From Agriterribacter humi (GTDB lineage: Bacteria; Bacteroidota; Bacteroidia; Chitinophagales; Chitinophagaceae), in the NCBI RefSeq assembly GCF_009192765.1, contig NZ_VOHQ01000001.1, positions 620,001 to 684,000 on the forward strand: DNA of 64,000 nucleotides, in the 5' to 3' direction. Shown in pieces: positions 1 through 64,000 of this stretch (positions within the stretch are counted from its first letter, which is position 1; every line of letters begins with the position of its first letter). The translations under genes were made by a program, and so were the position numbers. The notes beneath the pieces were generated by a model. The model did no database searches. It was not told the DNA's origin and saw only the letters and a program-made list of their open reading frames with translations.

Positions 1-568
1 TAAAAGTATTAATGCCTTTGCTGCCTTTTGATACATCTGTTTGCGCCATTACCAGGTATATGCTGGCAGTTTTGCCGTTGGTGATCCAGTTTTTGGTTCC
101 GTTCAATACATAATGATCGCCTTTATCTTCGGCTATGGTATGCTGTGAGGTTGCATCACTCCCGGCTTCCGGTTCGCTGAGCAAAAAAGCACCCAGGTAT
201 AAGCTCCCCTCTTTACGGCCCTGGGCCAATGGAGTAAGGTATTGCTGCTTTTGTTCTTCGCTGCCATATTTTTCCAAACCCCAGCAAACCAGGCTATTGT
301 TAACGCTCATGCATACACTCACACTTGCATCTATTTTGCTTATTTCTTCCATGGCCAGCACATAACTGATGCTATCCATACCTGCACCTCCGTATTCGGG
401 CGCAGTCATCATTCCCATAAAACCCAGTTCCGCTAATTTTAAGACCTGTGCTTCAGGAAACTGTTGCTTCTCATCTCTTTCTATTACACCCGGTAAACAT
501 TCATTTTGTGCAAAATCTCGCGCTGCTTTTTGAATCATCAATTGTTCTTCATTCAACTGGAATTGCAT
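1..568 (-). CDS. acyl-CoA dehydrogenase (N-terminal 189 residues, cut by window edge)
   Basis: Reading the minus strand from ATG at 568 gives an uninterrupted frame that leaves the window at base 1. It starts MQFQLNEEQLMIQKAARDFA and contains the family signature LSEPEAGSDA followed by LNGTKNWITNG. These are the N-terminal helical domain and the start of the middle beta domain of FAD-dependent acyl-CoA dehydrogenases, which introduce the alpha-beta double bond in fatty-acid or branched-chain acyl-CoA oxidation. The C-terminal domain with the catalytic glutamate lies outside the window, so chain-length preference cannot be judged. No frameshift was seen in the visible part. Confidence 0.93.
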   Translation of the reverse strand, partial: MQFQLNEEQLMIQKAARDFAQNECLPGVIERDEKQQFPEAQVLKLAELGFMGMMTAPEYGGAGMDSISYVLAMEEISKIDASVSVCMSVNNSLVCWGLEKYGSEEQKQQYLTPLAQGRKEGSLYLGAFLLSEPEAGSDATSQHTIAEDKGDHYVLNGTKNWITNGKTASIYLVMAQTDVSKGSKGINTF

Positions 569-590
569 AGTACTGTTATTTAAAAGAAAA

Positions 591-598
591 CAAAAATA
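591..598 (-). promoter_or_regulatory. Bacteroidota-type -7 element for the acyl-CoA dehydrogenase gene
   Basis: The plus strand reads CAAAAATA, which is TATTTTTG on the minus strand and fits the TAnnTTTG consensus. It lies 23 bases before the start codon. A possible -33 TTG (CAA at 614-616) is present with rather short spacing. Inferred from consensus only. Confidence 0.45.
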
Positions 599-803
599 CA
601 AGAATTGAACTAACAACCGTTCACCCTTCACTTTTACCTTCCGGCATAGCCCAACAACTGCCTGTTGCTATTTTACCTGGAACGCTTCTGCCGTCCGGCC
701 ATTGTAAAACAATAGTTAATGCTGGTTCATTAACAACCCGTTACAGGCGCCGGCGATATTTTGGAATTAATTATGCTGTATAATTCTATAAAAAATTACA
801 ATT

Positions 804-1121
804 ATGAAAAAGATTATTCTCGCCTGTTTTATTATGCTGTTCACAGGAAGCGCCATATTCGCACAGCAAACCCAATCGGCTCAGCCGGCACAGGAAAAAA
901 CAAAGACGGCTAAAAAAGAAGTTGCACATGCAAAAACACATGCTGTAAAAACAGCGGACCATCAAAAACAAACAACGGCTGCGGTTAAGGAATCTTCAGC
1001 AACAGCAACTGCTGCACCTTTAAAGAAAGATGGTACGCCGGATAAAAGGTATAAGAAGCACAGCCAGCACCTAAAAAAAGACGGTACCGCAGACAAAAGG
1101 TTTAAAAAAAATAAACAATAG
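804..1121 (+). CDS. small secreted lysine-rich protein with C-terminal 17-residue tandem repeat
   Basis: The 105-residue product begins with a clear Sec signal peptide (MKKIILACFIMLFTGSAIFA, cleavage near 20/21). An Ala/Thr/Lys/Gln-rich low-complexity stretch follows at about residues 21-71. The tail consists of two consecutive 17-residue repeats, residues 72-88 and 89-105, both of the form xLKKDGTxDKRxKKxxQ. There is no catalytic motif, and the mature protein is strongly basic. I do not recognise a function. The KKDGTxDKR unit looks like a short surface or nucleic-acid/polyanion-binding repeat, but that is inference. A terminator-like hairpin follows directly, so it is probably monocistronic. 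Confidence 0.75.
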   Translation: MKKIILACFIMLFTGSAIFAQQTQSAQPAQEKTKTAKKEVAHAKTHAVKTADHQKQTTAAVKESSATATAAPLKKDGTPDKRYKKHSQHLKKDGTADKRFKKNKQ

Positions 1122-1150
1122 CCGGAAGCAGGGATAAGAGAGCAATATAA

Positions 1151-1187
1151 AGGCTTGCTGAATACGATTTCAGCGAGCCTTTTTTTA
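1151..1187 (+). terminator. rho-independent terminator after the small secreted protein
   Basis: AGGCTTGCTGA pairs with TCAGCGAGCCT (one G-T pair) around a short loop and is followed by a run of seven T. Confidence 0.85.
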
Positions 1188-1249
1188 TTCCTATTAAGCC
1201 CGCTCCCTGTAAAGAGATAAAAAATACCTTTACCTCAAAATATTCACTA

Positions 1250-2233
1250 TTGCATACTGCCCGGATCAATCTACGACTGCAAAAGATAGTAACTGTTATA
1301 GCAGTGGCTTTATTCATCATCAAAATCATTGCATGGTACCTTACCCGGTCTGTGGCTGTGCTTACAGATGCGCTGGAAAGTACAGTTAATGTAACAGCAG
1401 GATTTATCAGCCTTTTCGGTTTATATATTGCTGGCAAACCGCGCGATGCGAATCATCCTTACGGGCATGGCAAAGCCGAATTTCTATCCGCAGCCATAGA
1501 AGGCGCACTGATGATGATAGCAGGCGTTTTTATTATATATGAATCCATTCATCATTTTATTTATCCCCGGGAGTTAAAAAAATTAGACTTTGGTATTCTC
1601 CTCATAGCTGTTACAGCTATTATCAATTATATAGCCGGCGGCTATTGTATAAAAACAGGAAAACAAAACAATTCCCTGGCATTGGTTGCCAGCGGTAAGC
1701 ATTTGCAAAGCGATACTTGGTCTACTTTGGGCATTATAGCAGGACTGGCACTCATATGGTTTACCCACCTGCAATGGATAGACAGCACGATTGCCATTGG
1801 ATTTTCGTTTTTTATTATTTATACAGGTTACCGCATAGTAAGAAGTTCTGTGGCAGGCATAATGGATGAAGCCGACAAGGCCCTGTTGCAAAGAATGGTG
1901 GCATTGCTGAATGCCAACAGGCGGGTAAACTGGATTGACCTGCACAATCTGCGTATTATTAAATACGGCAATGTGCTGCACATGGATTGCCATCTTACAG
2001 TACCCTGGTATCTTAATGTAAAGGAAGCACATGCCGAAATGGATGCGCTTTCGTTGTTAATACAAAAAGAATTTGGAGAATCGGTTGAGCTTTTCATCCA
2101 TGCAGATGCCTGTCTCGACTTCTCCTGCAACATATGCCAAAAGATGGAGTGCACCGTGAGGCAACATACATTTGAAAAAAGAATAGACTGGACCATTGAT
2201 AATATATCCCGCAATACACGCCATATGGCCTGA
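1250..2233 (+). CDS. cation diffusion facilitator family metal/proton antiporter
   Basis: The 327-residue inner-membrane protein has the CDF layout: about six membrane segments in residues 12-190, then a cytoplasmic metal-sensing domain. The site in segment 5 is canonical (H151 and D155 in GKHLQSD). Segment 2 reads LTDALESTVN, giving D40, E43 and N47 instead of the usual His/Asp pairing. The loop HPYGHGKAEF at 69-78 is typical. The C-terminus carries a cysteine cluster, C288, C293, C296 and C301, plus two histidines, a likely extra metal site. No ATG lies in frame upstream, so TTG at 1250 is taken as the start. It should export Zn, Fe, Mn or similar divalent ions; the metal cannot be told. 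Confidence 0.88.
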   Translation: MHTARINLRLQKIVTVIAVALFIIKIIAWYLTRSVAVLTDALESTVNVTAGFISLFGLYIAGKPRDANHPYGHGKAEFLSAAIEGALMMIAGVFIIYESIHHFIYPRELKKLDFGILLIAVTAIINYIAGGYCIKTGKQNNSLALVASGKHLQSDTWSTLGIIAGLALIWFTHLQWIDSTIAIGFSFFIIYTGYRIVRSSVAGIMDEADKALLQRMVALLNANRRVNWIDLHNLRIIKYGNVLHMDCHLTVPWYLNVKEAHAEMDALSLLIQKEFGESVELFIHADACLDFSCNICQKMECTVRQHTFEKRIDWTIDNISRNTRHMA

Positions 2234-2261
2234 TGAAATACAGAAGCATCATAAAATAAAA

Positions 2262-2300
2262 ATTGCAGTTTAATAAAAAAGTTTTCCCTGGTACTGCAAT
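2262..2300. terminator. weak hairpin between two convergent genes
   Basis: ATTGCAGT at 2262-2269 pairs with ACTGCAAT at 2293-2300 across a 23-base loop rich in A and T. It is the only folded element between the converging CDF and HAD genes and may serve both. The stem is weak. Confidence 0.25.
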
Positions 2301-2311
2301 CTCAAATGAAG

Positions 2312-3136
2312 CTAACCTAATGCTACTAACCGATCTTCGGCATGTTTGCTGATTACCTGATCAAACAATTCTTCGTTTAACAGATCATGTATAGAAGGAA
2401 TAATAAAATCAGGTGCATACCCAAACTGTTCCAGGTCTTCTGCTTTGGTTACTCCCGATAAAGTAAGCACAGTGGTAAACCCCATAGAGCCTGCGCCCAA
2501 TATATCGGTACTCATGGTATCGCCGATCATTATCGTTTCGTCTGTAGCCAACTGTAATGTTTTTCTGGCCATACGCATCATTACCGGGCTTGGCTTACCC
2601 ACGCTAAAAGCCCGCTTTCCTGTTGCCATCTCAATCATCGCTACAAAAGCGCCACAGCCTGCCCTGTATTTTCCTCCGCCTACGGGGCAATTCGGGTCAA
2701 GATTTGTAGCAATCAATTTTGATCCTTTCATGATCATGTTAATCGCTTTGTCAACCGATTCCAGCATAATGGTTCTGCCTTCTCCTATTACTACATAATC
2801 AGGATGATCGTCTACAATGGAATAACCTGCATTGTGCAGTTCATTCAGCAAACCTCCTTCACCAATTACATATGCTGTACCACCGGGCGTTTTAGATGCA
2901 AGATACCTGGCAGTAGCCATTGCACAGGTAAAAATGTCTTCATCGCTTACGTTAAAGCCCATTTTCAGCAATTTATAGCAAACATCCCTGCTGGTTCGCT
3001 GGCTATTGTTGGTGAGAAACAAAAAGGGGAATTTCTTTTGCTTAAGCCCGTTAATAAATGCAACGGCACCGGGGATAGGCTCGCTGCCCTTATAGATAAC
3101 ACCATCCATGTCTATCAGAAAACCTGTTTTATACAT
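2312..3136 (-). CDS. HAD-superfamily (class IIA, NagD-like) sugar-phosphate/nucleotide phosphatase
   Basis: The 274-residue cytosolic protein has all HAD motifs in order: DMDGV at 9-13 (nucleophile D9, general acid D11), the second-motif region LTNNS, lysine in GKPSP, and IGDTMSTD with the magnesium-binding aspartates. The length and the cap placed between motifs II and III fit subclass IIA, the NagD/phosphoglycolate-phosphatase-like/PNPase group. These enzymes dephosphorylate nucleoside or sugar monophosphates and short phospho-metabolites; the exact substrate is not predictable. It is divergent from the YeiH-type gene and convergent with the CDF exporter. Confidence 0.88.
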   Translation of the reverse strand: MYKTGFLIDMDGVIYKGSEPIPGAVAFINGLKQKKFPFLFLTNNSQRTSRDVCYKLLKMGFNVSDEDIFTCAMATARYLASKTPGGTAYVIGEGGLLNELHNAGYSIVDDHPDYVVIGEGRTIMLESVDKAINMIMKGSKLIATNLDPNCPVGGGKYRAGCGAFVAMIEMATGKRAFSVGKPSPVMMRMARKTLQLATDETIMIGDTMSTDILGAGSMGFTTVLTLSGVTKAEDLEQFGYAPDFIIPSIHDLLNEELFDQVISKHAEDRLVALG

Positions 3137-3198
3137 ATACCTTTTTTTATGGTTAAATAAAAGGCAGCCAATAGTTAGATAACATTATAACGGACATG

Positions 3199-3206
3199 CA
3201 AAGTTA
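3199..3206 (-). promoter_or_regulatory. -7 element candidate for the HAD phosphatase gene
   Basis: The plus strand reads CAAAGTTA, TAACTTTG on the minus strand, which matches TAnnTTTG, 63 bases before the start codon. No good -33 TTG was seen. Confidence 0.35.
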
Positions 3207-3322
3207 TGAGGGAAAGCAATGATGCAGGAATAACAGCATGCATTAATGTGAGCCGCATGCAATGATATAATGCGAAGATACTGAAAATATTATTTTACAT
3301 TAGCGAAAAAAAAATTCTATTC

Positions 3323-4582
3323 ATGGCAGCACAAAAAAAAGGACTAGCTATTACAGAAGACTGGACAGTGGTAATACTGGGCTTTGCACTTATTCTTCTG
3401 GCTATCGCAGGATTATATTTTCCATTACCGGCTTTTAAATGGAGCAATACAGACCAATTATTCAGCAAAGTATTTTCGGGTCACAACCTTGCAGAGATAA
3501 GCCTGCAATTTTTAATTACATTCGTTATCGCTATAGCGGGTACATGGCTAACGGGAAGGTCCATACGAAACCTGGTATATGTATTTCCTGTTGTTTTTGT
3601 GCTTACCGTCATCGCCCTGGTTATAACGGGCAATAAAACAATGAATGACCTCAACCTCGAATCGGTGATCTTTAGCCTGGCTATTGGATTGCTGATTGGC
3701 AATACCATAAAATTGCCCGACTGGTTCAGGCAAACACTAACCACTGAAATGTTCGTAAAGATCGGGCTGGTACTGCTGGGCACCGCTATTATTTTTTCGG
3801 ATGTGCTGAAAGCGGGCTCCAAAGGACTATTACAGGCCGTTATCGTAGTATTAGCCGTATGGTATTTTGCATTCTGGATCTGCAAAAAGCTAAAAATTGA
3901 TGCAGAATTAGGTATGATGCTTTCCAGTGCCGTGTCCATCTGCGGTGTATCGGCTGCCATTGCTACTTCAGGCGCTATAAAAGGAGATCCTAAAAAGCTA
4001 TCGTATGTCGTTTCACTGGTACTGATCACAGCCATTCCCATGATGATCTTCATGCCCTATATTGCGCTTTACTTTGAATTTCCGGAAGCAGTAACCGGTG
4101 CCTGGCTGGGTGGAACGATTGATACCACAGGCGCTGTAGTAGCTTCAGGAACGTTGGTTGGCGAAGAAGCTTTAAAGATCAGCACCATTGTAAAATTTTC
4201 GCAGAATGTATTATTAGGGCTGGCTGCTTTCGCCATATCCGTTTACTGGACTTACTCCAAAAAAAACAATATCCCGGGCGTTGACCAAAAACCTACATTA
4301 GGATTGATATGGGAACGTTTTCCAAAATTTGTAGTAGGGTTTGTGGCTGCATCGCTGCTCTTTTCTTTTATCATAGATCCATCGGTAGTTGCAACGGTTA
4401 AAGCACCACTGAAAAATATCCAAACGCTCTGGTTTTCCCTGGCCTTTACCAGTATAGGACTTGAAACCAATTTCAGGGATCTGTTCCAAACCAATAACCG
4501 TAAACCACTTTACGCATTCCTGATCGCACAATTCTTCAATATTATTTTCACCCTGATCATCGCCATGATATTGTTTGGATAA
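3323..4582 (+). CDS. YeiH/UPF0324-family membrane transporter (putative sulfate exporter family)
   Basis: The 419-residue integral membrane protein has about ten hydrophobic segments and the family hallmark SSAVSICGVSAAIATSGAI at residues 201-219, followed by the second half-motif GGTIDTTGAVVASG. This is the conserved core of the UPF0324/YeiH family, whose members are annotated as putative sulfate exporters; direct biochemical proof is scarce. It is longer than the E. coli protein, mainly through an N-terminal region with one extra membrane segment at about 17-36. It appears monocistronic. An anion exporter role is family-level inference. Confidence 0.85.
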   Translation: MAAQKKGLAITEDWTVVILGFALILLAIAGLYFPLPAFKWSNTDQLFSKVFSGHNLAEISLQFLITFVIAIAGTWLTGRSIRNLVYVFPVVFVLTVIALVITGNKTMNDLNLESVIFSLAIGLLIGNTIKLPDWFRQTLTTEMFVKIGLVLLGTAIIFSDVLKAGSKGLLQAVIVVLAVWYFAFWICKKLKIDAELGMMLSSAVSICGVSAAIATSGAIKGDPKKLSYVVSLVLITAIPMMIFMPYIALYFEFPEAVTGAWLGGTIDTTGAVVASGTLVGEEALKISTIVKFSQNVLLGLAAFAISVYWTYSKKNNIPGVDQKPTLGLIWERFPKFVVGFVAASLLFSFIIDPSVVATVKAPLKNIQTLWFSLAFTSIGLETNFRDLFQTNNRKPLYAFLIAQFFNIIFTLIIAMILFG

Positions 4583-5017
4583 GGCATCAGCAGTCAGGTA
4601 TCAGGTGGGTAAATTAATAACAGTAGGATGAATTCTCCTCTCGGATTTTGTGATTTGTGGTTTATGGTTGCATTGCACTTCGAATTTCGAAATTCCGTCT
4701 TCGAATTTTGTGGTTTATTGTTTTTGGCTTACCGTTGAGATTTCATTTCGAATTTCGGGTTTCTGTTTTCGGATTTGAAATTGAAATTTATTTGGTTTTT
4801 GTGATTTGGTTCTTTATGCTTGGTATTCATCCTGTATTCTATTCGGGTTTCGAAATTCCGGCTTCGGATTTAATTGCATCTGGCATTGGCAGCCTGCCCG
4901 CCGTGGCGGGGAACGAACCATCTGCATTTATTTGTTTCCTGTTATTTATTTCCTGGACCTTTATATTCCCTTCGTATTTCCTATATTTATCCTTTATATA
5001 TTAAACCCTTTTACCTC
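4583..5017. repeat. 435-bp spacer of degenerate AT-rich repeats
   Basis: No credible gene is seen; the open frames here have no domain or codon signature. About 4670-4870 is built from imperfect copies of TTCGAATTTCG/GAAATTCCG and TTTGTGATTTGGTTC-like units. A closely related stretch recurs at 12331-12420. The end nearest the upstream stop codon carries CAGTCAGGTATCAGGTG, resembling the CAGGTT-type tracts found after other genes in this window. Function unknown. Confidence 0.6.
4891..4910. repeat. REP-like GC palindrome
   Basis: CCCGCC-GT-GGCGGG at 4897-4910, preceded by GCCTG, is a GC-rich island in an AT-rich spacer. Its core matches the palindrome at 12352-12365. Probably a dispersed palindromic element. 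Confidence 0.45.
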
Positions 5018-7540
5018 ATGGATACCAGGAGAGATTTTATTAAAAAAGCAGCACTATTATCGGGCGGCACAGGTTTGCTAAGCGGACTGCCACCTTCTAT
5101 TCAGAAAGCATTTGCTATTAACCCCGAAGCAGGCTCTACTTATCTTGATGCGGAACATATTGTTTTTCTGATGCAGGAGAACCGTTCCTTTGATCACTGC
5201 TATGGCACGCTGCAGGGCGTTCGCGGCTTTAATGATCCCCGCGCTATTCCATTACCCAACAAAAACAAAGTATGGCTGCAATCCAACGCTGCCGGTGAAA
5301 CGTATGCACCTTTCCGTTTAAACATAAAAGAAAGTAACATTACCTGGCTGGGGTCGCTGCCGCATGGCTGGAGTGACATGACGGACGCCAGGAATGAAGG
5401 AAAACATGATAAATGGTTAGACTCCAAAAAATCGGGGCATAAGGAGGTGAGAGAGATGCCATTGACCATGGGCCATTTTAACCGGCAGGACATTCCTTTC
5501 TATTACGCACTTGCCGATGCATTTACCGTTTGCGATCAGCATTTCTGTGGTTCCTTAACCGGCACAACACCCAACAGGCTGTATTTTTGGACAGGAACCA
5601 TCCGTGAGAAACACGATGAAAATGTACAGGCCAATGTATATAATTCCGATGTTACCTATGACAGGGAAGCATCGTGGAAAACATTCCCGGAATACCTCGA
5701 AGAAAACGATATACCCTGGAGAATATATCAGAATGAGCTAAGCGTTGACACCGGCTTTGAAGGAGAGGAGGAAGATTGGCTGGCCAATTTTACCGACAAT
5801 CCCATTGAATGGTTTTCGCAGTTTAAGGTACGGTTTTCACCCCGGCATATCCAGTACATGAAAAAAATGCAGGAGGTATTGCCTGCTATAATAAAAGAAC
5901 TGGAAGAAAAAATAGCAGCATTGCCTGAATCCAACAATGATCGTCCGCAGCTTTTGAAAGACCTGAACAGAAAAAAAGCGACTCTAGCCCGCGCAACAAA
6001 AGATTCGGAGGAGTATAACCTGGAAGCATACAACAAATTATCGGAGTGGCATAAAAATTTGCATGAAAAGGCATTTACCGACAACCGGAATGACCCCGAT
6101 TACCGCCACCTTACAGATATCACCTATACTGAAAACAATACGGAGCGCAAAATGGAGATCCCAAAGGGTGATGTGCTGCACCAGTTCAGAACTGATGTGG
6201 AAAATGGTAAATTACCTACTGTTTCGTGGATTGTGGCGCCGTGCCGTTTTTCCGATCATCCGGGTTCACCGTGGTATGGCGCCTGGTATTTAAGTGAAGT
6301 GATAGACATTCTTACGAAGAATCCGGAAGTATGGAAAAAAACCATTTTTGTGCTCAATTACGATGAAAATGACGGGTATTTTGATCATGTACCTCCTTTT
6401 GTACCGCCCAATCCTTATAAAGAAAACAGTGGTTTGGTATCGGCCGGAATAGATACCAAAACAGAATACCTGAACCGCAGCCAGCAATGGATGAAAGATA
6501 AAGCAGCAAGCAAGGGCGACCGTGAAGGTCCTATAGGCCTTGGTTTTCGTGTACCCATGGTAGTGGCATCGCCCTGGAGCCGCGGCGGATTTGTAAACTC
6601 AGAAGTATTTGACCTTACCTCTCCTATCCAGTTCCTGGAACATTTTTTATCTAAAAAAACAGGTAAGAAAATAGAGAACAGCAATCTCACCCAATGGCGC
6701 CGCACGGTTTCGGGAGATCTCACCTCCGTATTCAGACCATACAATGGAGAAGCCATACCCGCGCCAAAACCGGTTGACAGAATTCCATTTTTAGAAAGCA
6801 TTCATAAAGCGCAGTTTAAAGCGCTGCCTTCCGGCTTTAAGAATCTCAGCACTTCCGAAATAGAACAAATCAATAAAGATCCTTACGCCTCACCATGGAT
6901 ACCGCAGCAGGAAAAAGGAACAAGGCCCGCCACGCCATTGCCTTACCAATTGTATGCAGATGGAAAGCTTAGCGATGACAAGCAAACTTTTAAAATAAAA
7001 TTTGCAGCAAAGAACGAAGTATTTGGCACTTCAGCTACCGGCTCGCCATTTAATGTATATATGCCCGGTAAAGATACTGCCCCTCGTAATTATGCTGTAA
7101 AAGCAGGCGACCAGCTCATTGATACATGGACACTGCCCGCTAATGAAAACTATCATTTGCAGGTGTACGGCCCAAATGGCTTCTTCCGCGAATTTTTGGG
7201 TAATGGCAACGATCCTGCCTTAGATATTGCTTTGGAATACCAGCGTGCTGCTGGCGCCACAAAAAAGCTTAGCGGAAATGCCGAAATAAAGCTCAGGAAC
7301 ACCGGTAAACAAAAACTAACCGTAGAAGTAACAGACAATGCTTATAAAGGTAAGGCGCAAACGAAGATCATCAACCCTGGTGCACAGGCAAGCATTATTG
7401 CCGACCTGTCTAAAAGCTCCGGTTGGTACGACCTGAGTGTGAAAGTAAAAGGACAAAAGGATTTTGAAAAAAGATACGCCGGCAGGGTGGAAACAGGCAG
7501 GATTAGCATTACGGATCCGTTTATGGGAAGAGTGGTGTGA
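5018..7540 (+). CDS. phosphocholine-specific phospholipase C (non-hemolytic PlcN type), Tat-exported
   Basis: The start ATG at 5018 was chosen because it is followed by a Tat signal (MDTRRDFIKKA and a hydrophobic stretch to about residue 32); the open frame extends further upstream only into repeat DNA. The 840-residue enzyme has the phosphoesterase domain, with the metal-binding ENRSFDHCYGTL motif at 54-65, the LNYDENDGYFDHV region, and two C-terminal beta domains (about 620-835) of the kind paired in bacterial PC-PLC. It hydrolyses phosphatidylcholine or related phospholipids outside the cytoplasm, releasing phosphocholine and diacylglycerol. It is not in a phosphate-scavenging operon. A GTGGTGAG-type tract begins at its stop codon. 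Confidence 0.93.
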   Translation: MDTRRDFIKKAALLSGGTGLLSGLPPSIQKAFAINPEAGSTYLDAEHIVFLMQENRSFDHCYGTLQGVRGFNDPRAIPLPNKNKVWLQSNAAGETYAPFRLNIKESNITWLGSLPHGWSDMTDARNEGKHDKWLDSKKSGHKEVREMPLTMGHFNRQDIPFYYALADAFTVCDQHFCGSLTGTTPNRLYFWTGTIREKHDENVQANVYNSDVTYDREASWKTFPEYLEENDIPWRIYQNELSVDTGFEGEEEDWLANFTDNPIEWFSQFKVRFSPRHIQYMKKMQEVLPAIIKELEEKIAALPESNNDRPQLLKDLNRKKATLARATKDSEEYNLEAYNKLSEWHKNLHEKAFTDNRNDPDYRHLTDITYTENNTERKMEIPKGDVLHQFRTDVENGKLPTVSWIVAPCRFSDHPGSPWYGAWYLSEVIDILTKNPEVWKKTIFVLNYDENDGYFDHVPPFVPPNPYKENSGLVSAGIDTKTEYLNRSQQWMKDKAASKGDREGPIGLGFRVPMVVASPWSRGGFVNSEVFDLTSPIQFLEHFLSKKTGKKIENSNLTQWRRTVSGDLTSVFRPYNGEAIPAPKPVDRIPFLESIHKAQFKALPSGFKNLSTSEIEQINKDPYASPWIPQQEKGTRPATPLPYQLYADGKLSDDKQTFKIKFAAKNEVFGTSATGSPFNVYMPGKDTAPRNYAVKAGDQLIDTWTLPANENYHLQVYGPNGFFREFLGNGNDPALDIALEYQRAAGATKKLSGNAEIKLRNTGKQKLTVEVTDNAYKGKAQTKIINPGAQASIIADLSKSSGWYDLSVKVKGQKDFEKRYAGRVETGRISITDPFMGRVV

Positions 7541-7570
7541 GGGGACGAGTGGTGAGTAGTGAGTGGTGAG
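7541..7570 (+). repeat. GTGAG-type tract after the phospholipase gene
   Basis: Degenerate repeats of GTGGTGAG/TAGTGAG start at the stop codon, G-rich on the strand of the preceding gene. The family recurs at about ten places in the window. Confidence 0.6.
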
Positions 7571-7685
7571 TTGATCCGGCTATTTTAATGGCATTGGGTT
7601 TATGTGTTATAGTGAATAACAGTGTTCTGTATCATGCATTTTTCTGCCGTTGAATAAATCTGTTTAGCATTAAATATTGAAAGCT

Positions 7686-7727
7686 TTAAACGTTCCCAGG
7701 CATTTGTAAATGCCTGGGAACGTTTAA
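7686..7727. repeat. 20-bp perfect inverted repeat with 2-base spacer
   Basis: Arms 7686-7705 and 7708-7727 are exact reverse complements separated by GT. The core is GTTCCCAGGCATTT. There is no T-run on either side, so it is not a standard terminator. It lies in a gene-poor stretch 58 bases upstream of a broken nuclease-like fragment. It may be a mobile-element remnant, a cruciform-forming site or a binding site. Confidence 0.8.
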
Positions 7728-7784
7728 GGGTAGATAGATGCGTAAATCGGAGCACAATTATAAGCGACAGATAACGTAAAACAA

Positions 7785-8071
7785 ATGGCAATATACAAAC
7801 CTGGACAACGACTTGACTTTATTAAGGAAATTCCTTTCAAATTTGAAAAGGAAATTCAATCATTAATAGAGAATGGTCTGCTGTGTTCTACATCAATATC
7901 CTGAACGAAATAAATGAAAGCATAGATGACCGGCCCGACAACTCAAAGCTATTGATCATTCAAAGAGCTGCATCAGACTCCACTGTACTCCCAAAAAAAA
8001 GCTTTAACGAAAATAACTATGCCATACAGGAGATCATAAAAGAAATGGCCGTTACCATAAGAAAAGGTTAG
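7785..8071 (+). pseudogene. fragment of a PD-(D/E)XK-like (DUF5655-type) protein joined to an unrecognised open frame
   Basis: ATG at 7785 opens a 39-codon frame, MAIYKPGQRLDFIKEIPFKF and on, that stops at 7904. The IKEIPFKFEKEIQSL stretch resembles, from memory, the N-terminus of DUF5655-type nuclease-fold proteins that are normally some 300 residues long. A second frame, shifted by one, is open from about 7847 to 8071 and encodes YINILNEINESIDDRPDNS followed by LLIIQRAASDSTVLPKK. I do not recognise the second part. Either a frameshift joins two parts of one decayed gene, or this is a truncated nuclease next to a small unknown gene with a GTG start at 7883. Not expected to make an active nuclease. 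Confidence 0.4.
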
Positions 8072-8104
8072 GCTATTGGTCGTTTAAAATATGCGGCGAC
8101 CTAT

Positions 8105-9016
8105 TTATTTATGCATACCTGCCTCTTTCCCAGGAAACATTTTTCGAATGCCCTGCATAAAGCTAACGGGGCTGTAGCCCAATTCCTTTTCTGCTTTATC
8201 AATAATAAAACCCGTTTTTAATGGCCGCTGCGCAGGCTGGGTAAATACGGAAGCATCTACTTTTTCCATCAGCGTTTTATTCAGTCCAAAATAATCAGCA
8301 ACCTGAACTGCCATTTCATAGGGAGTAAGCACTTCCTTACCGGAGAGATGGTATATTCCCATGGCGTTTTTTTCTACGATCAGGTGTATGCCGCGGGCGA
8401 GGTCTTCCACATAAGTAGGTGTACGAACCTGGTCGCTTACCACTTTTATCGGGTTTTCTTTTTCAAGATTTTCCTTTACCCAGGTTACAATATTGCTCCT
8501 GGTTCCGGATAATATATTTCCATATACCAGTACGGTTCGTACAATAGCCCAGTTGATTTTACTTTGCCGGACGATTTGCTCCGCAGCCAATTTGGTCTCA
8601 CCATAATAATTAACAGGCGCAGGCTTATCCGTTTCGCGGTAGGGCCCGTCATCACCACTAAAAATAAAATCGGTTGAAATATATAGCATTTTTGCGCTCA
8701 CAGCCTCAGCAGCCTCCGTAAAATAAAGCGTGGCATTGGTGTTGCTGTCGTAACATGCCTCCCTGTTCAGCTCACAGGTATCGGGCTGGGCCATGGCGGC
8801 GGCATGAACAATTACCTCCGGCCGCATAGCAGTTACATACGCCAATACCCCCTTTTTATCCGTAATGTCAAGATCAGTATATTGGTATGGTTTAGCATTA
8901 TCCGGCAACCTGCAGCCACCCCTGCCGGTAGCCATTACTTCGTGCCCGGCGCCTGCAAACTGTTTCACAGCATATTGTCCTAAAAGACCGTTGGCTCCGG
9001 TAATTAAAATCTTCAT
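8105..9016 (-). CDS. RmlD-like sugar-nucleotide reductase, extended SDR family
   Basis: The 303-residue protein has the N-terminal Rossmann motif GANGLLGQY at 7-15, STDFIFSGD in the middle and the catalytic YxxxK as YYGETK. The overall pattern is that of RmlD substrate-binding proteins such as dTDP-4-dehydrorhamnose reductase or methionine adenosyltransferase beta subunit. It would reduce a 4-keto sugar nucleotide with NAD(P)H. No rmlA, rmlB or rmlC genes are near, so dTDP-rhamnose synthesis is possible but not shown, and another SDR reaction remains open. It is divergent from pfkA. Confidence 0.8.
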   Translation of the reverse strand: MKILITGANGLLGQYAVKQFAGAGHEVMATGRGGCRLPDNAKPYQYTDLDITDKKGVLAYVTAMRPEVIVHAAAMAQPDTCELNREACYDSNTNATLYFTEAAEAVSAKMLYISTDFIFSGDDGPYRETDKPAPVNYYGETKLAAEQIVRQSKINWAIVRTVLVYGNILSGTRSNIVTWVKENLEKENPIKVVSDQVRTPTYVEDLARGIHLIVEKNAMGIYHLSGKEVLTPYEMAVQVADYFGLNKTLMEKVDASVFTQPAQRPLKTGFIIDKAEKELGYSPVSFMQGIRKMFPGKEAGMHK

Positions 9017-9070
9017 TATTAAAGCGTATAAGGCCTCAATTTACAAAATCATTAAACCTTTAATCTAAAA

Positions 9071-9100
9071 TTGGGAAATGATTGTAATTATGTACTTTTG
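9071..9100 (+). promoter_or_regulatory. pfkA promoter, -33 TTG and -7 TACTTTTG
   Basis: TTG at 9071-9073 and TACTTTTG at 9093-9100 are separated by 19 bases, a very good fit to the Bacteroidota housekeeping promoter. The predicted leader is about 80 bases and contains a small AATGATT/AATCATT hairpin around 9153-9170. Confidence 0.7.
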
Positions 9101-9189
9101 ACGCTTCTTTAAAATGATATATAAAATTTTGTAATAATTGCACTTGCCCTTTGAATGATTTTTAATCATTTCAGACAAGTTTTAAACGA

Positions 9190-10176
9190 ATGGAAAAGAA
9201 AGTTTCTAAAATCGGGGTATTGACTTCAGGAGGAGACGCCCCGGGTATGAATGCAGCGATACGTGCTGTGGTACGTACCGGTTTATATTATGGATTAGAT
9301 GTATTTGGCATTATGCGCGGGTATGCGGGAATGATAGAGAATGATATTTTTAAGATGGAAACGCGCAGCGTAGCCAACATCATTCAAAGAGGAGGCACTA
9401 TCCTTAAAACCGCAAGATGCAAGGAATTTTTTGAACCCGCAGGAAGAAAAAAAGCCTACGAAAATCTTAAGAAACTGGGCATTAACGGGCTGGTAATCAT
9501 AGGCGGGGATGGCTCTTTCAGAGGTGCACAGATATTTTCCAACGAATACGATATTCCCTGTATTGGCTTACCCGGCACCATTGATAAAGACATTGCCGGT
9601 ACAGACTTTACCATAGGTTTTGATACCGCAGTAAATACGGCCGTAGAAGCCATAGATAAAATACGGGATACCGCCGATGCCCACGACAGGTTATTTATTA
9701 TTGAAGTGATGGGCAGAGACTCCGGTTATATTGCTTTGCACAGCGGTATTGCTACCGGCGCTGAAAACATCCTGATCCCCGAACGCATAACAGATATCAA
9801 CGAAGTAATTGATTCATTACAGGAAAAAGAAAAAAGGAAGAAATTAGTGAACCTGCTGGTAGTAGCGGAAGGAAGCGAACTGGGAGGAGCCAATGAAATA
9901 GCCAAAGTGCTAAAGGAAAAAATGCCCAATGCCGATATAAAAGTTTGTATCCTCGGGCATATACAGCGTGGCGGCTCACCTTCCTGCCTCGACAGGCTGA
10001 TCGCCAGCCGCATGGGCTACGCAGCCGTGGAATGCCTGATGACTGGCAAAGATGTTAATACTATGATCGGGATTGTAAACAATCAATTGCATTATACCCC
10101 TTTGGACCAGGCAGTAAAAGCGGAACAAACAATAGATTACGAATGGCTTAAAATTGTGAAGATATTAGCTTCGTAG
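9190..10176 (+). CDS. pfkA: ATP-dependent 6-phosphofructokinase
   Basis: The 328 residues match the usual bacterial PfkA length. Visible motifs are the ATP-site TSGGDAPGMNAAIRA at 12-26, GGDGS at 105-109, PGTIDKD at 128-134 with catalytic D132, and MGRDSGYIAL at 174-183. Glycine in both GGDGS and PGTID marks the ATP-using rather than pyrophosphate-using type. It phosphorylates fructose 6-phosphate in glycolysis. It sits 86 bases upstream of pyk, pairing the two controlled steps of glycolysis, and has its own good promoter at 9071-9100. Confidence 0.97.
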   Translation: MEKKVSKIGVLTSGGDAPGMNAAIRAVVRTGLYYGLDVFGIMRGYAGMIENDIFKMETRSVANIIQRGGTILKTARCKEFFEPAGRKKAYENLKKLGINGLVIIGGDGSFRGAQIFSNEYDIPCIGLPGTIDKDIAGTDFTIGFDTAVNTAVEAIDKIRDTADAHDRLFIIEVMGRDSGYIALHSGIATGAENILIPERITDINEVIDSLQEKEKRKKLVNLLVVAEGSELGGANEIAKVLKEKMPNADIKVCILGHIQRGGSPSCLDRLIASRMGYAAVECLMTGKDVNTMIGIVNNQLHYTPLDQAVKAEQTIDYEWLKIVKILAS

Positions 10177-10262
10177 AAGATTTATGAAATGTTTGGGGTA
10201 CAATTAAATGCCCCTGCCTTACGTTCCATACCCTATATCAAAAATAAAATCTTTATAATAGT

Positions 10263-11753
10263 ATGTCAAAAAATATTACCAAGTATCTGTATGAAGAAAT
10301 GGATAAACAAGCAGGTCTTGAACATGCCTTTCATCGCACAAAAATTGTCGCTACAGTTGGACCGGCCTGCGACACCTATGAAAAATTGCTGGAACTGGTT
10401 AAGGCGGGTGTGAACGTATTCCGTTTAAACTTTTCGCATGGTGCGCATGAAGACAAGTTGAACATCATCAAATACATCCGCCAGATTAATGAAAAAGAGC
10501 CTTACAATATCTGTATTTTAGGCGACCTCCAGGGACCCAAGCTTCGCGTAGGTGATATAGAAAATGGTTCCTTGCCGGTAAATGTGGGTGATATTCTTAC
10601 ATTCACAAATGAAAAATGTATTGGAAATAAAGAAAAAATATATGTTTCCTATCCAAGCCTCGCAAGTGATGTAGAAGTAGGTAACAAAATTTTGATAGAT
10701 GATGGGAAATTAGAAGTACAGGTTACGGAGATCACGAAAAAAGGGGATGTGAAAGTGGTGGTTACGATGCCTGGTGTACTATTATCCAAAAAAGGAGTGA
10801 ACCTGCCTGATACGAAAATTTCATTACCGGCGCTAACCGAAAAAGACCTTGCCGACCTGGATTTTATGATTGAACATGCTTTGGACTGGGTGGCGCTTTC
10901 TTTTGTGAGAAAAGTTGATGATCTTAAGATCATAAGAGATATACTGGAGGAGCGGAAAAGCAAATGCAAGGTGATGGCTAAAATTGAAATGCCCGAAGCC
11001 ATTATAAACCTTCGCGAGATCATTCTTGAATCGGATGGTGTTATGATCGCCCGGGGTGACCTTGGCGTTGAAATGCCTATTGAACAGGTTCCTCTCATCC
11101 AAAAAGACATTATACGCAAATGCCTCCATCGTGGCAAACCCGTTATTGTGGCTACGCAAATGATGGAAAGCATGATTGACCGAATTAAACCCAACCGCAG
11201 CGAAGCTACAGACGTAGCCAACGCCGTGCTGGAAGGAGCAGATGCAGTGATGCTGAGCGCTGAAACAGCAATGGGTCAGTACCCGGTGCTGGTGGTACAA
11301 ACCATGCGCAAAATCATCCTGGAAGTAGAAAAAAAGGAATACCGCTATAACCGTGAAGAAGACCTTAAGCCACAGCCGCATTCTCCTTCATTTCACAGCG
11401 ATGCCATTTGCTATAATGCCTGCAAAATTGCAAAAGATGTAAATGCTGACGCTTTGTTAGCGATGACGCAAACAGGTTACACGGCCTTTGTGGTAAGCAG
11501 CTACAGGCCTAAATCGCCATTGTATATTTTTACAAAAGAAAAATCGCTGGTTAACCAGCTTAGCCTGAGCTGGGGAGTTAGACCGTTCTTTTATAATGAG
11601 GAGGAAAATATAGACCAGATTATTTTTGACCAGATACAAATTTTAAAAGGAAGAGGTTTTTTGAAAACGGGAGATACCGTAGTAAATACGGGCAGTTTAC
11701 CTGTTCACCTTCATTTGCCTACCAACCTGCTTAAGATTACAAAAGTAGATTAA
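10263..11753 (+). CDS. pyk: pyruvate kinase
   Basis: The 496-residue protein contains the barrel-domain motifs FRLNFSHG, LGDLQGPKLR, MAKIEMPEAI with the catalytic lysine, ARGDLGVEMP and TQMMESM, then an allosteric C-terminal domain. It makes ATP and pyruvate from phosphoenolpyruvate. The N-terminal extension MSKNITKYLYEEMDKQ before HRTKIVATVGPA is slightly longer than in E. coli. It lies downstream of pfkA in the same direction and is probably co-transcribed. The stop codon is followed by a CAGGTT-type tract. Confidence 0.97.
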   Translation: MSKNITKYLYEEMDKQAGLEHAFHRTKIVATVGPACDTYEKLLELVKAGVNVFRLNFSHGAHEDKLNIIKYIRQINEKEPYNICILGDLQGPKLRVGDIENGSLPVNVGDILTFTNEKCIGNKEKIYVSYPSLASDVEVGNKILIDDGKLEVQVTEITKKGDVKVVVTMPGVLLSKKGVNLPDTKISLPALTEKDLADLDFMIEHALDWVALSFVRKVDDLKIIRDILEERKSKCKVMAKIEMPEAIINLREIILESDGVMIARGDLGVEMPIEQVPLIQKDIIRKCLHRGKPVIVATQMMESMIDRIKPNRSEATDVANAVLEGADAVMLSAETAMGQYPVLVVQTMRKIILEVEKKEYRYNREEDLKPQPHSPSFHSDAICYNACKIAKDVNADALLAMTQTGYTAFVVSSYRPKSPLYIFTKEKSLVNQLSLSWGVRPFFYNEEENIDQIIFDQIQILKGRGFLKTGDTVVNTGSLPVHLHLPTNLLKITKVD

Positions 11754-11756
11754 GAC

Positions 11757-11798
11757 GGAGGTCTCAGGTTACAGGTTGCAGGGTGCAGGTGGCGAGGT
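11757..11798 (+). repeat. CAGGTT-type tract after pyk
   Basis: The sequence runs GGTCTCAGGTTACAGGTTGC and on with further GCAGG units directly after the stop codon. A near-copy occurs at 24730-24763 on the opposite strand, after serA. Confidence 0.55.
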
Positions 11799-11836
11799 TA
11801 ACCCACACTACGCTTTCTACTTATAAGCATTTATGT

Positions 11837-12166
11837 ATGCGCACCATTGTATTGTTGTTGTTTTCAAACATCTTCATGACTATAGCATGGTATGGTCATT
11901 TAAAACATCAAAACGTTCCGCTGTGGAAAGCAATTGCACTAAGCTGGGGCATTGCTTTTTTTGAATACTGCCTGCAGGTGCCGGCCAACCGTTATGGATA
12001 TATCAGCGGTTTAAGCGCTTTTCAGTTAAAAATTATACAGGAAGCCATAACACTGGTGGTATTTGTTGCTTTTGCTTTGCTGTACCTGCACGAACCCATG
12101 CACTGGAAATACTTGCTGAGCTTCATTTGCCTTATGGGCGCCGTGTATTTTGCATTTATGAAATGA
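11837..12166 (+). CDS. DUF486 (DMT-superfamily) small membrane protein
   Basis: The 109-residue protein begins MRTIVLLLFSNIFMTIAWYG and has four hydrophobic segments. The core ALSWGIAFFEYCLQVPANR is characteristic of DUF486, a family of about 110 residues in the drug/metabolite transporter superfamily. ATG at 11837 gives the family length; an ATG at 11783 would add 18 residues lying partly in repeat-like DNA. Substrate unknown; such small DMT proteins probably work as dimers. Confidence 0.85.
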   Translation: MRTIVLLLFSNIFMTIAWYGHLKHQNVPLWKAIALSWGIAFFEYCLQVPANRYGYISGLSAFQLKIIQEAITLVVFVAFALLYLHEPMHWKYLLSFICLMGAVYFAFMK

Positions 12167-12498
12167 GGAGTGAGCTATGAGCGGTCAGCGGTCATCTATC
12201 AGCAAAAAACGACACAGAAAGTCGATGTCAGTGTTATCTTCCCTCTTTTCCTATTCACTTCTCACGTTTCTCGTCTCTGAACAACCAGCTTTCAGATCAG
12301 GTGATTACTACTAACGTCAGGCAGAGTAATTGATTTGAAATTTGGTTTTTATCCGCCACGGCGGACAGGCCTGCCTGCCCTTTAGTTTGGTTCTTGTCTT
12401 TTGTGATTTGGTTCTTTTATGAGCAACCGCCTGCCTCTTCTCTTGTGAAACGTGAAACGACAGCCCCCTCACTTCTCACCTCTCACGTTTCACTCAAA
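12167..12498. repeat. 332-bp repeat-rich spacer between convergent genes
   Basis: No gene is seen. The left end (12167-12199) carries a GAGTGAGC/GCGGTCAGCGGTC tract reading with DUF486. The right end (12435-12494) reads GTGAAACGTGAGAGGTGAG on the minus strand, that is, from the S41 peptidase stop codon. The middle repeats the GATTTGAAATTTGG/TTTGTGATTTGGTTC units also seen at 4670-4870. Confidence 0.6.
12352..12380. repeat. REP-like palindrome TCCGCC-AC-GGCGGA with CAGGCCTG
   Basis: Two adjacent palindromes, TCCGCC-AC-GGCGGA at 12352-12365 and CAGGCCTG at 12366-12373, are followed by CCTGCC. The first shares its core with 4897-4910. Confidence 0.5.
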
Positions 12499-13842
12499 TT
12501 ACCACATTCTCCTCCTCTCCTCCACCGCTCCCTTAAATCTTTTTACATCCAATGCGCTATTGCTGCTTTCCAGCTTAATATCCTGTTGCGCACGGGACGA
12601 AATACGTGAAAAAGCCCCATTATTTATATAATACAATGCACTTGCCAGGCAGCTTTCATTTACATCGCCCCAGGGCTTATCCAATCCGTCATCAACAGTG
12701 GCATCAGGCTGAAGTCCATTGAAATAATTACCCTCGCCGTTTTTATTTACGCTGCGAAAGGATACAGGAAAAATGTACCAATCGCCTACGCCTATATTAA
12801 AATAGCCTACAGGTTTTCCATGACTTGCCCTGCCAATCAGCTTTACATCCATATATGGTTTAAGACTATTAATAAGCAGTTCGCTTGCGGATGCAGTATT
12901 TTTGGTTATGATAAAAAAGATACGGCTAAGATCAAGCGCTCCTTTTTTTTGATAGTTGATTGTAGTATCAAGAAGGGCGCTGTAGTTATCGTTAAATTTT
13001 TCCTGCAACATAACGCCATTGTTACCCGTGGCAGGCACCAAATAATTTGCCAGTTCATTCTGAAGCTCTACATAGCCTCCCCCGTTGTAACGCAGATCTA
13101 TTACCATATCAGTAACACCCGCGGCAGAAAACGTATTGAAAATATCGCCAAGGCGGGTTTTGATATTACCAATATTGCCTAAAAAAGAATTATAGACGAA
13201 GTACCCTGTTTTATTACCACCATTGGTATATATGCTATCCAGAATAATGGGTTCATCCTGGTACGTTTTAGCAGTGAGTGCAATATCAACATCAGTACCA
13301 TCGGGCTTTTTAAAAGTAAAACTGGTGGAGGAACTGTTGAATACTGCATTGGTAATACGTGATACCGTTGCATCATCGGTATTAACAGCAGTATTGTTAT
13401 TTACCGATATAATACGCCAGCTTCTTTCTATGCCCGCTGTGGCAGCAGGAGATGCAGGTTCAACATACGAAACCCGAAGATCATTCTCAGACATGAAAAA
13501 TATACCCAGTCCAAAATCGCCGCTGATTCCGGAACTTACATCATCCCATTCATTCTTTTTTATAGCAAAGCTCCAGCGGTCTACAGGATCAGTAAATCCG
13601 GATTCAGTACTATAGGGACGCAACGCCTTCATGATAGCATCGGGATCCGCATAGGTTCTCGCATTAAAATCAGAAGGAAGATTTTTATTCCATAAATAAA
13701 GATCTTTTGCATAGCTCCAGGCACTATCTTTTATCTTATCGTCTGCAGTGGTATTACCGGAATTATTATCTTCTTTTTTACAGCCGAAAAATGAAAACAT
13801 AAAGGCTGAAAAGAATAATAAAGCAATGTTTTTCAAATTCAT
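12499..13842 (-). CDS. S41-family (C-terminal processing) peptidase, lipoprotein
   Basis: The start at 13842 gives a lipoprotein signal, MNLKNIALLFFSAFMFSFFG with the acylated Cys at 21. The 447-residue protein then has an N-terminal helical region, a PDZ-like segment at about 105-190 (GLGIFF and SYVEPASPAATAG), and the S41 catalytic domain with DLRYNGGG at 249-256 and the serine motif NTASASE at 315-321. It probably sits in the periplasm or on the outer membrane and cleaves at C-termini of partly unfolded proteins. The upstream ATG at 13893 would add 17 non-signal residues. It is convergent with DUF486. Confidence 0.87.
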   Translation of the reverse strand: MNLKNIALLFFSAFMFSFFGCKKEDNNSGNTTADDKIKDSAWSYAKDLYLWNKNLPSDFNARTYADPDAIMKALRPYSTESGFTDPVDRWSFAIKKNEWDDVSSGISGDFGLGIFFMSENDLRVSYVEPASPAATAGIERSWRIISVNNNTAVNTDDATVSRITNAVFNSSSTSFTFKKPDGTDVDIALTAKTYQDEPIILDSIYTNGGNKTGYFVYNSFLGNIGNIKTRLGDIFNTFSAAGVTDMVIDLRYNGGGYVELQNELANYLVPATGNNGVMLQEKFNDNYSALLDTTINYQKKGALDLSRIFFIITKNTASASELLINSLKPYMDVKLIGRASHGKPVGYFNIGVGDWYIFPVSFRSVNKNGEGNYFNGLQPDATVDDGLDKPWGDVNESCLASALYYINNGAFSRISSRAQQDIKLESSNSALDVKRFKGAVEERRRMW

Positions 13843-13977
13843 ATTTCTGCTATTGAGGTTTGGAACAGAAGGTGAACGACAGCAAAATACCATCTGAAAT
13901 TACGCATTTACAGGGCATACGGTTGCTCAAAACTTTACCCTTAACATTTATTTCCCAAAAATTAACGTTGGCTAACA

Positions 13978-14448
13978 TTAAAAATTAACGTTGCAGTTTA
14001 TCCAGCCTGCATCAAACTGCGCATTGTATTTTTTATAGAATTGTATAGCAGATTCATTCCAGTCTAACACCTGCCACATCATGCCTGTAAATTTTTTTGC
14101 CCTGGCTTCTTCCAGCAAACGATCAAACAACATCTGACCAATTCCCCTGCCTCTCCATTCACTGGTAACAATAATATCCTCTAAGTACATTCGCTGACCC
14201 TTCCAGGTAGAATACCGGATATAATACAAAGCAAATGCTACAATTATTGCATCCCCAACGTTTTCAGCAGAAGGAGCTTCTGCTACAAAAGCCCACCATA
14301 CCGGGTTTTCGCCAAAACCACTTTCAACAAAATGCTCAGCATCAACCGTTACTTCCTGCGGCGCTTTTTCATATTCTGCCAGTTCATGCACCAGCTCCAT
14401 CAATCTTGTACAATCTTCTTTTATTGCGGGTCTTATAGCTATGTTCAT
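13978..14448 (-). CDS. GNAT N-acetyltransferase, SAT1/thialysine acetyltransferase-like
   Basis: The 156-residue cytosolic protein has the acetyl-CoA loop RGRGIGQMLFDRLLE and the C-terminal signature DWNESAIQFYKKY. The N-terminus (IRPAIKEDCTRLMELVHELA, then EYEKAP) is that of the diamine/thialysine acetyltransferase group related to spermidine/spermine acetyltransferase. It would acetylate a small primary amine such as a polyamine or S-aminoethyl-cysteine. Substrate choice is family-level inference. Confidence 0.87.
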   Translation of the reverse strand: MNIAIRPAIKEDCTRLMELVHELAEYEKAPQEVTVDAEHFVESGFGENPVWWAFVAEAPSAENVGDAIIVAFALYYIRYSTWKGQRMYLEDIIVTSEWRGRGIGQMLFDRLLEEARAKKFTGMMWQVLDWNESAIQFYKKYNAQFDAGWINCNVNF

Positions 14449-14476
14449 GCTTAGTTAGTTGATTGGTTGAGTTGAC

Positions 14477-14618
14477 ACTCACTACCCACTACTGACAATT
14501 CATCATTCACCATTCATTTCTCACCTCGTGAAACGATAAACGTGAAACGATAAGCCTTTTCACTGACCTTTCACCTCTCACCACTGACCTCTCACCACTC
14601 ACTACTCACCTCCCCTCC
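14477..14618 (-). repeat. GTGAG/GTGAAACG-type tract after the serine hydrolase gene
   Basis: On the minus strand, from the stop codon of the serine hydrolase, the DNA reads GGTGAGTAGTGAGTGGTGAG, then GGTCAGTGGTGAGAGG, then ATCGTTTCACGTTTATCG-like units, and finally ATGAATGGTGAATGATGAA. It is a 140-bp low-complexity purine-rich tract without coding signal, and the longest of this family in the window. Confidence 0.65.
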
Positions 14619-16427
14619 CTATTTCCGTTTCGCTCTAAAAGTACCATTGGGCTGAATAAAATTCATGCCTGTTACTTTGCCATCCGTCACGTCAAATTTA
14701 ACGCTGTATCCTTCAAGCACTTTCAATTTAAAGGTATGATCACCCAATGCAATCGTTTCATATTCGGGCTGACCGGGAACAAATACAAATAAAGTTTCTC
14801 CTTTAAGATAAACCTTTGTCGTCATACCACCCAGCTCATATTCACCAACATATTTTTGAAGCTCATCTTTACTTATGGATTTGGCTTGGGGCTTAAACAC
14901 AAATTCAATTGGTTTCAGGGAAGATTCCAGGGTCATACTCAAACTCCCAATCTTACCATCATCCCTCGTTGTAAAATTTATAACCGTACCTCCTGAAGAA
15001 GTATCTAATCCCTCCTCTTTATCAAAACCTTTTGTTTCAAATACATCGTAATGATAGTGACGCAGCCACAAAGAATCTTTACTTGTTCTGGCAAAAAGAG
15101 AATCATTTCTCTTGTATATCTCAAGGTTGCCATAACCGGCATTATTAAATACACCTTCATAATCCTTAAGAGGGTGAGATGGTTTAGTGCCTGCTATACG
15201 ATTGGATGTTTTGGTTTTTTGGGCTTCCTTTTCCCGCAGCGCCGATTTCGCCACCACCATTTTGTAATCATTACTCCAGTTCTTGTATGGCAACTTCAGC
15301 ATACGGTCTGCAATAAGGTTACGTGCAGCAGAAGGTACAGGAGACGCATTTTGGTTGGTGAGCACAATAATTCCAATGCTGTCGGAAGGAAAGAAGCTGG
15401 TGCTCGCTGAAAAGCCATCAATATTACCTCCATGCTCTACGCGGTAATGCCCGCGGTAGGAACTGAGAAACCATGCCAGTCCGTAATTAGAAAAATAAAT
15501 ATCCGGATTTTCTTTTTCCGGCAATGCCCCACCGATGGCCATTTGAGCGCTGACAGCCTCTGTTACATATGGTTCAGGGAGTATTTCTTTACCATTGAAT
15601 TTTCCGTTGTTTATCCAGGTTATTACCCAGTTGGCCATTTCTGTAACGCTGCTGTTAATGCTACCCGCCGGCCCCATGCCGTCAATATTAAAATAATCAA
15701 GCTTTTTAATGCTGCTGTCTTTTTTTAAGCTGTAGCCGAGGGAAGCGTCATCGCCGTTCTCCATATTTTTTACACTCAGGTTGGAGCGGCTCATACCAAG
15801 AGGGCTAAATATTTTTTCCTTTATATTTTCTTCCCATGATTTGCCGGTTATTTTTTCAGTGACCATACCCTGGGTAAGGAACATGAAATTATTATACTGC
15901 CATGCTGCTCTTATACCTGTATTGGGCTCCTGGTATTGTATGCGCTGTAGTAAACTGTCCCGCGAGGCAGTAGGGAACAGGTACCACGAATAATCGTGAC
16001 GGGGTAAGCCTGTTCGATGTGTCATCATATCACGCACGGTGATCTTTTCATCCATATCGTTATTAAAGAAATGCAATGCCGGTAAGTATTCCGTTGCTTT
16101 TTTATCCAGTGATAGCTTTCCATCTTTTTCCAGCATGCCCAGCAAAGCAGCAGTAAAAGCTTTAGTGCAGGAGCCAATAGCAAAAAGCGTATTGGGTGTA
16201 ACCGGTTTTTTTGCGGCATAGTCCCGATAGCCAAATCCTTTGCTATAAACTATTTTATTTTTTTCTACAATAGCTACGGCAAATCCCGCAACATTCCAGT
16301 CTTTCAGCAGCTTTTCAAGGGACGTATCCAAGCCGGAAAGCCGCTTATCGGGCTCTATTTTACTTCTTTGCGCAGTGACAAATACAGAAAAAAGCAGTAT
16401 GAAGGAAAGAGGGATCAGTCTTTTCAT
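14619..16427 (-). CDS. exported serine hydrolase (class C beta-lactamase/PBP4 fold) with C-terminal beta domain
   Basis: The 602-residue protein starts with a Sec signal (MKRLIPLSFILLFSVFVTAQ). The beta-lactamase-fold domain has the SxxK motif SCTK at 86-89, a YxN-type motif in WQYNNF and the third motif VEHGGNIDGF. The last 200 residues are a separate beta-rich domain of the DUF3471 kind common in Bacteroidota serine hydrolases. The fold covers D-aminopeptidases, esterases and carboxypeptidases, so true beta-lactam hydrolysis is not implied. Acts in the periplasm or outside. Confidence 0.88.
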   Translation of the reverse strand: MKRLIPLSFILLFSVFVTAQRSKIEPDKRLSGLDTSLEKLLKDWNVAGFAVAIVEKNKIVYSKGFGYRDYAAKKPVTPNTLFAIGSCTKAFTAALLGMLEKDGKLSLDKKATEYLPALHFFNNDMDEKITVRDMMTHRTGLPRHDYSWYLFPTASRDSLLQRIQYQEPNTGIRAAWQYNNFMFLTQGMVTEKITGKSWEENIKEKIFSPLGMSRSNLSVKNMENGDDASLGYSLKKDSSIKKLDYFNIDGMGPAGSINSSVTEMANWVITWINNGKFNGKEILPEPYVTEAVSAQMAIGGALPEKENPDIYFSNYGLAWFLSSYRGHYRVEHGGNIDGFSASTSFFPSDSIGIIVLTNQNASPVPSAARNLIADRMLKLPYKNWSNDYKMVVAKSALREKEAQKTKTSNRIAGTKPSHPLKDYEGVFNNAGYGNLEIYKRNDSLFARTSKDSLWLRHYHYDVFETKGFDKEEGLDTSSGGTVINFTTRDDGKIGSLSMTLESSLKPIEFVFKPQAKSISKDELQKYVGEYELGGMTTKVYLKGETLFVFVPGQPEYETIALGDHTFKLKVLEGYSVKFDVTDGKVTGMNFIQPNGTFRAKRK

Positions 16428-16485
16428 AACAGTAAGTTTTGTAACAAATAATTACGATACGCTCAAAAACAAACACAAAAGAAAA

Positions 16486-17712
16486 TCATTTCAAAGCCTG
16501 CTCCAGGTCGCTAAGAATATCTTCAATATTTTCCATACCCACGCTCATGCGGATCAAACCATCGGTTATGCCATACCGTTCCCGTTGTTCTTTAGGTACA
16601 CTGTAATGTGTCATAGATGCGGGGTGTGATAATAAAGTATCACAGGTACCAAGCGATACGGTTCGGGTGCACAACTGCAATTTGTTCATGAAGCTTATGC
16701 CAGACTGTAAACCACCTTTAAGCTCAAAACTCATCATGGCGCCGGGATGGCGCATTTGTTTTTTAGCTACCGCATGGTCGGGATGCGAGGTTAGCCCGTT
16801 ATAATTTACCGAGGCCACAGCGCTATGTGTATTAAGAAGTGCCGCCACCTTTTCCGCATTGCTGCAATGCCTTTCCATTCTTACCTCCAGGGTTTTCATA
16901 CCGTTCACCAGCAAAAAAGCATCAAAAGGACTGCTGCTTCCGCCCAAAGCTTTATACACTTTATACGCCTTACCCTTCATAAAGGAAACATCCCTGCTCA
17001 TAAACACGCCACCAATGGCAGTGCCATGCCCGTTGAGGAATTTAGTAGTAGAATGGATCACAAAATCAACACCATACTTAAAAGGTTGCTGCAGGTAGGG
17101 CGTAGCGAAAGTATTATCGCAGGCGATGACCTTTCCATATTGTTTACCCAGTAGCGTTAATGCTTCAATATCTACACACTGAATGGTAGGATTGGCCGGT
17201 GTTTCAATATAAATCATTTTAATTGCCGGATGCTTCTTCAGCATATCTTCTGCAATAGTAAGATCGCGCAGGTCGGCAATTACTGCATCTACACCAAATG
17301 CGGGTAACAGTGTATTCATCTGCTCCTGCGTGCCTCCGTAAAGTGAATAATGCGATAAAATTTTATCACCGGCTTTTAAAGTACTCATCATTAACGTGCT
17401 GATGGCTGCCATACCTGAGGCCTGTAAATAGGCTTTTAAAATCAGTGGATCGCCATGCTCGTCTGTAACGCCAAAAGATTCCATTGCGGCGATCTTTTCT
17501 TCCGCTTCATGAAAAGTGGGATTGCCCCAGCGGGTATATATATAGCCCTGTTCTTTACCGCTGAAACGGCGCATACCCTGTTCGGCATCATCGTATACAA
17601 AAGTAGAAGTGGCGTATATCGGGGTAAGATGAGCATAGTTCGGATCCTGCTGGTGGCCGGCATGTATGGCTAATGAACTAAAACCTGAATAAGGAAAATC
17701 TTTGTCTGACAT
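16486..17712 (-). CDS. trans-sulfuration PLP enzyme (cystathionine gamma-synthase/lyase or methionine gamma-lyase family)
   Basis: The 408-residue protein has YTRWGNPT for the phosphate-binding tyrosine/arginine, the PLP lysine K224 in HSTTKFLNGHG, and DNTFATPYLQQP. Pathway members are gamma-synthase, gamma-lyase and methionine gamma-lyase. The active-site cysteine that marks methionine gamma-lyase is replaced here by glycine (SLYGGTQEQ, about 123-131), which argues for the cystathionine/O-acyl-homoserine side. A 12-residue insertion (GVTDEHGDPLIL) near residue 81 differs from E. coli MetB. No methionine genes adjoin. Confidence 0.85.
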   Translation of the reverse strand: MSDKDFPYSGFSSLAIHAGHQQDPNYAHLTPIYATSTFVYDDAEQGMRRFSGKEQGYIYTRWGNPTFHEAEEKIAAMESFGVTDEHGDPLILKAYLQASGMAAISTLMMSTLKAGDKILSHYSLYGGTQEQMNTLLPAFGVDAVIADLRDLTIAEDMLKKHPAIKMIYIETPANPTIQCVDIEALTLLGKQYGKVIACDNTFATPYLQQPFKYGVDFVIHSTTKFLNGHGTAIGGVFMSRDVSFMKGKAYKVYKALGGSSSPFDAFLLVNGMKTLEVRMERHCSNAEKVAALLNTHSAVASVNYNGLTSHPDHAVAKKQMRHPGAMMSFELKGGLQSGISFMNKLQLCTRTVSLGTCDTLLSHPASMTHYSVPKEQRERYGITDGLIRMSVGMENIEDILSDLEQALK

Positions 17713-17758
17713 ATTAAACCTGAATTACAGATAACCATTCCGTTGGTTAAACTATTGT

Positions 17759-17766
17759 CAAAAATA
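17759..17766 (-). promoter_or_regulatory. -7 element candidate for the trans-sulfuration enzyme gene
   Basis: CAAAAATA on the plus strand is TATTTTTG on the minus strand, 47 bases before the start codon. The leader holds an AACCA/TGGTT mini-stem but is too short for a SAM riboswitch. Confidence 0.45.
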
Positions 17767-17857
17767 CGTGAAAAGCGGAAGTAAACCATTAGGCAGGTAA
17801 CAGGGAATTAATATGAGCTAATCAAAAATAAATTATGCTGCAATACAGGTTTTAAAA

Positions 17858-17886
17858 CAAAACCCACTGCATGTGTCAGTGGGTTT
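17858..17886 (-). terminator. terminator after the azurin gene
   Basis: On the minus strand AACCCACTG pairs with CAGTGGGTT (7-base loop) and is followed by TTGTTTTAAAA. A second hairpin, AACCCGG-AGA-CCGGGTT at 17891-17907, lies between it and the azurin stop codon. Confidence 0.8.
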
Positions 17887-17925
17887 GTATAACCCGGAGA
17901 CCGGGTTTTAAAATCATTTCAAAAA

Positions 17926-18444
17926 TTATTCTACAATAAAATCGCCTTTCATAAAACCATAGTGCCCGGGGAAACTGCAGATAAAGGGATAAGTGCCTGC
18001 AGCAGGAGCAGTAAACTCAATGGTAACGCTTTCGCCGCCACCAATAATTTTGGTATGTGCAATTACATTTGCCGCTTCTGATTCGGGGAAATAATCATTT
18101 GCTTTTGCATCAACTGCTTTCGCAGCAAATGCAGCGATATCTGTACCAGGTTTTAAGATTACAATATTATGCCCCATTGCCTCTTTGGCCAGTTTACCAG
18201 CATGATGAAGGGTAAGGGTAACCTTTTGACCGGCCTTAGCCCTGAGCTCTGTCTTATCAAATTTCATTACATCGTTTCCTGTAATTTCAAGCACTGCGCC
18301 TTCGGCTGCGGGTGTTGCAGCAGGTGTTTCAGCTTTTTGTTCTTCAGCAGCCGGTTGTTCAGACGTTTTTGATGATTCATCTCCACCGCCGCATGCAGCC
18401 AGGCTAACCACGCCGGCAATCAATACATACTTAATAATTTTCAT
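17926..18444 (-). CDS. azurin-type copper protein, lipoprotein
   Basis: The start at 18444 gives a lipoprotein signal ending LAAC (Cys18). A charged Ala/Glu/Pro-rich tether covers residues 20-49. The cupredoxin domain has all type-1 copper ligands with azurin spacing: H92 in MGHN, C156, H161 and M165 in ICSFPGHYGFMKG (C-x4-H-x3-M). The protein is 172 residues. It should carry single electrons between periplasmic redox partners while anchored to a membrane. It is separated from the neighbouring lipoprotein gene by 63 bases and followed by a strong terminator. Confidence 0.95.
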   Translation of the reverse strand: MKIIKYVLIAGVVSLAACGGGDESSKTSEQPAAEEQKAETPAATPAAEGAVLEITGNDVMKFDKTELRAKAGQKVTLTLHHAGKLAKEAMGHNIVILKPGTDIAAFAAKAVDAKANDYFPESEAANVIAHTKIIGGGESVTIEFTAPAAGTYPFICSFPGHYGFMKGDFIVE

Positions 18445-18507
18445 GATATTTAAAATTTTTTGCAAAGGTACAGCGCAAATCGAGAACAAAAAACAAAATA
18501 GTAGAAA

Positions 18508-18978
18508 TTAATGTATATTGAAAGCCCTCTGTACCGACTGGAGGTTTTTCAGGTCTACATCTTTGTGTAATGCTAACCTCGTTGCATCAATCAGAACAAC
18601 TTTCGCTGAAACAGTTTGTCCGGGAGGATTGATCGGATTGCCCGATAATGCGCTCATATCAATACTAATATACCCTTCTCCATGAACAGCGCCATAAGTA
18701 ATGCCATCAAACACCTGCGGTAGCGCTTCATAATAGGAAGTACCGGAAAAAGAAAGATATACCAATACCGCTCCATCCTGGTAAACAACATTATCCAGTT
18801 CAGGAATATCCAGTTCGGCAGAGTAACTTTCCCCGCCATTCGTAGTTGTCCAATCGCCCGGTGCAATATCATATACTGCCGAAAATGCCTGGTCTACCTT
18901 TTGCACTTCGGTAACTTCTTTCTTGCAGGAAGAAAAAATTAAAAGTGCCAGCGCCGAAAGTAAAAACAATCTTTTCAT
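18508..18978 (-). CDS. hypothetical lipoprotein
   Basis: The 156-residue product begins with MKRLFLLSALALLIFSSC, a lipoprotein signal with acylated Cys18. The rest is acidic and beta-strand-like, with aromatic residues (GDWTTTNGG, LVYLSFSGTSYYEALP) and no catalytic motif. It is a type of small lipoprotein common in Bacteroidota. It reads into the azurin gene and may be co-transcribed with it, which would hint at a cell-envelope role; otherwise function is unknown. Confidence 0.8.
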   Translation of the reverse strand: MKRLFLLSALALLIFSSCKKEVTEVQKVDQAFSAVYDIAPGDWTTTNGGESYSAELDIPELDNVVYQDGAVLVYLSFSGTSYYEALPQVFDGITYGAVHGEGYISIDMSALSGNPINPPGQTVSAKVVLIDATRLALHKDVDLKNLQSVQRAFNIH

Positions 18979-19120
18979 AAAATGATTTTTAAGTTAACGA
19001 AGTAAAATAAGTGTTTGTTACATTTGGTAAATAAGACAAATATTATTCCCGGGAGTTTAAAAAGGCATTAAATCCGGAAAGAAAGATCACTTTAACAGCA
19101 AATATACAGTTAGTCCATCC

Positions 19121-19149
19121 TTTGCGCACAGCTTAAAAACTTACTTTTA
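19121..19149 (+). promoter_or_regulatory. arcA promoter candidate
   Basis: TTTG at 19121-19124 and TACTTTTA at 19142-19149 are 17 bases apart; one mismatch to TAnnTTTG. The start codon is at 19160, so the leader would be only a few bases. Confidence 0.45.
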
Positions 19150-19159
19150 TATTCATTTT

Positions 19160-20614
19160 ATGGGCATCAATCATTCTACCCAAATTCATATTACTTCAGA
19201 GATAGGTACTTTGCGAAGCGTGCTGGTACATACGCCCGATAGCGGTTTGGGAAAGGTTGTGCCTTCCAAAGCGCAGGACTGGCTTTTTGAAGACATTGTA
19301 CATTTGGATACCATCCGGCGTAAGGAATACGATTACTATACAAAATTGCTTTTATATTTTCTTGATCCCGCAAAAATTAAAGGGAAATTAAGCCAGGCGG
19401 ATGATCCGGAAAACAACAGGAATTTCTACAAGCCCGAACATCCGGATTTCTTTCGCTCAGATAAGGTGGTGGAATTACAGAACCTGCTCGCTGATATACT
19501 CGATAATACAACCATTAGAGAAAAATTATCTGCATCGGTATGTGCGATCGAAAATTGTTCTTATCTCATGCAAAAAGCGCTGGCTCAACTGGAACCGGCA
19601 ATATTGGCTAAAGTATTTATTACAGGAAGCCTGCCCGATAAAACCATGATCTTTCCTCCTATTCCGAATTTTATTTTTACAAGAGATATCGGCATAGTGA
19701 TCAAAGATCATATACTGCTGAACAAACCGGCAAAAAAAGCCCGGATACGGGAGGCGCTGCTTGCGAAGTACATATTTTATAATCACCCGCTGTTTTCGGG
19801 CTACCAGCACAATATTATTGAACTGGCAGATACCCATCGCCACTTTTTAATGCCACGCGATGGTGAAGAAAAAAAAGTAACCCTCGAAGGTGGCGATGTA
19901 ATGGTAGTCAGTCCTGATCACCTGCTGGTAGGCGTTAGTGAACGCACCAGCATGGAAGCTGCGCACCAGGTAATTACTATCTTATTTAAGAAAGAACTCG
20001 TAAGCAAAATAAGTGTTGTAAAAATCCCGCGAAAAAGGGATTATATGCATATTGATACCCTGTTTACCCAGGTAAAAAGGAATATATGGGTAATGCTTGG
20101 TGCTTTTTCCAAAGCCACTATCCGCCAGGAAGCTGCTGACCCGGTGCAAAGAATTCTTGATTCCCCTAAAAAAGACGACTCCTTGCGCATTATACAATTC
20201 CATAAAAACAATACAGACAAGCCGGTTTATATAGACAACCTTGAAGACCTGCTAACCGATATAAGCGTCAATGATTTAAAATGCAATGATAAAGTACAGT
20301 TTATTTATTCCGGCAATAACAGGTTCCCTTATGACAGCCGGGAGCAATGGACAGACTCCTGCAACCTGCTGGCGCTTAAAGAAGGCGTTGTATTGGGATA
20401 CGACCGCAACGATAAAACTACTGATGCCTTTCGGGAACGCGGTTTTAAAATAATAGAGGCGAAAGACATGATTGAGGCATTAGAAAAGGGCGCCATAACA
20501 CCTGATAAGGTAGAGAACACTCTAATATTAATTCCATCTGCAGAATTATCCAGAGCAAGAGGGGGATTTCATTGCATGAGCATGCCACTCGTGAGGGATG
20601 ATATTGAGGGGTGA
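19160..20614 (+). CDS. arcA: arginine deiminase
   Basis: The 484-residue protein carries the guanidino-modifying enzyme motifs in order: IGTLRSVLVHTP near the N-terminus, NFIFTRDIG, LEGGDVMVV, HIDTLFTQV, and the C-terminal GGFHCMSMPL with nucleophile C472. It hydrolyses arginine to citrulline and ammonia. It is longer than the usual 400-420 residues. The next gene encodes a CtlX-type citrulline hydrolase, and no carbamoyltransferase or carbamate kinase is nearby, so arginine is probably taken to ornithine hydrolytically rather than through the ATP-yielding ADI pathway. Confidence 0.9.
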   Translation: MGINHSTQIHITSEIGTLRSVLVHTPDSGLGKVVPSKAQDWLFEDIVHLDTIRRKEYDYYTKLLLYFLDPAKIKGKLSQADDPENNRNFYKPEHPDFFRSDKVVELQNLLADILDNTTIREKLSASVCAIENCSYLMQKALAQLEPAILAKVFITGSLPDKTMIFPPIPNFIFTRDIGIVIKDHILLNKPAKKARIREALLAKYIFYNHPLFSGYQHNIIELADTHRHFLMPRDGEEKKVTLEGGDVMVVSPDHLLVGVSERTSMEAAHQVITILFKKELVSKISVVKIPRKRDYMHIDTLFTQVKRNIWVMLGAFSKATIRQEAADPVQRILDSPKKDDSLRIIQFHKNNTDKPVYIDNLEDLLTDISVNDLKCNDKVQFIYSGNNRFPYDSREQWTDSCNLLALKEGVVLGYDRNDKTTDAFRERGFKIIEAKDMIEALEKGAITPDKVENTLILIPSAELSRARGGFHCMSMPLVRDDIEG

Positions 20615-20653
20615 GGCATAAGGTATGGGGTATAGGCATGGGGGTATAAGGTA
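20615..20653 (+). repeat. low-complexity G-rich tract after arcA
   Basis: Degenerate repeats of GGTATGGGG/GGTATAAGG continue from the last arcA codons through the stop codon into the 58-bp spacer before ctlX. Confidence 0.5.
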
Positions 20654-20672
20654 CTAATTAAGCAACAACAAA

Positions 20673-21575
20673 ATGCAAACTACATCGCACCTGTTAATGA
20701 TAAGGCCGGTTAATTTTAGCTTTAACCAGGAAACGGCGGAGAACAATACTTTCCAGCTTGGCGCTGATGATGAAGATGCGCAGGCAAAAGCATTAAAAGA
20801 ATTTGAAGATTTTGTACAATTACTGTTAGATAACGACATTGATGTTACCGTGGTTAATGATACGCCCCTCCCCTATACACCCGATTCCATATTTCCCAAT
20901 AACTGGATTTCTTTTCATGAAAGGGGAACCATTTGCCTTTATCCTATGTTTGCGTTAAACCGCCGGCAGGAACGAAAACCGCAGCTTATAAAAAGTTTGA
21001 AAGCGAAATTCAATACTTCAACAGTTGTAGATTTTACGCACCACGAAAAAAACAACCGTTTTCTCGAAGGTACAGGCAGCCTGGTGCTGGACCGCGGGTT
21101 TAAAATTGCCTATGCCTGTCTTTCACCAAGAACCGATATTGATGTGCTGGATGAATTTTGCCGTTCTATGAAATTTTTGCCGGTAGCATTTGAGGCTTTT
21201 GATGAAAGTGGAAAAGCTATTTATCATACCAACGTAATGATGTGCGTGGCAGAGCAGTATGTTGTTATTTGCTTAGAAAGTATAACAAATTTACAGCAAA
21301 GAGAAAGTGTAATTTCTGCTATTAATATGACTGCTAAAAAAATTATCTCTATAGACATGAAGCAAATGAATCATTTTGCAGGTAATATGCTGCAGGTGCA
21401 AAACAGGAAAGAGAAGAAATTTTTAATCATGTCTTCGCAGGCTTATCAATCTTTATCTGCACAACAAATTAAGGAGCTTAAAAAATACAATGCCATACTT
21501 CATTCACCGCTTGATGCCATTGAAGCCAATGGCGGAGGAAGCGCAAGATGCATGATAGCAGAAGTTTTTTTGTAA
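20673..21575 (+). CDS. ctlX: citrulline hydrolase CtlX-like (amidinotransferase superfamily)
   Basis: The 300-residue protein opens MQTTSHLLMIRPVNFSFN and has PDSIFPNNWISFH, LEGTGSLVLDR, YHTNVMMCV and a C-terminal nucleophile C293 in NGGGSARCMIAEVF. This is the CtlX pattern, a small guanidino-modifying-fold enzyme used for citrulline utilisation. The likely reaction is hydrolysis of citrulline to ornithine, ammonia and CO2. Its place directly after arginine deiminase fits a two-step arginine to ornithine route. The alternative, dimethylarginine hydrolase-like activity, is less likely given the context. Confidence 0.87.
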   Translation: MQTTSHLLMIRPVNFSFNQETAENNTFQLGADDEDAQAKALKEFEDFVQLLLDNDIDVTVVNDTPLPYTPDSIFPNNWISFHERGTICLYPMFALNRRQERKPQLIKSLKAKFNTSTVVDFTHHEKNNRFLEGTGSLVLDRGFKIAYACLSPRTDIDVLDEFCRSMKFLPVAFEAFDESGKAIYHTNVMMCVAEQYVVICLESITNLQQRESVISAINMTAKKIISIDMKQMNHFAGNMLQVQNRKEKKFLIMSSQAYQSLSAQQIKELKKYNAILHSPLDAIEANGGGSARCMIAEVFL

Positions 21576-21686
21576 CCCCCTCATACCAAACAAATTAAAT
21601 CGTATATATACAGGAACTACTATACGCTGCGGAAAAATATACTGATCGTTACACTTTTAATGGCATTCTTTCTTTTCAGAATATCG

Positions 21687-21694
21687 TATTTTTG
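21687..21694 (+). promoter_or_regulatory. -7 element TATTTTTG directly before the 21699 gene
   Basis: A perfect TAnnTTTG ends 5 bases before the ATG at 21699, so the transcript would be leaderless or nearly so. No -33 TTG is visible. Confidence 0.4.
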
Positions 21695-21698
21695 CAGC

Positions 21699-22217
21699 AT
21701 GAATTTAGAATATAAGCACCTGCTTCCTGCAGACTTTGATCCCCTGTCAAGAGTATGGATATACCAGGGCAGCCGCCCGTTTTCGCTGTCTGAGGTATTG
21801 ACCGTTGAAGATATGCTGAACAGCTTTTCACAACAATGGCATGCGCATGGAGCAGGCGTGAAAAATTTCGCTACTGTTTTTTTTGGCCAATTTATTATAC
21901 TGATGGCCGATGAGACCCATACACATGTAAGCGGATGCAGTACCGACAGCTCGGTGAGAATGATAAAAGAAATAGAAAAACAATTTAACCTGTCTTTATT
22001 TGACAGGCAAACACTGGCTTTTGTAATAAAGGATAAGATACAGTTATTGCCGATGAACCAGTTGGCTTATGCAGTGGAAAATAACTTTATTACCGCAGAT
22101 AGCCTGTATTTTAACAATACGGTATTAACAAAAAGAGAGATGGAAAGCAACTGGCTCATTAAAGTTAAAGATAGCTGGCTTGCCAGAAAGATTACATTTC
22201 CTGCTGTTGCATCCTGA
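21699..22217 (+). CDS. conserved Bacteroidota protein of unknown function
   Basis: The 172-residue cytosolic protein starts MNLEYKHLLPADFDPLSRVW at ATG 21699; a longer frame from 21660 would run through the promoter. It lacks Walker A/B motifs, so the ABC-transporter-ATPase label that I recall such homologues carrying in databases is not supported here. A central FGQFIILMADETHTHVSGCS segment with a His/Asp/Cys cluster and SSVRMIKEIEKQF stands out. I do not know its function. It lies between ctlX and the SlyD-like gene, all in one direction. Confidence 0.78.
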   Translation: MNLEYKHLLPADFDPLSRVWIYQGSRPFSLSEVLTVEDMLNSFSQQWHAHGAGVKNFATVFFGQFIILMADETHTHVSGCSTDSSVRMIKEIEKQFNLSLFDRQTLAFVIKDKIQLLPMNQLAYAVENNFITADSLYFNNTVLTKREMESNWLIKVKDSWLARKITFPAVAS

Positions 22218-22269
22218 TATTATTTTATGATTTTCGCCAGCGCACTTATCTTTATAAAAATTAGTAACA

Positions 22270-22776
22270 ATGATAGTTGAAAAAGACAAGATAGTAAGCA
22301 TTCAATATAATGCCACCGATGAAACAGGAGTTGTAGTTGACAGTAATACTGAATTTGAACCATTGGAATATTTGCACGGGCATGGTAATATTTTAGAAAC
22401 CCTGGAAAATGCCCTGAGCGGCTTACAAATAGCGGAAGAAAAAAAGATAACATTAGCTCCGGGCGAAGCATATGGCGAATTTAATCCCGAACTGGTGTTT
22501 GAAGTAAACCGTGAGCAATTTCCGGAGGGTGCTGAGCAGATTCAACTGGGAACAATGGTACAATCGTCTGACGGACTGGAATTAATAGTTACCGATATAG
22601 ATGGCGATAAAATTGTTTTAGATGGCAACCATCCGCTGGCGGGAAGAACTTTACATTTTAGTGTAACTATAAAAAACATCAGGCAGCCTACTGCGGAAGA
22701 ATTATCACATGGGCATGTGCATGATGCGCATACACACGGCAACAATAGCTGCGGCGATGGCTGTGGGTGTCATTAA
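22270..22776 (+). CDS. slyD: SlyD-type FKBP peptidyl-prolyl isomerase
   Basis: The 168-residue protein has the SlyD order: a short FKBP half (MIVEKDKIVSIQYNATDETG, EYLHGHGNI), an inserted IF chaperone domain, the returning FKBP half with NHPLAGRTLHFSV, and a His/Cys-rich tail (HGHVHDAHTHGNNS, CGDGCGCH). It isomerises prolyl bonds, holds unfolded chains and binds Ni or Zn through the tail. No hydrogenase or urease genes are near that would point to nickel delivery. Confidence 0.93.
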   Translation: MIVEKDKIVSIQYNATDETGVVVDSNTEFEPLEYLHGHGNILETLENALSGLQIAEEKKITLAPGEAYGEFNPELVFEVNREQFPEGAEQIQLGTMVQSSDGLELIVTDIDGDKIVLDGNHPLAGRTLHFSVTIKNIRQPTAEELSHGHVHDAHTHGNNSCGDGCGCH

Positions 22777-22901
22777 TTGAGTGGTAAGTGGTAGGATAGC
22801 GCTAAGCATCATCTCAAGGATAACTGTCCGGGAAAGGCAGCAGTGCCGGGCTTTAGTACTTCAGGTGATTAACTGATCAACGGATAAACCGATATTATTC
22901 C

Positions 22902-23951
22902 TCAAACAATACTTCTAAGCCGGTCTTCTTTTTCCAGCAATCTTTTTAGCAGGGTAATCTGGTTGCAGCCACGGATGAAGTTATGTCCTTCATACCTTGC
23001 GCCGTAGTATTCATCGTTATTAAGGTGGTCGGCTATAAAACGCAGGGCCTGCATATAAACCAGATAACAGGCTGCATCAAAAAAAGCTGCTTTTTCTGCT
23101 GCACTGAGTTCATTTTCCATCCCTTCCAGGTAACCCTGAACAATGGCTTTATAATATTCCTCCCTGATCTCAATTTTTGAAAAATCTTTTTCTTCTTCAC
23201 TCACAGGCGAAAGGCAGGTACGCATCATATCACCCACATCGCTGATAAAATAACCAGGCATTACGGTATCCAGATCTATTACACACAGCCCTTTATCCTG
23301 TTCATTAAATAAAACATTACTGATTTTTGTATCATGATGCGTGACCCGTAATTTGAAATCAGGATTTTGCTTCATGGCATCAAACCGCTTTACGATATAA
23401 TCGTATGCTTTTAACCAATTGATCTCCTCTTTTGCCTTTTCAATGCGTAAGGAATTACCCGATTGCAACGACTGAAGAAATTGCTGATAACGAAGACTCA
23501 GGTTATGAAAATCGGGGATGGTAACTTTTAGTTCATCCACCGGAAAACCATTCAGCAAATGTGTAAATCGCCCGAATTGCTTTGCAGCTTCAAAAGCCTG
23601 TTGGGGAGTTTGAACCACATCAACGGTATGTGATTTTTTCACAAAAGGAACCAGGCGAAAATAGCCTTCCCCCTCCATAAAAAAAATATCAGCACCATCA
23701 CTGGTATATAAGTTTCTCACAAAAAAATAGTCAGGATGATGTTCAGCGAGGTAAGAACCAATGATACGGATGTTGTGCGCTATATCCTCCGGCGATTTAA
23801 ATACATGATGGTTAATACGCTGTAATATGTATGATGTATCATTATCATACCGGCTAACCTTCCATGTATTATTGATCAACCCCGATCCAAAGGACTTTAC
23901 TTCCAATGCCGAAAAATCCAAACCGTATGTTTGTAATACCTGTTGTAACAT
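22902..23951 (-). CDS. APH-fold sugar kinase, N-acetylhexosamine 1-kinase-like
   Basis: The 349-residue protein has the aminoglycoside-phosphotransferase fold: glycine-rich GSGLINNTWKV, substrate/ATP segment YILQRINHHVF, catalytic loop THHDTKISNVLF and metal site VIDLDTVMPGYF followed by DVGDMMRT. The INHHVF and IDLDTVMPG wording is that of NahK-type anomeric kinases, which make GlcNAc/GalNAc 1-phosphate, rather than antibiotic-resistance enzymes. No lacto-N-biose phosphorylase is adjacent, so the substrate is uncertain. It is divergent from the next gene. Confidence 0.8.
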   Translation of the reverse strand: MLQQVLQTYGLDFSALEVKSFGSGLINNTWKVSRYDNDTSYILQRINHHVFKSPEDIAHNIRIIGSYLAEHHPDYFFVRNLYTSDGADIFFMEGEGYFRLVPFVKKSHTVDVVQTPQQAFEAAKQFGRFTHLLNGFPVDELKVTIPDFHNLSLRYQQFLQSLQSGNSLRIEKAKEEINWLKAYDYIVKRFDAMKQNPDFKLRVTHHDTKISNVLFNEQDKGLCVIDLDTVMPGYFISDVGDMMRTCLSPVSEEEKDFSKIEIREEYYKAIVQGYLEGMENELSAAEKAAFFDAACYLVYMQALRFIADHLNNDEYYGARYEGHNFIRGCNQITLLKRLLEKEDRLRSIV

Positions 23952-24062
23952 TTGTTTGAAATTGATTAAAGGTATACGAAAAACAAAACAGACTGCTTAT
24001 TTTACATCTTAAACCTTAAATTTCACACAAACGTTTCCGTAAATTGAAGCACTTACGCATAT

Positions 24063-24611
24063 ATGAAACTGAGAGATGCAATCCTTAAAGAACATTCAAA
24101 AGACCAATGTTCTAAAATAGTTACCTATATAAGCAATCACCAGCAGCGCTTTGATGAATTGGCAAGACTTTTTTTGCATGATGAATACTGCGTGGCGCAA
24201 AGAGCGGCATGGCCATTAAGCTATTGCGTGGCTGCCCATCCTCACCTGGTAAAAAAACATTTGAAAAAGATCATTCTCAATTTAAAAAAGCCCGGTATTC
24301 ACAATGCTGTAAAAAGAAATACCATGAGGCTATTACAGGATATTGATATCCCTCAGCGTATTCAGGGAGATGTACTGGATATTTGTTTTACATATGTAGC
24401 AGATCCAAAAGAAGCAGTTGCGGTAAAAGCTTTTTCTTTAGCCATTCTTAGCCGTTTTACCCAACAATACCCCGAAATTATTCCTGAAATAAAACTACTT
24501 ATAGACGACCAGTTGCCGCACCAAACAGCAGCATTTGCCAGCAGGGCAAAAAAATTATTAAAAGAAATGAAAGAGAAAAGCACTAAACCGCAAATCGCAA
24601 GAACCAAATAA
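24063..24611 (+). CDS. HEAT-repeat-like protein of unknown function
   Basis: The 182-residue cytosolic protein is almost entirely helical. It has repeated helix pairs of HEAT type (ELARLFLHDEYCVAQRAAWP, then KHLKKIILNLKKPGIHNAVK with RNTMRLLQDI, then VAVKAFSLAILSRFTQQYP). The AVKAFSLAIL and AQRAAWPL elements are typical of HEAT adaptors. It probably mediates protein contacts. No enzyme motif. Its stop codon is followed by AT-rich repeat DNA. Confidence 0.72.
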   Translation: MKLRDAILKEHSKDQCSKIVTYISNHQQRFDELARLFLHDEYCVAQRAAWPLSYCVAAHPHLVKKHLKKIILNLKKPGIHNAVKRNTMRLLQDIDIPQRIQGDVLDICFTYVADPKEAVAVKAFSLAILSRFTQQYPEIIPEIKLLIDDQLPHQTAAFASRAKKLLKEMKEKSTKPQIARTK

Positions 24612-24763
24612 ATTTCAAATGCTAAATTCGAAACGGAAAATCCGAAGGAAAATGCAATCTCAAATCTTAAACTTCAAATCCTTCAACTGACACCTCATCT
24701 TTCAAGTATTCATCCTATCGTTAATGGTTACTCTCCCTGCAACCTGTACCTGAAACCCACAGT
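24612..24763. repeat. repeat-rich spacer between convergent genes
   Basis: The left half has CAAATGCTAAATTCG/CTCAAATCTTAAACTTCAAA units. The right 34 bases read, on the minus strand from the serA stop codon, GGTTTCAGGTACAGGTTGCAG, a close match to the tract after pyk. No gene. Confidence 0.5.
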
Positions 24764-24764
24764 T

Positions 24765-26003
24765 CTAATACAACACCCTTACCTTAATCGTTTCCTTAAT
24801 GCTTTTCAGTAAACTCATAGCTTCTTTGGAAAGATTTTTATTTACATCGAGTACTACATATCCTATTTCATCATTGGTTTTAAGATACTGCGCCAGGATG
24901 TTAATGTGATGAGAAGACAACTGCGTGTTGATCTGTGATAAAACACCCGGTACATTTTTATGAATATGCAGTATCCTGTGCGCTCCCTCCTGCAATGGCA
25001 GCGCCAGTTCAGGTACAGTATGCGAACCTGTAGTAATACCTGTTTCCAGGAAATTGATCAGTTTCAGGCTTACGTCTTCGCCTATATTTGTTTGCGCCTC
25101 TTCAGTGGAACCGCCTATATGGGGGGTAAGAATAACATTGGGCAGGTTTTGCAATGGCGTGTGAAATGCATCGCCGTTTTTTTCAGGTTCCACAGGATAC
25201 ACATCAATAGCCGCGCCTGAAAGCTGATTGTTTTGCAATGCCAGGGCCAAAGCGTCCAGGTCTACTACCTGCCCGCGGGCATAATTGATAAGAATAGATC
25301 CCTTTTTAAAATGCTTAAATACAGCGGCGCTGATCAGATTTTTGGTTTGCGCTGTTTCCGGTACATGCAGGGTTACAATGTCGGCTTCCTGTAAAACCTC
25401 TTTCATGCTCTTCCGGGATTGAGCATTGCCCAGGGGGAGCCGGGTAGCAATATCATAAAAAATTACTTTCATGCCCAAAGCCTCTGCCAGTACACTTACC
25501 TGGGCGCCAATGTTTCCATAACCAATAATGCCCAGTGTTTTACCCCGCAATTCATAACTTCCCTTCGATTCTTTTAGCCACGTTCCCTCATGTGCGGCCT
25601 TATTTTTATCCGGAATCCGGCGTATAAGCATAACCGACAGCCCTATAACCAGTTCGGCCACCGATCGTGTATTGGAATAGGGTGCATTAAATACAGATAC
25701 GCCGTTTGCTGTAGCCTTGTTAAGATTAACCTGGTTTACGCCAATACAAAAACAGCCTATAGCCTGAAGCTTGCCGGCAGCGTTGAGCACTGCAGGTGTT
25801 ATTTGCGATTTGGAACGAATGCCCAGCAGATGGGCTTCTTTAACTTCTTTTATGAGTTCTTTTTCCGGTAATGCCCCGCCTATTCTTTTGATAGAAGTAT
25901 ATCCTGCCTTTTTAAAATTTTGTACTGCCTGTTCACTTATATTTTCCAGCAATAAAATGTTAATTTTTTCTTTGGGATAACTGGTCCGTTTTTTGTCGTT
26001 CAT
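24765..26003 (-). CDS. serA: D-3-phosphoglycerate dehydrogenase with ACT domain
   Basis: From ATG 26003 the product is 412 residues, the length of the E. coli-type enzyme. It shows IRSKSQIT, the NAD site LGIIGYGNIGAQ, catalytic Arg in INYARGQVVD, Glu in VEPEKNG and His in LTPHIGGSTEEAQ, and a C-terminal ACT domain (HKNVPGVLSQINTQL) that normally binds serine for feedback inhibition. It opens serine synthesis by oxidising 3-phosphoglycerate. The upstream ATG at 26054 would overlap the divergent gene's leader. No serC is beside it. Confidence 0.95.
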   Translation of the reverse strand: MNDKKRTSYPKEKINILLLENISEQAVQNFKKAGYTSIKRIGGALPEKELIKEVKEAHLLGIRSKSQITPAVLNAAGKLQAIGCFCIGVNQVNLNKATANGVSVFNAPYSNTRSVAELVIGLSVMLIRRIPDKNKAAHEGTWLKESKGSYELRGKTLGIIGYGNIGAQVSVLAEALGMKVIFYDIATRLPLGNAQSRKSMKEVLQEADIVTLHVPETAQTKNLISAAVFKHFKKGSILINYARGQVVDLDALALALQNNQLSGAAIDVYPVEPEKNGDAFHTPLQNLPNVILTPHIGGSTEEAQTNIGEDVSLKLINFLETGITTGSHTVPELALPLQEGAHRILHIHKNVPGVLSQINTQLSSHHINILAQYLKTNDEIGYVVLDVNKNLSKEAMSLLKSIKETIKVRVLY

Positions 26004-26076
26004 AATTTTATTTATAAAATTGCAGTGCGAAAATAATAAGTAATTGCCTTTCAACGTTCTTTTCCAATCAATCCCG

Positions 26077-27240
26077 ATGAAAAATTTTGTTTATTATATT
26101 TTACTGATTTCCTTTTTTGCTCCCGGTTGTTACTATTCCACCATCAAAAAAAATAAGCCTCAGCCACTTCCCGAAAAGGATTCTGTAGTGCATGCGCCCG
26201 TCGTTTCGGAAGCAGAATTTAAGCGTTGTTACAATGCTTCGGAACAGTTTTACAAGGATATACTGGAGAGAAGCCATTTCAGCGGAGAATTTCTTGTAGC
26301 CAAAAAAGGTGAGATCATTTTTGAAAAATATGCCGGTTACGGTCATATCAACGGTAAAGATTCTCTGAATGCCAACAGCGCCCTCCACCTGGCCTCTGTA
26401 TCAAAGACCTTTACAGCTATGGCTGTACTCAAACTTTGGGAACAGGGCAAATTGCAGATCGGTGATGAAGCTTCTGTTTACCTGCCGGGATTTCCCTATG
26501 AAGGCGTTACTGTAAAAACTTTATTGAATCACAGGAGTGGCTTGCCAAATTATGTTCATGTAATGGAACAATTAGGCTGGGACAGAAAAAAAGTCGTGTA
26601 TAATGAAGATGTACTGCAATTTTTGGTTACCAACAAAGATAAATTGCAGGTAGCGAGGCCCGACAGGTCATTTCACTACTGCAATACCAATTATGCATTA
26701 CTGGCGCTCATTATAGAAAAGGTAAGCGGCATGCCTTACCCGCAATTTATCTATGAAAACTTTTTTGCACCGCTGGGCATGACCAATAGTTATGTATTTA
26801 CCATGTCTGATTCTTCAAGAGCCCTTCCTTCCTATAATTATAAAAACAAACAGGAGGCATTTACTTTTTTAGATGCTGTATATGGTGATAAAAATATCTA
26901 CAGTACTGTCCGCGATCTATTAAAATGGGAAACAGCCCTTAGTTATGGCAACCTGTTTAAACAGTCTACTCTCGATTCGGCCTATGCAGGTTACAGCTAT
27001 GAAAAGAAAGGTATAAAAAACTATGGATTGGGATGGAGAATGCTGGAATACCCCAACAACGAAAAGATCATTTACCACAATGGATGGTGGCATGGCAACA
27101 ATACTGTTTTTGCCCGCATACTCAAAGATTCGGCTACTATTATAATACTGGGAAATAAATACAACCGTAATATCTACATGGCAAAAAAACTTTTCCCTGC
27201 TTTTGGAGATTATGCTACGGACGAAGATACGGAGGAGTAG
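26077..27240 (+). CDS. serine hydrolase (beta-lactamase/PBP fold), lipoprotein
   Basis: From ATG 26077 the 387-residue product starts MKNFVYYILLISFFAPGC, a lipoprotein signal with Cys18. Motifs are SVSK at 107-110 (SxxK), FHYCNTNY (YxN) and YHNGWWHG (HxG). The domain is the serine beta-lactamase-like fold without the extra C-terminal domain seen in the 14.6 kb paralogue. Probably a peptidase or esterase in the periplasm or on the outer membrane. It is divergent from serA. Confidence 0.87.
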   Translation: MKNFVYYILLISFFAPGCYYSTIKKNKPQPLPEKDSVVHAPVVSEAEFKRCYNASEQFYKDILERSHFSGEFLVAKKGEIIFEKYAGYGHINGKDSLNANSALHLASVSKTFTAMAVLKLWEQGKLQIGDEASVYLPGFPYEGVTVKTLLNHRSGLPNYVHVMEQLGWDRKKVVYNEDVLQFLVTNKDKLQVARPDRSFHYCNTNYALLALIIEKVSGMPYPQFIYENFFAPLGMTNSYVFTMSDSSRALPSYNYKNKQEAFTFLDAVYGDKNIYSTVRDLLKWETALSYGNLFKQSTLDSAYAGYSYEKKGIKNYGLGWRMLEYPNNEKIIYHNGWWHGNNTVFARILKDSATIIILGNKYNRNIYMAKKLFPAFGDYATDEDTEE

Positions 27241-27312
27241 ATATACAGGGTTGTTACAGGGTACAAGTTCCATGCACACCCTGAGAACTGAAACCTGTAA
27301 CCTGAAACTTAA
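27241..27312 (+). repeat. CAGGTT-type tract with inverted half
   Basis: CAGGGTTGTTACAGGGTAC is followed some 25 bases on by its inverted counterpart ACTGAAACCTGTAACCTG. It begins right after the stop codon. Confidence 0.5.
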
Positions 27313-27368
27313 CGGCTTCATTTCGGCTTTGTTAAATCCCTAACTTTACCGTTCCAAGTAACTTTTTC

Positions 27369-28886
27369 ATGAAACTATTTTCTGCTGCACAAATCAGGCA
27401 ATGGGATCAGTATACCATACAAAATGAACCGGTAAACTCTGTTGATCTGATGGAAAGAGCCGCTACATGTTGCTGTGACTGGATAGCTTCCAATATACCG
27501 GCTCCTCAAAAATATATGGTGTTTTGCGGTCCCGGCAACAATGGCGGCGATGGCTTAGCTATAGCCCGGTTGCTTATCCTTAAAAAAAATACAGTACAGG
27601 TGTTTATCCTGGGAAACACCGGAAAAAGCTCCACCGATTTTCTCACCAACCTGGAAAAACTACAGGCATCCACAACTCAGATAGAACTGCTGGAAAGGGA
27701 AAGTGCATTTCCTGTCATCCCCTCATCCGATATTGTTATAGATGCATTGTTTGGTAATGGGCTCAATCGTCCTTTGGATATCTTGCCGGCAGCATTGGTT
27801 ACCCATATTAATCGTTCCGGGGCTCCTGTTATTGCCATTGATATACCCAGCGGCCTTTTCGCAGATAAAAGTTCAAAAGAAAACGCCATTGTCCATGCCA
27901 CAGCTACATTAACGTTCCAGGTAATGAAACTGGCGTTTTTACTGCCAGAAAATGCTGCTTATACAGGAAATATTCACATCATGGATATCGGCCTGAACCA
28001 GCAATATTATAATAATACAGCCGCGGATTTTGAAATTACTGAGCAGCAAAGCATCCATTCCTTCATTCAACCCCGAAAAAAATTTTCTCACAAAGGAACC
28101 TATGGAAACGCCGCCCTGATTGCCGGCAGCCATGGCATGATGGGTGCTGCTGTGCTTGGAGCTAAAGCCTGTATCCGCAGCGGAACAGGTAAGCTTACCT
28201 GCTATATTCCTGCCTGCGGGTATACCATTATACAATCCACCGTTCCTGAAGCCATGTGTGTAACCGGCACAAATGAAAAGTATCATACTTCCCTCACGCT
28301 AAAAGCCGAATATAATGCTTATGCCATTGGCCCAGGACTTGGACAGCATGAAACGGGAGCAACTGTCCTGGAAACCCTGCTGGATAAAAGACCCCTGCGA
28401 CTGATCATAGATGCCGATGGTTTGAACCTGCTATCGGCTAACCCCCGGCTATACTCAAAAATACCGGAGCATACCATTCTCACTCCTCATCCAAAAGAAT
28501 TTGAACGGCTGTTTGGAACCACCAAAAATGATTTTGAACGGCTTGAGCTGGCATTGCAAAAGGCCAAAGAACTACAGGTATATATTGTAATAAAGGGAAA
28601 TTATTCATTCATAGCCACACCTGGTGGAAAAGGATTTTTTAATCCAACCGGCAATCCCGGTATGGCCACTGCAGGCAGTGGTGATGTGCTTACAGGTATA
28701 TTATTAGGGCTATACGCACAGTATAACAATGCTGAACAGGTTGTTTTAACCGGGGTATTCCTGCACGGGCTGGCAGGAGATATAGCTGCAAAACAACAAA
28801 CGGAGGAAGCGCTTGTAGCGGGAGATATTATCGAAAGTATGCCAGCGGCTTTCGCAGATATAAAAACCGGTGTTTATTTTACCTAA
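27369..28886 (+). CDS. nnr: bifunctional NAD(P)H-hydrate epimerase / ADP-dependent NAD(P)H-hydrate dehydratase
   Basis: The 505-residue protein has the N-terminal YjeF_N epimerase domain (GPGNNGGDGLAIARLL, then DALFGNGLNRP and AIDIPSGLFADKSS) and the C-terminal ribokinase-like dehydratase domain (KGTYGNAALIAGS, AIGPGLGQ, IDADGLNLL, NPGMATAGSGDVLTG). It repairs damaged NAD(P)H hydrates in the cytosol. Length and order fit the fused bacterial enzyme. It is likely monocistronic, with hppA downstream under its own promoter. Confidence 0.95.
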   Translation: MKLFSAAQIRQWDQYTIQNEPVNSVDLMERAATCCCDWIASNIPAPQKYMVFCGPGNNGGDGLAIARLLILKKNTVQVFILGNTGKSSTDFLTNLEKLQASTTQIELLERESAFPVIPSSDIVIDALFGNGLNRPLDILPAALVTHINRSGAPVIAIDIPSGLFADKSSKENAIVHATATLTFQVMKLAFLLPENAAYTGNIHIMDIGLNQQYYNNTAADFEITEQQSIHSFIQPRKKFSHKGTYGNAALIAGSHGMMGAAVLGAKACIRSGTGKLTCYIPACGYTIIQSTVPEAMCVTGTNEKYHTSLTLKAEYNAYAIGPGLGQHETGATVLETLLDKRPLRLIIDADGLNLLSANPRLYSKIPEHTILTPHPKEFERLFGTTKNDFERLELALQKAKELQVYIVIKGNYSFIATPGGKGFFNPTGNPGMATAGSGDVLTGILLGLYAQYNNAEQVVLTGVFLHGLAGDIAAKQQTEEALVAGDIIESMPAAFADIKTGVYFT

Positions 28887-28911
28887 ATGGTATTTTTCAG
28901 CCTGAAACCCC

Positions 28912-28919
28912 TATTTTTG
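28912..28919 (+). promoter_or_regulatory. hppA -7 element TATTTTTG
   Basis: Perfect TAnnTTTG 37 bases before the hppA start codon. The -33 element is not clear. Confidence 0.5.
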
Positions 28920-28956
28920 CCGTCCCAAAAACATAACATACAAGAACTTAACAATT

Positions 28957-31167
28957 ATGGACAAATTGTTCTATCTCGTACCCGTTCTGGGGGTACTCGG
29001 ATTACTTTACACTTTTGTAAAATTCAATTGGGTTGTTAAGCAGGATGCGGGTTCCGACCGCATGAAGGAAATCAGTAATTATATTGCGGAGGGAGCCATG
29101 GCCTTTTTAAAAGCGGAATGGAAGATATTAGGCTATTTCGTTGTTATTGTTGCTATTCTTTTGGGAGTTATGGCACAGGCAAACCCCCACTCCCACTGGT
29201 CTATTTCTATTGCTTTTATTTTGGGCGCCGTATTTAGCGCTACTGCCGGCTATATAGGTATGCGCATCGCTACCAAAAGCAATGTTCGCACCGCCCAGGC
29301 TGCTAAAACCAGCCTGAGCAAAGCACTATCGGTTTCGTTTACAGGAGGTTCGGTTATGGGCCTTGGTGTGGCAGGTTTAGCTGTATTAGGATTGGGAAGC
29401 GTATTCATTATTTTATACCTGCACTTTGTAAGTGGTATTACGCCGGCAACACCGGAATATAACCTTGCCATGGTAAAAGCCATTGAAATTCTCACGGGTT
29501 TTTCTTTGGGTGCCGAGAGTATTGCATTATTTGCGCGTGTAGGCGGCGGTATATATACCAAAGCCGCAGATGTGGGTGCAGACCTGGTAGGAAAAGTAGA
29601 AGCAGGTATTCCGGAAGATGATCCGCGTAACCCGGCAACCATTGCTGATAATGTAGGCGACAATGTAGGTGATGTCGCAGGCATGGGAGCGGATTTATTC
29701 GGTTCTTATGTGGCAACGGTACTTGCAACCATGGTGTTAGGGCAGGAAACGATTTCGGTTGATAATTTTGGAGGGATGGCACCTATATTACTACCCATGT
29801 TGATAGCGGCGGTTGGTATCATTTTTTCCATTGTAGGTACATGGTTTGTTAAAGTAAGTGATAAAGCCGGAATTAATACGGATACCGTTCAGAAGGCCCT
29901 GAACATGGGGAACTGGGGCTCTATCATACTCACAGCACTGGCTTCTATTGGATTGGTATATTATATTTTACCGGAAACCATGTCGCTCCGCGGACATGAA
30001 TTTACCAAATGGGGTGTATTGGGCGCTATTGCTGTAGGGCTTGTAGTGGGCGCTTTAATGAGCATTATTACAGAATTTTATACAGCAATGGGCAAAAGAC
30101 CTGTACTGTCTATAATACGTCAATCGTCTACCGGCCATGCTACCAATGTAATTGGCGGTTTGGCAGTAGGCATGGAATCTACATTTCTACCTATACTGGT
30201 ATTGGCAGGCGGTATATGGGGTTCTCATGAGTTTGCCGGTTTATATGGTGTAGCTATAGCTGCAGCAGGTATGATGGCAACTACTGCTATGCAATTGGCC
30301 ATTGATGCATTTGGACCCATTGCAGATAATGCAGGCGGTATAGCGGAAATGTGTGAATTACCTAAAGAAGTACGTGAAAAAACAGATGTGCTGGATGCTG
30401 TAGGTAACACCACGGCAGCTACCGGAAAGGGATTTGCCATTGCCTCGGCAGCTTTAACGGCATTGGCTTTGTTTGCGGCTTTTGTAGGCGTGGCCGGAAT
30501 AGATGGCATTGATATTTACAATGCTAAGGTATTGGCTGCTCTTTTTGTTGGAGGAATGATACCATTCATATTCTCGTCTCTTGCAATACGTGCGGTTGGT
30601 GAAGCGGCAATGAGCATGGTGGAAGAAGTTCGCCGCCAGTTTCGCACCATACCCGGAATTATGGAAGGTACCGGAAAACCTGAATATGATAAATGTGTGG
30701 CTATTTCTACGGAAGCCTCAATAAAAAAAATGATGCTGCCCGGTGCTATTGCCATTATTTCTCCGCTGATCATTGGCTTTTTGGCAGGACCAGAAGCTTT
30801 GGGCGGCTTTTTAGCAGGTGCAACGGTATGCGGCGTGCTGATGGGGATGTTTCAGAACAATGCCGGTGGCGCGTGGGACAATGCCAAAAAATCTTTTGAA
30901 AAAGGCGTAGAGATCAATGGTGAAATGTTTTACAAAAAATCTGAACCGCATAAAGCATCTGTTACCGGAGATACCGTGGGCGATCCGTTCAAGGATACTT
31001 CCGGCCCATCTATGAATATCCTGATAAAATTGATGTCTATTGTTTCGCTGGTAATAGCCCCTACACTGGCAGAAATATACAATACTAAAACAGGACAGGC
31101 TACTATTGAAAAAAAGCAGCCAACCGAACAGGTAATTACAACGAGCACAAGTCAGGTTATACCATAG
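28957..31167 (+). CDS. hppA: membrane-bound ion-pumping pyrophosphatase
   Basis: The 736-residue, roughly 16-segment membrane protein has the pyrophosphate site [11 protein letters not shown] followed by [19 protein letters not shown], and the second acidic cluster [12 protein letters not shown]. The determinant reads [10 protein letters not shown]; alanine at this position, rather than lysine, marks the potassium-dependent class, which includes Na+ and Na+/H+ pumps. It couples hydrolysis of pyrophosphate to export of Na+ or H+ at the inner membrane. The extra C-terminal tail ([16 protein letters not shown]) is polar. A strong terminator follows. Confidence 0.96.
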
Positions 31168-31187
31168 TCACTCATTACATATTATTC

Positions 31188-31221
31188 AGCCGGGCTTTTT
31201 CAGAAATGCCCGGCTTTTTTA
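31188..31221 (+). terminator. rho-independent terminator after hppA
   Basis: AGCCGGGC (31188-31195) pairs with GCCCGGCT (31208-31215), followed by a T-run. Confidence 0.93.
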
Positions 31222-31632
31222 TTTCGGGCAACTTCTAACAGATAATTTATCATGAGGTAATTTAGAGCACATAGCTCTTACTGCCTGATATTCAACTCCA
31301 CATAAAGTTTCTAAAAAAATATATACTACTTTTCAACCTTTATTGTTCATTTCTGCGTACTTATACGCAATAATTTTCATAGAAATTTTACTGTACATTT
31401 ATTTTTGATTCAAGAAGATTAGTATCTTCACTTTTTCTCAACATTAACTACCTATTGAAAGTACAATATCCTTTCTGTAAAATCACCCCTATTATACCCA
31501 TTTAAAACCCAGTGTAGTATTTAGTTCCGGTGCATATACATTTTGCATTACTTCCACTATCCCTTGATCTGCCTCGCTAATATTGACATTGTTCCTTAAA
31601 ACCTTCTATTAAGTGTACATAAATTATTTCTC
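31222..31632. promoter_or_regulatory. AT-rich upstream region of the T9SS-exported protein gene
   Basis: About 410 bases without a gene. TATTTTTG at 31400-31407 is a perfect -7 element and would give a leader of about 220 bases. A second, imperfect TACATTTTG lies near 31540. GCGTACTTATACGC at 31356-31369 is a small perfect inverted repeat (GCGTA-CTTA-TACGC). No riboswitch fold was recognised. Confidence 0.4.
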
Positions 31633-33306
31633 ATGAAATCAATTTTACTTTCCTTTATATATCTCGCAATTTCAATAATTGGGGTAGGGCAGCAATATAA
31701 TATTGAGGATACTAATTATGCTGCAGGCATTCGATATGATCCTGTATTAAATGTTGACGTTCTTGTTAGCGGAGAAGCGTGGCGAAACGCTGGAGCTATG
31801 GTGCGTTATAATCATCTTAATGCAAAATTTGAAGTAACTGGCGGCTGGCTAACCCAGTTTAATGAAGGAATAGCACCTGGGGTCTATGGCTCCCCTGGTA
31901 ACAATACCGATTATTTTTTGTTTCAGGGAAATAATGAAATTTCCGGCACGAACGGTACTATTTCTTTTGATACCGTTCGTTTTAACATCGGTGCCTCTAA
32001 TGTTATGAGCATTACCAACTTCAATAGCGGTTTTCCAGATGCACCTTATTATGGACAATCGCCCGGCGGCATTATGATTGCAAAAGCGCTTTATTTTAAC
32101 AATGGTATTACTACAACTTTAAGAAACAACCCTGTAAACGGCGCTATAGTATTTGTAAACAATGCTTTTTATGAAGGCGGCTCAACAGATGCACAACATG
32201 TTGATGGGTTTGTAAGTGAAATTAATTATGCATCAAATCCGCAACCCCGGGGACATAATGGCGACTTTACATTTCCGGTCGGTAACGGCAGCGAAGTTCA
32301 CCAGTTAAGAAGGCAGGGCATATTCAACGATGCAGATTCCACTCTTACAGTGGGATGGGTAAACGAGGACCCTAATTTGCCTGCAACACAAGATCCCACC
32401 CAGAAAGATCACAACCCGACAATCAATTTACCAGATCAGGTGGTTGCAATTGTTAAAGCCGGTTTTTGGGATTGGCATTACCAGCGGACTGTGGTTTTGG
32501 GTACAGAGGATTACGAAGGCGCTACAGCAATGAAAAATCCACAGACCATTACCGTTTCGATTCCCGATTTAAGTGATTACCCCGGTTTACAGCCCGGTGA
32601 GCTACGGTTAATAGGATATGATCCGCTTACTTTAAGTTGGTTAAACCTCAGTGGCAGCGCTGGTGCCTCCGGATTAACTAAGGGCTCTACTCTACAAGGC
32701 ACTATTCCTGCCGAACAGTTAATTACCGCAATTGCCATCGGCAGCACCAATAATGTAATTCTGCCCGTTACCTTCAGCGCCTTTACCGTTAAAGCAGAAG
32801 GCTGCAAGGCATTATTGGAATGGCAAACTGGTATGGAGCAAAACAACAGCCATTTTGTAATAGAACACAGCATCAACGGAAATGAATTTACCGCTATCGG
32901 GCGCGTTGGTGCTGTTGGTAACAGCAATAGCCTGAATACTTACAGGTTCAAGGATGAAGCTCCTGTTAGCGGTATTAATTATTACCGCATTACACAGGTA
33001 GATTTTGACGGCAAACATTCCAGCACTGATATTAAGGCTATAAGAATACAATGCAACGGGAATGCGGTAGCCATAAAAGCATATCCTAATCCTGCTACCA
33101 GTCAGGTGAATATCCAAAGTGGCAAAGCGGTAGCACAGGTCAACGTAGTGGCCAGCAACGGACAAACCGTAATGAAATATGTACCATCACAAAACCAGGG
33201 CGGCACATTCTCGCTGAATATACAACGTGTTCAAAAAGGTATCTATTTATTGCAGGTAGTAAATAAGGATGGCACCATTGACGTAATTAAATTATTGAAA
33301 CAATAA
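31633..33306 (+). CDS. secreted protein with type IX secretion sorting domain
   Basis: The 557-residue protein has a Sec signal (MKSILLSFIYLAISIIGVGQ), about 350 residues of beta-rich sequence with many Asn/Gly/Thr residues, then a fibronectin-like segment (VTFSAFTVKAEGCKALLEWQ, followed by SHFVIEHSINGNEF) and a C-terminal sorting domain (IKAYPNPATSQVNI, KGIYLLQVVNKDG, IKLLKQ). It should cross the outer membrane by the T9SS and be released or attached. No catalytic motif was seen; an adhesin or surface-structure role is inference. Ends at a strong terminator. Confidence 0.88.
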   Translation: MKSILLSFIYLAISIIGVGQQYNIEDTNYAAGIRYDPVLNVDVLVSGEAWRNAGAMVRYNHLNAKFEVTGGWLTQFNEGIAPGVYGSPGNNTDYFLFQGNNEISGTNGTISFDTVRFNIGASNVMSITNFNSGFPDAPYYGQSPGGIMIAKALYFNNGITTTLRNNPVNGAIVFVNNAFYEGGSTDAQHVDGFVSEINYASNPQPRGHNGDFTFPVGNGSEVHQLRRQGIFNDADSTLTVGWVNEDPNLPATQDPTQKDHNPTINLPDQVVAIVKAGFWDWHYQRTVVLGTEDYEGATAMKNPQTITVSIPDLSDYPGLQPGELRLIGYDPLTLSWLNLSGSAGASGLTKGSTLQGTIPAEQLITAIAIGSTNNVILPVTFSAFTVKAEGCKALLEWQTGMEQNNSHFVIEHSINGNEFTAIGRVGAVGNSNSLNTYRFKDEAPVSGINYYRITQVDFDGKHSSTDIKAIRIQCNGNAVAIKAYPNPATSQVNIQSGKAVAQVNVVASNGQTVMKYVPSQNQGGTFSLNIQRVQKGIYLLQVVNKDGTIDVIKLLKQ

Positions 33307-33328
33307 ACCAACTTCAAAGTTCAGATAC

Positions 33329-33366
33329 AGGTCAAAAATGGAAGCATGCTTTCATTTTTGACCTTT
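33329..33366 (+). terminator. terminator after the T9SS-exported protein gene
   Basis: AGGTCAAAAATG pairs exactly with CATTTTTGACCT, extended by GAA/TTT pairing, and is followed by TTCTTTATT. Confidence 0.8.
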
Positions 33367-33447
33367 CTTTATTCAGATGCTGTATGCCCACTTTCACCTT
33401 TTTCCTTCTAAAATTATTGTAAAAAATATATGACTTGCTTGTTTAGT

Positions 33448-33487
33448 TACGAATGAAATCGTATATTCGGTTACGAAAAAAATCGTA
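33448..33487 (+). promoter_or_regulatory. two BlaI-type operator palindromes
   Basis: TACGA-N6-TCGTA occurs twice, at 33448-33463 and 33472-33487, with centres 24 bases apart. The second ends 3 bases before the blaI start codon. Both are perfect 5-base inverted repeats with the same spacer length. BlaI/MecI repressors bind as dimers to such sites, so autorepression of the operon is likely. Confidence 0.75.
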
Positions 33488-33490
33488 TAC

Positions 33491-33871
33491 ATGGCACAAC
33501 AAAAAACAACAAGGCCTACAGAAAGTGAACTTGAAATATTGCAGGTACTATGGGCTAAGGAAAATGCAACAGTAAGAGAAGTACATGAAATTTTATCTGC
33601 CAGTAAAGATGTGGGATATACCACTACCCTTAAACTGTTGCAGATCATGCATGAAAAAGGATTGGTGAGCAGGAACGATTCCTCTAAAACGCATATTTAT
33701 CAACCGGTAGTAAGCCGCGAAAAAACACAGAAACATTTTGTAGGCAAAATGATAGATAATCTTTTTTCAGGTTCATCGGCTCAATTGGTAATGCAGGCCT
33801 TAGGCAATCATAAAACCAGCCCCGATGAACTGGAAGAAATACAAAAATTACTCAACGCGCTGAAAAAGTAA
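33491..33871 (+). CDS. BlaI/MecI/CopY-family repressor
   Basis: The 126-residue protein has the winged helix of the family (PTESELEILQVLWAKENATV, the recognition helix around TTTLKLLQIMHEKGLVSR) and a C-terminal dimerisation helix pair. Family members are proteolysed after a signal from the partner M56 sensor. Here the sensor gene follows after 17 bases, and two palindromic operators overlap the 5' end, so it probably represses its own operon. Other targets cannot be told; no true beta-lactamase gene adjoins. Confidence 0.92.
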   Translation: MAQQKTTRPTESELEILQVLWAKENATVREVHEILSASKDVGYTTTLKLLQIMHEKGLVSRNDSSKTHIYQPVVSREKTQKHFVGKMIDNLFSGSSAQLVMQALGNHKTSPDELEEIQKLLNALKK

Positions 33872-33888
33872 TATAAAAAGCGTTCCAA

Positions 33889-36012
33889 ATGACTTCAATA
33901 TATCAATCACCATTTTTAATTGCCCTTGGGTGGACAATAGCTGCCAGCATATGGCAATCGGCCCTGTTGTGGCTGTTTTACCAGGTAATATGCAGTGTGC
34001 ATCGTAATATATTTCCTGCCCGCAAACATTTTATAGCTTCACTATTGCTATTGGGGTCATTCGGATGGTTTAGTATAACGCTGGCAAACAAATACAGTGA
34101 AGCAATAAAGTTAAACGACTATTTATCCGGGTTGGCAGCAAATACAAATATTGCAACATCTTATTCCACAGATATCCTGTTTTCTTACAACGGTTTAAGA
34201 GACTTTGCCAATCAATACCTTCCTTATATTTCAGCAGCTTATCTTATTGTATTGTTGCTGCTCTCGGTAAAATTAATAAACGCCTATTTGTATTCTAAGC
34301 AACTAAAAACAAAAGGTTTACTCCAAATAGACGAACATTGGATTGACCTGGTAAACAAATATGCCCGGAGGATCGGTATTGTCAAAAAAGTACAGATCCA
34401 CCTTAGCCAGTATATCAGTGTTCCTGCCACTTTAAACTTTTTTAAACCTGTTATTCTACTTCCATTAGCAGCGTTTAATCATCTTAGCCCGCAACAGGTA
34501 GAATCCATCATCTTACACGAACTGGCGCATATTAAACGGAATGATTATCTCATTAATATTATTGCATCCGTAATTGAAACCATTCTTTTCTTTAATCCAT
34601 TTGTTCATCTTTTGGGTAAATCATTAAAAAAAGAAAGGGAACATTGTTGTGATGATTTTGTGCTGCAGCACCGTTTCGATCCGCATAGCTATGCCTCTGC
34701 ACTGCTGTCGCTGGAGCAATTGAGAGTTGGAATACAACCCCTGGCAATAGCCGCTACGGGAAAAAACAGCCATCAGTTGCTGGGGCGAATAAAAAGGATA
34801 ATGAACGTAGGCACTACCAATTTTAACTATGGGCAAAAATTATTAGCGCTTGTTTTGATGGCTTTTATAATGATATCCGTGGCGTGGCTTTCTCCTTCTT
34901 CACGAAACAATTTAACAAGCCGGGCTGAAGATGCTTCTAATGATGAAGCCGAACTAAAGGATCAGTACCCTGGCGCCTCTACGGGCATACGTGAAAATAA
35001 AACAGTCCATGTGCAAGAACGCGTAAAAGACATGCCTGGCGTAAATAGTAATAAAAATAAAAAACCTACCCATTCAGCCGCCCAAAGTAAAAATGATATT
35101 CCTGTTTTGGCAGATGGTAAAATGCTATTGCCACCCACCCCACCCCCGCCTCCTCCTGTAAGAGAAGACGGATTTGGCGTAACCGTGTCACCTTTTCCTT
35201 CTTTGAACCAGGATCTGTCGCCAAACCTATTTGATAATCCTTCATTATATGTTCCACATGATTTTACAGACAATGATACCAAATGGAATACCCCGGAATG
35301 GCTGAATGTTTATTCGGACCTAAAGGAGCAATTGAACAGCAAAATATCATTAAACGATCTTACACCATTTATGGATGCTTCTAAAATAAAAATCCTTCAA
35401 AACCAATTGCTGAACCAGGAACAATTACAGGCTTTATTGAAACATTTTAACGATGTACAGCTTCAGTATAAAAACGGCATTGAAAATATACAGGCCAAAC
35501 GCAGAGCTGTTGAAAAAAAAACCAACAACAGATCCAATAAAGGTCGCGCTATAGAAAAACGCGCTGAATTTTTATTTTTTAAACAGCTAAAAGCAATACT
35601 GCCGGATACAAAAAAGATGTTTACTGAAGAAAAATTAAAATTAGACAGCATACGGAAAGCATCTGCTGAACTGGCTGAAAAGCAAAAACAAATATGGTTA
35701 GAACAGACAAAAGAAGAAGCCGATGCAGATGAAAAAAATAGTACGGCCTCATATGAATTTATTGTACGTGTTGATAACCGTGTCAATTTCCATCCTGCCA
35801 TACCGGGCGACCTACAGAAAACTATTGAGGTAGTAACAAATGCAGAAAAAGAATTAGCTGAAAATCCAACAGGAAGAAACCGCAGCCATCCCCGAAATCG
35901 TGCATTCACATTCACCATTGCGCCACCTGATAATAGCAAGTCCAACAAACAAAAACCTGTTCACCGCTCCATTAATACCAGGAAAAATCAAAAACAGGTT
36001 ATTTCATTATAA
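33889..36012 (+). CDS. BlaR1-like M56 metallopeptidase signal transducer
   Basis: The 707-residue membrane protein has membrane segments near 10-36, 48-66 and 113-132, the zinc motif HELAH at 210-214 and EREHCCDD near 249-256, then a further segment at about 317-335. The C-terminal half (336-707) is not a penicillin-binding sensor domain. It is low-complexity: a proline run (PPTPPPPPPV) near 420, then Lys/Glu-rich helices likely to form coiled coil. It should cleave BlaI or a similar target upon an unknown signal. Partner of the repressor just upstream. Confidence 0.88.
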   Translation: MTSIYQSPFLIALGWTIAASIWQSALLWLFYQVICSVHRNIFPARKHFIASLLLLGSFGWFSITLANKYSEAIKLNDYLSGLAANTNIATSYSTDILFSYNGLRDFANQYLPYISAAYLIVLLLLSVKLINAYLYSKQLKTKGLLQIDEHWIDLVNKYARRIGIVKKVQIHLSQYISVPATLNFFKPVILLPLAAFNHLSPQQVESIILHELAHIKRNDYLINIIASVIETILFFNPFVHLLGKSLKKEREHCCDDFVLQHRFDPHSYASALLSLEQLRVGIQPLAIAATGKNSHQLLGRIKRIMNVGTTNFNYGQKLLALVLMAFIMISVAWLSPSSRNNLTSRAEDASNDEAELKDQYPGASTGIRENKTVHVQERVKDMPGVNSNKNKKPTHSAAQSKNDIPVLADGKMLLPPTPPPPPPVREDGFGVTVSPFPSLNQDLSPNLFDNPSLYVPHDFTDNDTKWNTPEWLNVYSDLKEQLNSKISLNDLTPFMDASKIKILQNQLLNQEQLQALLKHFNDVQLQYKNGIENIQAKRRAVEKKTNNRSNKGRAIEKRAEFLFFKQLKAILPDTKKMFTEEKLKLDSIRKASAELAEKQKQIWLEQTKEEADADEKNSTASYEFIVRVDNRVNFHPAIPGDLQKTIEVVTNAEKELAENPTGRNRSHPRNRAFTFTIAPPDNSKSNKQKPVHRSINTRKNQKQVISL

Positions 36013-36020
36013 AAACCGCT

Positions 36021-36074
36021 GTGCGAAGTCTGGAGACTTCGCACTTACTATGTTCTTTGGAGACTATGTCTCCA
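36021..36074. repeat. pair of perfect hairpins between convergent genes
   Basis: GTGCGAAGTC-TGGA-GACTTCGCAC (36021-36044) is a 10-bp stem with a tetraloop. TGGAGAC-TAT-GTCTCCA (36058-36074) follows 13 bases on. Both contain GGAGAC. On the minus strand the first stem is followed by a TTTTT run, so it can end the symporter operon. The paired layout also resembles REP/REPIN elements. Confidence 0.7.
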
Positions 36075-36108
36075 CAGTATAAAAAAATATCAATAAATAT
36101 TCAATGCC

Positions 36109-37713
36109 TTACCAGAATCGCCAATAAATATAACACCAGGCTATTGCATACAGTATCAGCCATAGTTTAATACTTTGCCACCAGGGCCTTTTTTGGGCTC
36201 CTTCTTCCAAAGTACTGACCCAGGATATCCGCCATAAAAAAGGCTTTACCTGTTCGTTAGTGGGTGGCGTAGTTCTTAATGAAACTATCATAATCAGCAG
36301 CATAGTTAGTGCTTGTGCGATAGCGCCAACATATAACCAATGGAGCTGTATATCCGCAGCCATTAAGCCCAGCGCAAGTATGATCTGAATAAAGACACCT
36401 CCAATTAAACCCGCAACAGCTCCGGCATAACTGGTACGCCTCCAAAAGATACCCATTAGCAATACAGAGATAAACGGAGTAGCCATATAGGTAACACCTG
36501 TTTGAAAATATTTGAACAATCCGATACTGCCCACCAAAGGAGCAACCAAAGAAGATACCAATAAAGCAGCGCCTCCTGAAACCTGCCCGGTAATGATCAG
36601 TTCCCTGTCTTTGGCATTTTTCCGGATAAATTTTTTGTATACATCTAATGAAAAAATAGTGGCAATGGAATTGGAAAGCGCACTTACGGTGGACATTACC
36701 GCTGCAAAAAAACCAGCCAGTATAACACCTTTCAATCCCGACGGGGCAAAAAGTTCCAGCGCTACGGGAAACGCACGATCCTGACTATCCGGCAATAAGG
36801 AAGGCCCCTGTTGCATAACATCTAACCAGTGATATACGATCAAACCCAGCAGGCAGGTTACTAATGGACGGATAATATTAATGAATCCGGAAAAAATAAG
36901 CCCCATCATTCCATCCCAGGTACTGCGGGCCGAAAGAATGCGCTGGATCATTACCTGGTTAGAAGACTGGTAAAATAAAAAAACGCCAAATGATGCCAGG
37001 ATCAGTCCGGCAAATGGCGCTTCGGCATCGGAAGGAGGCTGATAAAGATGAAACCGTTCTGGCGCCGCGGCAACCATTGCATCCCAGCCGCCCGGAATTT
37101 TGTCAAGCGCAACAAAATAAAAAATCACACCCCCTCCTATCAGCATCACGCACTGAATGGCATCCGTCCACATTACAGAACTCAACCCGCCTAACAATGT
37201 ATAACTCGCGGTTACCAGCACAATACCTGCCATTACATACCCCTGGTTCCACCCGGTTAGCTCACTAAGGGTAATGCTGCCGCCATAAATAACAGGGGGG
37301 AGAAAAACAAAAACATAACCGATCAGTATTACAAAACTATAAATAGCGCCGCAAGCGGGCCCAAAACGCCGGTTTAACAAATCGGGAACCGTCATTATTT
37401 TATTCCGCAAATACAGGGGGATAAAAAAGATCATCATCAATAAATAAGTAGGCAACGCCCACCATTCCCAGTTTGCAATTGCCAGTCCTCCTTTGTAGGT
37501 AGCTCCAATTGTGCCCACAATCTGTTCACTCGATACAGATGTGGATACAAATGCAGCCCCAATGAGATACCAAGGCATATTTCCGGATGCAAGGAAGTAT
37601 CCTTCGGTAGTTCGTTTCACCTTCCTGGCTGCCATTAACCCAATAATAACCACCAGCAATGTTTCTCCACCAATGATCAGTATATCCAGCAACGAAAGAT
37701 GAAAATTTTCCAT
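36109..37713 (-). CDS. sodium/solute symporter (SSS family, SGLT type)
   Basis: The 534-residue protein has about 14 hydrophobic segments and the SSS features GYFLASGNMPWYLIGAAF near the N-terminus, the helix LLGGLSSVMWTDAIQCVML, and SALSNSIATIFSLDVYKKF. The wording is closest to sugar-type (SGLT) symporters. It is the last gene of the long catabolic operon and probably brings the mono- or oligosaccharide, or sugar acid, released in the periplasm into the cytoplasm with Na+. It ends before a hairpin pair. Confidence 0.9.
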   Translation of the reverse strand: MENFHLSLLDILIIGGETLLVVIIGLMAARKVKRTTEGYFLASGNMPWYLIGAAFVSTSVSSEQIVGTIGATYKGGLAIANWEWWALPTYLLMMIFFIPLYLRNKIMTVPDLLNRRFGPACGAIYSFVILIGYVFVFLPPVIYGGSITLSELTGWNQGYVMAGIVLVTASYTLLGGLSSVMWTDAIQCVMLIGGGVIFYFVALDKIPGGWDAMVAAAPERFHLYQPPSDAEAPFAGLILASFGVFLFYQSSNQVMIQRILSARSTWDGMMGLIFSGFINIIRPLVTCLLGLIVYHWLDVMQQGPSLLPDSQDRAFPVALELFAPSGLKGVILAGFFAAVMSTVSALSNSIATIFSLDVYKKFIRKNAKDRELIITGQVSGGAALLVSSLVAPLVGSIGLFKYFQTGVTYMATPFISVLLMGIFWRRTSYAGAVAGLIGGVFIQIILALGLMAADIQLHWLYVGAIAQALTMLLIMIVSLRTTPPTNEQVKPFLWRISWVSTLEEGAQKRPWWQSIKLWLILYAIAWCYIYWRFW

Positions 37714-37731
37714 AAGAATACGGATAAGCTA

Positions 37732-38538
37732 TTAAGTGTTATAAAGCTCCTTTTTTGTGAACGCCTGCAATCGCCAGCGTTGCAGATGATAGGCAGATTC
37801 ACCTGGTACAACAAATATTCTTTCGCTCAATGTTTCCAACTCCATAAAATCAGTGCAAACAAATACTTCTGTATTGCACCCGTAATCAACACATGCTTCA
37901 GGAATGGATAAACCGGGGCTGTCAATGATCAATGTTCCCTGTTGCTGAACAGCAGTAAGCAAGGGGTGTTCGCTATGCCATCCGGCTTTCCCCCTGAAAT
38001 CTCCGGACTTTAACGTCATTCGGTTGTTTACCTGTTGCCATTGGGCCGGATCGGTTCCGGGCCAGAAATGAATATCTTCGGCAGTACAGGAAGCAAGCAA
38101 CTGAGCTGAACGCGGAACACAGGTAATGGCCCACAACGCTCCCGACCATTCTTCTTTTCCATTATTTTCAAGTATATGCTGTATCTCAAATCCTTCTTCC
38201 CCCACCCCGCTACCGATTACGATAGAAAGCCTTGTGCCGTCTGGTTTTTGTTTAGCTGAGACCTGCAATTTTGAGTCAATAATTTTAACATCACAGGGTT
38301 CATTATCCGGGTAATAGCTATCAGCACTTTCGGGTGCAACCGTAAACCGGTGACCACCGTAAATGCGCCATTCGTCAACCCGAAAATTAGTAAAGTCTTC
38401 GTACAAAAGATTGCGATTACCCCCATGGCTAACCGAAAGTATGCGCGGGCCGGCGGATGTGCCTGCTATTAATTCGTATTGATTAACGCTGCATTTTACC
38501 GCATCCCAGTCATTCCATTTGACGAAAGTAAAATTCAT
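37732..38538 (-). CDS. DUF4380 protein, mutarotase-like
   Basis: The 268-residue protein has no signal peptide. Its DUF4380 marks are SAGPRILSVS at 28-37 and DEWRIYGGHRFTVAPE at 55-70, with WAIT in the centre; the fold is expected to be the galactose-mutarotase-like beta sandwich. H63 and E70 are candidate catalytic or binding residues. Its ATG overlaps the PIG-L stop by 4 bases, so the two are translationally coupled. A homologous domain sits fused to a GH30-like enzyme at 55-57 kb. Reaction unknown; epimerisation or binding of a sugar intermediate is inference. Confidence 0.82.
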   Translation of the reverse strand: MNFTFVKWNDWDAVKCSVNQYELIAGTSAGPRILSVSHGGNRNLLYEDFTNFRVDEWRIYGGHRFTVAPESADSYYPDNEPCDVKIIDSKLQVSAKQKPDGTRLSIVIGSGVGEEGFEIQHILENNGKEEWSGALWAITCVPRSAQLLASCTAEDIHFWPGTDPAQWQQVNNRMTLKSGDFRGKAGWHSEHPLLTAVQQQGTLIIDSPGLSIPEACVDYGCNTEVFVCTDFMELETLSERIFVVPGESAYHLQRWRLQAFTKKELYNT

Positions 38539-39242
38539 GGTAAAATACGGCTTGTCAATCCCCGCTGAAACGCATCCATACGCGTAAAACCTTCTGCATA
38601 CCGGCAGCCGGCAGCCAATCCTCTAAATCGTGCCTGCACTTCAATCATATCAAACAAATTTGTATTTGCCAATTGTTGCATGGCTTCAAACTGGCTCTTG
38701 TGACAAGCCAGCATTTTCTTTTTTGTTTCAAATACTTTCGTAATGTCAACGTATTCGGTTGGCAGAAACCCTATTCCCCCAAGATTATCCATAAAGTATA
38801 ATTGCGACTGGCCGAAGCGGCAGGCAGGCAGGGATTGATCGGGAATATGCGGCAACCCCTTTTGAAAATACGCATCGAACACCAATTGCCCCACATACCG
38901 GTGATCCGGATGATAATCGTTGGGCGAATGGGTAAAAATAACATCCGGATCCGCCTCCCTTAATATATCAATCATAATGCGCCTTTGTTCCCGGTCGGGA
39001 AAAACATGCTCATCCATCACTCCGCCCCAAATTACCTTTGCACCAATAACAGCCGCTGCCGCACGGGTTTCCGCTTCCCTTATCTTTCCCAGTTCGGCAG
39101 GTGCTATTACCGCGTCACCCATACTGCCATCCGTAAATACAGCTATAGTAACATGATGTTCTTCTTTAGCATAACGGATAAGCGTACCCGCGCAAAGGAT
39201 CTCCGTATCATCGGGGTGGGCAACTACACAAAGAATATTCAT
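38535..39242 (-). CDS. PIG-L-family deacetylase
   Basis: The 235-residue cytosolic protein has the zinc motif VVAHPDDTE at 6-14 (H9, D12), followed by the second ligand group THSPNDYHPDHR. Relatives remove N-acetyl groups from GlcNAc conjugates such as GlcNAc-PI, GlcNAc-Ins and bacillithiol precursors. Here it lies in a carbohydrate operon, pointing to an acetylated amino sugar or acetylated sugar as substrate, which is inference. It overlaps the next gene (DUF4380) by 4 bases. Confidence 0.9.
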   Translation of the reverse strand: MNILCVVAHPDDTEILCAGTLIRYAKEEHHVTIAVFTDGSMGDAVIAPAELGKIREAETRAAAAVIGAKVIWGGVMDEHVFPDREQRRIMIDILREADPDVIFTHSPNDYHPDHRYVGQLVFDAYFQKGLPHIPDQSLPACRFGQSQLYFMDNLGGIGFLPTEYVDITKVFETKKKMLACHKSQFEAMQQLANTNLFDMIEVQARFRGLAAGCRYAEGFTRMDAFQRGLTSRILP

Positions 39243-39255
39243 ATATGATTATTGA

Positions 39256-39936
39256 TTAGAGCACACCATAACGGTCGTATACCGCTCTCAGTGAATCGCC
39301 GTTAAGCAAATCTATTCTTGACTGATCTTCCTTAAATACTTTTTCATACGCCATATCAAGTACTTTATCTTCTATTTCACGGGGAACCACCACCACTCCA
39401 TCAAAGTCGGAAAAAACAAGTTCGCCGGGATTTACCACTACATCGCCGCAACGTACAGGCACATCATACGCCATTACACGTCCTCTTCCCAGGCTGTCTA
39501 ACGGGCGAATGCCGACATAGAAAACGGGGAATTTCATTTCAATAATTTTTTTGCAATCGCGGATCATACTGTCGCATATACAACCCACCGCTCCATTGCG
39601 TTTGGCAATAGTGCTCATCAATTCACCCCATGGTGCATTGGTGCCCGCAAAGTCTGTAGAGTGCACCACCACATCTCCATTTTTCAGCGAATCTACTGCT
39701 TCGATCTCCAAACTGTACGGATCGTCTTCAATATAATCTGTTTCCATCCAGCGATAGGTTCTTGCCCGGCCAACCATCGTACTGTTTTCTGCATCAAGCG
39801 GTCTTAAACGCTGGTGCATTGCCTGGTTCCTGTATCCCAGGATATCCAGTACATCGCAAACAATAGCTACATAGAGGTTTTCTTTTATCCATTTAAATTT
39901 CTCTTCGTCGGTGTAAAGTCTGGTTTTTGTTTCCAT
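39256..39936 (-). CDS. RraA-family aldolase-like protein (copy 1)
   Basis: The 226-residue protein has the RraA fold marks: VCDVLDILGYRNQAMHQRL near residue 27, GELMSTIAKR at 104-113 and CDSMIRDC at 121-128 with the conserved R126-D127 pair that in class II pyruvate aldolases binds substrate and metal. In this family the RraA label (RNase E inhibitor) is usually wrong; HMG/CHA aldolases split 4-hydroxy-2-oxo acids into pyruvate plus a carbonyl product. Downstream of an enolase-superfamily dehydratase it is well placed to cleave a 2-keto-3-deoxy sugar acid. A shorter paralogue is at 60231-60869. Confidence 0.85.
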   Translation of the reverse strand: METKTRLYTDEEKFKWIKENLYVAIVCDVLDILGYRNQAMHQRLRPLDAENSTMVGRARTYRWMETDYIEDDPYSLEIEAVDSLKNGDVVVHSTDFAGTNAPWGELMSTIAKRNGAVGCICDSMIRDCKKIIEMKFPVFYVGIRPLDSLGRGRVMAYDVPVRCGDVVVNPGELVFSDFDGVVVVPREIEDKVLDMAYEKVFKEDQSRIDLLNGDSLRAVYDRYGVL

Positions 39937-40012
39937 GTTAAAATATATTTGATGAGCTGTTTCAGCGTTTAATAAAATACCGCAATGTTTTTAAGCACCC
40001 CGGTTTAATTGA

Positions 40013-41164
40013 TTAAAGGTTTATACAAAAATGTTTTAGCGCTTCTTCATTTATTTCAATGCCCAAACCCGCACCCTGCGGAACAGGAATATATCCTTCC
40101 GCATCCATTTGAACAGGATTTTGAATAACTTCCCGGAGCATAGGATTATCACTTACATTGTATTCCAGAAATAAAGACCTGGGCAGAACAGCATTCAGAT
40201 GAAGGCTCGCCGCTGTTAACAGATCTGTAAGCCAGGCATGCGGACAAACATCCACATCTGCATGTTCCGCCTCCCACATAATTTTTCTTGCCTGGGTAAA
40301 TCCTCCACAACGGGAAAGATCGGGCTGCACAACGTCAATTCCTCCACGATGGATCAGTTCCCTGAACCCCCACGCAGTAGCTTCCTGCTCCCCCGCCGCC
40401 AGTCGTATTTTAACACCGGCAGCTTTTACCTTTCCATATCCATCGTATGATTCAGGGTGCAGGAAATCCTCGAGCCAGAAAATATTATAGGGTTCCAGCG
40501 CACGGCAAAGCTCAATAGCATCGTAAGCGCTCCGGTTCACCATCCACCCGGGATCTATCATCAATTCAATGTCCGGCCCCAGCGCTTCTCTTGCCGCTGC
40601 CACTAATTTAATATCCTGTTTTGCATTTTGTCCAAATACACCCCATCCGAATTTAACTGCTGTAAAACCGCGCTGCATATAAAATTCACAGGCCGCTTTC
40701 ATCGCATCAGCAGTTGGCCGAAAGAGCGTGGAAGCGTACGCACGAACTTTATCTCTTCTTGCACCACCCAATATTTTATAAACAGGGCGGTTAATGGCTT
40801 TGCCTATAATATCATGGCAGGCAATATCAAAGCCGGATAATACCTGCATAGCTACTCCCCTTCTTCCAAAATAAATAGTACCCCTGTAAATTTTGTCCCA
40901 CAGCCGCTCCACATCAAAAGGATCTTCACCAATAACCAGGGCACGCAATCCTTCAAATACGCCGGAGCCACTTTCGGGCGCATTAACCACAGCCTCTCCA
41001 ACATGCGGCGAGGTTTCGACATCTGACCAGCCCGTGATGCCTTCGTCTGTGCTCACCTTTAGCAACAAACAATGCTTTACACCCCTTGCCTCATCGCTTC
41101 CAGCCGGGTTAGTGATTTCGAATGGCGACTGAAGGATAAATGCTTCTACATTGGTAATCTTCAT
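40013..41164 (-). CDS. enolase-superfamily acid-sugar dehydratase, mandelate racemase group (copy 1)
   Basis: The 383-residue protein has an N-terminal capping domain and the barrel with K171 (VKFGW), metal ligands D204 (MIDPG), E232 (WLED) and E259 (AGEQE), and the Asp-His dyad D282/H309 (QPDLSRCGG, CPHAW). This set is that of the mandelate racemase subgroup, mostly acid-sugar dehydratases turning aldonates into 2-keto-3-deoxy acids. The substrate (fuconate, xylonate, galactonate and so on) cannot be read from sequence. Next to RraA, ADH and lactonase-like genes. Confidence 0.88.
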   Translation of the reverse strand: MKITNVEAFILQSPFEITNPAGSDEARGVKHCLLLKVSTDEGITGWSDVETSPHVGEAVVNAPESGSGVFEGLRALVIGEDPFDVERLWDKIYRGTIYFGRRGVAMQVLSGFDIACHDIIGKAINRPVYKILGGARRDKVRAYASTLFRPTADAMKAACEFYMQRGFTAVKFGWGVFGQNAKQDIKLVAAAREALGPDIELMIDPGWMVNRSAYDAIELCRALEPYNIFWLEDFLHPESYDGYGKVKAAGVKIRLAAGEQEATAWGFRELIHRGGIDVVQPDLSRCGGFTQARKIMWEAEHADVDVCPHAWLTDLLTAASLHLNAVLPRSLFLEYNVSDNPMLREVIQNPVQMDAEGYIPVPQGAGLGIEINEEALKHFCINL

Positions 41165-41183
41165 ATGTACTTTTAAAACTTAA

Positions 41184-42179
41184 TTAATCAAACACCAGGG
41201 CAACTTTTAATGCCTTGTTATGTCCATTCCGGGCCAATTCAAAAGCCTCTTCCCAACGGTCAAAAGGAATTTGATGGGTAATGATATTTTCCAGCGCCAG
41301 TCTTTCTTCGGTCAGGCATTGCAGTGATTCATCTATTTTATTTTCATCATTGCATGCGCCAGCAACTTCCAATTCTGAAACATGAATATTAAAAAGATTC
41401 AGCGCAACAGGTTCCTGAACAGCACTGAAAATAACCAGCCGGCCGCGGGGCCGAAGCGCCTGCAAACAGGTATAAACTGCCTCAGCAGCACTCACGGCCA
41501 ATATGGCGATATCAACAGATTTTGCCTGAACGGCATCAACGATTTCCACTCCTGGTATCAACTTAAGCCTGAAAGGTTCACGGCCTGAAACCAGCACACG
41601 GGCTGCTTCCGCCCTCTGCGCCAGGCGTGCGATAATATTCCCAAAAGGTCCATCACCAGCCACCAGCACCGTTTTTCCTTTTATATCATTCGACCGGGAT
41701 ATGGCTTCCAGGCAAACGGCCACCGGCTCCAAAAGCGCACCCAAAGCAAAAGATATATTATCTGGTAGCGGACGCACCCGGTCTGCACGCTGAACAAAAT
41801 ATTCCGCGAAGCAGCCATCACGGTCAATACCCAGATGGCTCATATGCAAACAAAGATGCTCCAGTCCTCTCTCACATTCGGAACAAGCCCTGCAGGGTAC
41901 CACAGGATGAGCGGCCACACGTGTTCCCGGTGTATAATCCGTTACACCCGATCCGCAGGCAACTACAACGCCTGAACCCTCATGCCCCATCACACGGGGA
42001 TACTTTATTCCGAATGCATTGGTTTTTATATCATGTAAATCCGAAGTGCAAATGGTTGCAACTTCAGTTTTAATCAATACCTCGTCTTGCCCGGGAACAG
42101 GAATGGGAAGCTCAACCTTTACCAATTTGTTCAGGCCTTGTAATTGCAACGACTTCATGTATGAATGAGAATGCGCCAT
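41184..42179 (-). CDS. zinc-dependent medium-chain alcohol/polyol dehydrogenase
   Basis: The 331-residue protein has a catalytic zinc site (CTSDLHD, GHEGSG), a structural zinc site (PCRACSECERGLEHLC) and the NAD-binding segment VLVAGDGPFGN. It belongs with sorbitol, threonine and L-galactonate-type dehydrogenases. In this operon it may oxidise a sugar or a sugar acid. It begins within the amidohydrolase stop codon (1-base overlap), so the two are translationally coupled. Confidence 0.88.
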   Translation of the reverse strand: MAHSHSYMKSLQLQGLNKLVKVELPIPVPGQDEVLIKTEVATICTSDLHDIKTNAFGIKYPRVMGHEGSGVVVACGSGVTDYTPGTRVAAHPVVPCRACSECERGLEHLCLHMSHLGIDRDGCFAEYFVQRADRVRPLPDNISFALGALLEPVAVCLEAISRSNDIKGKTVLVAGDGPFGNIIARLAQRAEAARVLVSGREPFRLKLIPGVEIVDAVQAKSVDIAILAVSAAEAVYTCLQALRPRGRLVIFSAVQEPVALNLFNIHVSELEVAGACNDENKIDESLQCLTEERLALENIITHQIPFDRWEEAFELARNGHNKALKVALVFD

Positions 42180-43039
42180 TATTTTAATAAGGTTGGATTT
42201 GGAAGTCCAAGCAATTCCAGGGTATTGCGATGAATAATGCCTTCAATGGCCTCCGACGGCACGGCAGGCAAACCGCTTTGGGCGATAATATAATTAAGGT
42301 TCCTTATCCTTTCTAATGAATCACCCGTGGTGGTAAATGGAAAGTCGGAACCAAACAACACCTTGTGCTGCGCTCCATACTCCACCAGCAACCGCATGGA
42401 ATTATAAAATTGCCAGGGCCGGTAGTATAATGCCGATATATCTGCATATACATTCGCATGCCTGCGGATAACCGCAATGGTTTCACCTTCCCAGGGATGA
42501 CCAAGGTGCGCAAGCACCATTTTCAAATCAGGAAAATCAACCGCTACGGAATCAAAATGAACAGGACGTGAATAGTCGAGCCGTGTGCCGCTAATGAAGG
42601 AGGTGCCCGCATGAAAAAGGATGGGCAGACCATGTTTTACACAATACCGGTATATATCATAATACCTTGGATCCTGTGGATGCACATCCTGATAAAGTGG
42701 CGCCAGCTTAACGCCCACCGCCCCCAACTCCTGGTGGCATTTCTCCAACTCCTGCATATAATTTGCCTGCGCAGGATCAATAGAAGCAAAAAACAATAAT
42801 CTTTCTGGCGCACGGAGCACATGTGAAGACACCATTTCATTGGGAATATTCCAATCTGTTTGCGATGCCTGCAGCCCAAATACAATAGCAACATCCGCCG
42901 CCTCAGTCGTTTCAAGGTGTCTTTCTTCCACATTTCCCCATACTGCAGGATCCACAGCACAGCGCGCCAGATCGGCGTGGAGCTTTGGCCCAAAATGCAG
43001 CCCGGCATCAAAAACATGTGTATGGATATCTACGATCAT
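42179..43039 (-). CDS. amidohydrolase-superfamily lactonase-like hydrolase
   Basis: The 286-residue metal-dependent TIM-barrel protein of the amidohydrolase-2 group has H6-T-H8, ILFHAG, VLAHLG and FGSDFPF, the four ligand blocks in order. No signal peptide. Relatives include sugar lactonases (fuconolactonase type), 2-pyrone-4,6-dicarboxylate hydrolase and decarboxylases such as ACMSD. Together with the dehydrogenase and dehydratase of this operon, opening of a sugar lactone is the simplest reading. Overlaps the ADH gene by one base. Confidence 0.85.
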   Translation of the reverse strand: MIVDIHTHVFDAGLHFGPKLHADLARCAVDPAVWGNVEERHLETTEAADVAIVFGLQASQTDWNIPNEMVSSHVLRAPERLLFFASIDPAQANYMQELEKCHQELGAVGVKLAPLYQDVHPQDPRYYDIYRYCVKHGLPILFHAGTSFISGTRLDYSRPVHFDSVAVDFPDLKMVLAHLGHPWEGETIAVIRRHANVYADISALYYRPWQFYNSMRLLVEYGAQHKVLFGSDFPFTTTGDSLERIRNLNYIIAQSGLPAVPSEAIEGIIHRNTLELLGLPNPTLLK

Positions 43040-43075
43040 AAACTAATTCAATATAATCAATTTACAGAAAAGCTG

Positions 43076-44461
43076 TTACTCGAGCGACCAGTAATGAACG
43101 GCCCAGGGTTCTAATTTTAAGGTTAACGATTGCGTGCCTTTTTTGATCTGAACAAAAGGCTCAGGGCGCAAGCGCTGATTTTCTTCCAACCCGGCGCCAC
43201 TTGCATCTAATACAATATGACGAACCCGCATATCCTTCGGAAGGTCATTCAGACTTAGTTTTACGGTTGTTGTCTGATCCGAAAAATTCCAAAGCATCAT
43301 GTTGTGCATTCTCAACTTAGGATCATGCGTTGCAAAACCATGCACTTTATCGTTTGAGGAACTGACCGCTAATTTATTGCCTGCCATCCTCGACAGCAAT
43401 TTAAAGGTATAATATGCAGGTCTTAGCTGGTTTTGATAGTCAATCAATCCGCTGAATTGCGCCTGCCTGTTCCACCATCTCGTCATAAAGGCTGTGCCCT
43501 CCGGAGAGTGGATCCGGGAGAATGTTTCATACGACACATACCAGTCGCGAATCTGGTAATAGCAAGACCAGTCCAACCCCACATCTTTCATTTGCCAGAT
43601 GGTTTCGGCTACGTAACAGGGCTGAAACCTGGGATCAAGCGGAGGATTGAACAGATCCATGTTCCATTCATTCATGATGGTTTCCGCTTTTAAATCAGGA
43701 AACCCGCTAAGCAGCTTTTTTATATATTCTATTTGTCCGCGAATGGCTGTTGGGCTATTGTTATAGTTATGAAAAGAAACAAAATCTAAAGGAAGTTTTC
43801 CAGCCGAACAAACCCGGAGTAACTCTGGAAGAATTGGCGATTTATAATATGCCAGCGCCGGCCCTCCAACTTTCGCATTCGGATCGGCACGAAGAATAGC
43901 AGCGGTAGTATGCTTATAATACCGGGCATAACTCTCCGGTTTAAAACGGTAAGGGGTACCACCGTCTTCACCAATATCCACTTCGTTACCTACTTCCCAA
44001 TAGGTAATGCCTGCTCCTTTATCCACATAATGTTTCACTACATCGTATACAAATTGTTCCCAACCCGCGTAATCATTGGGCTCAACAATATCCTGGTCTA
44101 TAACAGGGAAAAACAATTTGGGCTTTAAACAAAAGCTCATAAAAGGTTTGGCGCCTGTTTGCAGGATGTTGGTCACCATGCTGTCAAGCGTGGTAAAATG
44201 ATACTTTCCCTTCTCAGGAATCACATCATAGTACTCACTAACAAACAGCCTGATGATAGCAGGATGCAATGCTCTTATTTCCGTTACCCGGCTGGCCAGC
44301 ATAGGCTCTTCCGATAAGCCGCCCTGCCCGAGCGCCATTTGTTCCATTTTCATGGGACCCAGCTCTTTGCCAAAATCTACCTTAACATTGGTAACCTGCG
44401 ACCATGAATGACTTCCTGCCAGGATAAATATGCATAAAATAAGGGAGCTTATTTTCAACAT
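43076..44461 (-). CDS. exported clan-A glycoside hydrolase, GH39-like
   Basis: The 461-residue protein has a Sec signal (MLKISSLILCIFILAGSHSW), a TIM barrel and a C-terminal beta-sandwich (from about 375). Acid/base E160 stands in YWEVGNEVD and the nucleophile is probably E265 in IMNEWNMD, the 4/7-strand arrangement of clan GH-A; the overall pattern fits GH39, which holds beta-xylosidases and alpha-L-iduronidases. It would act on glycosides in the periplasm. Family assignment is by eye; a neighbouring clan-A family remains possible. Confidence 0.77.
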   Translation of the reverse strand: MLKISSLILCIFILAGSHSWSQVTNVKVDFGKELGPMKMEQMALGQGGLSEEPMLASRVTEIRALHPAIIRLFVSEYYDVIPEKGKYHFTTLDSMVTNILQTGAKPFMSFCLKPKLFFPVIDQDIVEPNDYAGWEQFVYDVVKHYVDKGAGITYWEVGNEVDIGEDGGTPYRFKPESYARYYKHTTAAILRADPNAKVGGPALAYYKSPILPELLRVCSAGKLPLDFVSFHNYNNSPTAIRGQIEYIKKLLSGFPDLKAETIMNEWNMDLFNPPLDPRFQPCYVAETIWQMKDVGLDWSCYYQIRDWYVSYETFSRIHSPEGTAFMTRWWNRQAQFSGLIDYQNQLRPAYYTFKLLSRMAGNKLAVSSSNDKVHGFATHDPKLRMHNMMLWNFSDQTTTVKLSLNDLPKDMRVRHIVLDASGAGLEENQRLRPEPFVQIKKGTQSLTLKLEPWAVHYWSLE

Positions 44462-44521
44462 GATATTTCTATATTATATAGTATTGATAAAAAATCCAAT
44501 GTTATTATGATATTACTTTAT

Positions 44522-46642
44522 TCATTTCGTTATTTTAAGAACTACAGGCTCCATTAAATTAAATGTTGCGTTTAATTTCATTGTTCTGCCGAATCGCTTT
44601 GGAGATACCGGCATCCAATTTCCTTGGGTCTGCAATTGAAAGACAAAAGCATTTTCCCATCCCGTTGGCACATGAATGGATAGTGAATCAGCTCCATCTG
44701 AACTTAGGTTAATTGCTGTAACAATTAAATACTTGCCGGAGTCACTTTTATTACAGATGCAAAAAACATTGGGATGATCGTTAATAAATACGGGCAATTG
44801 TTCTTTTCCCAACCATTCTATAGTCTCCCGCAGCAGTTCTTTTTTCTTGTAGTTGAAAACAGCAGAAGACTTATTTTGATGTAAATCGAAAGCCGTAATA
44901 GCTACCCTGCCTCCCCATTCATTTTCAAATCGTATAAAGCCGGGAATTACAGGTTTTTCTTCCGGATCCAAAAAATCTGTAATGATTTCTGCTTTAGGAT
45001 CGGGGTTTAATTCATAAAAAATTCCTCCTTCACTACTACTTCCCGGAAAAAAAATGAGATTGTACATTAATTCTCCTTTTAAGTTCTTATGCATACTGAT
45101 ATTCCTTATGCCTTCAAAACAAAAGTTAGGATCTTTACCAGGCGCAATTGCTGCTCCTATCCATTTTCCATATCCTTTTTGTGAAAGTATATAAGCCGCA
45201 TAACCGTCCAGTAAAACAGCAGAATGGAGCAGGGTTTTAATTTCCTCATCGTTCATGATTTTCAAAGACGCACCGGATACCACTTTAACTTTTCCATTCT
45301 TTGAAGTGTATGGTATTCCAAATCTTCCCAGCACACTGATCCACGGATTCTGGGGTGCACCCGGCGTTCCACTCCTGTATGGCACTGCTGTATGAGCGAA
45401 GGGAAGATGCACTATTTCACATCCGGCAACCGGTGCATTCGCAACCTCTTCTTTGATCTTTGAAAAGCGTTTTACCTCCCTTTTAAACATTTCCAGGTAC
45501 CCGCTTTCTTCCAATAAATTATCTAAGTACTGGGTTGCATAGAGTAAGGAGTCGTTGAACCCATACGCGAATGCCGCTGTCATAAAACTTCTCAATTTAG
45601 CGGCCGACATAAAAAAACGCGTATGAGGATAGGTATCGGATTCATGCAAACATTCTATATCTGCAGGAAGGTGTTGCCGGCTGTATAATGCATGAAAAAT
45701 ACTTCCGGGTAATGAAACCGGTTCATCGGAAGAATAACTTGATCCGTAGAGCCTAACCATTGGTCTGGTGTTTCCGGCAAAAGCCCGCGTAACAGATTCG
45801 GTAAAATCTCCGTCAAAATCGGAAACACCTGCCTGGCAAAGAGAAATCCGGGTTTCAGGCGCCACCTTATCTACCTTCTCTCTTATCAACTTTGCAAATC
45901 CTGCCAGGCTGTCCCGGCTTAATTCGGCCCAACTCCGCCGAAGGTCCACCGTTGCGTCATCGCTCTTCTTAAACAGCTCCAATAGTTCCTCCCGTTTAAA
46001 TAACCGTCCCTGTCGTTTAGAAAATTCAGCCAGGTGAAGTGGACAGAAACAGCCAAAGTTTACATTGGGAGGCCGCCAGTTCGGCTGCCAGCTCAGTTCA
46101 AAATCATCCTCAAACTGAACCACAAAAGGCCTGGCAATATTTACAACTAAAGCAATATTATTACTAAACTCTTCTTTGAATAAATGGTCAAGCGGACAGG
46201 GTGAACTATCTGACACAAACCCACTTAAATCTGTTATATATTGAAACCGGCTGTCGTAACCGGAGCGAATTGAAGGAGCACACCACCAACCGATACTAAT
46301 GCCATACGACCGGAGCGCCTGTTTTGCTTCAAGTATGGTACCTCCGATTTGCTGATATACTTCCCGGCCTGGAAAACCGGTTAATCTTATATCCTCCATT
46401 GGTGCAGCAAAAAGAAATCTTTTTAAACCATAAACTTTTTTAAGTTCTATAAGTTGCTGCAGTATCTTATCTTTTCGATTGGTAAAAAACCTTATGGGAA
46501 CAATTGGGTCAATCATCACATCAGAAGCCTTATCATCGGCCTGTGCGGCACTCATAATATTTCCATCTCCGCCCCACCATTGTTCTGTTGTTATGCCCGC
46601 AGAACCAACAGAGGTAAGCTTCAAAAAACCTCTTCTATCCAT
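44522..46642 (-). CDS. Tat-exported large protein, probable TIM-barrel hydrolase of unknown family
   Basis: The 706-residue protein begins MDRRGFLKLTSVGSAG, a twin-arginine signal. Residues 60-400 look like a TIM barrel: alternating strands and helices, FLFAAPMEDIRLTGF, GISIGWWCAPSIRSG, VVQFEDDFELSWQPNW with an acidic cluster and FGCFCPLHLAEFSKR with a Cys pair. A beta-rich C-terminal part with FVFQLQTQGNW follows. I could not assign a known glycoside hydrolase family. The place between GH39 and the 945-residue enzyme, behind susCD, points to a carbohydrate-active role. Candidate catalytic acids lie in FEDDFE. Confidence 0.62.
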   Translation of the reverse strand: MDRRGFLKLTSVGSAGITTEQWWGGDGNIMSAAQADDKASDVMIDPIVPIRFFTNRKDKILQQLIELKKVYGLKRFLFAAPMEDIRLTGFPGREVYQQIGGTILEAKQALRSYGISIGWWCAPSIRSGYDSRFQYITDLSGFVSDSSPCPLDHLFKEEFSNNIALVVNIARPFVVQFEDDFELSWQPNWRPPNVNFGCFCPLHLAEFSKRQGRLFKREELLELFKKSDDATVDLRRSWAELSRDSLAGFAKLIREKVDKVAPETRISLCQAGVSDFDGDFTESVTRAFAGNTRPMVRLYGSSYSSDEPVSLPGSIFHALYSRQHLPADIECLHESDTYPHTRFFMSAAKLRSFMTAAFAYGFNDSLLYATQYLDNLLEESGYLEMFKREVKRFSKIKEEVANAPVAGCEIVHLPFAHTAVPYRSGTPGAPQNPWISVLGRFGIPYTSKNGKVKVVSGASLKIMNDEEIKTLLHSAVLLDGYAAYILSQKGYGKWIGAAIAPGKDPNFCFEGIRNISMHKNLKGELMYNLIFFPGSSSEGGIFYELNPDPKAEIITDFLDPEEKPVIPGFIRFENEWGGRVAITAFDLHQNKSSAVFNYKKKELLRETIEWLGKEQLPVFINDHPNVFCICNKSDSGKYLIVTAINLSSDGADSLSIHVPTGWENAFVFQLQTQGNWMPVSPKRFGRTMKLNATFNLMEPVVLKITK

Positions 46643-46712
46643 GTGAAGTATTAATAAATAGACAATTAATTATATCACTAAATAACGCACCAATTAATAA
46701 AGTTAAATCGCT

Positions 46713-49550
46713 TTAATACCTGGCTGAAATGACGTATTTCCCCGAGGGTGCAGGTATGCTGACATATTCTTTTTTAACATCAAAATTTTTCCAGCGTTTA
46801 CCATTTACCATTACAGATTTGATCTGTTTCCCCGAAGGATGACGAAAACGAACAAGCAACTGCTGTGGCGCATTTCTATCAGGCGCTTCAACCGTTGCTT
46901 TAATTTCATTATCCGGGTTTAATCCCTCAATAGAAAAAGATGTATTTCCAAAATATGTTGGCGCATTCTTCACCTCAATTTTTTTCCCATTCTCCAGCCA
47001 TTCCCCCGGTATAGCCTGACCGATCATCAGCGTATCGTCTCCCCACTCATTAATGAGCATCCTTCTGTAAATTTCAAACCATGCGCCATCCGTACTCGGT
47101 GGCCCATAGTACTGGCCCCAGGCCCAGCGATGTTCCAATGAAGTGAACTGTTCATGCGAGAACCCGCAGGCCATCAAACTATAAAACGCACGGATAACCG
47201 CTTTGGGTTCATCTCTTAACAAATAAGCAGTAGCCTGCTGCACATATACCGGTTCATTTGCCGCGCCCTGGTTTTTAAAAAACAAATTGTCTTCATGATC
47301 GTGCAGCATAGCAGTTGTAAGCCAGCTACGGGCATCAATAACACCCAAGCGCGTGAGATGCAGAGGGCCGGTATCTACATCGGTTGGATACCACTGATCC
47401 ATCATACGGCGGTGCGTTAGGGCATCGGTTGGAACATAGTTGATCCATGTACCATCTTCTAATTGCACTACCGGCGACTTCACACTGCTGCGGGCAAACT
47501 CCTTCACCACATCTGTTTTCATTTTCGATGCTATGTTGCTTACTTCTCCGGCACGGGGATGGTTAAACGCAGACAGCGCTTTCGCAAATACTTCTAATCC
47601 GCCCACATAATATGCCTGGTTAAAAGCCCACTCTCTTTCCGCATTGGTAAGATCATTAAGTGGCCCGAGGATCAGCCCTGTTTTATTGACTCCTTCATTG
47701 GCCTTAGCCACCTGGGCCAGGCACCAGTCGAGCGTTTTCAGGGAATTCGGAAGCAGTTGTTCAAACTGTTCCCTGTTACCGGATAACAAAAAATTTTGTG
47801 CAATAGCATATAATTGCCCCGGCGAATACACGCCCCAGTTGGCAAACCCGCCTATTCGTCCATCCGGTTGTAGCTGACTTTTAAACATGGCCGCATATTC
47901 ATCCTGCGCAACTTTTTCGTAGCCGCGTAAACCATAGATCATATAATCTACATACACCGCCTGGTTAATGGGCCAATCCGCATTTCTTTGTCCGTATGCT
48001 GTATTAGCATAAGGCAAATCCATGTGATCTTTTCCATCTATATCTAGTGTGTGGCGGGGTAAAATAAGAGAATGCCAGATATTAGCGCGGAACAGTTGGT
48101 TCACCGCTGTTTCAGGCACTTCAAAATGAGCGCCCTTACTGATCCAGCCTTCCCAATAGTCCGTTATATTTTTCTTTGCTGCGGCAAAACCGAGATTACT
48201 TATTCTTGTTTTTTCGGATGAAACAATAGCAGGTGAAGGCAGCTTCGCTACAAACGCCGCAGTTTCCCCTTCTGAAAGATCACCGGAAATGGTTAATTCA
48301 ATTTGTTGCCCGTTTTTGTTTGATATGGCATCGCCCGTTTTAACCGTAATTCCTTTTCCTGTTTCCAGCAACAAAAAAATATTGCCCGTTTGTTTATCAG
48401 TAATGGCCCAGTTGTCCTGAATTTGTATGGCCTCAACTTCGTGATCTTTTAATTCATTGTGCAGCGAAATACCGAAATTAAATGCCCCGGCTTTTCCCGA
48501 TATGCTTACTTTGGTAAACATTACACTGGGTATATAACCACGTATGGTAGTAGACAAATCAACCAGGGGCGCGGCAAACTGTTCTATTTCAGCAAGCTGG
48601 CCATTTCTTTCAAGATTGGTAACAATAACCGGCAGTCCATCCATTATACGCTGGCGTTTCCATTGGCTTTCCGGCCACAGCAGGTCAAGCCTGAATTTAT
48701 GTGGAGAAGCAAAGTCCGGCCGAATATTACCCCACCTGTCAACAGCAAATTTATAAACAGACCCATGGGCGGCGGCTGTTACGGTAAGATGCCCTGTTGT
48801 GCCCATCCACCTGGTTTGCCAGGATTTATCCCATTGCAGCGGGTTACCAAAATCGGGCCACAGCTTATTGAACGCTTCTAATGACGCGTCTGGCTGTTCT
48901 GCAACGGCATTGAGTACTCGCTGTCCTTTCAATGAAGCGATATGCATTTTAAAATCAACAGGCTTATCAGCCAATGTAATAAACACATCCTGTTCAGGGA
49001 GCCACATAGCGCCATGCCTGATGAGTTGCTCCAATCCTATAGTAAAACCCTGTGCGCCTTCCTTGTCTAATTGAACGGTAAGTAAAGGCGCATCAGGTTT
49101 ATTCCAGGGATCATCTTTTAAACGCGCTGACTGTCCGGGCGAACCATGTATCATCAGGTATCCCCACATGGCATCGTCATTCACTGAATAGCCATCCTTC
49201 CAACCGGCTAACTTCCTTAGCGGTGCGGAAGGTGTTGGCCAATTTATATCCGCTATCAATTCGTCTGTATCACCTGCTCCACAATTGAGCACAGATATGG
49301 TTGCTACTTCATCGTTCTTTTCAATTCCCTTACCCGAAAGTGCTGAAACGGTAAGGCCCGGGGAGCCGCTGATCAATTGTACAGAACGGGCTGTACGGGA
49401 AGGCGCCGTATAGCCAAAAGAAAGAATGACTTTTACATTTTCTATGTTACCGGATTGCTCCGGGGTAATAGCAGGCTGAGACGCTATGGTCCCGCCTGTT
49501 ATTCCCAGTATAATCATAGCCCCAATTGCGAAATGTGTTATCCTGTGCAT
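46713..49550 (-). CDS. exported large enzyme with (alpha/alpha)6-barrel features
   Basis: The 945-residue protein has a Sec signal (MHRITHFAIGAMIILGITGG). The N-terminal half is beta-rich (a supersandwich-like domain). Residues about 490-840 are helical with paired aromatic/acidic motifs (LFRANIWHSLILPRH, RNADWPINQAVYVDYMIYG, WGVYSPGQLYAIAQ, HRWAWGQYYGPPSTDGAWFE), typical of six-hairpin glycosidases. A small beta domain ends the protein (VMVNGKRW). No known family could be fixed. It is the first gene after susCD and so a likely early-acting depolymerase or exo-hydrolase. Confidence 0.65.
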   Translation of the reverse strand: MHRITHFAIGAMIILGITGGTIASQPAITPEQSGNIENVKVILSFGYTAPSRTARSVQLISGSPGLTVSALSGKGIEKNDEVATISVLNCGAGDTDELIADINWPTPSAPLRKLAGWKDGYSVNDDAMWGYLMIHGSPGQSARLKDDPWNKPDAPLLTVQLDKEGAQGFTIGLEQLIRHGAMWLPEQDVFITLADKPVDFKMHIASLKGQRVLNAVAEQPDASLEAFNKLWPDFGNPLQWDKSWQTRWMGTTGHLTVTAAAHGSVYKFAVDRWGNIRPDFASPHKFRLDLLWPESQWKRQRIMDGLPVIVTNLERNGQLAEIEQFAAPLVDLSTTIRGYIPSVMFTKVSISGKAGAFNFGISLHNELKDHEVEAIQIQDNWAITDKQTGNIFLLLETGKGITVKTGDAISNKNGQQIELTISGDLSEGETAAFVAKLPSPAIVSSEKTRISNLGFAAAKKNITDYWEGWISKGAHFEVPETAVNQLFRANIWHSLILPRHTLDIDGKDHMDLPYANTAYGQRNADWPINQAVYVDYMIYGLRGYEKVAQDEYAAMFKSQLQPDGRIGGFANWGVYSPGQLYAIAQNFLLSGNREQFEQLLPNSLKTLDWCLAQVAKANEGVNKTGLILGPLNDLTNAEREWAFNQAYYVGGLEVFAKALSAFNHPRAGEVSNIASKMKTDVVKEFARSSVKSPVVQLEDGTWINYVPTDALTHRRMMDQWYPTDVDTGPLHLTRLGVIDARSWLTTAMLHDHEDNLFFKNQGAANEPVYVQQATAYLLRDEPKAVIRAFYSLMACGFSHEQFTSLEHRWAWGQYYGPPSTDGAWFEIYRRMLINEWGDDTLMIGQAIPGEWLENGKKIEVKNAPTYFGNTSFSIEGLNPDNEIKATVEAPDRNAPQQLLVRFRHPSGKQIKSVMVNGKRWKNFDVKKEYVSIPAPSGKYVISARY

Positions 49551-49623
49551 AATGTTCTCCGTGCCGTTACCTGCTAAAAATTATGAAAATTGCCTGCCAA
49601 TCTATGCTTTTTCTTATTGACAA

Positions 49624-51210
49624 CTAATTACCATATCCGGGATTCTGTGACAGGTTTTTGTTGAGATCTCTTTGCCCCTGAGGAACAGGCCAAAGGTAAT
49701 TTTTCGCGGGATCAAATACCCGGTCCTCGATCTTAATATGCTCGGTAGAAGTATAGGTTACATTTCCGTTGGCATCTATTTCACTAATGCGGGCTCCATA
49801 TACGGGGCCATTCATTACCTGCTCACCGATCTTCCATCGTTGAATGTCAAACCAGCGTAAACCTTCCATGGCTAATTCCACCCTGCGCTCCCTGCGGATA
49901 AGTGTTCTCAGTTGATCCTGCGTAGCATACTTGGCCTGATCAACATCGGGCATCCCGGCACGTGAACGTACCTCGTTAATAGCATTATAAACAGTATTAT
50001 CTATCTGGTTCGATTCTATTTTTGCTTCCGCATAGGTTAACAATATCTCGGCGTAGCGTATAAGGGGTATATTCAAACCTGCTCTGTACAGATCCGCGTA
50101 ATCGGATTTGAAATGTATATATTTCCTGCCAACATAGCCGGTATAATTATACGTGGGCCAATAGTCGAGTGAGTTAGGGTCAAAAGGATTAAAGATGATG
50201 CCGGCATATTCAGCGCCTGGTATGATCACAGTTTGCAGCAATCGGGGGTCGCGGTTCACAAAAGGTTTATCAATATTAAAACCAGATGTGGGGTCATCAA
50301 TTGTTTTACCGTTGCTCATTTCATAAGTGTCAATCAGCGATTGATTGATATTTACAGAACTCCATCCTCCGCCCGGCGTAGACTCAGGAGCTAAAACCAT
50401 TAACCCAATAGTAAGATTCGGGTTGGATTCAGTATAAGCCCTGTCAAGAATAATTTCAGAATTATATTCATTCTTCATCCTGAAAAGTTCCTGGTAGTCG
50501 GTAAACAATGAATATGCGCCAAGATCCATTACTTGTTTAGCTGTTGCCGCGCTTTCGGTAAACTTATTATTAAAAAGTTCTACCCTTGCTTTTAACGCCA
50601 ATGCGGCCCCCTTAGTAATGCGGCCAAGATCGTCTCCATCGTACGACTTGGGCAATATTTGGCTCACGGCATCTAATTCCTGCAATACAAAATCCACTAC
50701 CTGGGCCTTCGGCGTCCGCTCAATGGTATTGGCTTCTTCGGGCGTAAGCAATTTTGTTATCAGTGGAAAATCGCCATACAACTGTGATCTTACAAAATAC
50801 TGGTAAGCTCTTAGAAATCTTACTTCACCCTTCATCCTGTCTATCAGTGCCTGGTCCATGGGCGTTTTGTCAATACTCGCCAAAAACCAGTTGCATTGTG
50901 TGATAGTAGCAAAGCTGTACTGGCTGCCTGCATTATTGGGTGAAAGAAGCTGCATATTCCCATACTGCTGCCATCCTTCCCAGGGATAAGGATTATGACC
51001 ATTGTCGCTCGCATCATCCATATAAGTGACCCTTTGTCCATTTTCAAAACCCGAATAGCAGGCATTGCATGCGGCAGTAGCATCACCTACCCCGGTCCAT
51101 AAGGTTGCCTCACTATACTCGTTAAGCGGTTGCCGGTCTAAAAAATCTTTTTTACATGAACCGGCTAATACCGACAAGAGGATAACTATTATAATTAATT
51201 TATTTCTCAT
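49624..51210 (-). CDS. susD: SusD/RagB-family surface glycan-binding lipoprotein
   Basis: The 528-residue protein has a lipoprotein signal ending LAGSC (Cys19), then KKDFLDRQPLNEYSEATLW, the common SusD opening, TPR-like helices, and the C-terminal RRERRVELAMEGLRWFDIQRW signature with LWPVPQGQRDLN at the end. It forms the lid of the TonB-dependent SusC pore and binds the incoming glycan. It lies directly downstream of susC, as expected. Confidence 0.96.
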   Translation of the reverse strand: MRNKLIIIVILLSVLAGSCKKDFLDRQPLNEYSEATLWTGVGDATAACNACYSGFENGQRVTYMDDASDNGHNPYPWEGWQQYGNMQLLSPNNAGSQYSFATITQCNWFLASIDKTPMDQALIDRMKGEVRFLRAYQYFVRSQLYGDFPLITKLLTPEEANTIERTPKAQVVDFVLQELDAVSQILPKSYDGDDLGRITKGAALALKARVELFNNKFTESAATAKQVMDLGAYSLFTDYQELFRMKNEYNSEIILDRAYTESNPNLTIGLMVLAPESTPGGGWSSVNINQSLIDTYEMSNGKTIDDPTSGFNIDKPFVNRDPRLLQTVIIPGAEYAGIIFNPFDPNSLDYWPTYNYTGYVGRKYIHFKSDYADLYRAGLNIPLIRYAEILLTYAEAKIESNQIDNTVYNAINEVRSRAGMPDVDQAKYATQDQLRTLIRRERRVELAMEGLRWFDIQRWKIGEQVMNGPVYGARISEIDANGNVTYTSTEHIKIEDRVFDPAKNYLWPVPQGQRDLNKNLSQNPGYGN

Positions 51211-51255
51211 AACAATATTATTAGTAATGAAGTAGTGTTAAGTAAATCAAATTTT

Positions 51256-51345
51256 ATATCGTGAAAAGTGAGAAGAGAGAGGTGAAAGAAATGTTTCACG
51301 TTTGACGTCTCACTTCTATCTTCTCAGGTTTCACGTCAGGCACGG
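51256..51345 (-). repeat. GTGAAAC-type tract between susC and susD
   Basis: On the minus strand, just after the susC stop codon, the DNA reads GACGTGAAACCTGAGAAG, then GAAGTGAGACGTCAAACG and TGAAACATTTCTTTCACC. Part of it can pair as GTGAAA/TTTCAC. It is the only tract of this family inside the catabolic operon. Confidence 0.55.
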
Positions 51346-51347
51346 CA

Positions 51348-54300
51348 TTAGAATGTTAAATTGACACCAACCGAATTTACTCTCACCATTGGATAACTGT
51401 AGCTGTTCCCGCCTATAGGTGCTTCAGGGTCTACCCATTTGTAAAATTTGGTGAATGTCAGCAGATCCCTGGCTGTCCAGAAAACACGTAATCCGATACC
51501 TGCATTTGATAACATCCTCGATGTTACTGTATAGCCTACCTGTACATTTTTAAGTCTTAGATAACCTGCGCTGCGTACCCAGAAAGAGGAAGGCGTTAAC
51601 CCGGGATCATTCTGTGAGTTGGAGTTCCATACCCTGGGGAAACTCGCGTCAGCATTGTCTGGTGTCCAGCGGTCGAGCCAGATACTTGTTGGATCTCCGT
51701 TCTTATCATAAAGTGAACCTAATATACGACCAGATACGTATGACTTAACATTTCCCGCTCCCTGCAGGAATAAGACAGCATCGAATCCTTTATATCTCGC
51801 AGAAAGGCTAAGACCATAGGTTACCTTAGGGAAATAGGTACCGAGGTAATGCCGGTCGTTGCCATCAATCACTTTATCATTATTCAGATCTTTATACTTG
51901 ATATCGCCCGGGGCAACAGGTCCGCCCATCCCACTCTGATCTGCATGTTTATCTATATCGTCCTGCGACTGAAATAGTCCATCTGCTACCCAGCCATATA
52001 AAGAATTAATCGGTAACCCTACGCCTTGTATAGTAGAACCATTGGGGAAAGGACCGGTACCGGCTAAATCTGTTACCTCATTCTTTATAACAGAAAAATT
52101 GGCATTCGCATCAAAGCTGAAATCGCGTTTTCTAAAATGATACCCTGCGCTCAGCTCAACTCCTTTATTTTGCACACTACCTGCATTTATCACCGGGGCA
52201 GATAAACCGAAAGTGCTTGCTACGGGAAGACTCAACAGTATATCTGAAGTATTGCGTATAAAGTAATCACCGGTAAAGGTTACCATTCCATTCAGTAAAA
52301 CGGCATCTAATCCTATGCCCTTGGTGGTGGTGCTTTCCCATTTAATATTGGTATTAACGCCCTTACCTGGAGCAATGCCATCAGCAATCTGCCCTCCGAA
52401 TATATAATTATAGCCTGTTGAGATTGTAGCCTGGTAAGGATATGTGCCGATATTCTGGTTACCCAGCATACCCCATGATCCCCTGATCTTCAGCTCTGAA
52501 AAAATATGCCTGAGCGGCTCAAAAAATGATTCTTCAGAAATACGCCAACCCGCAGATACAGAAGGGAATGTTGCCCAGCGGTTGCCTGGAGCAAAACGGG
52601 ATGAGCCGTCGTACCTGATATTTCCCTCTACAAGGTACCTGTCCTTAAAGGAATAGTTAATCCTCCCGAACGCCGATTCCAAAGCATATTCTGATGCGTT
52701 ACCGGCATTCTGCATACCTGCCAGTGGCCCAGGATCCAACTGGTCCAGTGCATTATTCAGGTACCCGCGCCTGCTGCCAAATAAATAATCGGATTGGTTC
52801 TGCTCGCTTGAATATCCGCCCAGCACTTTAAACGCATGGTCACCAAGCGTTTTGCTGTATTCTATCAATGTTTGCAGGGTTAGGTTGTCTGTAAAGCTGC
52901 TATTGGATGCCACGATGTTCGGACCTTCCCAAATCGTTGGTGCACCGGTAAATACATCATAGTATTGCAGGTCATTGATCCTTGATTTTGCCCGGATAAA
53001 ATTACCGGTATAACCAAGCATGGGCTTCACATGCAGATCTTTAATGATCTCAATGTCGGCCTGAAAAACTCCCGACAGGCGATGCATCTTGTTAAGGTTA
53101 TTTGACCCCCCTTCCAATACGGCAACAGGGTTGCCCTCATCGCTATAGCCATAGTAGCCATTTATCTTATACGGAACCACCCTGCCTGTTTGAAGAAGCG
53201 TTGCCATTAACTGGCCAAAATCCAAGCCGTGAATATTACTTACCGGCTCCCTGAATTCCTGATTCGAATAAGCGATATTGCCGGTTAGTTTAATGCGGGA
53301 GTTTATTTTATATTCAGTATTAAACCGCGTATTGTACCGTTTTAAATAAGAACCCTCTACAATGCCATTCTGGGAAAAATATCCCACCGACAGGTAGCTT
53401 TTCATTTTTTCGCCGCCACCGCTTACATCCAGGGAATGGTTTTGCTGCAGCCCGTTACCCCTCCAGAACAGATCATACCAGTCGGTATTGGGATAACGTT
53501 CGGGATCAGAACCATCTTTGAATTTTTGAATTTCAGCATCAGTGTATTTTGGAGATTTGCCTTCGTTTACCAAAGCCTCATTATATAGTGTTGCCGCCTG
53601 CCATGAATCAATAAAATCAGGTTGCACCGTCATTGCCTGCTTGCCGATATCTGCGTTGTAATGAGCAACTGTTTCCCCTTTCTTTCCGCTTTTTGTAACA
53701 ATCAGTATTACTCCGTTAGCAGCTCTTGATCCATAAATAGAAGCCGAAGCAGCATCTTTCAGCACAGTGATAGATTCTACATCATTCGGATTGATATCAT
53801 TCATGCTCGACACCACCCCATCTACCAAAACCATGGCATCGCTATTACCTAAGGTTCCGATACCACGGATATTTATGGTACCCTGATCGTTTCCGGGCTG
53901 CCCGTTGTTTACAGTAACTGTTACCCCTGGCATAGTACCCTGCAAAGCAGATGACAAGTTGCTGATTGGTCTGCCTTTCAGATCTTTAGAAGAGACGGTG
54001 GCAATTGATCCTGTGAGGTTAACTTTTTTTGTTGTGCCGTATCCAACCACTACCACATCATCCAGTACATTGGCTTCGGTTTGGGTAAGGCTGAGCATAA
54101 TATCCCGCTGGTTACCCACTACCATTTCCCGGGTTTCGTATCCAACATACGTAAAAACAAGTACCTGACCTTTCACAACACTGATGCTGAACATTCCTTG
54201 ATCATTGGTTTTTGTGCCTGAACCGGTACCTTTAACCTGAACAGACACATTTGCTAATGGTGTTTCTCCATCAGTGATTTTACCCGTAAGCGTAAAATTT

Positions 54301-54395
54301 ACCTGAGCAAAAACGCCACCTGCCAAAAAAAGAAAAAGCAACAGCAATAGAAATGCTTTTTGTGGAGCTGGAAATGCTAATAGTTTTAAATTCAT
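51348..54395 (-). CDS. susC: SusC/RagA-family TonB-dependent glycan transporter
   Basis: The 1015-residue protein has a signal peptide, a carboxypeptidase-regulatory-like domain at about 33-108 (TGKITDGETPLANVSVQVKG), the TonB box/plug region with DDVVVVGYGTTKKVNLTGS, RGIGTLGNSDAMVLVDGVV and DAASASIYGSRAANGVILI, and a 22-strand barrel ending VNLTF. There is no STN domain, so it is not coupled to a FecR/sigma system, in agreement with the AraC regulator of this locus. It imports oligosaccharides across the outer membrane. Confidence 0.97.
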   Translation of the reverse strand: MNLKLLAFPAPQKAFLLLLLFLFLAGGVFAQVNFTLTGKITDGETPLANVSVQVKGTGSGTKTNDQGMFSISVVKGQVLVFTYVGYETREMVVGNQRDIMLSLTQTEANVLDDVVVVGYGTTKKVNLTGSIATVSSKDLKGRPISNLSSALQGTMPGVTVTVNNGQPGNDQGTINIRGIGTLGNSDAMVLVDGVVSSMNDINPNDVESITVLKDAASASIYGSRAANGVILIVTKSGKKGETVAHYNADIGKQAMTVQPDFIDSWQAATLYNEALVNEGKSPKYTDAEIQKFKDGSDPERYPNTDWYDLFWRGNGLQQNHSLDVSGGGEKMKSYLSVGYFSQNGIVEGSYLKRYNTRFNTEYKINSRIKLTGNIAYSNQEFREPVSNIHGLDFGQLMATLLQTGRVVPYKINGYYGYSDEGNPVAVLEGGSNNLNKMHRLSGVFQADIEIIKDLHVKPMLGYTGNFIRAKSRINDLQYYDVFTGAPTIWEGPNIVASNSSFTDNLTLQTLIEYSKTLGDHAFKVLGGYSSEQNQSDYLFGSRRGYLNNALDQLDPGPLAGMQNAGNASEYALESAFGRINYSFKDRYLVEGNIRYDGSSRFAPGNRWATFPSVSAGWRISEESFFEPLRHIFSELKIRGSWGMLGNQNIGTYPYQATISTGYNYIFGGQIADGIAPGKGVNTNIKWESTTTKGIGLDAVLLNGMVTFTGDYFIRNTSDILLSLPVASTFGLSAPVINAGSVQNKGVELSAGYHFRKRDFSFDANANFSVIKNEVTDLAGTGPFPNGSTIQGVGLPINSLYGWVADGLFQSQDDIDKHADQSGMGGPVAPGDIKYKDLNNDKVIDGNDRHYLGTYFPKVTYGLSLSARYKGFDAVLFLQGAGNVKSYVSGRILGSLYDKNGDPTSIWLDRWTPDNADASFPRVWNSNSQNDPGLTPSSFWVRSAGYLRLKNVQVGYTVTSRMLSNAGIGLRVFWTARDLLTFTKFYKWVDPEAPIGGNSYSYPMVRVNSVGVNLTF

Positions 54396-54475
54396 AGCAA
54401 TTGTTTTGTTTTGTGTATTTACTTTATAACATCATTCAAACCGGCACAAATAAACTATGTTCCGATTTTATACTA

Positions 54476-54483
54476 CAAAAATA
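54476..54483 (-). promoter_or_regulatory. susC -7 element candidate
   Basis: CAAAAATA on the plus strand, TATTTTTG on the minus strand, 80 bases before the susC start. No good -33 element was seen, as expected for an activator-dependent promoter. Confidence 0.45.
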
Positions 54484-54551
54484 TTTACTGAGCAAACAGC
54501 ATCATTACACAATCTTGTTTATTCCGTATCCTATCTTGCTTTTCTTTTGCA

Positions 54552-54701
54552 GCGGAATCTAAATTGTTCAAAGTTGAATTTCAGAAAACCAGTAATCCCT
54601 GTCACTATTATTCAGAACCGGAGCTGACTTTTATTATGAGCGGTGAGGGGGTAAGATATGCAGATAATTCCATTGAAAATTTTCATGAAGAGTAGCTTTT
54701 G
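54552..54701 (+). pseudogene. decayed 5' fragment of a second AraC-family regulator
   Basis: The plus strand translates to ESKLFKVEFQKTSNPCHYYS, continuing EPELTFIMSGEGVRYADNS and IENFHEE before a TAG at about 54693. This is a close copy of residues 10-64 of the AraC regulator at 61256 (ESKLFKVEFQKTSKEFYYPW, ELTFILSGQGVRY, NSIENFYEE). A 12-base in-frame deletion follows QKTS, the HWH part of the pocket is altered, and DNA similarity continues a little past the stop (TGCTCACTTACCGGATTGGG against the functional TAACTTACCGCATTCCTGG). The DNA-binding half is missing. Not expected to be functional. Confidence 0.85.
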
Positions 54702-54863
54702 CCGGGTGCTCACTTACCGGATTGGGCCACAATTGGCGCTATATATGTTCCTGCCTTTTATGTACCGTTGCTGCACTGTATAAAGGTCGTGTATGAAAAA
54801 GGAATTCCATTATAATATGCTGTCATCTCCACAATTGAGGTGTACATGTACATCATTTGCATA

Positions 54864-57224
54864 TCAATTCGCCGGCTCCGGCTTCATCGCATTTTCCGCT
54901 ACATCATTTTTCTTTCCCAATCCGGTTAAAGTATACACACTATTTGAAGGAACAGTGGCAGTAAAGGCATTATCGTATACTGCTACATCATCATTTTTAT
55001 GTAAATTTTGAACACTATCAGTATAATACATTTCAAAACTACTGATGGCAGGTAAGTTTTTTAATGACCCATTTAATGTAACAGGATGATTTTTATTGTT
55101 GATTCCAACAATGGTTATTCTATTTGAAGCAGAATCATAAAACGACAAAACCATAAGGCTGCCGGGATTTGCTGAAACCGATATCTGCCATGAATCCGGA
55201 GGAACAAATTTTGAAACCTGGGCAATAGTATAAAAAGTTTTCCGGGGATGATATGTTCTGGTTTCAGCATCATAAGCAAGCAACCCCCAATAGCTGAATA
55301 AACTCGGCGCATGGTGTTCGTAATAACTATCATAGCCTTCCCATGCAAGCGCGGCACTGGCTCCATTCTTTAAAATATCTAAAAGAAAATACACGGATTT
55401 ACGGGCATAATCATAATTGTATTCACCCAGTATCCCATCATCACAACCATTGCACCAGGCATTCCATTCCGTTATCCAAAAGCTGGATTTGGGATAAGGT
55501 GATTTAAGAAGATACTCCTTTAATCCCGGGTAATATCCGTTATAACTATGAAATCCAAAATGAGCCATTCGCAACATCACAATTGAGTCAGCCATAAGTG
55601 CAGGTACAAATTCATTTAAACTGCTTTCCATGCCGGCATTATCCGGAGCAACAATACGAATGTCTCCCAGACCCAGTGCATCCATCCGTACTATTAATTT
55701 TTGAATGATACGTGCATGCTGTTTTCCGTTTAAATGTGGGCCTTCGCTGTATTTATGATGGTCTGACTCGTTAGTAGGTGCGATAAGACCAAATTTTAAA
55801 TGCCGGGTTTTAATCGCATAATAATAAAAAGAAAGGATCATCTCTACATATTCGTCCTCATATTTTGGTTGAATCACTTTTACACCCATCCATTCAGGCG
55901 CAAATCCCATAAAATTGACCATTAATTTATCTGTTATTCCACGCTCATTGAGATATTGAATCATATCCCATGCTTTTTGAAATTTTGGCGTTCCGTAAAG
56001 TTTGTTGTAATAATCCCAATTAAATGTAAAGGGATCGCTATTATCATTAACCTCCTCCCACTTCTCCACTGTTTCTACAATAACTCTCCAAATTGTTGCA
56101 TGCATGGAGTCGAGCAAAAGTTCAAGAGCAGGCTCCAGCTCTTTACCATTCCAGCTACGGGTATTAACATTCACTCCAATACCGTCTATCTGCTGCAACC
56201 TTTTAGCTCCGTCAAATTGCAGGCTTACGGCAGCACCAGCATTTTTGGGCTGGCTTATAGCCCCGTAAGGTAAAAAGCACCAAAAAATAAAAGCGCTTAC
56301 TATCGAAATAATCATTTTCATTTGAAAGGAACTGACTATTGGCAAAATGTTAGTATCAATAGATTTGTCAGTTTCATCTGCTGTTGCTTTTGCCAGGAGC
56401 CAATGTTCCGTATGTTCTACCATACCGCCAGGAGCTAACTTTGTTAAGGGACCAAGCGTCTCAATTTCAAGATAGTTTGCACTAATATATGTTTCATTAT
56501 TACAATTATAATCCGGGTATACAACAGCGGGATCAAAATCAAATTTTTTTATCAATACCTCGCCTTTAAGGTAATAAGCTATCCATCCCTGTTTGTTTGT
56601 TACACCAATTTTTTGTTCTGAAGTAAACAATGGGTCCTGCTTAACCTGAATATATTTTTCACCCCAAATCCAGCGGGGGTCGTTCATTTTTGTATACTGC
56701 CAAAGCGCTAAAGAACGGGATGGTAACAAATAATCATCCCCTTCACCATAAGGTTCCTGGGGTATAATTGCTCTTCCACCAGGGGCAAGCATCGTAATAG
56801 CCCATGCAGCTAATTCCACTTCCCGCAAATTTTGATTTATCAGGCGATGTAAAACCTTCACCTCATTTTTATCCGGCGATAAAGTGATTTCTATTTCTTT
56901 CACAATACCTGTAATAGCTTCCTTTGCCTGTATTAGTTTAATGTGTTTATCCTGCAGTTCAAATTCAACCTCATCATTGTCGGGATTGTAGCTGAATGGC
57001 AATGCTTCCGGAGCGAGCCATAACCTGTGTCCGCCATAAATGCGCCATTCCTCACCACCAGTTTTACCAGCATGTTCAGGCACAGGGTAAAGCAAATTTT
57101 GCCCATTAATAAATCCAAATCTCATTATCCGGGGGCCAACATCGGTAGTAACGATTAATTCTATTTCATCATTACTAAGCCTTATACAATTTGGCCAACC
57201 GTTATAATTTATTTTTTCAGGCAT
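54864..57224 (-). CDS. DUF4380 domain fused in frame to an exported GH30-like glycoside hydrolase
   Basis: From ATG 57224 (an ATG at 57248 is also possible) the frame codes for 786 residues. Residues 1-290 are a DUF4380 domain without signal (DVGPRIMRFG, GEEWRIYGGHRLWLAPE), homologous to the 38 kb gene. Near residue 302 a full Sec signal begins inside the frame (MKMIISIVSAFIFWCFLPYG, ATG at 56321), followed by a clan-A hydrolase resembling GH30, with acid/base in APTNESDHH and nucleophile in WITEWNAW, and a C-terminal beta domain. The expected stop between the two parts is missing. Internal initiation at 56321 would give a normal 485-residue exported enzyme. The other reading is one hybrid protein. 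Confidence 0.78.
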   Translation of the reverse strand: MPEKINYNGWPNCIRLSNDEIELIVTTDVGPRIMRFGFINGQNLLYPVPEHAGKTGGEEWRIYGGHRLWLAPEALPFSYNPDNDEVEFELQDKHIKLIQAKEAITGIVKEIEITLSPDKNEVKVLHRLINQNLREVELAAWAITMLAPGGRAIIPQEPYGEGDDYLLPSRSLALWQYTKMNDPRWIWGEKYIQVKQDPLFTSEQKIGVTNKQGWIAYYLKGEVLIKKFDFDPAVVYPDYNCNNETYISANYLEIETLGPLTKLAPGGMVEHTEHWLLAKATADETDKSIDTNILPIVSSFQMKMIISIVSAFIFWCFLPYGAISQPKNAGAAVSLQFDGAKRLQQIDGIGVNVNTRSWNGKELEPALELLLDSMHATIWRVIVETVEKWEEVNDNSDPFTFNWDYYNKLYGTPKFQKAWDMIQYLNERGITDKLMVNFMGFAPEWMGVKVIQPKYEDEYVEMILSFYYYAIKTRHLKFGLIAPTNESDHHKYSEGPHLNGKQHARIIQKLIVRMDALGLGDIRIVAPDNAGMESSLNEFVPALMADSIVMLRMAHFGFHSYNGYYPGLKEYLLKSPYPKSSFWITEWNAWCNGCDDGILGEYNYDYARKSVYFLLDILKNGASAALAWEGYDSYYEHHAPSLFSYWGLLAYDAETRTYHPRKTFYTIAQVSKFVPPDSWQISVSANPGSLMVLSFYDSASNRITIVGINNKNHPVTLNGSLKNLPAISSFEMYYTDSVQNLHKNDDVAVYDNAFTATVPSNSVYTLTGLGKKNDVAENAMKPEPAN

Positions 57225-57258
57225 GCAATACTTATATTTCCTGTTCAAAACAGTGCAT

Positions 57259-58380
57259 TTATTTAATATTTACACCATACTTCAGAATAACTTCCGGGTT
57301 CAATTCTATACCTAATCCCGGCGTTTGGGGAACTTCAACAAATCCATCTTTTTGTATAAATGGATTAAGCAATAATTCCTTCCGGATAGCAGATTCGGTT
57401 ACAGAAAATTCAAGAAATGGGGCATGCTGAACAGAGGCGATAAATTGTATAGAAGCTGCCACCAGTACTCCCGTTTTAAAAGCATGCGGCACACAGAGGA
57501 CATTAGCATCAGCCGTCATCATAGCAATTTTTTTTGCTTCCGTTAATCCGCCACAACGCGACATATCCGGCTGCACAACATCAATATGTGTTTCGTTTAT
57601 CAGCCGGGCAAAAGCTAATCGGCCGCTTTCTTCTTCCCCTGTTGCAATTCGCATCGTTGTTGATTCCGTGAGTCTTTTGTAACCAATATAATCTTCGGCG
57701 GGCAATGGTTCCTCGAGCCAATAAATATTTAACTGCTCCAATGCTTTAGCAACATATATCGCTTCTTTTAAGCGGTAACGTTTTCCAATATCTATCATAA
57801 TATCCACCTTATCCCCGGCTGCTTTTCGTGCAGTTTTGATTAACTCAATATCATTATGAACATCATAGCCCAAAGGGCCCCATCCAAATTTAATAGCTGT
57901 ATAACCCTGCGATGCATATTCCCCGGTCATTTTCTTTACTTCGTCAGGCGTATCAGGCATCAGGGCGCTGGCATAAGCCCTTACTTTATCTGCATAACTA
58001 CCCCCTAATAATTTATGAACGGGTTTCCCTACGGCCTTCCCCATTATATCCCATATCGCCATATCAATACCGCTCATTACGTGCATTACAGGTCCGCTGC
58101 GGCCATAGTAATACGTTTTCGACCACATATCGTTCCATATTTGTTCATAGTCAAACGGGTCTGTTCCAATTATCACTTCCCGAAGCCCATAGCAGGTTCC
58201 ATGAGACATGTAAGCATCTACTACCGCTTTGCCCACATAAGGCGCTGTATCAACTTCACCATAGCCGGTGATCCCTTCATCCGTTTCTACTGTAATAATC
58301 AAATCATCCTGCGTTCCGTCTGCAGCACTTGAAATTTGAGGCAGGCGAAGAACAGTAGCTGTTACATTTGTAATTTTCAT
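57259..58380 (-). CDS. enolase-superfamily acid-sugar dehydratase, mandelate racemase group (copy 2)
   Basis: The 373-residue paralogue of the 40 kb enzyme has all active-site residues: K164 (IKFGW), D197 (MIDIG), E223 (WLEE), E249 (TGEEE), D272 (QPDMSRCGG) and H299 (VPHAF). Both copies share the C-terminal PGLGIE/GAGLGIE segment. Loop differences near residues 10-25 and 195-205 suggest that the two copies use different substrates or stereoisomers. It lies between the EamA transporter and the DUF4380/GH30 gene. Confidence 0.88.
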   Translation of the reverse strand: MKITNVTATVLRLPQISSAADGTQDDLIITVETDEGITGYGEVDTAPYVGKAVVDAYMSHGTCYGLREVIIGTDPFDYEQIWNDMWSKTYYYGRSGPVMHVMSGIDMAIWDIMGKAVGKPVHKLLGGSYADKVRAYASALMPDTPDEVKKMTGEYASQGYTAIKFGWGPLGYDVHNDIELIKTARKAAGDKVDIMIDIGKRYRLKEAIYVAKALEQLNIYWLEEPLPAEDYIGYKRLTESTTMRIATGEEESGRLAFARLINETHIDVVQPDMSRCGGLTEAKKIAMMTADANVLCVPHAFKTGVLVAASIQFIASVQHAPFLEFSVTESAIRKELLLNPFIQKDGFVEVPQTPGLGIELNPEVILKYGVNIK

Positions 58381-58424
58381 TTGTTATATTTTGTTTATTG
58401 ATTATTTTAATATTGCATCCGGTA

Positions 58425-59411
58425 TTAAGATGTTTTCTGAACCTCTTCAGCTTCAATTAGTCCGTTTTTACCTCTTCCGTTGAATAACGACAAAAGCTGC
58501 TTTTCGTAAACCGTTACCATAAGCGTACCAGCAAAAATAATTATGCCACCGGTAAGCATAAAAGCAGTAATCTTTTCATTCAGCAAAATAATTCCAAGCA
58601 GGGAAATAAAAAACGGTAATAAATAGTTTCCTAGTATTGCCTGGGAAACATCCATGCGTTTTAGTATATAAAAAAATAGCAGCATGGATACACCATACAC
58701 CATCAAACTCAACTGCAGCAAACCGAAAAAGGCTATTCTGCCGGAATGGATAATTTCGGAAAAACTAAATGGTTCCACCCAAATTAACAAAGGAATGCAT
58801 GCTATACTGCCAACCAATGAACTATATACCAGTATTTCAAGTTCTGTAAATTTTTTGTCAACCAGCAACTTGCTGTAGGTATTAAAAAAAGCAGCGCAAC
58901 TACATGCCAAAAGAAAAATAAGATTGCCTTTAAAATATATACTTTCTGAAAAACTAGCTCCCTTAATATCAGGTAAAGAAGTTAACAACACACCGGCAAT
59001 TGCAATTATAAATCCTATTACTCGTACAATGTTTAATTTTTCTTTCAGCAAAACAGAGGCGAAGATGACTACCAGAACCGGGATAGTTAAAGTAATTATA
59101 CCAGCGTTGGATGCCAGTGTTAATGTAGAACCGAGTGTATAAAGGTATTGCATTAAAAATATGCCTACCAACCCCGGTAAAATAAAATATCTCAGGTCTT
59201 TCCATGTACGCCGGCCGGAATCTTTTCTTTTTCTATTCTCGGCCCATAAAAAAGGGATAAACAGTAAAGTGCTTATTAGCATTGGAACAAAGGCGACAGT
59301 CATAGGGCCAAGTTTGTTTCCAATCAATCGTATAACAGGTACCTGAGTTGCCCAAATAAAATTAACTAAGATGACTAATAACCAATCCCGGGTTTTTTGA
59401 ATTTTGAGCAT
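58425..59411 (-). CDS. EamA-family (DMT) transporter
   Basis: The 328-residue protein has ten hydrophobic segments in two EamA repeats (LLVILVNFIWATQVPVIRL at the start, LGNYLLPFFISLLGIILLNE in repeat two) and a charged tail. Such proteins move metabolites, amino acids or sugar derivatives across the inner membrane. In this locus it may handle the sugar acid or an end product of the second enolase/RraA module. Direction is uncertain. Confidence 0.87.
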   Translation of the reverse strand: MLKIQKTRDWLLVILVNFIWATQVPVIRLIGNKLGPMTVAFVPMLISTLLFIPFLWAENRKRKDSGRRTWKDLRYFILPGLVGIFLMQYLYTLGSTLTLASNAGIITLTIPVLVVIFASVLLKEKLNIVRVIGFIIAIAGVLLTSLPDIKGASFSESIYFKGNLIFLLACSCAAFFNTYSKLLVDKKFTELEILVYSSLVGSIACIPLLIWVEPFSFSEIIHSGRIAFFGLLQLSLMVYGVSMLLFFYILKRMDVSQAILGNYLLPFFISLLGIILLNEKITAFMLTGGIIIFAGTLMVTVYEKQLLSLFNGRGKNGLIEAEEVQKTS

Positions 59412-59449
59412 ACTCCTTTTAAGTTATCATTTTGCTGTAAAAATTGTCA

Positions 59450-60220
59450 TTATTTAGGCGGCAGGCCGGAACCAAAACCACCATCCACTATATAAGCGGA
59501 GCCAGTTACAAAAGAAGCACGATCGCTTGCCAGGAAAATTGCAACCTGTGCAACTTCCTCCGGTTTCCCGATTCGCCATAATGCATGTAATTTCCCTGCT
59601 TCAGCACGAGCCTGAGCAGGATTTGCCTGACTTTGAAAATAACCTTCAGCCAGTCCGGCATCAATATATCCGGGACAAATGCAATTAACACGAATCCCCT
59701 CCGGGCCATGGTCAATAGCCATTGCTTTGGTTAGCCCGATGATAGCGGCTTTAGTGGAACAATATCCTGCACACGAAGGCTCAACATAATATGCATTCAC
59801 AGAAGACATATTCACAATATTACCTTGAGTATTTTTTAAGTACGGTAAAAATAATTTGGAACAAAGAAAAACACCGCCAACGTTTACCGACATTTGTGCG
59901 TTCCATTCTTCAAAAGAAGTATCAGCGATTGTTTTGTTTACCTGAATACCTGCATTATTGATTAGTACGTCAATCTTTCCACACAGCTTAATGGTTTTAT
60001 TAACCAGTGCGGTTACAGATTCCGGTTTTGAAACATCAACCTGGCAGGCAAAAGCCTTTCCACCTGCTGCTGCTATTTGACGCACGGTTTCTTCTGCGGC
60101 ATCAAGCTGTATATCGGCTACAACTACACTGCCGCCTTCTTTTGCAAACTCAAACGCACAGGCCCTTCCTATGCCCGAACCCGATCCTGTTATTACAACT
60201 GAACGATTTTGCAGATTCAT
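59450..60220 (-). CDS. short-chain dehydrogenase/reductase
   Basis: From ATG 60220 the product is 256 residues, the classical SDR length; the open frame extends to 60334 but would overlap the RraA gene. It has the cofactor motif TGSGSGIGRA, DVLINNAGIQ, catalytic Ser in MSSVNAYYVEPS and YCSTK, and the C-terminal VDGGFGSG. It is a typical NAD(P)-linked sugar or sugar-acid dehydrogenase in such loci. Located 10 bases after the RraA copy 2 gene, so co-transcribed. Confidence 0.92.
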   Translation of the reverse strand: MNLQNRSVVITGSGSGIGRACAFEFAKEGGSVVVADIQLDAAEETVRQIAAAGGKAFACQVDVSKPESVTALVNKTIKLCGKIDVLINNAGIQVNKTIADTSFEEWNAQMSVNVGGVFLCSKLFLPYLKNTQGNIVNMSSVNAYYVEPSCAGYCSTKAAIIGLTKAMAIDHGPEGIRVNCICPGYIDAGLAEGYFQSQANPAQARAEAGKLHALWRIGKPEEVAQVAIFLASDRASFVTGSAYIVDGGFGSGLPPK

Positions 60221-60230
60221 AATGATTAAG

Positions 60231-60869
60231 TTATAAAGCTTTGTATTTATCGAATACTTCACTGAGTGTTTTTCCATTAAGCAGTTCTTTTCTTGATAAG
60301 TTTTCAGCAAGAACTTTCTCTTTGGCTTTTCCAATTACTTCATTTTCAAGCATTTTTGGTATAACAACAATGCCGTCAAAATCGGCAAAAATCAAATCGC
60401 CGGGATTAACCAATACTCCACCACATTGCACGGGTACGTCATAATCAATAACAAGGCCCCGTCCTTTTGAATCCAGAGGTCTTATCCCCGCATAATATAC
60501 CGGAAAACCCATGTCAATGATCTTAATACAATCTCTTATCTGACTGTCGCAAACGCAACCGGCAACCCCCTTCCGTTTTGCAATAGTTGACATTAGTTCA
60601 CCCCAGGGCGCATTTGTACCATTATGATCAGTAGAATGAACAACAACATCGCCTTCCATAAGCGAATCCATAGCTTCAATTTCCAACCCGTAAGGATTTC
60701 CCTCATCCACGCTATTAACCTCTTTCCATTTCAATGTTTTTGCCCTGCCAATAAACCCACAATTCCTTATATCTGGTAAAAGCGGTCTCAATCGTTGATG
60801 CATAGCCTGGTTGCGATAACCCATTTCATCGAGTATGTCACATACTACAGCTACGTACAGTCCTTTCAT
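60231..60869 (-). CDS. RraA-family aldolase-like protein (copy 2)
   Basis: The 212-residue protein is a close paralogue of the 39 kb copy: VCDILDEMGYRNQAMHQRLR at 9-28, APWGELMSTIAKR and CDSQIRDC with R112-D113. It lacks the first 18 residues of copy 1 and opens directly at the family core. It is the first gene of the minus-strand operon and lies divergently from the AraC activator, the usual place for a regulated enzyme gene. Probable role: retro-aldol cleavage of a keto-deoxy sugar acid. Confidence 0.85.
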   Translation of the reverse strand: MKGLYVAVVCDILDEMGYRNQAMHQRLRPLLPDIRNCGFIGRAKTLKWKEVNSVDEGNPYGLEIEAMDSLMEGDVVVHSTDHNGTNAPWGELMSTIAKRKGVAGCVCDSQIRDCIKIIDMGFPVYYAGIRPLDSKGRGLVIDYDVPVQCGGVLVNPGDLIFADFDGIVVIPKMLENEVIGKAKEKVLAENLSRKELLNGKTLSEVFDKYKAL

Positions 60870-61255
60870 AATTAGATAGTATTTATAATTTGATATTCCC
60901 GGTTCATTGTCAGTTCAAGTTTAAGCAACCTTTGTCATTAACAAATTTAGTTTTATATACGAAGGGCGTTTTATCTGATATTGACCAATCCTTTCCCTAT
61001 TTTGTATGACTTAAAAAAACAAACTCAGTAACGAACAAATAAGCCATTATACATTAACCCACCGCTGAATGCTTTTTCCAAATTAAAGTGGTACATCATG
61101 TTGAATGAAGGATTGGGCTCCTTTGCCAAATCTGTACAAATAGCAACTGTTTTCAGAAATCATCTATTATCGCATTTTATCCAATTACTACCTTATCTTG
61201 TCGCGATACAAAGAAAAATTGAGAAAAAGAATACAAATTACCATATATTTAAGAA
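60870..61255. promoter_or_regulatory. divergent control region between rraA copy 2 and araC
   Basis: 386 bases without a gene. CAAATTTA at 60942-60949 is TAAATTTG on the minus strand, a perfect -7 element for the catabolic operon with a leader of about 70 bases. For the AraC gene TATATTTA near 61244, with TTG 22 bases upstream, is a weaker candidate. AraC sites are probably here but were not identified. Confidence 0.5.
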
Positions 61256-62128
61256 ATGAAGCCTCACTATAAACCTATACCATCGGAATCTAAATTGTTC
61301 AAAGTTGAATTCCAAAAAACCAGTAAGGAGTTCTATTATCCCTGGCATTATCATGCTGAACTTGAACTGACCTTTATATTAAGCGGACAAGGCGTAAGAT
61401 ATGTGGGTAATTCCATTGAGAATTTTTATGAAGAGGATCTTGTTTTGCTGGGCTCTAACTTACCGCATTCCTGGAATACTACTACCGATCAGGAACAGCC
61501 GGTAAACGCTATCGTTATTTATCTGAAGGAAGAATTTTTTGACAAAAATTGGATGCAGAGCATCGAATTTGAAGGGATAAGGAATCTGTCTGCGCTGATG
61601 AATAAAGGGATAAAAGTTGACAACAAAGTGGCTTCGGAACTTAAACAAAAATTCTATGATCTGCTAAATGCATCCCCGTTTGAAAAGCTGATGATTTTGT
61701 TACAGGTGCTTGAATATCTCTCCCACAACCAGGAGTATAGGTTTTTATGTGAACAGGAGTTCACCTGCGATTTTGATGACACAGATAAAACTCGCATCAA
61801 TACCGTTTACAATTATATTCAAACGCATTACCAGGAGCAGGTTTCTCTTGCAGATATTGCTTCCAGGCTAAACATGAGTGAAGAGTATTTCTCCCGGTAT
61901 TTCAGTAAAACCATGAAAAAACCTTTTTTTGAATTTTTGAATGAATATAAAATTAGCCGCGCATGCAAGCTGCTTATTGAAACCGATAAACAAATAAGTG
62001 AAATATGCTACGCTTCAGGGTTTGAGAGCATTCCATTTTTTTACAGGCAGTTTAAAAAATTCAAAGATTGTCAACCCAAAACGTATAGGATGAATTATCA
62101 GAAAATAGCTGCGTATCAACCGGCATAA
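61256..62128 (+). CDS. AraC-family transcriptional regulator
   Basis: The 290-residue protein has an N-terminal cupin ligand-binding domain (FYYPWHYHAELELTFILSG, LVLLGSNLPHSWN) and two C-terminal helix-turn-helix motifs (QVSLADIASRLNMSEEYFSR, ISEICYASGFESIPFFYRQF). It is divergent from the catabolic operon and upstream of an exported enzyme gene, and is likely the local sugar-responsive activator. A truncated near-copy lies at 54.6 kb. Confidence 0.94.
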   Translation: MKPHYKPIPSESKLFKVEFQKTSKEFYYPWHYHAELELTFILSGQGVRYVGNSIENFYEEDLVLLGSNLPHSWNTTTDQEQPVNAIVIYLKEEFFDKNWMQSIEFEGIRNLSALMNKGIKVDNKVASELKQKFYDLLNASPFEKLMILLQVLEYLSHNQEYRFLCEQEFTCDFDDTDKTRINTVYNYIQTHYQEQVSLADIASRLNMSEEYFSRYFSKTMKKPFFEFLNEYKISRACKLLIETDKQISEICYASGFESIPFFYRQFKKFKDCQPKTYRMNYQKIAAYQPA

Positions 62129-62282
62129 CTTCCCTGCCATTTATTATCCGTGTTTTAAGAATACGATTGCTTAAAACAATCTGCTACAAAATAAGCTAAC
62201 GATTGTACCAAATCAGGTAGAAAATAACCTGACAATTGTAATAAGTTTGTTTGAGTTCAAAAAATCCTTCAAGATTTTACAC

Positions 62283-63911
62283 ATGAATAAAACAACACTC
62301 TTTATTATCAATTGCTTAATCGCAAGTTCCCTGTGCGCACAGCGCCAGTCAAACCGCTACTCAAACAAGCCCGACTCGATAGCTACTCATAAAGTTGTTT
62401 TGGATGATCAATTAAAACTAATTTCGTGGATCCGGCCACAATCCCGGGCTTATGATATCTTTCTGAGGCAGCGGTGGAACTTTATAAAAACATCCGTGCC
62501 GTATAGTCCCGGACCACCACCGAGATCTCAGTATCCGCAATATTATTTTTACTGCGCTTACAAAGTAGGCAATGGAAAAATTCTGCAGGAACCTGACGCA
62601 TGGATGAATGATATTGGTGAAAAAATCCCTAACTGGTTCGAATCGGCCCATCTGTATTACGCGTATACCGGCGATACAACGGTAATGCATATTGTAGAAA
62701 AGCTTGCGGAGTATGCGATTGATCATGGCATAACACCTGCTACATTTGCCTGGCCGAATTTTCCATACACTACTACCAACGCCGGCGATATGGAATTTAA
62801 AGGCTTTGACGCTGCCAAACGTTTTGTATTACATGAAGTGCAGGTTGACCATGCGGGAGATATGGGGTTAGCATTTTATCGTCTTTATTTATATACAGGT
62901 AAGGAAAAATATAAAACAGCAGCGATTGGCATTGCCAATACCCTTGCAAACAAGGCGAGAACAGGAAACGCGGATAGCTCAGTTTGGCCTTATCGCGTGG
63001 TAATGAATACAGGTGAAGTAACGGCTCCATATGGCGCCAACTGGATAGGCGCCTATTCTCTTCTTGAGCACCTGGTAAAAGCAAAAATGGGTAACACAGC
63101 AGCGTACAGCAGCACGATGGATAAAGTGAGGGATTTTATGCTCCGGTTTCCCATGCAAACAGGATACTGGGCCGACGGGCATACGGATACCGATATAAAA
63201 AGCAATGCCTATAAAAGCAATATGGGCAAAAGTAATACGGCATTATATATACTGGATAATCCGTCATTCGATCCGGAATGGAAAACACATGTGCCTCAAA
63301 TGATACAATGGACGGAAACCAATTTTGTAACGCGTTGTGTGGAAGGTGAACCTGCCACGCAATGGGGAGCTAACCTTGTAGGTGAGCAGGATGATTTTTT
63401 GCCAAAGATGGATTATCAAACAGCGCGGTATGCCGCGGAATGTGCCAAATGGTATGCTGTTTCGGGAGATACCGCATATAAGGAAAAAGCCTATCGTTCT
63501 TTAAACTGGGTTACCTATTGCAGCGATTCAACAGGACTTGCATTTGAAAGCCCCGTAAGCAAGGGCGTTTCGAGCTGGTGGTCGGATTGCTATGGAGAAG
63601 GACCCAGAATGTTTTATCATGCTTTAGCTGCTATTCCTGAATGGGCGCCAACACATGAAAACCACATATTGTACTCGCAGGGTATATTAAAAGACGTATT
63701 GTATGAAGCTAAAAAAATTCAATATACTGCAACTGATGAAAATGGCACAGAATTCCTGCGCCTGTCGTTCAAACCCGCAAAGATTTTGCTAAACGGGCAG
63801 CGTATTGCTGATCAAAACAAAAACACTGGTTATTCAATAAGGTCACTTGGAGGTGGAGATTACGCTGTAACGGTCAACAGGGCAAAGGCAGGGCAAATCA
63901 TTATAGAATGA
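62283..63911 (+). CDS. exported (alpha/alpha)-toroid-like carbohydrate-active protein, family unassigned
   Basis: From ATG 62283 the 542-residue product opens MNKTTLFIINCLIASSLCAQ, a Sec signal. Repeated helix pairs with aromatic ends (NWFESAHLYYAYTGD, HAGDMGLAFYRLYLYTGKEK, YGANWIGAYSLLEHL, AAECAKWYAVSGDTAYKE) suggest an alpha/alpha toroid like many lyases and unsaturated-glycoside hydrolases. A short beta domain ends it (KILLNGQRIADQNK). Candidate acids stand in HEVQVDHAGD and GEQDDFLPKMD. I cannot name a family. It follows the AraC gene and is probably part of the same regulon. Confidence 0.65.
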   Translation: MNKTTLFIINCLIASSLCAQRQSNRYSNKPDSIATHKVVLDDQLKLISWIRPQSRAYDIFLRQRWNFIKTSVPYSPGPPPRSQYPQYYFYCAYKVGNGKILQEPDAWMNDIGEKIPNWFESAHLYYAYTGDTTVMHIVEKLAEYAIDHGITPATFAWPNFPYTTTNAGDMEFKGFDAAKRFVLHEVQVDHAGDMGLAFYRLYLYTGKEKYKTAAIGIANTLANKARTGNADSSVWPYRVVMNTGEVTAPYGANWIGAYSLLEHLVKAKMGNTAAYSSTMDKVRDFMLRFPMQTGYWADGHTDTDIKSNAYKSNMGKSNTALYILDNPSFDPEWKTHVPQMIQWTETNFVTRCVEGEPATQWGANLVGEQDDFLPKMDYQTARYAAECAKWYAVSGDTAYKEKAYRSLNWVTYCSDSTGLAFESPVSKGVSSWWSDCYGEGPRMFYHALAAIPEWAPTHENHILYSQGILKDVLYEAKKIQYTATDENGTEFLRLSFKPAKILLNGQRIADQNKNTGYSIRSLGGGDYAVTVNRAKAGQIIIE

Positions 63912-64000
63912 TCGTGGCGTTCAGTTATTGGAAATAGGATAGTGTATTTCTGTTACTTAAAAATATCATTACTTACGTAACCGGCGTTCGTATAAGGTCT
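63912..64000. other. terminal 89 bases, nothing recognised
   Basis: No gene start, terminator or repeat could be supported in this short end piece. Confidence 0.5.

Follow-up and report, generated by a model that had tools for sequence, protein, structure and literature searches.

Merger of two catabolic modules as the probable origin of a composite polysaccharide-utilization locus in Agriterribacter humi

How does one bacterial locus come to carry two parallel sets of catabolic genes, and do the sets work together? We addressed this question in a window of 64,000 nt of Agriterribacter humi (GCF_009192765.1, NZ_VOHQ01000001.1 positions 620,001-684,000, forward strand), which is the whole stretch of DNA analysed. 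Within 36.1-63.9 kb of the window lie two sets of DUF4380-like, MR/MLE and RraA-like genes, each with a separate dehydrogenase and transporter: Zn-ADH and SSS in module 1, SDR and EamA in module 2. The locus extends about 8 kb beyond the right end of the window. A sequence-only reading had pointed to three protein types occurring twice and to a dehydrogenase and an inner-membrane transporter belonging to each set. Both observations are borne out, the DUF4380 pair by homology and the others by Pfam matches; Zn-ADH, SDR, SSS, EamA, PIG-L, SusCD and AraC were all verified in the locus by profile or sequence searches.

Gene content of the two modules

The module 1 genes lie on the minus strand. 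The inner-membrane carrier is the sodium:solute symporter SSS (36109..37713; Pfam SSF, E 1.5e-56), with counterparts at a level of at least 60% in 22 of the 35 module-1 loci. D1 (37732..38538) has no Pfam match in a protein profile search and is recognized as DUF4380-like by homology to D2 of module 2 (27% identity over 282 aa, E 1e-25). Residues 6-155 of D1 match the NCBIfam 'TTE1925 family mutarotase' (E 3.5e-18), at 65.7 bits far below the cut-off of 550, so that membership of this family is not reached. Its motifs GPR, GGHR, PE and DN are retained in 14/14 relatives, and a search for a solved-structure relative of D1 or D2 found none. D1 is a possible mutarotase. The PIG-L family zinc deacetylase (or hydratase; 38535..39242; Pfam E 1.2e-29) keeps its motif pattern in 24/25 relatives and is followed by RraA1, an RraA-family lyase (39256..39936; Pfam E 1.9e-34). 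MR1, an MR/MLE enolase-superfamily protein (40013..41164; Pfam MR_MLE_C E 4.8e-60), has 3sjn as its nearest PDB entry (1e-70), with galactonate dehydratase 5olc at 1e-51. The zinc-ligand pattern of the zinc alcohol/polyol dehydrogenase ADH (41184..42179; Pfam ADH_N E 3.1e-27) is retained in 37/37 relatives. The Amidohydro_2 protein AHY (42179..43039; Pfam E 2.8e-43), a possible module 1 lactonase, retains the motif chosen for its check in only 27/45 relatives.

Module 2 consists of RraA2-SDR-EamA-MR2-D2, SusCD and GHd, all but GHd on the minus strand. RraA2 (60231..60869; Pfam E 3.5e-36) is an RraA-family lyase. The SDR dehydrogenase (59450..60220, 256 aa; Pfam E 4.8e-68) probably starts at 60220, because the listed ORF, which runs to 60334, overlaps RraA2; its length is 256-257 aa in six module-2 relatives and its motif pattern is retained in 7/8 relatives. 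The EamA-family transporter (58425..59411; Pfam E 8.9e-44) and the MR/MLE protein MR2 (57259..58380; Pfam MR_MLE_C E 7.6e-61) follow. MR1 and MR2 match NCBIfam dehydratase models only at scores under the cut-offs of those models; both proteins are, from their sequences, probable acid-sugar dehydratases. A Pfam search of the module 2 genes recognized no lactonase candidate. The DUF4380 gene earlier placed at 56.3-57.2 kb is present, as the first part (aa 1 to about 306) of a longer ORF that also codes for a GH30-type enzyme (54864..57248). This D2 part lies just above the Pfam DUF4380 cut-off in a protein search (30.9 bits vs 29.4) and below it in a six-frame genome search (25.1 bits), where it is the sole DUF4380 match reported. 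A signal-peptide-like segment, read by eye, lies between the D2 and GH30 parts. D2 is a separate ORF in 5/5 relatives compared and in the related genome G589, and its motif pattern is retained in 5/5 relatives.

The acidic-X20-R-D sequence is the metal/pyruvate motif of RraA-type class II pyruvate aldolases. RraA1 and RraA2 both carry it as E-X20-R-D, which places them in this class by motif, and a looser D/E/G-X20-RD is retained in 54/54 RraA1 and 25/25 RraA2 relatives. Two motifs are mentioned for RraA-type aldolases in an excerpt of PMC5065237.

SusC (51348..54395) and SusD (49624..51210) are adjacent minus-strand genes, as in a SusCD polysaccharide-utilization locus, and both are of module 2 type. 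SusC stands at 75% to SusC of the module-2 genome G598, 60% to SusC2 of G589 and 35% to module-1 SusC; SusD stands at 74% to its G598 counterpart (locus L100), with which it groups at 100/100 in a 13-row tree, and at 33-35% to module-1 SusD. Linked carbohydrate-active enzymes are recognized by sequence (GH39, GH30), by fold (GHc) and weakly by fold (GHd). On the minus strand are a GH39-type glycosidase (43076..44461; Pfam E 3.4e-24; PDB beta-xylosidases 9e-14), GHb (44522..46642) and GHc (46713..49550). GHb, of no known family (no Pfam match at 0.001, no NCBIfam match), has a twin-arginine-like N-terminus by eye and is present in only L021 and L036 among the 35 module-1 loci. GHc, also without a Pfam match at 0.001, was modelled at pLDDT 78 as a beta-sandwich plus alpha-toroid of GH95/GH94/GH65-like fold (Foldseek: GH95 2rdy and 4ufc, E 1e-14 to 3e-14, TM 0.39 of query); its counterpart and that of the GH39-type enzyme are joined in one ORF in L049. 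GHd (62247..63911, plus strand, start perhaps 62283), found in 5/8 module-2 loci, is of no known family and has no Pfam match even at E 5. Its alpha-toroid-like fold assignment is weak because the model has pLDDT 64; Foldseek toroids (GH47, epimerase, GH127) begin at E 1.5e-5, and the top match is an unrelated phage-tail protein at E 1.3e-5.

Origin of the composite locus

The two sets could stem from one locus that was duplicated in this lineage and then diverged, a history to which the 64% identity of RraA1 and RraA2, about 20 kb apart, would lend itself. The remaining pairs argue against it. D1 and D2 are just 27% identical, SSS and EamA as well as ADH and SDR belong to unrelated families, and each module is found alone in other genomes. 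The MR1 proteins of four Verrucomicrobiota loci (77-81% identity) and of six Bacillota loci in the tree (68-72%) are far closer to the window's MR1 than is its neighbour MR2 (44%); even distant MR1 proteins (Planctomycetota, Chloroflexota, one Verrucomicrobiota; 49-52%) fall on the MR1 side of the split. A branch with 100/100 support separates MR1 from MR2 in a 52-row tree, and both clades reach other families or phyla. We therefore regard duplication as very improbable. The sequence-only reading had offered a pathway with two branch sugars or two loci merged by duplication, and suggested trees of the paralogues; with separate MR clades, duplication is not supported, and merger is supported by each module occurring alone elsewhere.

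Comparison with relatives agrees with a merger. AHY-ADH-MR1-RraA occurs in 35/80 loci and RraA-SDR-MR2 in 8/80, with both in 0/80. In the module-1-only genome G576, AraC adjoins SusC1 and MR2 is absent from the genome; G589 has the same merger as the window and retains both SusCD pairs; in the window the module 1 SusCD pair is lost, the second AraC is broken, and D2 and GH30 share one ORF. These three form an ordered series. In the window, as in G589, the main module 2 block separates the module 1 genes from a module-1-type AraC; in module-1-only relatives an AraC of this type precedes those genes. In the window's genome GHd and a long GH30 gene also lie among flank genes that are grouped together in G576; this third module 2 position is hidden by a contig end in G589. 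The merged form was observed in these two genomes only. MR1 and MR2 are both present in 1 of 394 family genomes, the window's own (p 0.12), or in 2 among 394 if G665, with a module 1 fragment lacking MR1, is counted (p 0.007), the window's genome being included in both figures. A DUF4832 gene right of the window counts against this account, as 56% relatives of it also occur in module 2 loci. On this evidence the locus very likely arose by merger of two independent catabolic modules into a composite polysaccharide-utilization locus, after which the window's lineage would have dropped the module 1 SusCD pair.

A shared regulator and a predicted operator

The AraC-family regulator (61256..62128, plus strand) is a module-1-type orthologue, at 87% to the regulators encoded next to SusC1 in G576 and G582, 95% to that of G589 and 64% to that of module-2 G598. 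Identity to it falls to 45-65% in module-1 AraC proteins from other genera, much as in module 2 AraC proteins, and a 14-row AraC tree did not separate the regulators of the two modules. An N-terminal remnant of a second AraC with an internal stop (54552..54731, plus strand) matches the intact protein at 65% over 66 aa (E 1e-20); among AraC proteins, those of the window, G582, G589 and G576 are nearest to it.

A tandem motif of 34-36 bp is found upstream of AraC, RraA2, SusC and GHd. The predicted operators lie upstream of SusC (54503..54538, minus strand, PWM 45.2, training site), upstream of RraA2 (60969..61004, minus, 42.4, training site), adjoining AraC (61165..61200, minus, 36.7, training site added by eye) and upstream of GHd (62187..62222, plus, 21.0, outside the training set), and weak sites also precede the long GH30 gene and an M14 gene just outside the window. 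The SusC site is part of an upstream region homologous among relatives, the upstream regions of SusC1 and SusC2 being homologous as well; a site scoring 22.6 also lies upstream of GHd in L096. The matrix was trained on 11 sites from five related genomes, partly picked by eye. Among 76 held-out loci the motif occurs in 8/8 with this AraC type vs 2/68 without it (p 2.4e-9), with a score limit of 18 chosen after the hit list was known and with loci related by descent; lowering the limit to 14 would add L026 as a third locus that lacks such an AraC (p 9e-9). The window's four sites match the IUPAC pattern by construction, because it was written from them, and the pattern has no additional exact match in 5.69 Mb.

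Since the motif tracks this AraC type, one regulator probably controls both modules, and the loss of one SusCD pair and of the second AraC copy suggests that uptake and control are shared. The modules might instead be mere neighbours acting on unrelated substrates, their common AraC and motif reflecting position and the common ancestry of the regulators. They are, indeed, usually found apart, stand about 63 kb apart on one contig in G582, and are accompanied by an AraC of the same kind when alone. However, module 2 genes occupy three places among the module 1 genes of the window's genome, beyond simple adjacency, and we consider mere neighbourhood unlikely. A single regulon is the strongly favoured reading: one AraC would bind the tandem operator before AraC, RraA2, SusC and GHd and jointly induce both modules. 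The earlier suggestion that both sets rely on a single SusCD pair and a single intact AraC fits the shared predicted motif and the broken AraC copy; to it we add that these differ in type, SusCD belonging with module 2 and AraC with module 1.

A proposed catabolic route

Non-phosphorylative oxidative pathways of the L-fucose, L-rhamnose, arabinose and xylose types use a dehydrogenase, an amidohydrolase-type lactonase, an MR/MLE dehydratase and an SDR. The same families are present here, with an RraA-family lyase replacing the usual last enzyme, a PIG-L gene added, and MBL-fold or M24 genes in the relatives' clusters. Module 1 holds dehydrogenase, putative lactonase, dehydratase and lyase families together, clustered in 35/80 loci, and no sugar kinase was recognized among 19 genes, of which D1, GHb, GHc and GHd have no Pfam family at 0.001. 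It seems likely, though with less assurance than the merger, that each module encodes an oxidative, non-phosphorylating sugar route. We propose the order of steps only tentatively. Glycosidases would free either two sugars or two forms of a single sugar, and each would enter through its own carrier, SSS or EamA. PIG-L may take an acetyl group off an N-acetylated substrate, and the DUF4380-like protein may anomerize the sugar. Oxidation at C1 by Zn-ADH (module 1) or SDR (module 2) would be followed, in module 1, by lactone opening by the Amidohydro_2 lactonase. MR1 or MR2 would then form a 2-keto-3-deoxy acid by dehydration, and RraA1 or RraA2 would split this acid into pyruvate and an aldehyde, all without phosphorylation.

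Alternatively, the SDR and RraA may act after the dehydratase, the SDR oxidizing C4 of the 2-keto-3-deoxy acid and RraA cleaving the diketo acid, as in the L-fucose type. In 14/19 loci (L002-L020) RraA shares a stretch of 3.6-3.7 kb with an SDR homologue, and the SDR matches SDR family member 6 (4.5e-44), which we take to be BDH2. BDH2 appears as the mammalian homologue of L-KDF 4-dehydrogenase in an excerpt of PMC11199699. RraA may also act as a dehydratase/decarboxylase, for which FlDet, an RraA-family enzyme acting on a 2-keto-3-deoxy sugar acid, offers a precedent (excerpt of PMC8563752). However, the PDB matches of the SDR are unspecific, with glucose 1-dehydrogenases about equal (4.1e-45) and butanediol dehydrogenases better (2.3e-54), and Pfam found no aldehyde dehydrogenase among the 19 genes; such variants are rather doubtful. 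PIG-L-type and RraA-type enzymes form a hydratase-aldolase pair in gallate degradation, and the modules could likewise process branched or aromatic-derived acids, not aldoses. RraA1 matches the CHA aldolase 3noj (1.8e-15) and PIG-L matches 4-oxalmesaconate hydratase 5cgz at only 1.3e-5; PIG-L is far nearer to diacetylchitobiose deacetylase, its nearest PDB entry (9.4e-24), so that its closest solved relative is not a GalB-type hydratase. With SusCD, glycosidase and MR/MLE genes indicating sugars, this pairing is quite improbable, and the oxidative sugar route remains our preferred reading.

Relation to known systems and significance

Like other Bacteroidota SusCD loci, this one has a SusC-SusD pair, glycosidases, inner-membrane carriers and a co-located regulator; unlike them, it sets two putative intracellular oxidative modules on one SusCD, and its relatives display both unmerged and merged states. 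By description it resembles the oxidative FlDet DEHU route of Flavobacterium UMI-01 (PMC8563752) in that a Bacteroidota RraA-family enzyme would act on a 2-keto-3-deoxy sugar acid, and differs in having MR/MLE dehydratases and no recognized alginate lyase or semialdehyde dehydrogenase. Chimeric PUL 70 / rPUL 70 of Bacteroides xylanisolvens also combines adjacent loci that differ in origin and links two loci transcriptionally; that chimera is a prediction in which a core is joined to an unrelated PUL next to it (PMC4855328), whereas in the window module 2 is embedded in module 1 and a common operator is predicted.

Taken as a whole, a composite locus of merged modules, one AraC regulon and oxidative routes is reasonably likely. 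A stronger version is speculative and, on present evidence, rather unlikely: that two old pathways became one new glycan pathway, jointly induced by AraC, in which one SusCD imports an oligosaccharide of two acetylated or branched sugars, each with a separate oxidative route ending in RraA; the core of module 1 would be a sugar pathway undescribed in the literature searched, and GHb, GHc and GHd would be new glycosidase families. AHY-ADH-MR1-RraA, the module 1 core, is mostly accompanied by a PIG-L gene and often by an MBL-fold gene, and recurs in five phyla (Bacteroidota, Verrucomicrobiota, Planctomycetota, Chloroflexota and Bacillota); naming its sugar would therefore annotate many uncharacterized MR/MLE, RraA and DUF4380-like genes. 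The shared predicted operator makes co-regulation directly testable. Unmerged, intermediate (both SusCD pairs) and streamlined states coexist among relatives, and the locus illustrates steps in the possible assembly of a new bacterial feeding system.

Gene inventory and borders of the locus

The ORF list of the window gave 19 genes for the locus at 36109-63911. Pfam and NCBIfam scans support the three doubled protein types, within the limits of the DUF4380 match, and together with a comparison of the proteins they bear out the DUF4380/enolase/RraA doubling described by the sequence-only reading. When all 19 proteins were compared with one another, identities were 27% between the DUF4380-like proteins D1 and D2, 64% between RraA1 and RraA2 and 44% between the MR/MLE enolase-superfamily proteins MR1 and MR2; no further related pair was found at E 1e-3. 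One member of each pair belongs to module 1, with an SSS carrier, PIG-L, a zinc dehydrogenase (ADH), an Amidohydro_2 protein (AHY), GH39 and two proteins without a Pfam family (GHb, GHc), and the other to module 2 (RraA2-SDR-EamA-MR2-D2, SusCD and the family-less GHd). The G+C content drops from 0.41-0.48 at 36-54 kb to 0.38-0.40 at 54-62 kb, roughly tracking the border between module 1 plus SusCD and the module 2 enzymes.

On the left, the locus appears to stop at a convergent BlaR1-type gene, behind which come a BlaI-type repressor and, at a greater distance, a proton pyrophosphatase. The BlaI-type repressor and BlaR1-type M56 peptidase form a pair at 33491-36012, convergent with the locus. 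On the right, the locus extends past the window end, at or beyond which lie genes for a PIG-L lipoprotein, an 884-aa GH30 protein (the long GH30), an M14 carboxypeptidase and a DUF4832 protein (L174:453-8797, equal to G000:C1 ~684.0-692.3 kb of the same genome). The window contains no tRNA, and 36000-64000 no RNA element over the gathering score.

The two modules occur apart in other genomes

Scanning the genome collection with RraA1 returned 104 relatives, of which the best 80 were analysed. AHY, ADH and MR1 homologues (at least 40%) accompany RraA (at least 60%) in 35 of these 80 loci, joined by PIG-L in 30, the SSS carrier in 22, a GH39 match in 15, D1 in 13 and GHc (at least 50%) in 11. 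RraA, SDR and MR2 homologues (at least 60%) occur together in 8/80, a number that under-samples module 2 because the loci are ranked by likeness to RraA1; EamA is present in six of the eight, D2 in five and GHd in five. None of the 80 stretches, each up to 20.7 kb, holds both modules. Of the 35 module 1 loci, 21 contain an MBL-fold gene, UlaG-like by our reading and usually placed between MR1 and RraA1, and four of the eight module 2 loci contain an M24 peptidase-family gene; sought elsewhere in the window's genome, these gave best matches of only 37% and 29%. RraA and SDR homologues share one short stretch in 14 of 19 loci of the family (L002-L020), one of which (L020) is a third RraA-SDR pair in the window's own genome.

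An MR1 search of 395 genomes of the phylum at E 1e-60 matched the window's own genome only. At E 1e-75, 13 of 394 family genomes carry an MR1- or MR2-like gene; judged by identity and context, we read seven as MR2, of which one is truncated at a contig end, and seven as MR1. Both are found in the window's genome alone (p 0.12, with this non-randomly chosen genome counted). The second match of genome G665 has another context. The matches in G665 fall at the same places as in G592, the source of both L053 and L098, where one contig ends in RraA1, PIG-L, D1 and SSS and a different contig carries module 2; counting G665, two genomes have both (p 0.007, the window's non-random genome again counted).

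The sequence-only reading had proposed either a pathway with two branch sugars or two loci merged by duplication, and had called for trees of the paralogue pairs and a co-occurrence search. In a 52-protein tree, run for MR1/MR2 and midpoint-rooted only, MR1 (43 rows) and MR2 (9 rows) fall into two clades on opposite sides of one branch with 100/100 support. Within this tree, the window's MR1 shares 77-81% identity with the orthologues of four Verrucomicrobiota loci, 68-72% with those of six Bacillota loci and 49-52% with a mostly Planctomycetota and Chloroflexota group, compared with 44% for the adjacent MR2. This split, with the low MR1-MR2 (44%) and D1-D2 (27%) identities, leads us to reject local duplication. 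Merged loci were the right alternative: none of the 80 RraA1-ranked stretches holds both modules, and the merged arrangement was seen in two genomes, the window's and G589, a relative found by the MR2 search.

Gene orders with and without module 2

The MR2 search, run through 30 loci, reached 28 genomes (L029 was absent, and L053 and L098 lie in one genome). In G589 (genome of L036), a single contig carries MR2 and MR1 in the same order as the window. This contig starts with the long GH30, the PIG-L lipoprotein, GHd and AraC, the latter two reversed, and continues RraA2-SDR-EamA-MR2-D2-SusC2-SusD2-SusC1-SusD1-GHc-GHb-GH39-AHY-ADH-MR1-RraA1-PIG-L-D1-SSS; the contig end hides the region beyond the long GH30. 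In G576 (L021), for which the MR2 search found no MR2, the order is DUF4832 gene, M14 gene, PIG-L lipoprotein and AraC (reverse), then SusC1-SusD1-GHc onward. For 9/10 module 1 enzymes and carriers (GHc to SSS), the window is nearer to G576 than to G589.

In the window's genome, the main module 2 block separates AraC from the module 1 enzymes. GHd lies where AraC borders the PIG-L lipoprotein in G576, and the long GH30 where that lipoprotein gene borders the M14 gene. Compared with the G576 order, which lacks module 2, pieces of module 2 thus lie at three places inside it. G582 reads AraC-SusC1-SusD1-GHc onward, with module 2 ~63 kb off on the same contig, and its AraC beside SusC1 favours absence of module 2 as the older state. 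The DUF4832 gene also has relatives (56%) in module 2 loci (L098 and L160, in one genome, and L163).

Two scars mark the locus. Between GH30 and SusC, on the opposite strand, lies an AraC fragment with an internal stop (65% over 66 aa, E 1e-20). At the protein level it matches the AraC of the window, G582, G589 and G576 at 62-65% and the others at no more than 57% (42 aa aligned); at the DNA level the same four AraC genes match it at 72-76%, and it may be an old copy or a duplicate. At 54864-57248, no stop separates D2 from GH30, and the two are fused in frame through a signal-peptide-like stretch. If this segment works as an anchor, D2 would stay on the inner side of the inner membrane and GH30 on the outer side. 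The relatives examined have D2 as an ORF of its own, ended in G589 by its own stop. Behind the G589 D2 we found matches to the GH30 start region (local score 41, reached by 0/500 shuffles) and to the GH30 3' part (71% over 86 nt and 96% over 28 nt), suggesting that G589 has lost a GH30 that the window keeps.

Origin of the importer and the regulator

In a 13-row tree with long branches elsewhere, SusD of the window clusters at 100/100 with the SusD of L100, a module 2 only locus, and stays apart from module 1 SusD. SusC and SusD are 75% and 74% identical to those of L100's genome, 60% and 57% to the G589 module 2 pair, and 35% and 33-35% to module 1 pairs; the importer therefore came with module 2. 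AraC is 95% identical to that of G589, 87% to the SusC1-adjacent AraC of G576 and G582, 64% to that of L100 and 45-65% to module 1 AraC of other genera, making it the regulator that precedes module 1 in the nearest genomes. An AraC tree, built without G576 and G582, did not separate the modules. AraC (95 vs 87) and PIG-L (92 vs 89) are nearer to G589 than to G576, whereas the remaining module 1 genes resemble those of G576 more (such as MR1, 97 vs 92, and ADH, 83 vs 68), a hint that AraC may have moved together with module 2.

Predicted functions and substrates

MR1 and MR2 have aligned K, D, E, E, D and H positions in common, which we take to be the acid-sugar dehydratase residues of the enolase superfamily. 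Dehydratase family models for galactonate, gluconate/galactonate, rhamnonate and arabinonate all match below cut-off and do not name the sugar. Both RraA1 and RraA2 contain E-X20-R-D, the motif of class II pyruvate aldolases.

PIG-L is nearest to diacetylchitobiose deacetylase, making a gallate-type PIG-L hydratase unlikely, and its AHPDD and HPDH are kept in 24/25 relatives. Beta-xylosidases are the closest matches of the GH39 protein, and AcXbh30A and xylanases those of the GH30 part. The GHc model (pLDDT 78) has a GH95/GH94/GH65-like fold (best E 1e-14, TM of query ~0.4). The GHd model is poor (pLDDT 64), with an unrelated phage tail protein as top Foldseek match (E 1.3e-5, TM 0.28) ahead of GH47, epimerase and GH127 toroids. 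By sequence, solved relatives were found neither for GHc and GHd at E 1 nor for the D1/D2 profile at E 0.1. At L049:14136-17130, a single ORF, truncated at the contig end, contains both GH39-like and GHc-like stretches, suggesting that GH39 and GHc may act jointly.

Most RraA homologues are reported to carry one of two metal-binding/catalysis motifs (PMC5065237). FlDet, a Bacteroidota RraA-family enzyme acting on a 2-keto-3-deoxy sugar acid (PMC8563752), is a precedent that an enzyme of this family and phylum can do so. A plant cell-wall glycan is a plausible substrate. An oxidative, non-phosphorylating catabolic route is proposed from the protein families. In the literature searched, with subscription journals mostly outside it, we found no mention of DUF4380 or TTE1925, nor, in titles and abstract starts among the matches listed, a description of this gene set.

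A predicted operator common to both modules

SusC1 and SusC2 have homologous upstream regions across G576, G589 and the window, with 70-84% identity over 143-170 bp. From an alignment of ten stretches we derived a tandem motif of the approximate form CAARATAGGGTA, nine bases, CAANAT, four bases, TAA, and a matrix was built on eleven sites from five genomes. Four sites score at least 11 in the window: the training sites 54503 (before SusC), 60969 (RraA2) and 61165 (AraC), and 62187 (GHd), which is not a training site. Ten first-order Markov shuffles of the window gave no site scoring 12 or more. An IUPAC pattern derived from the four sites, and so matching them exactly by construction, finds no further exact match across the 5.69 Mb genome. 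With at most three mismatches, 0.03 matches are expected by chance in the window, and the genome holds four more matches versus two for a reversed control pattern; two of the four, both weak, are found 3.9 and 5.4 kb beyond the window's right end, where they precede the long GH30 and the M14 gene by at most 125 bp.

For a held-out test we used 76 of the 80 RraA1-ranked loci, leaving out four of training genomes. A score of at least 18 was reached in 8/8 loci with an AraC match of at least 45% versus 2/68 others (p 2.4e-9, optimistic given kinship among loci). This limit was chosen after viewing the list; at 14, L026 becomes a third exception (p 9e-9, equally optimistic). The two exceptions are module 2 loci, L098 and L096, the latter on the G582 contig. 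Of the 14 held-out matches of at least 18, eleven are no more than 700 bp away from where an AHY, AraC, SusC, RraA2 or GHd gene starts. We therefore predict an operator common to both modules. Beyond the sequence-only reading, the analysis adds the evidence for and stages of a merger, owners for SusCD and AraC, this predicted operator and an extension past the window; the locus is best explained as a composite PUL, in which two independent modules would have merged under one AraC regulon.
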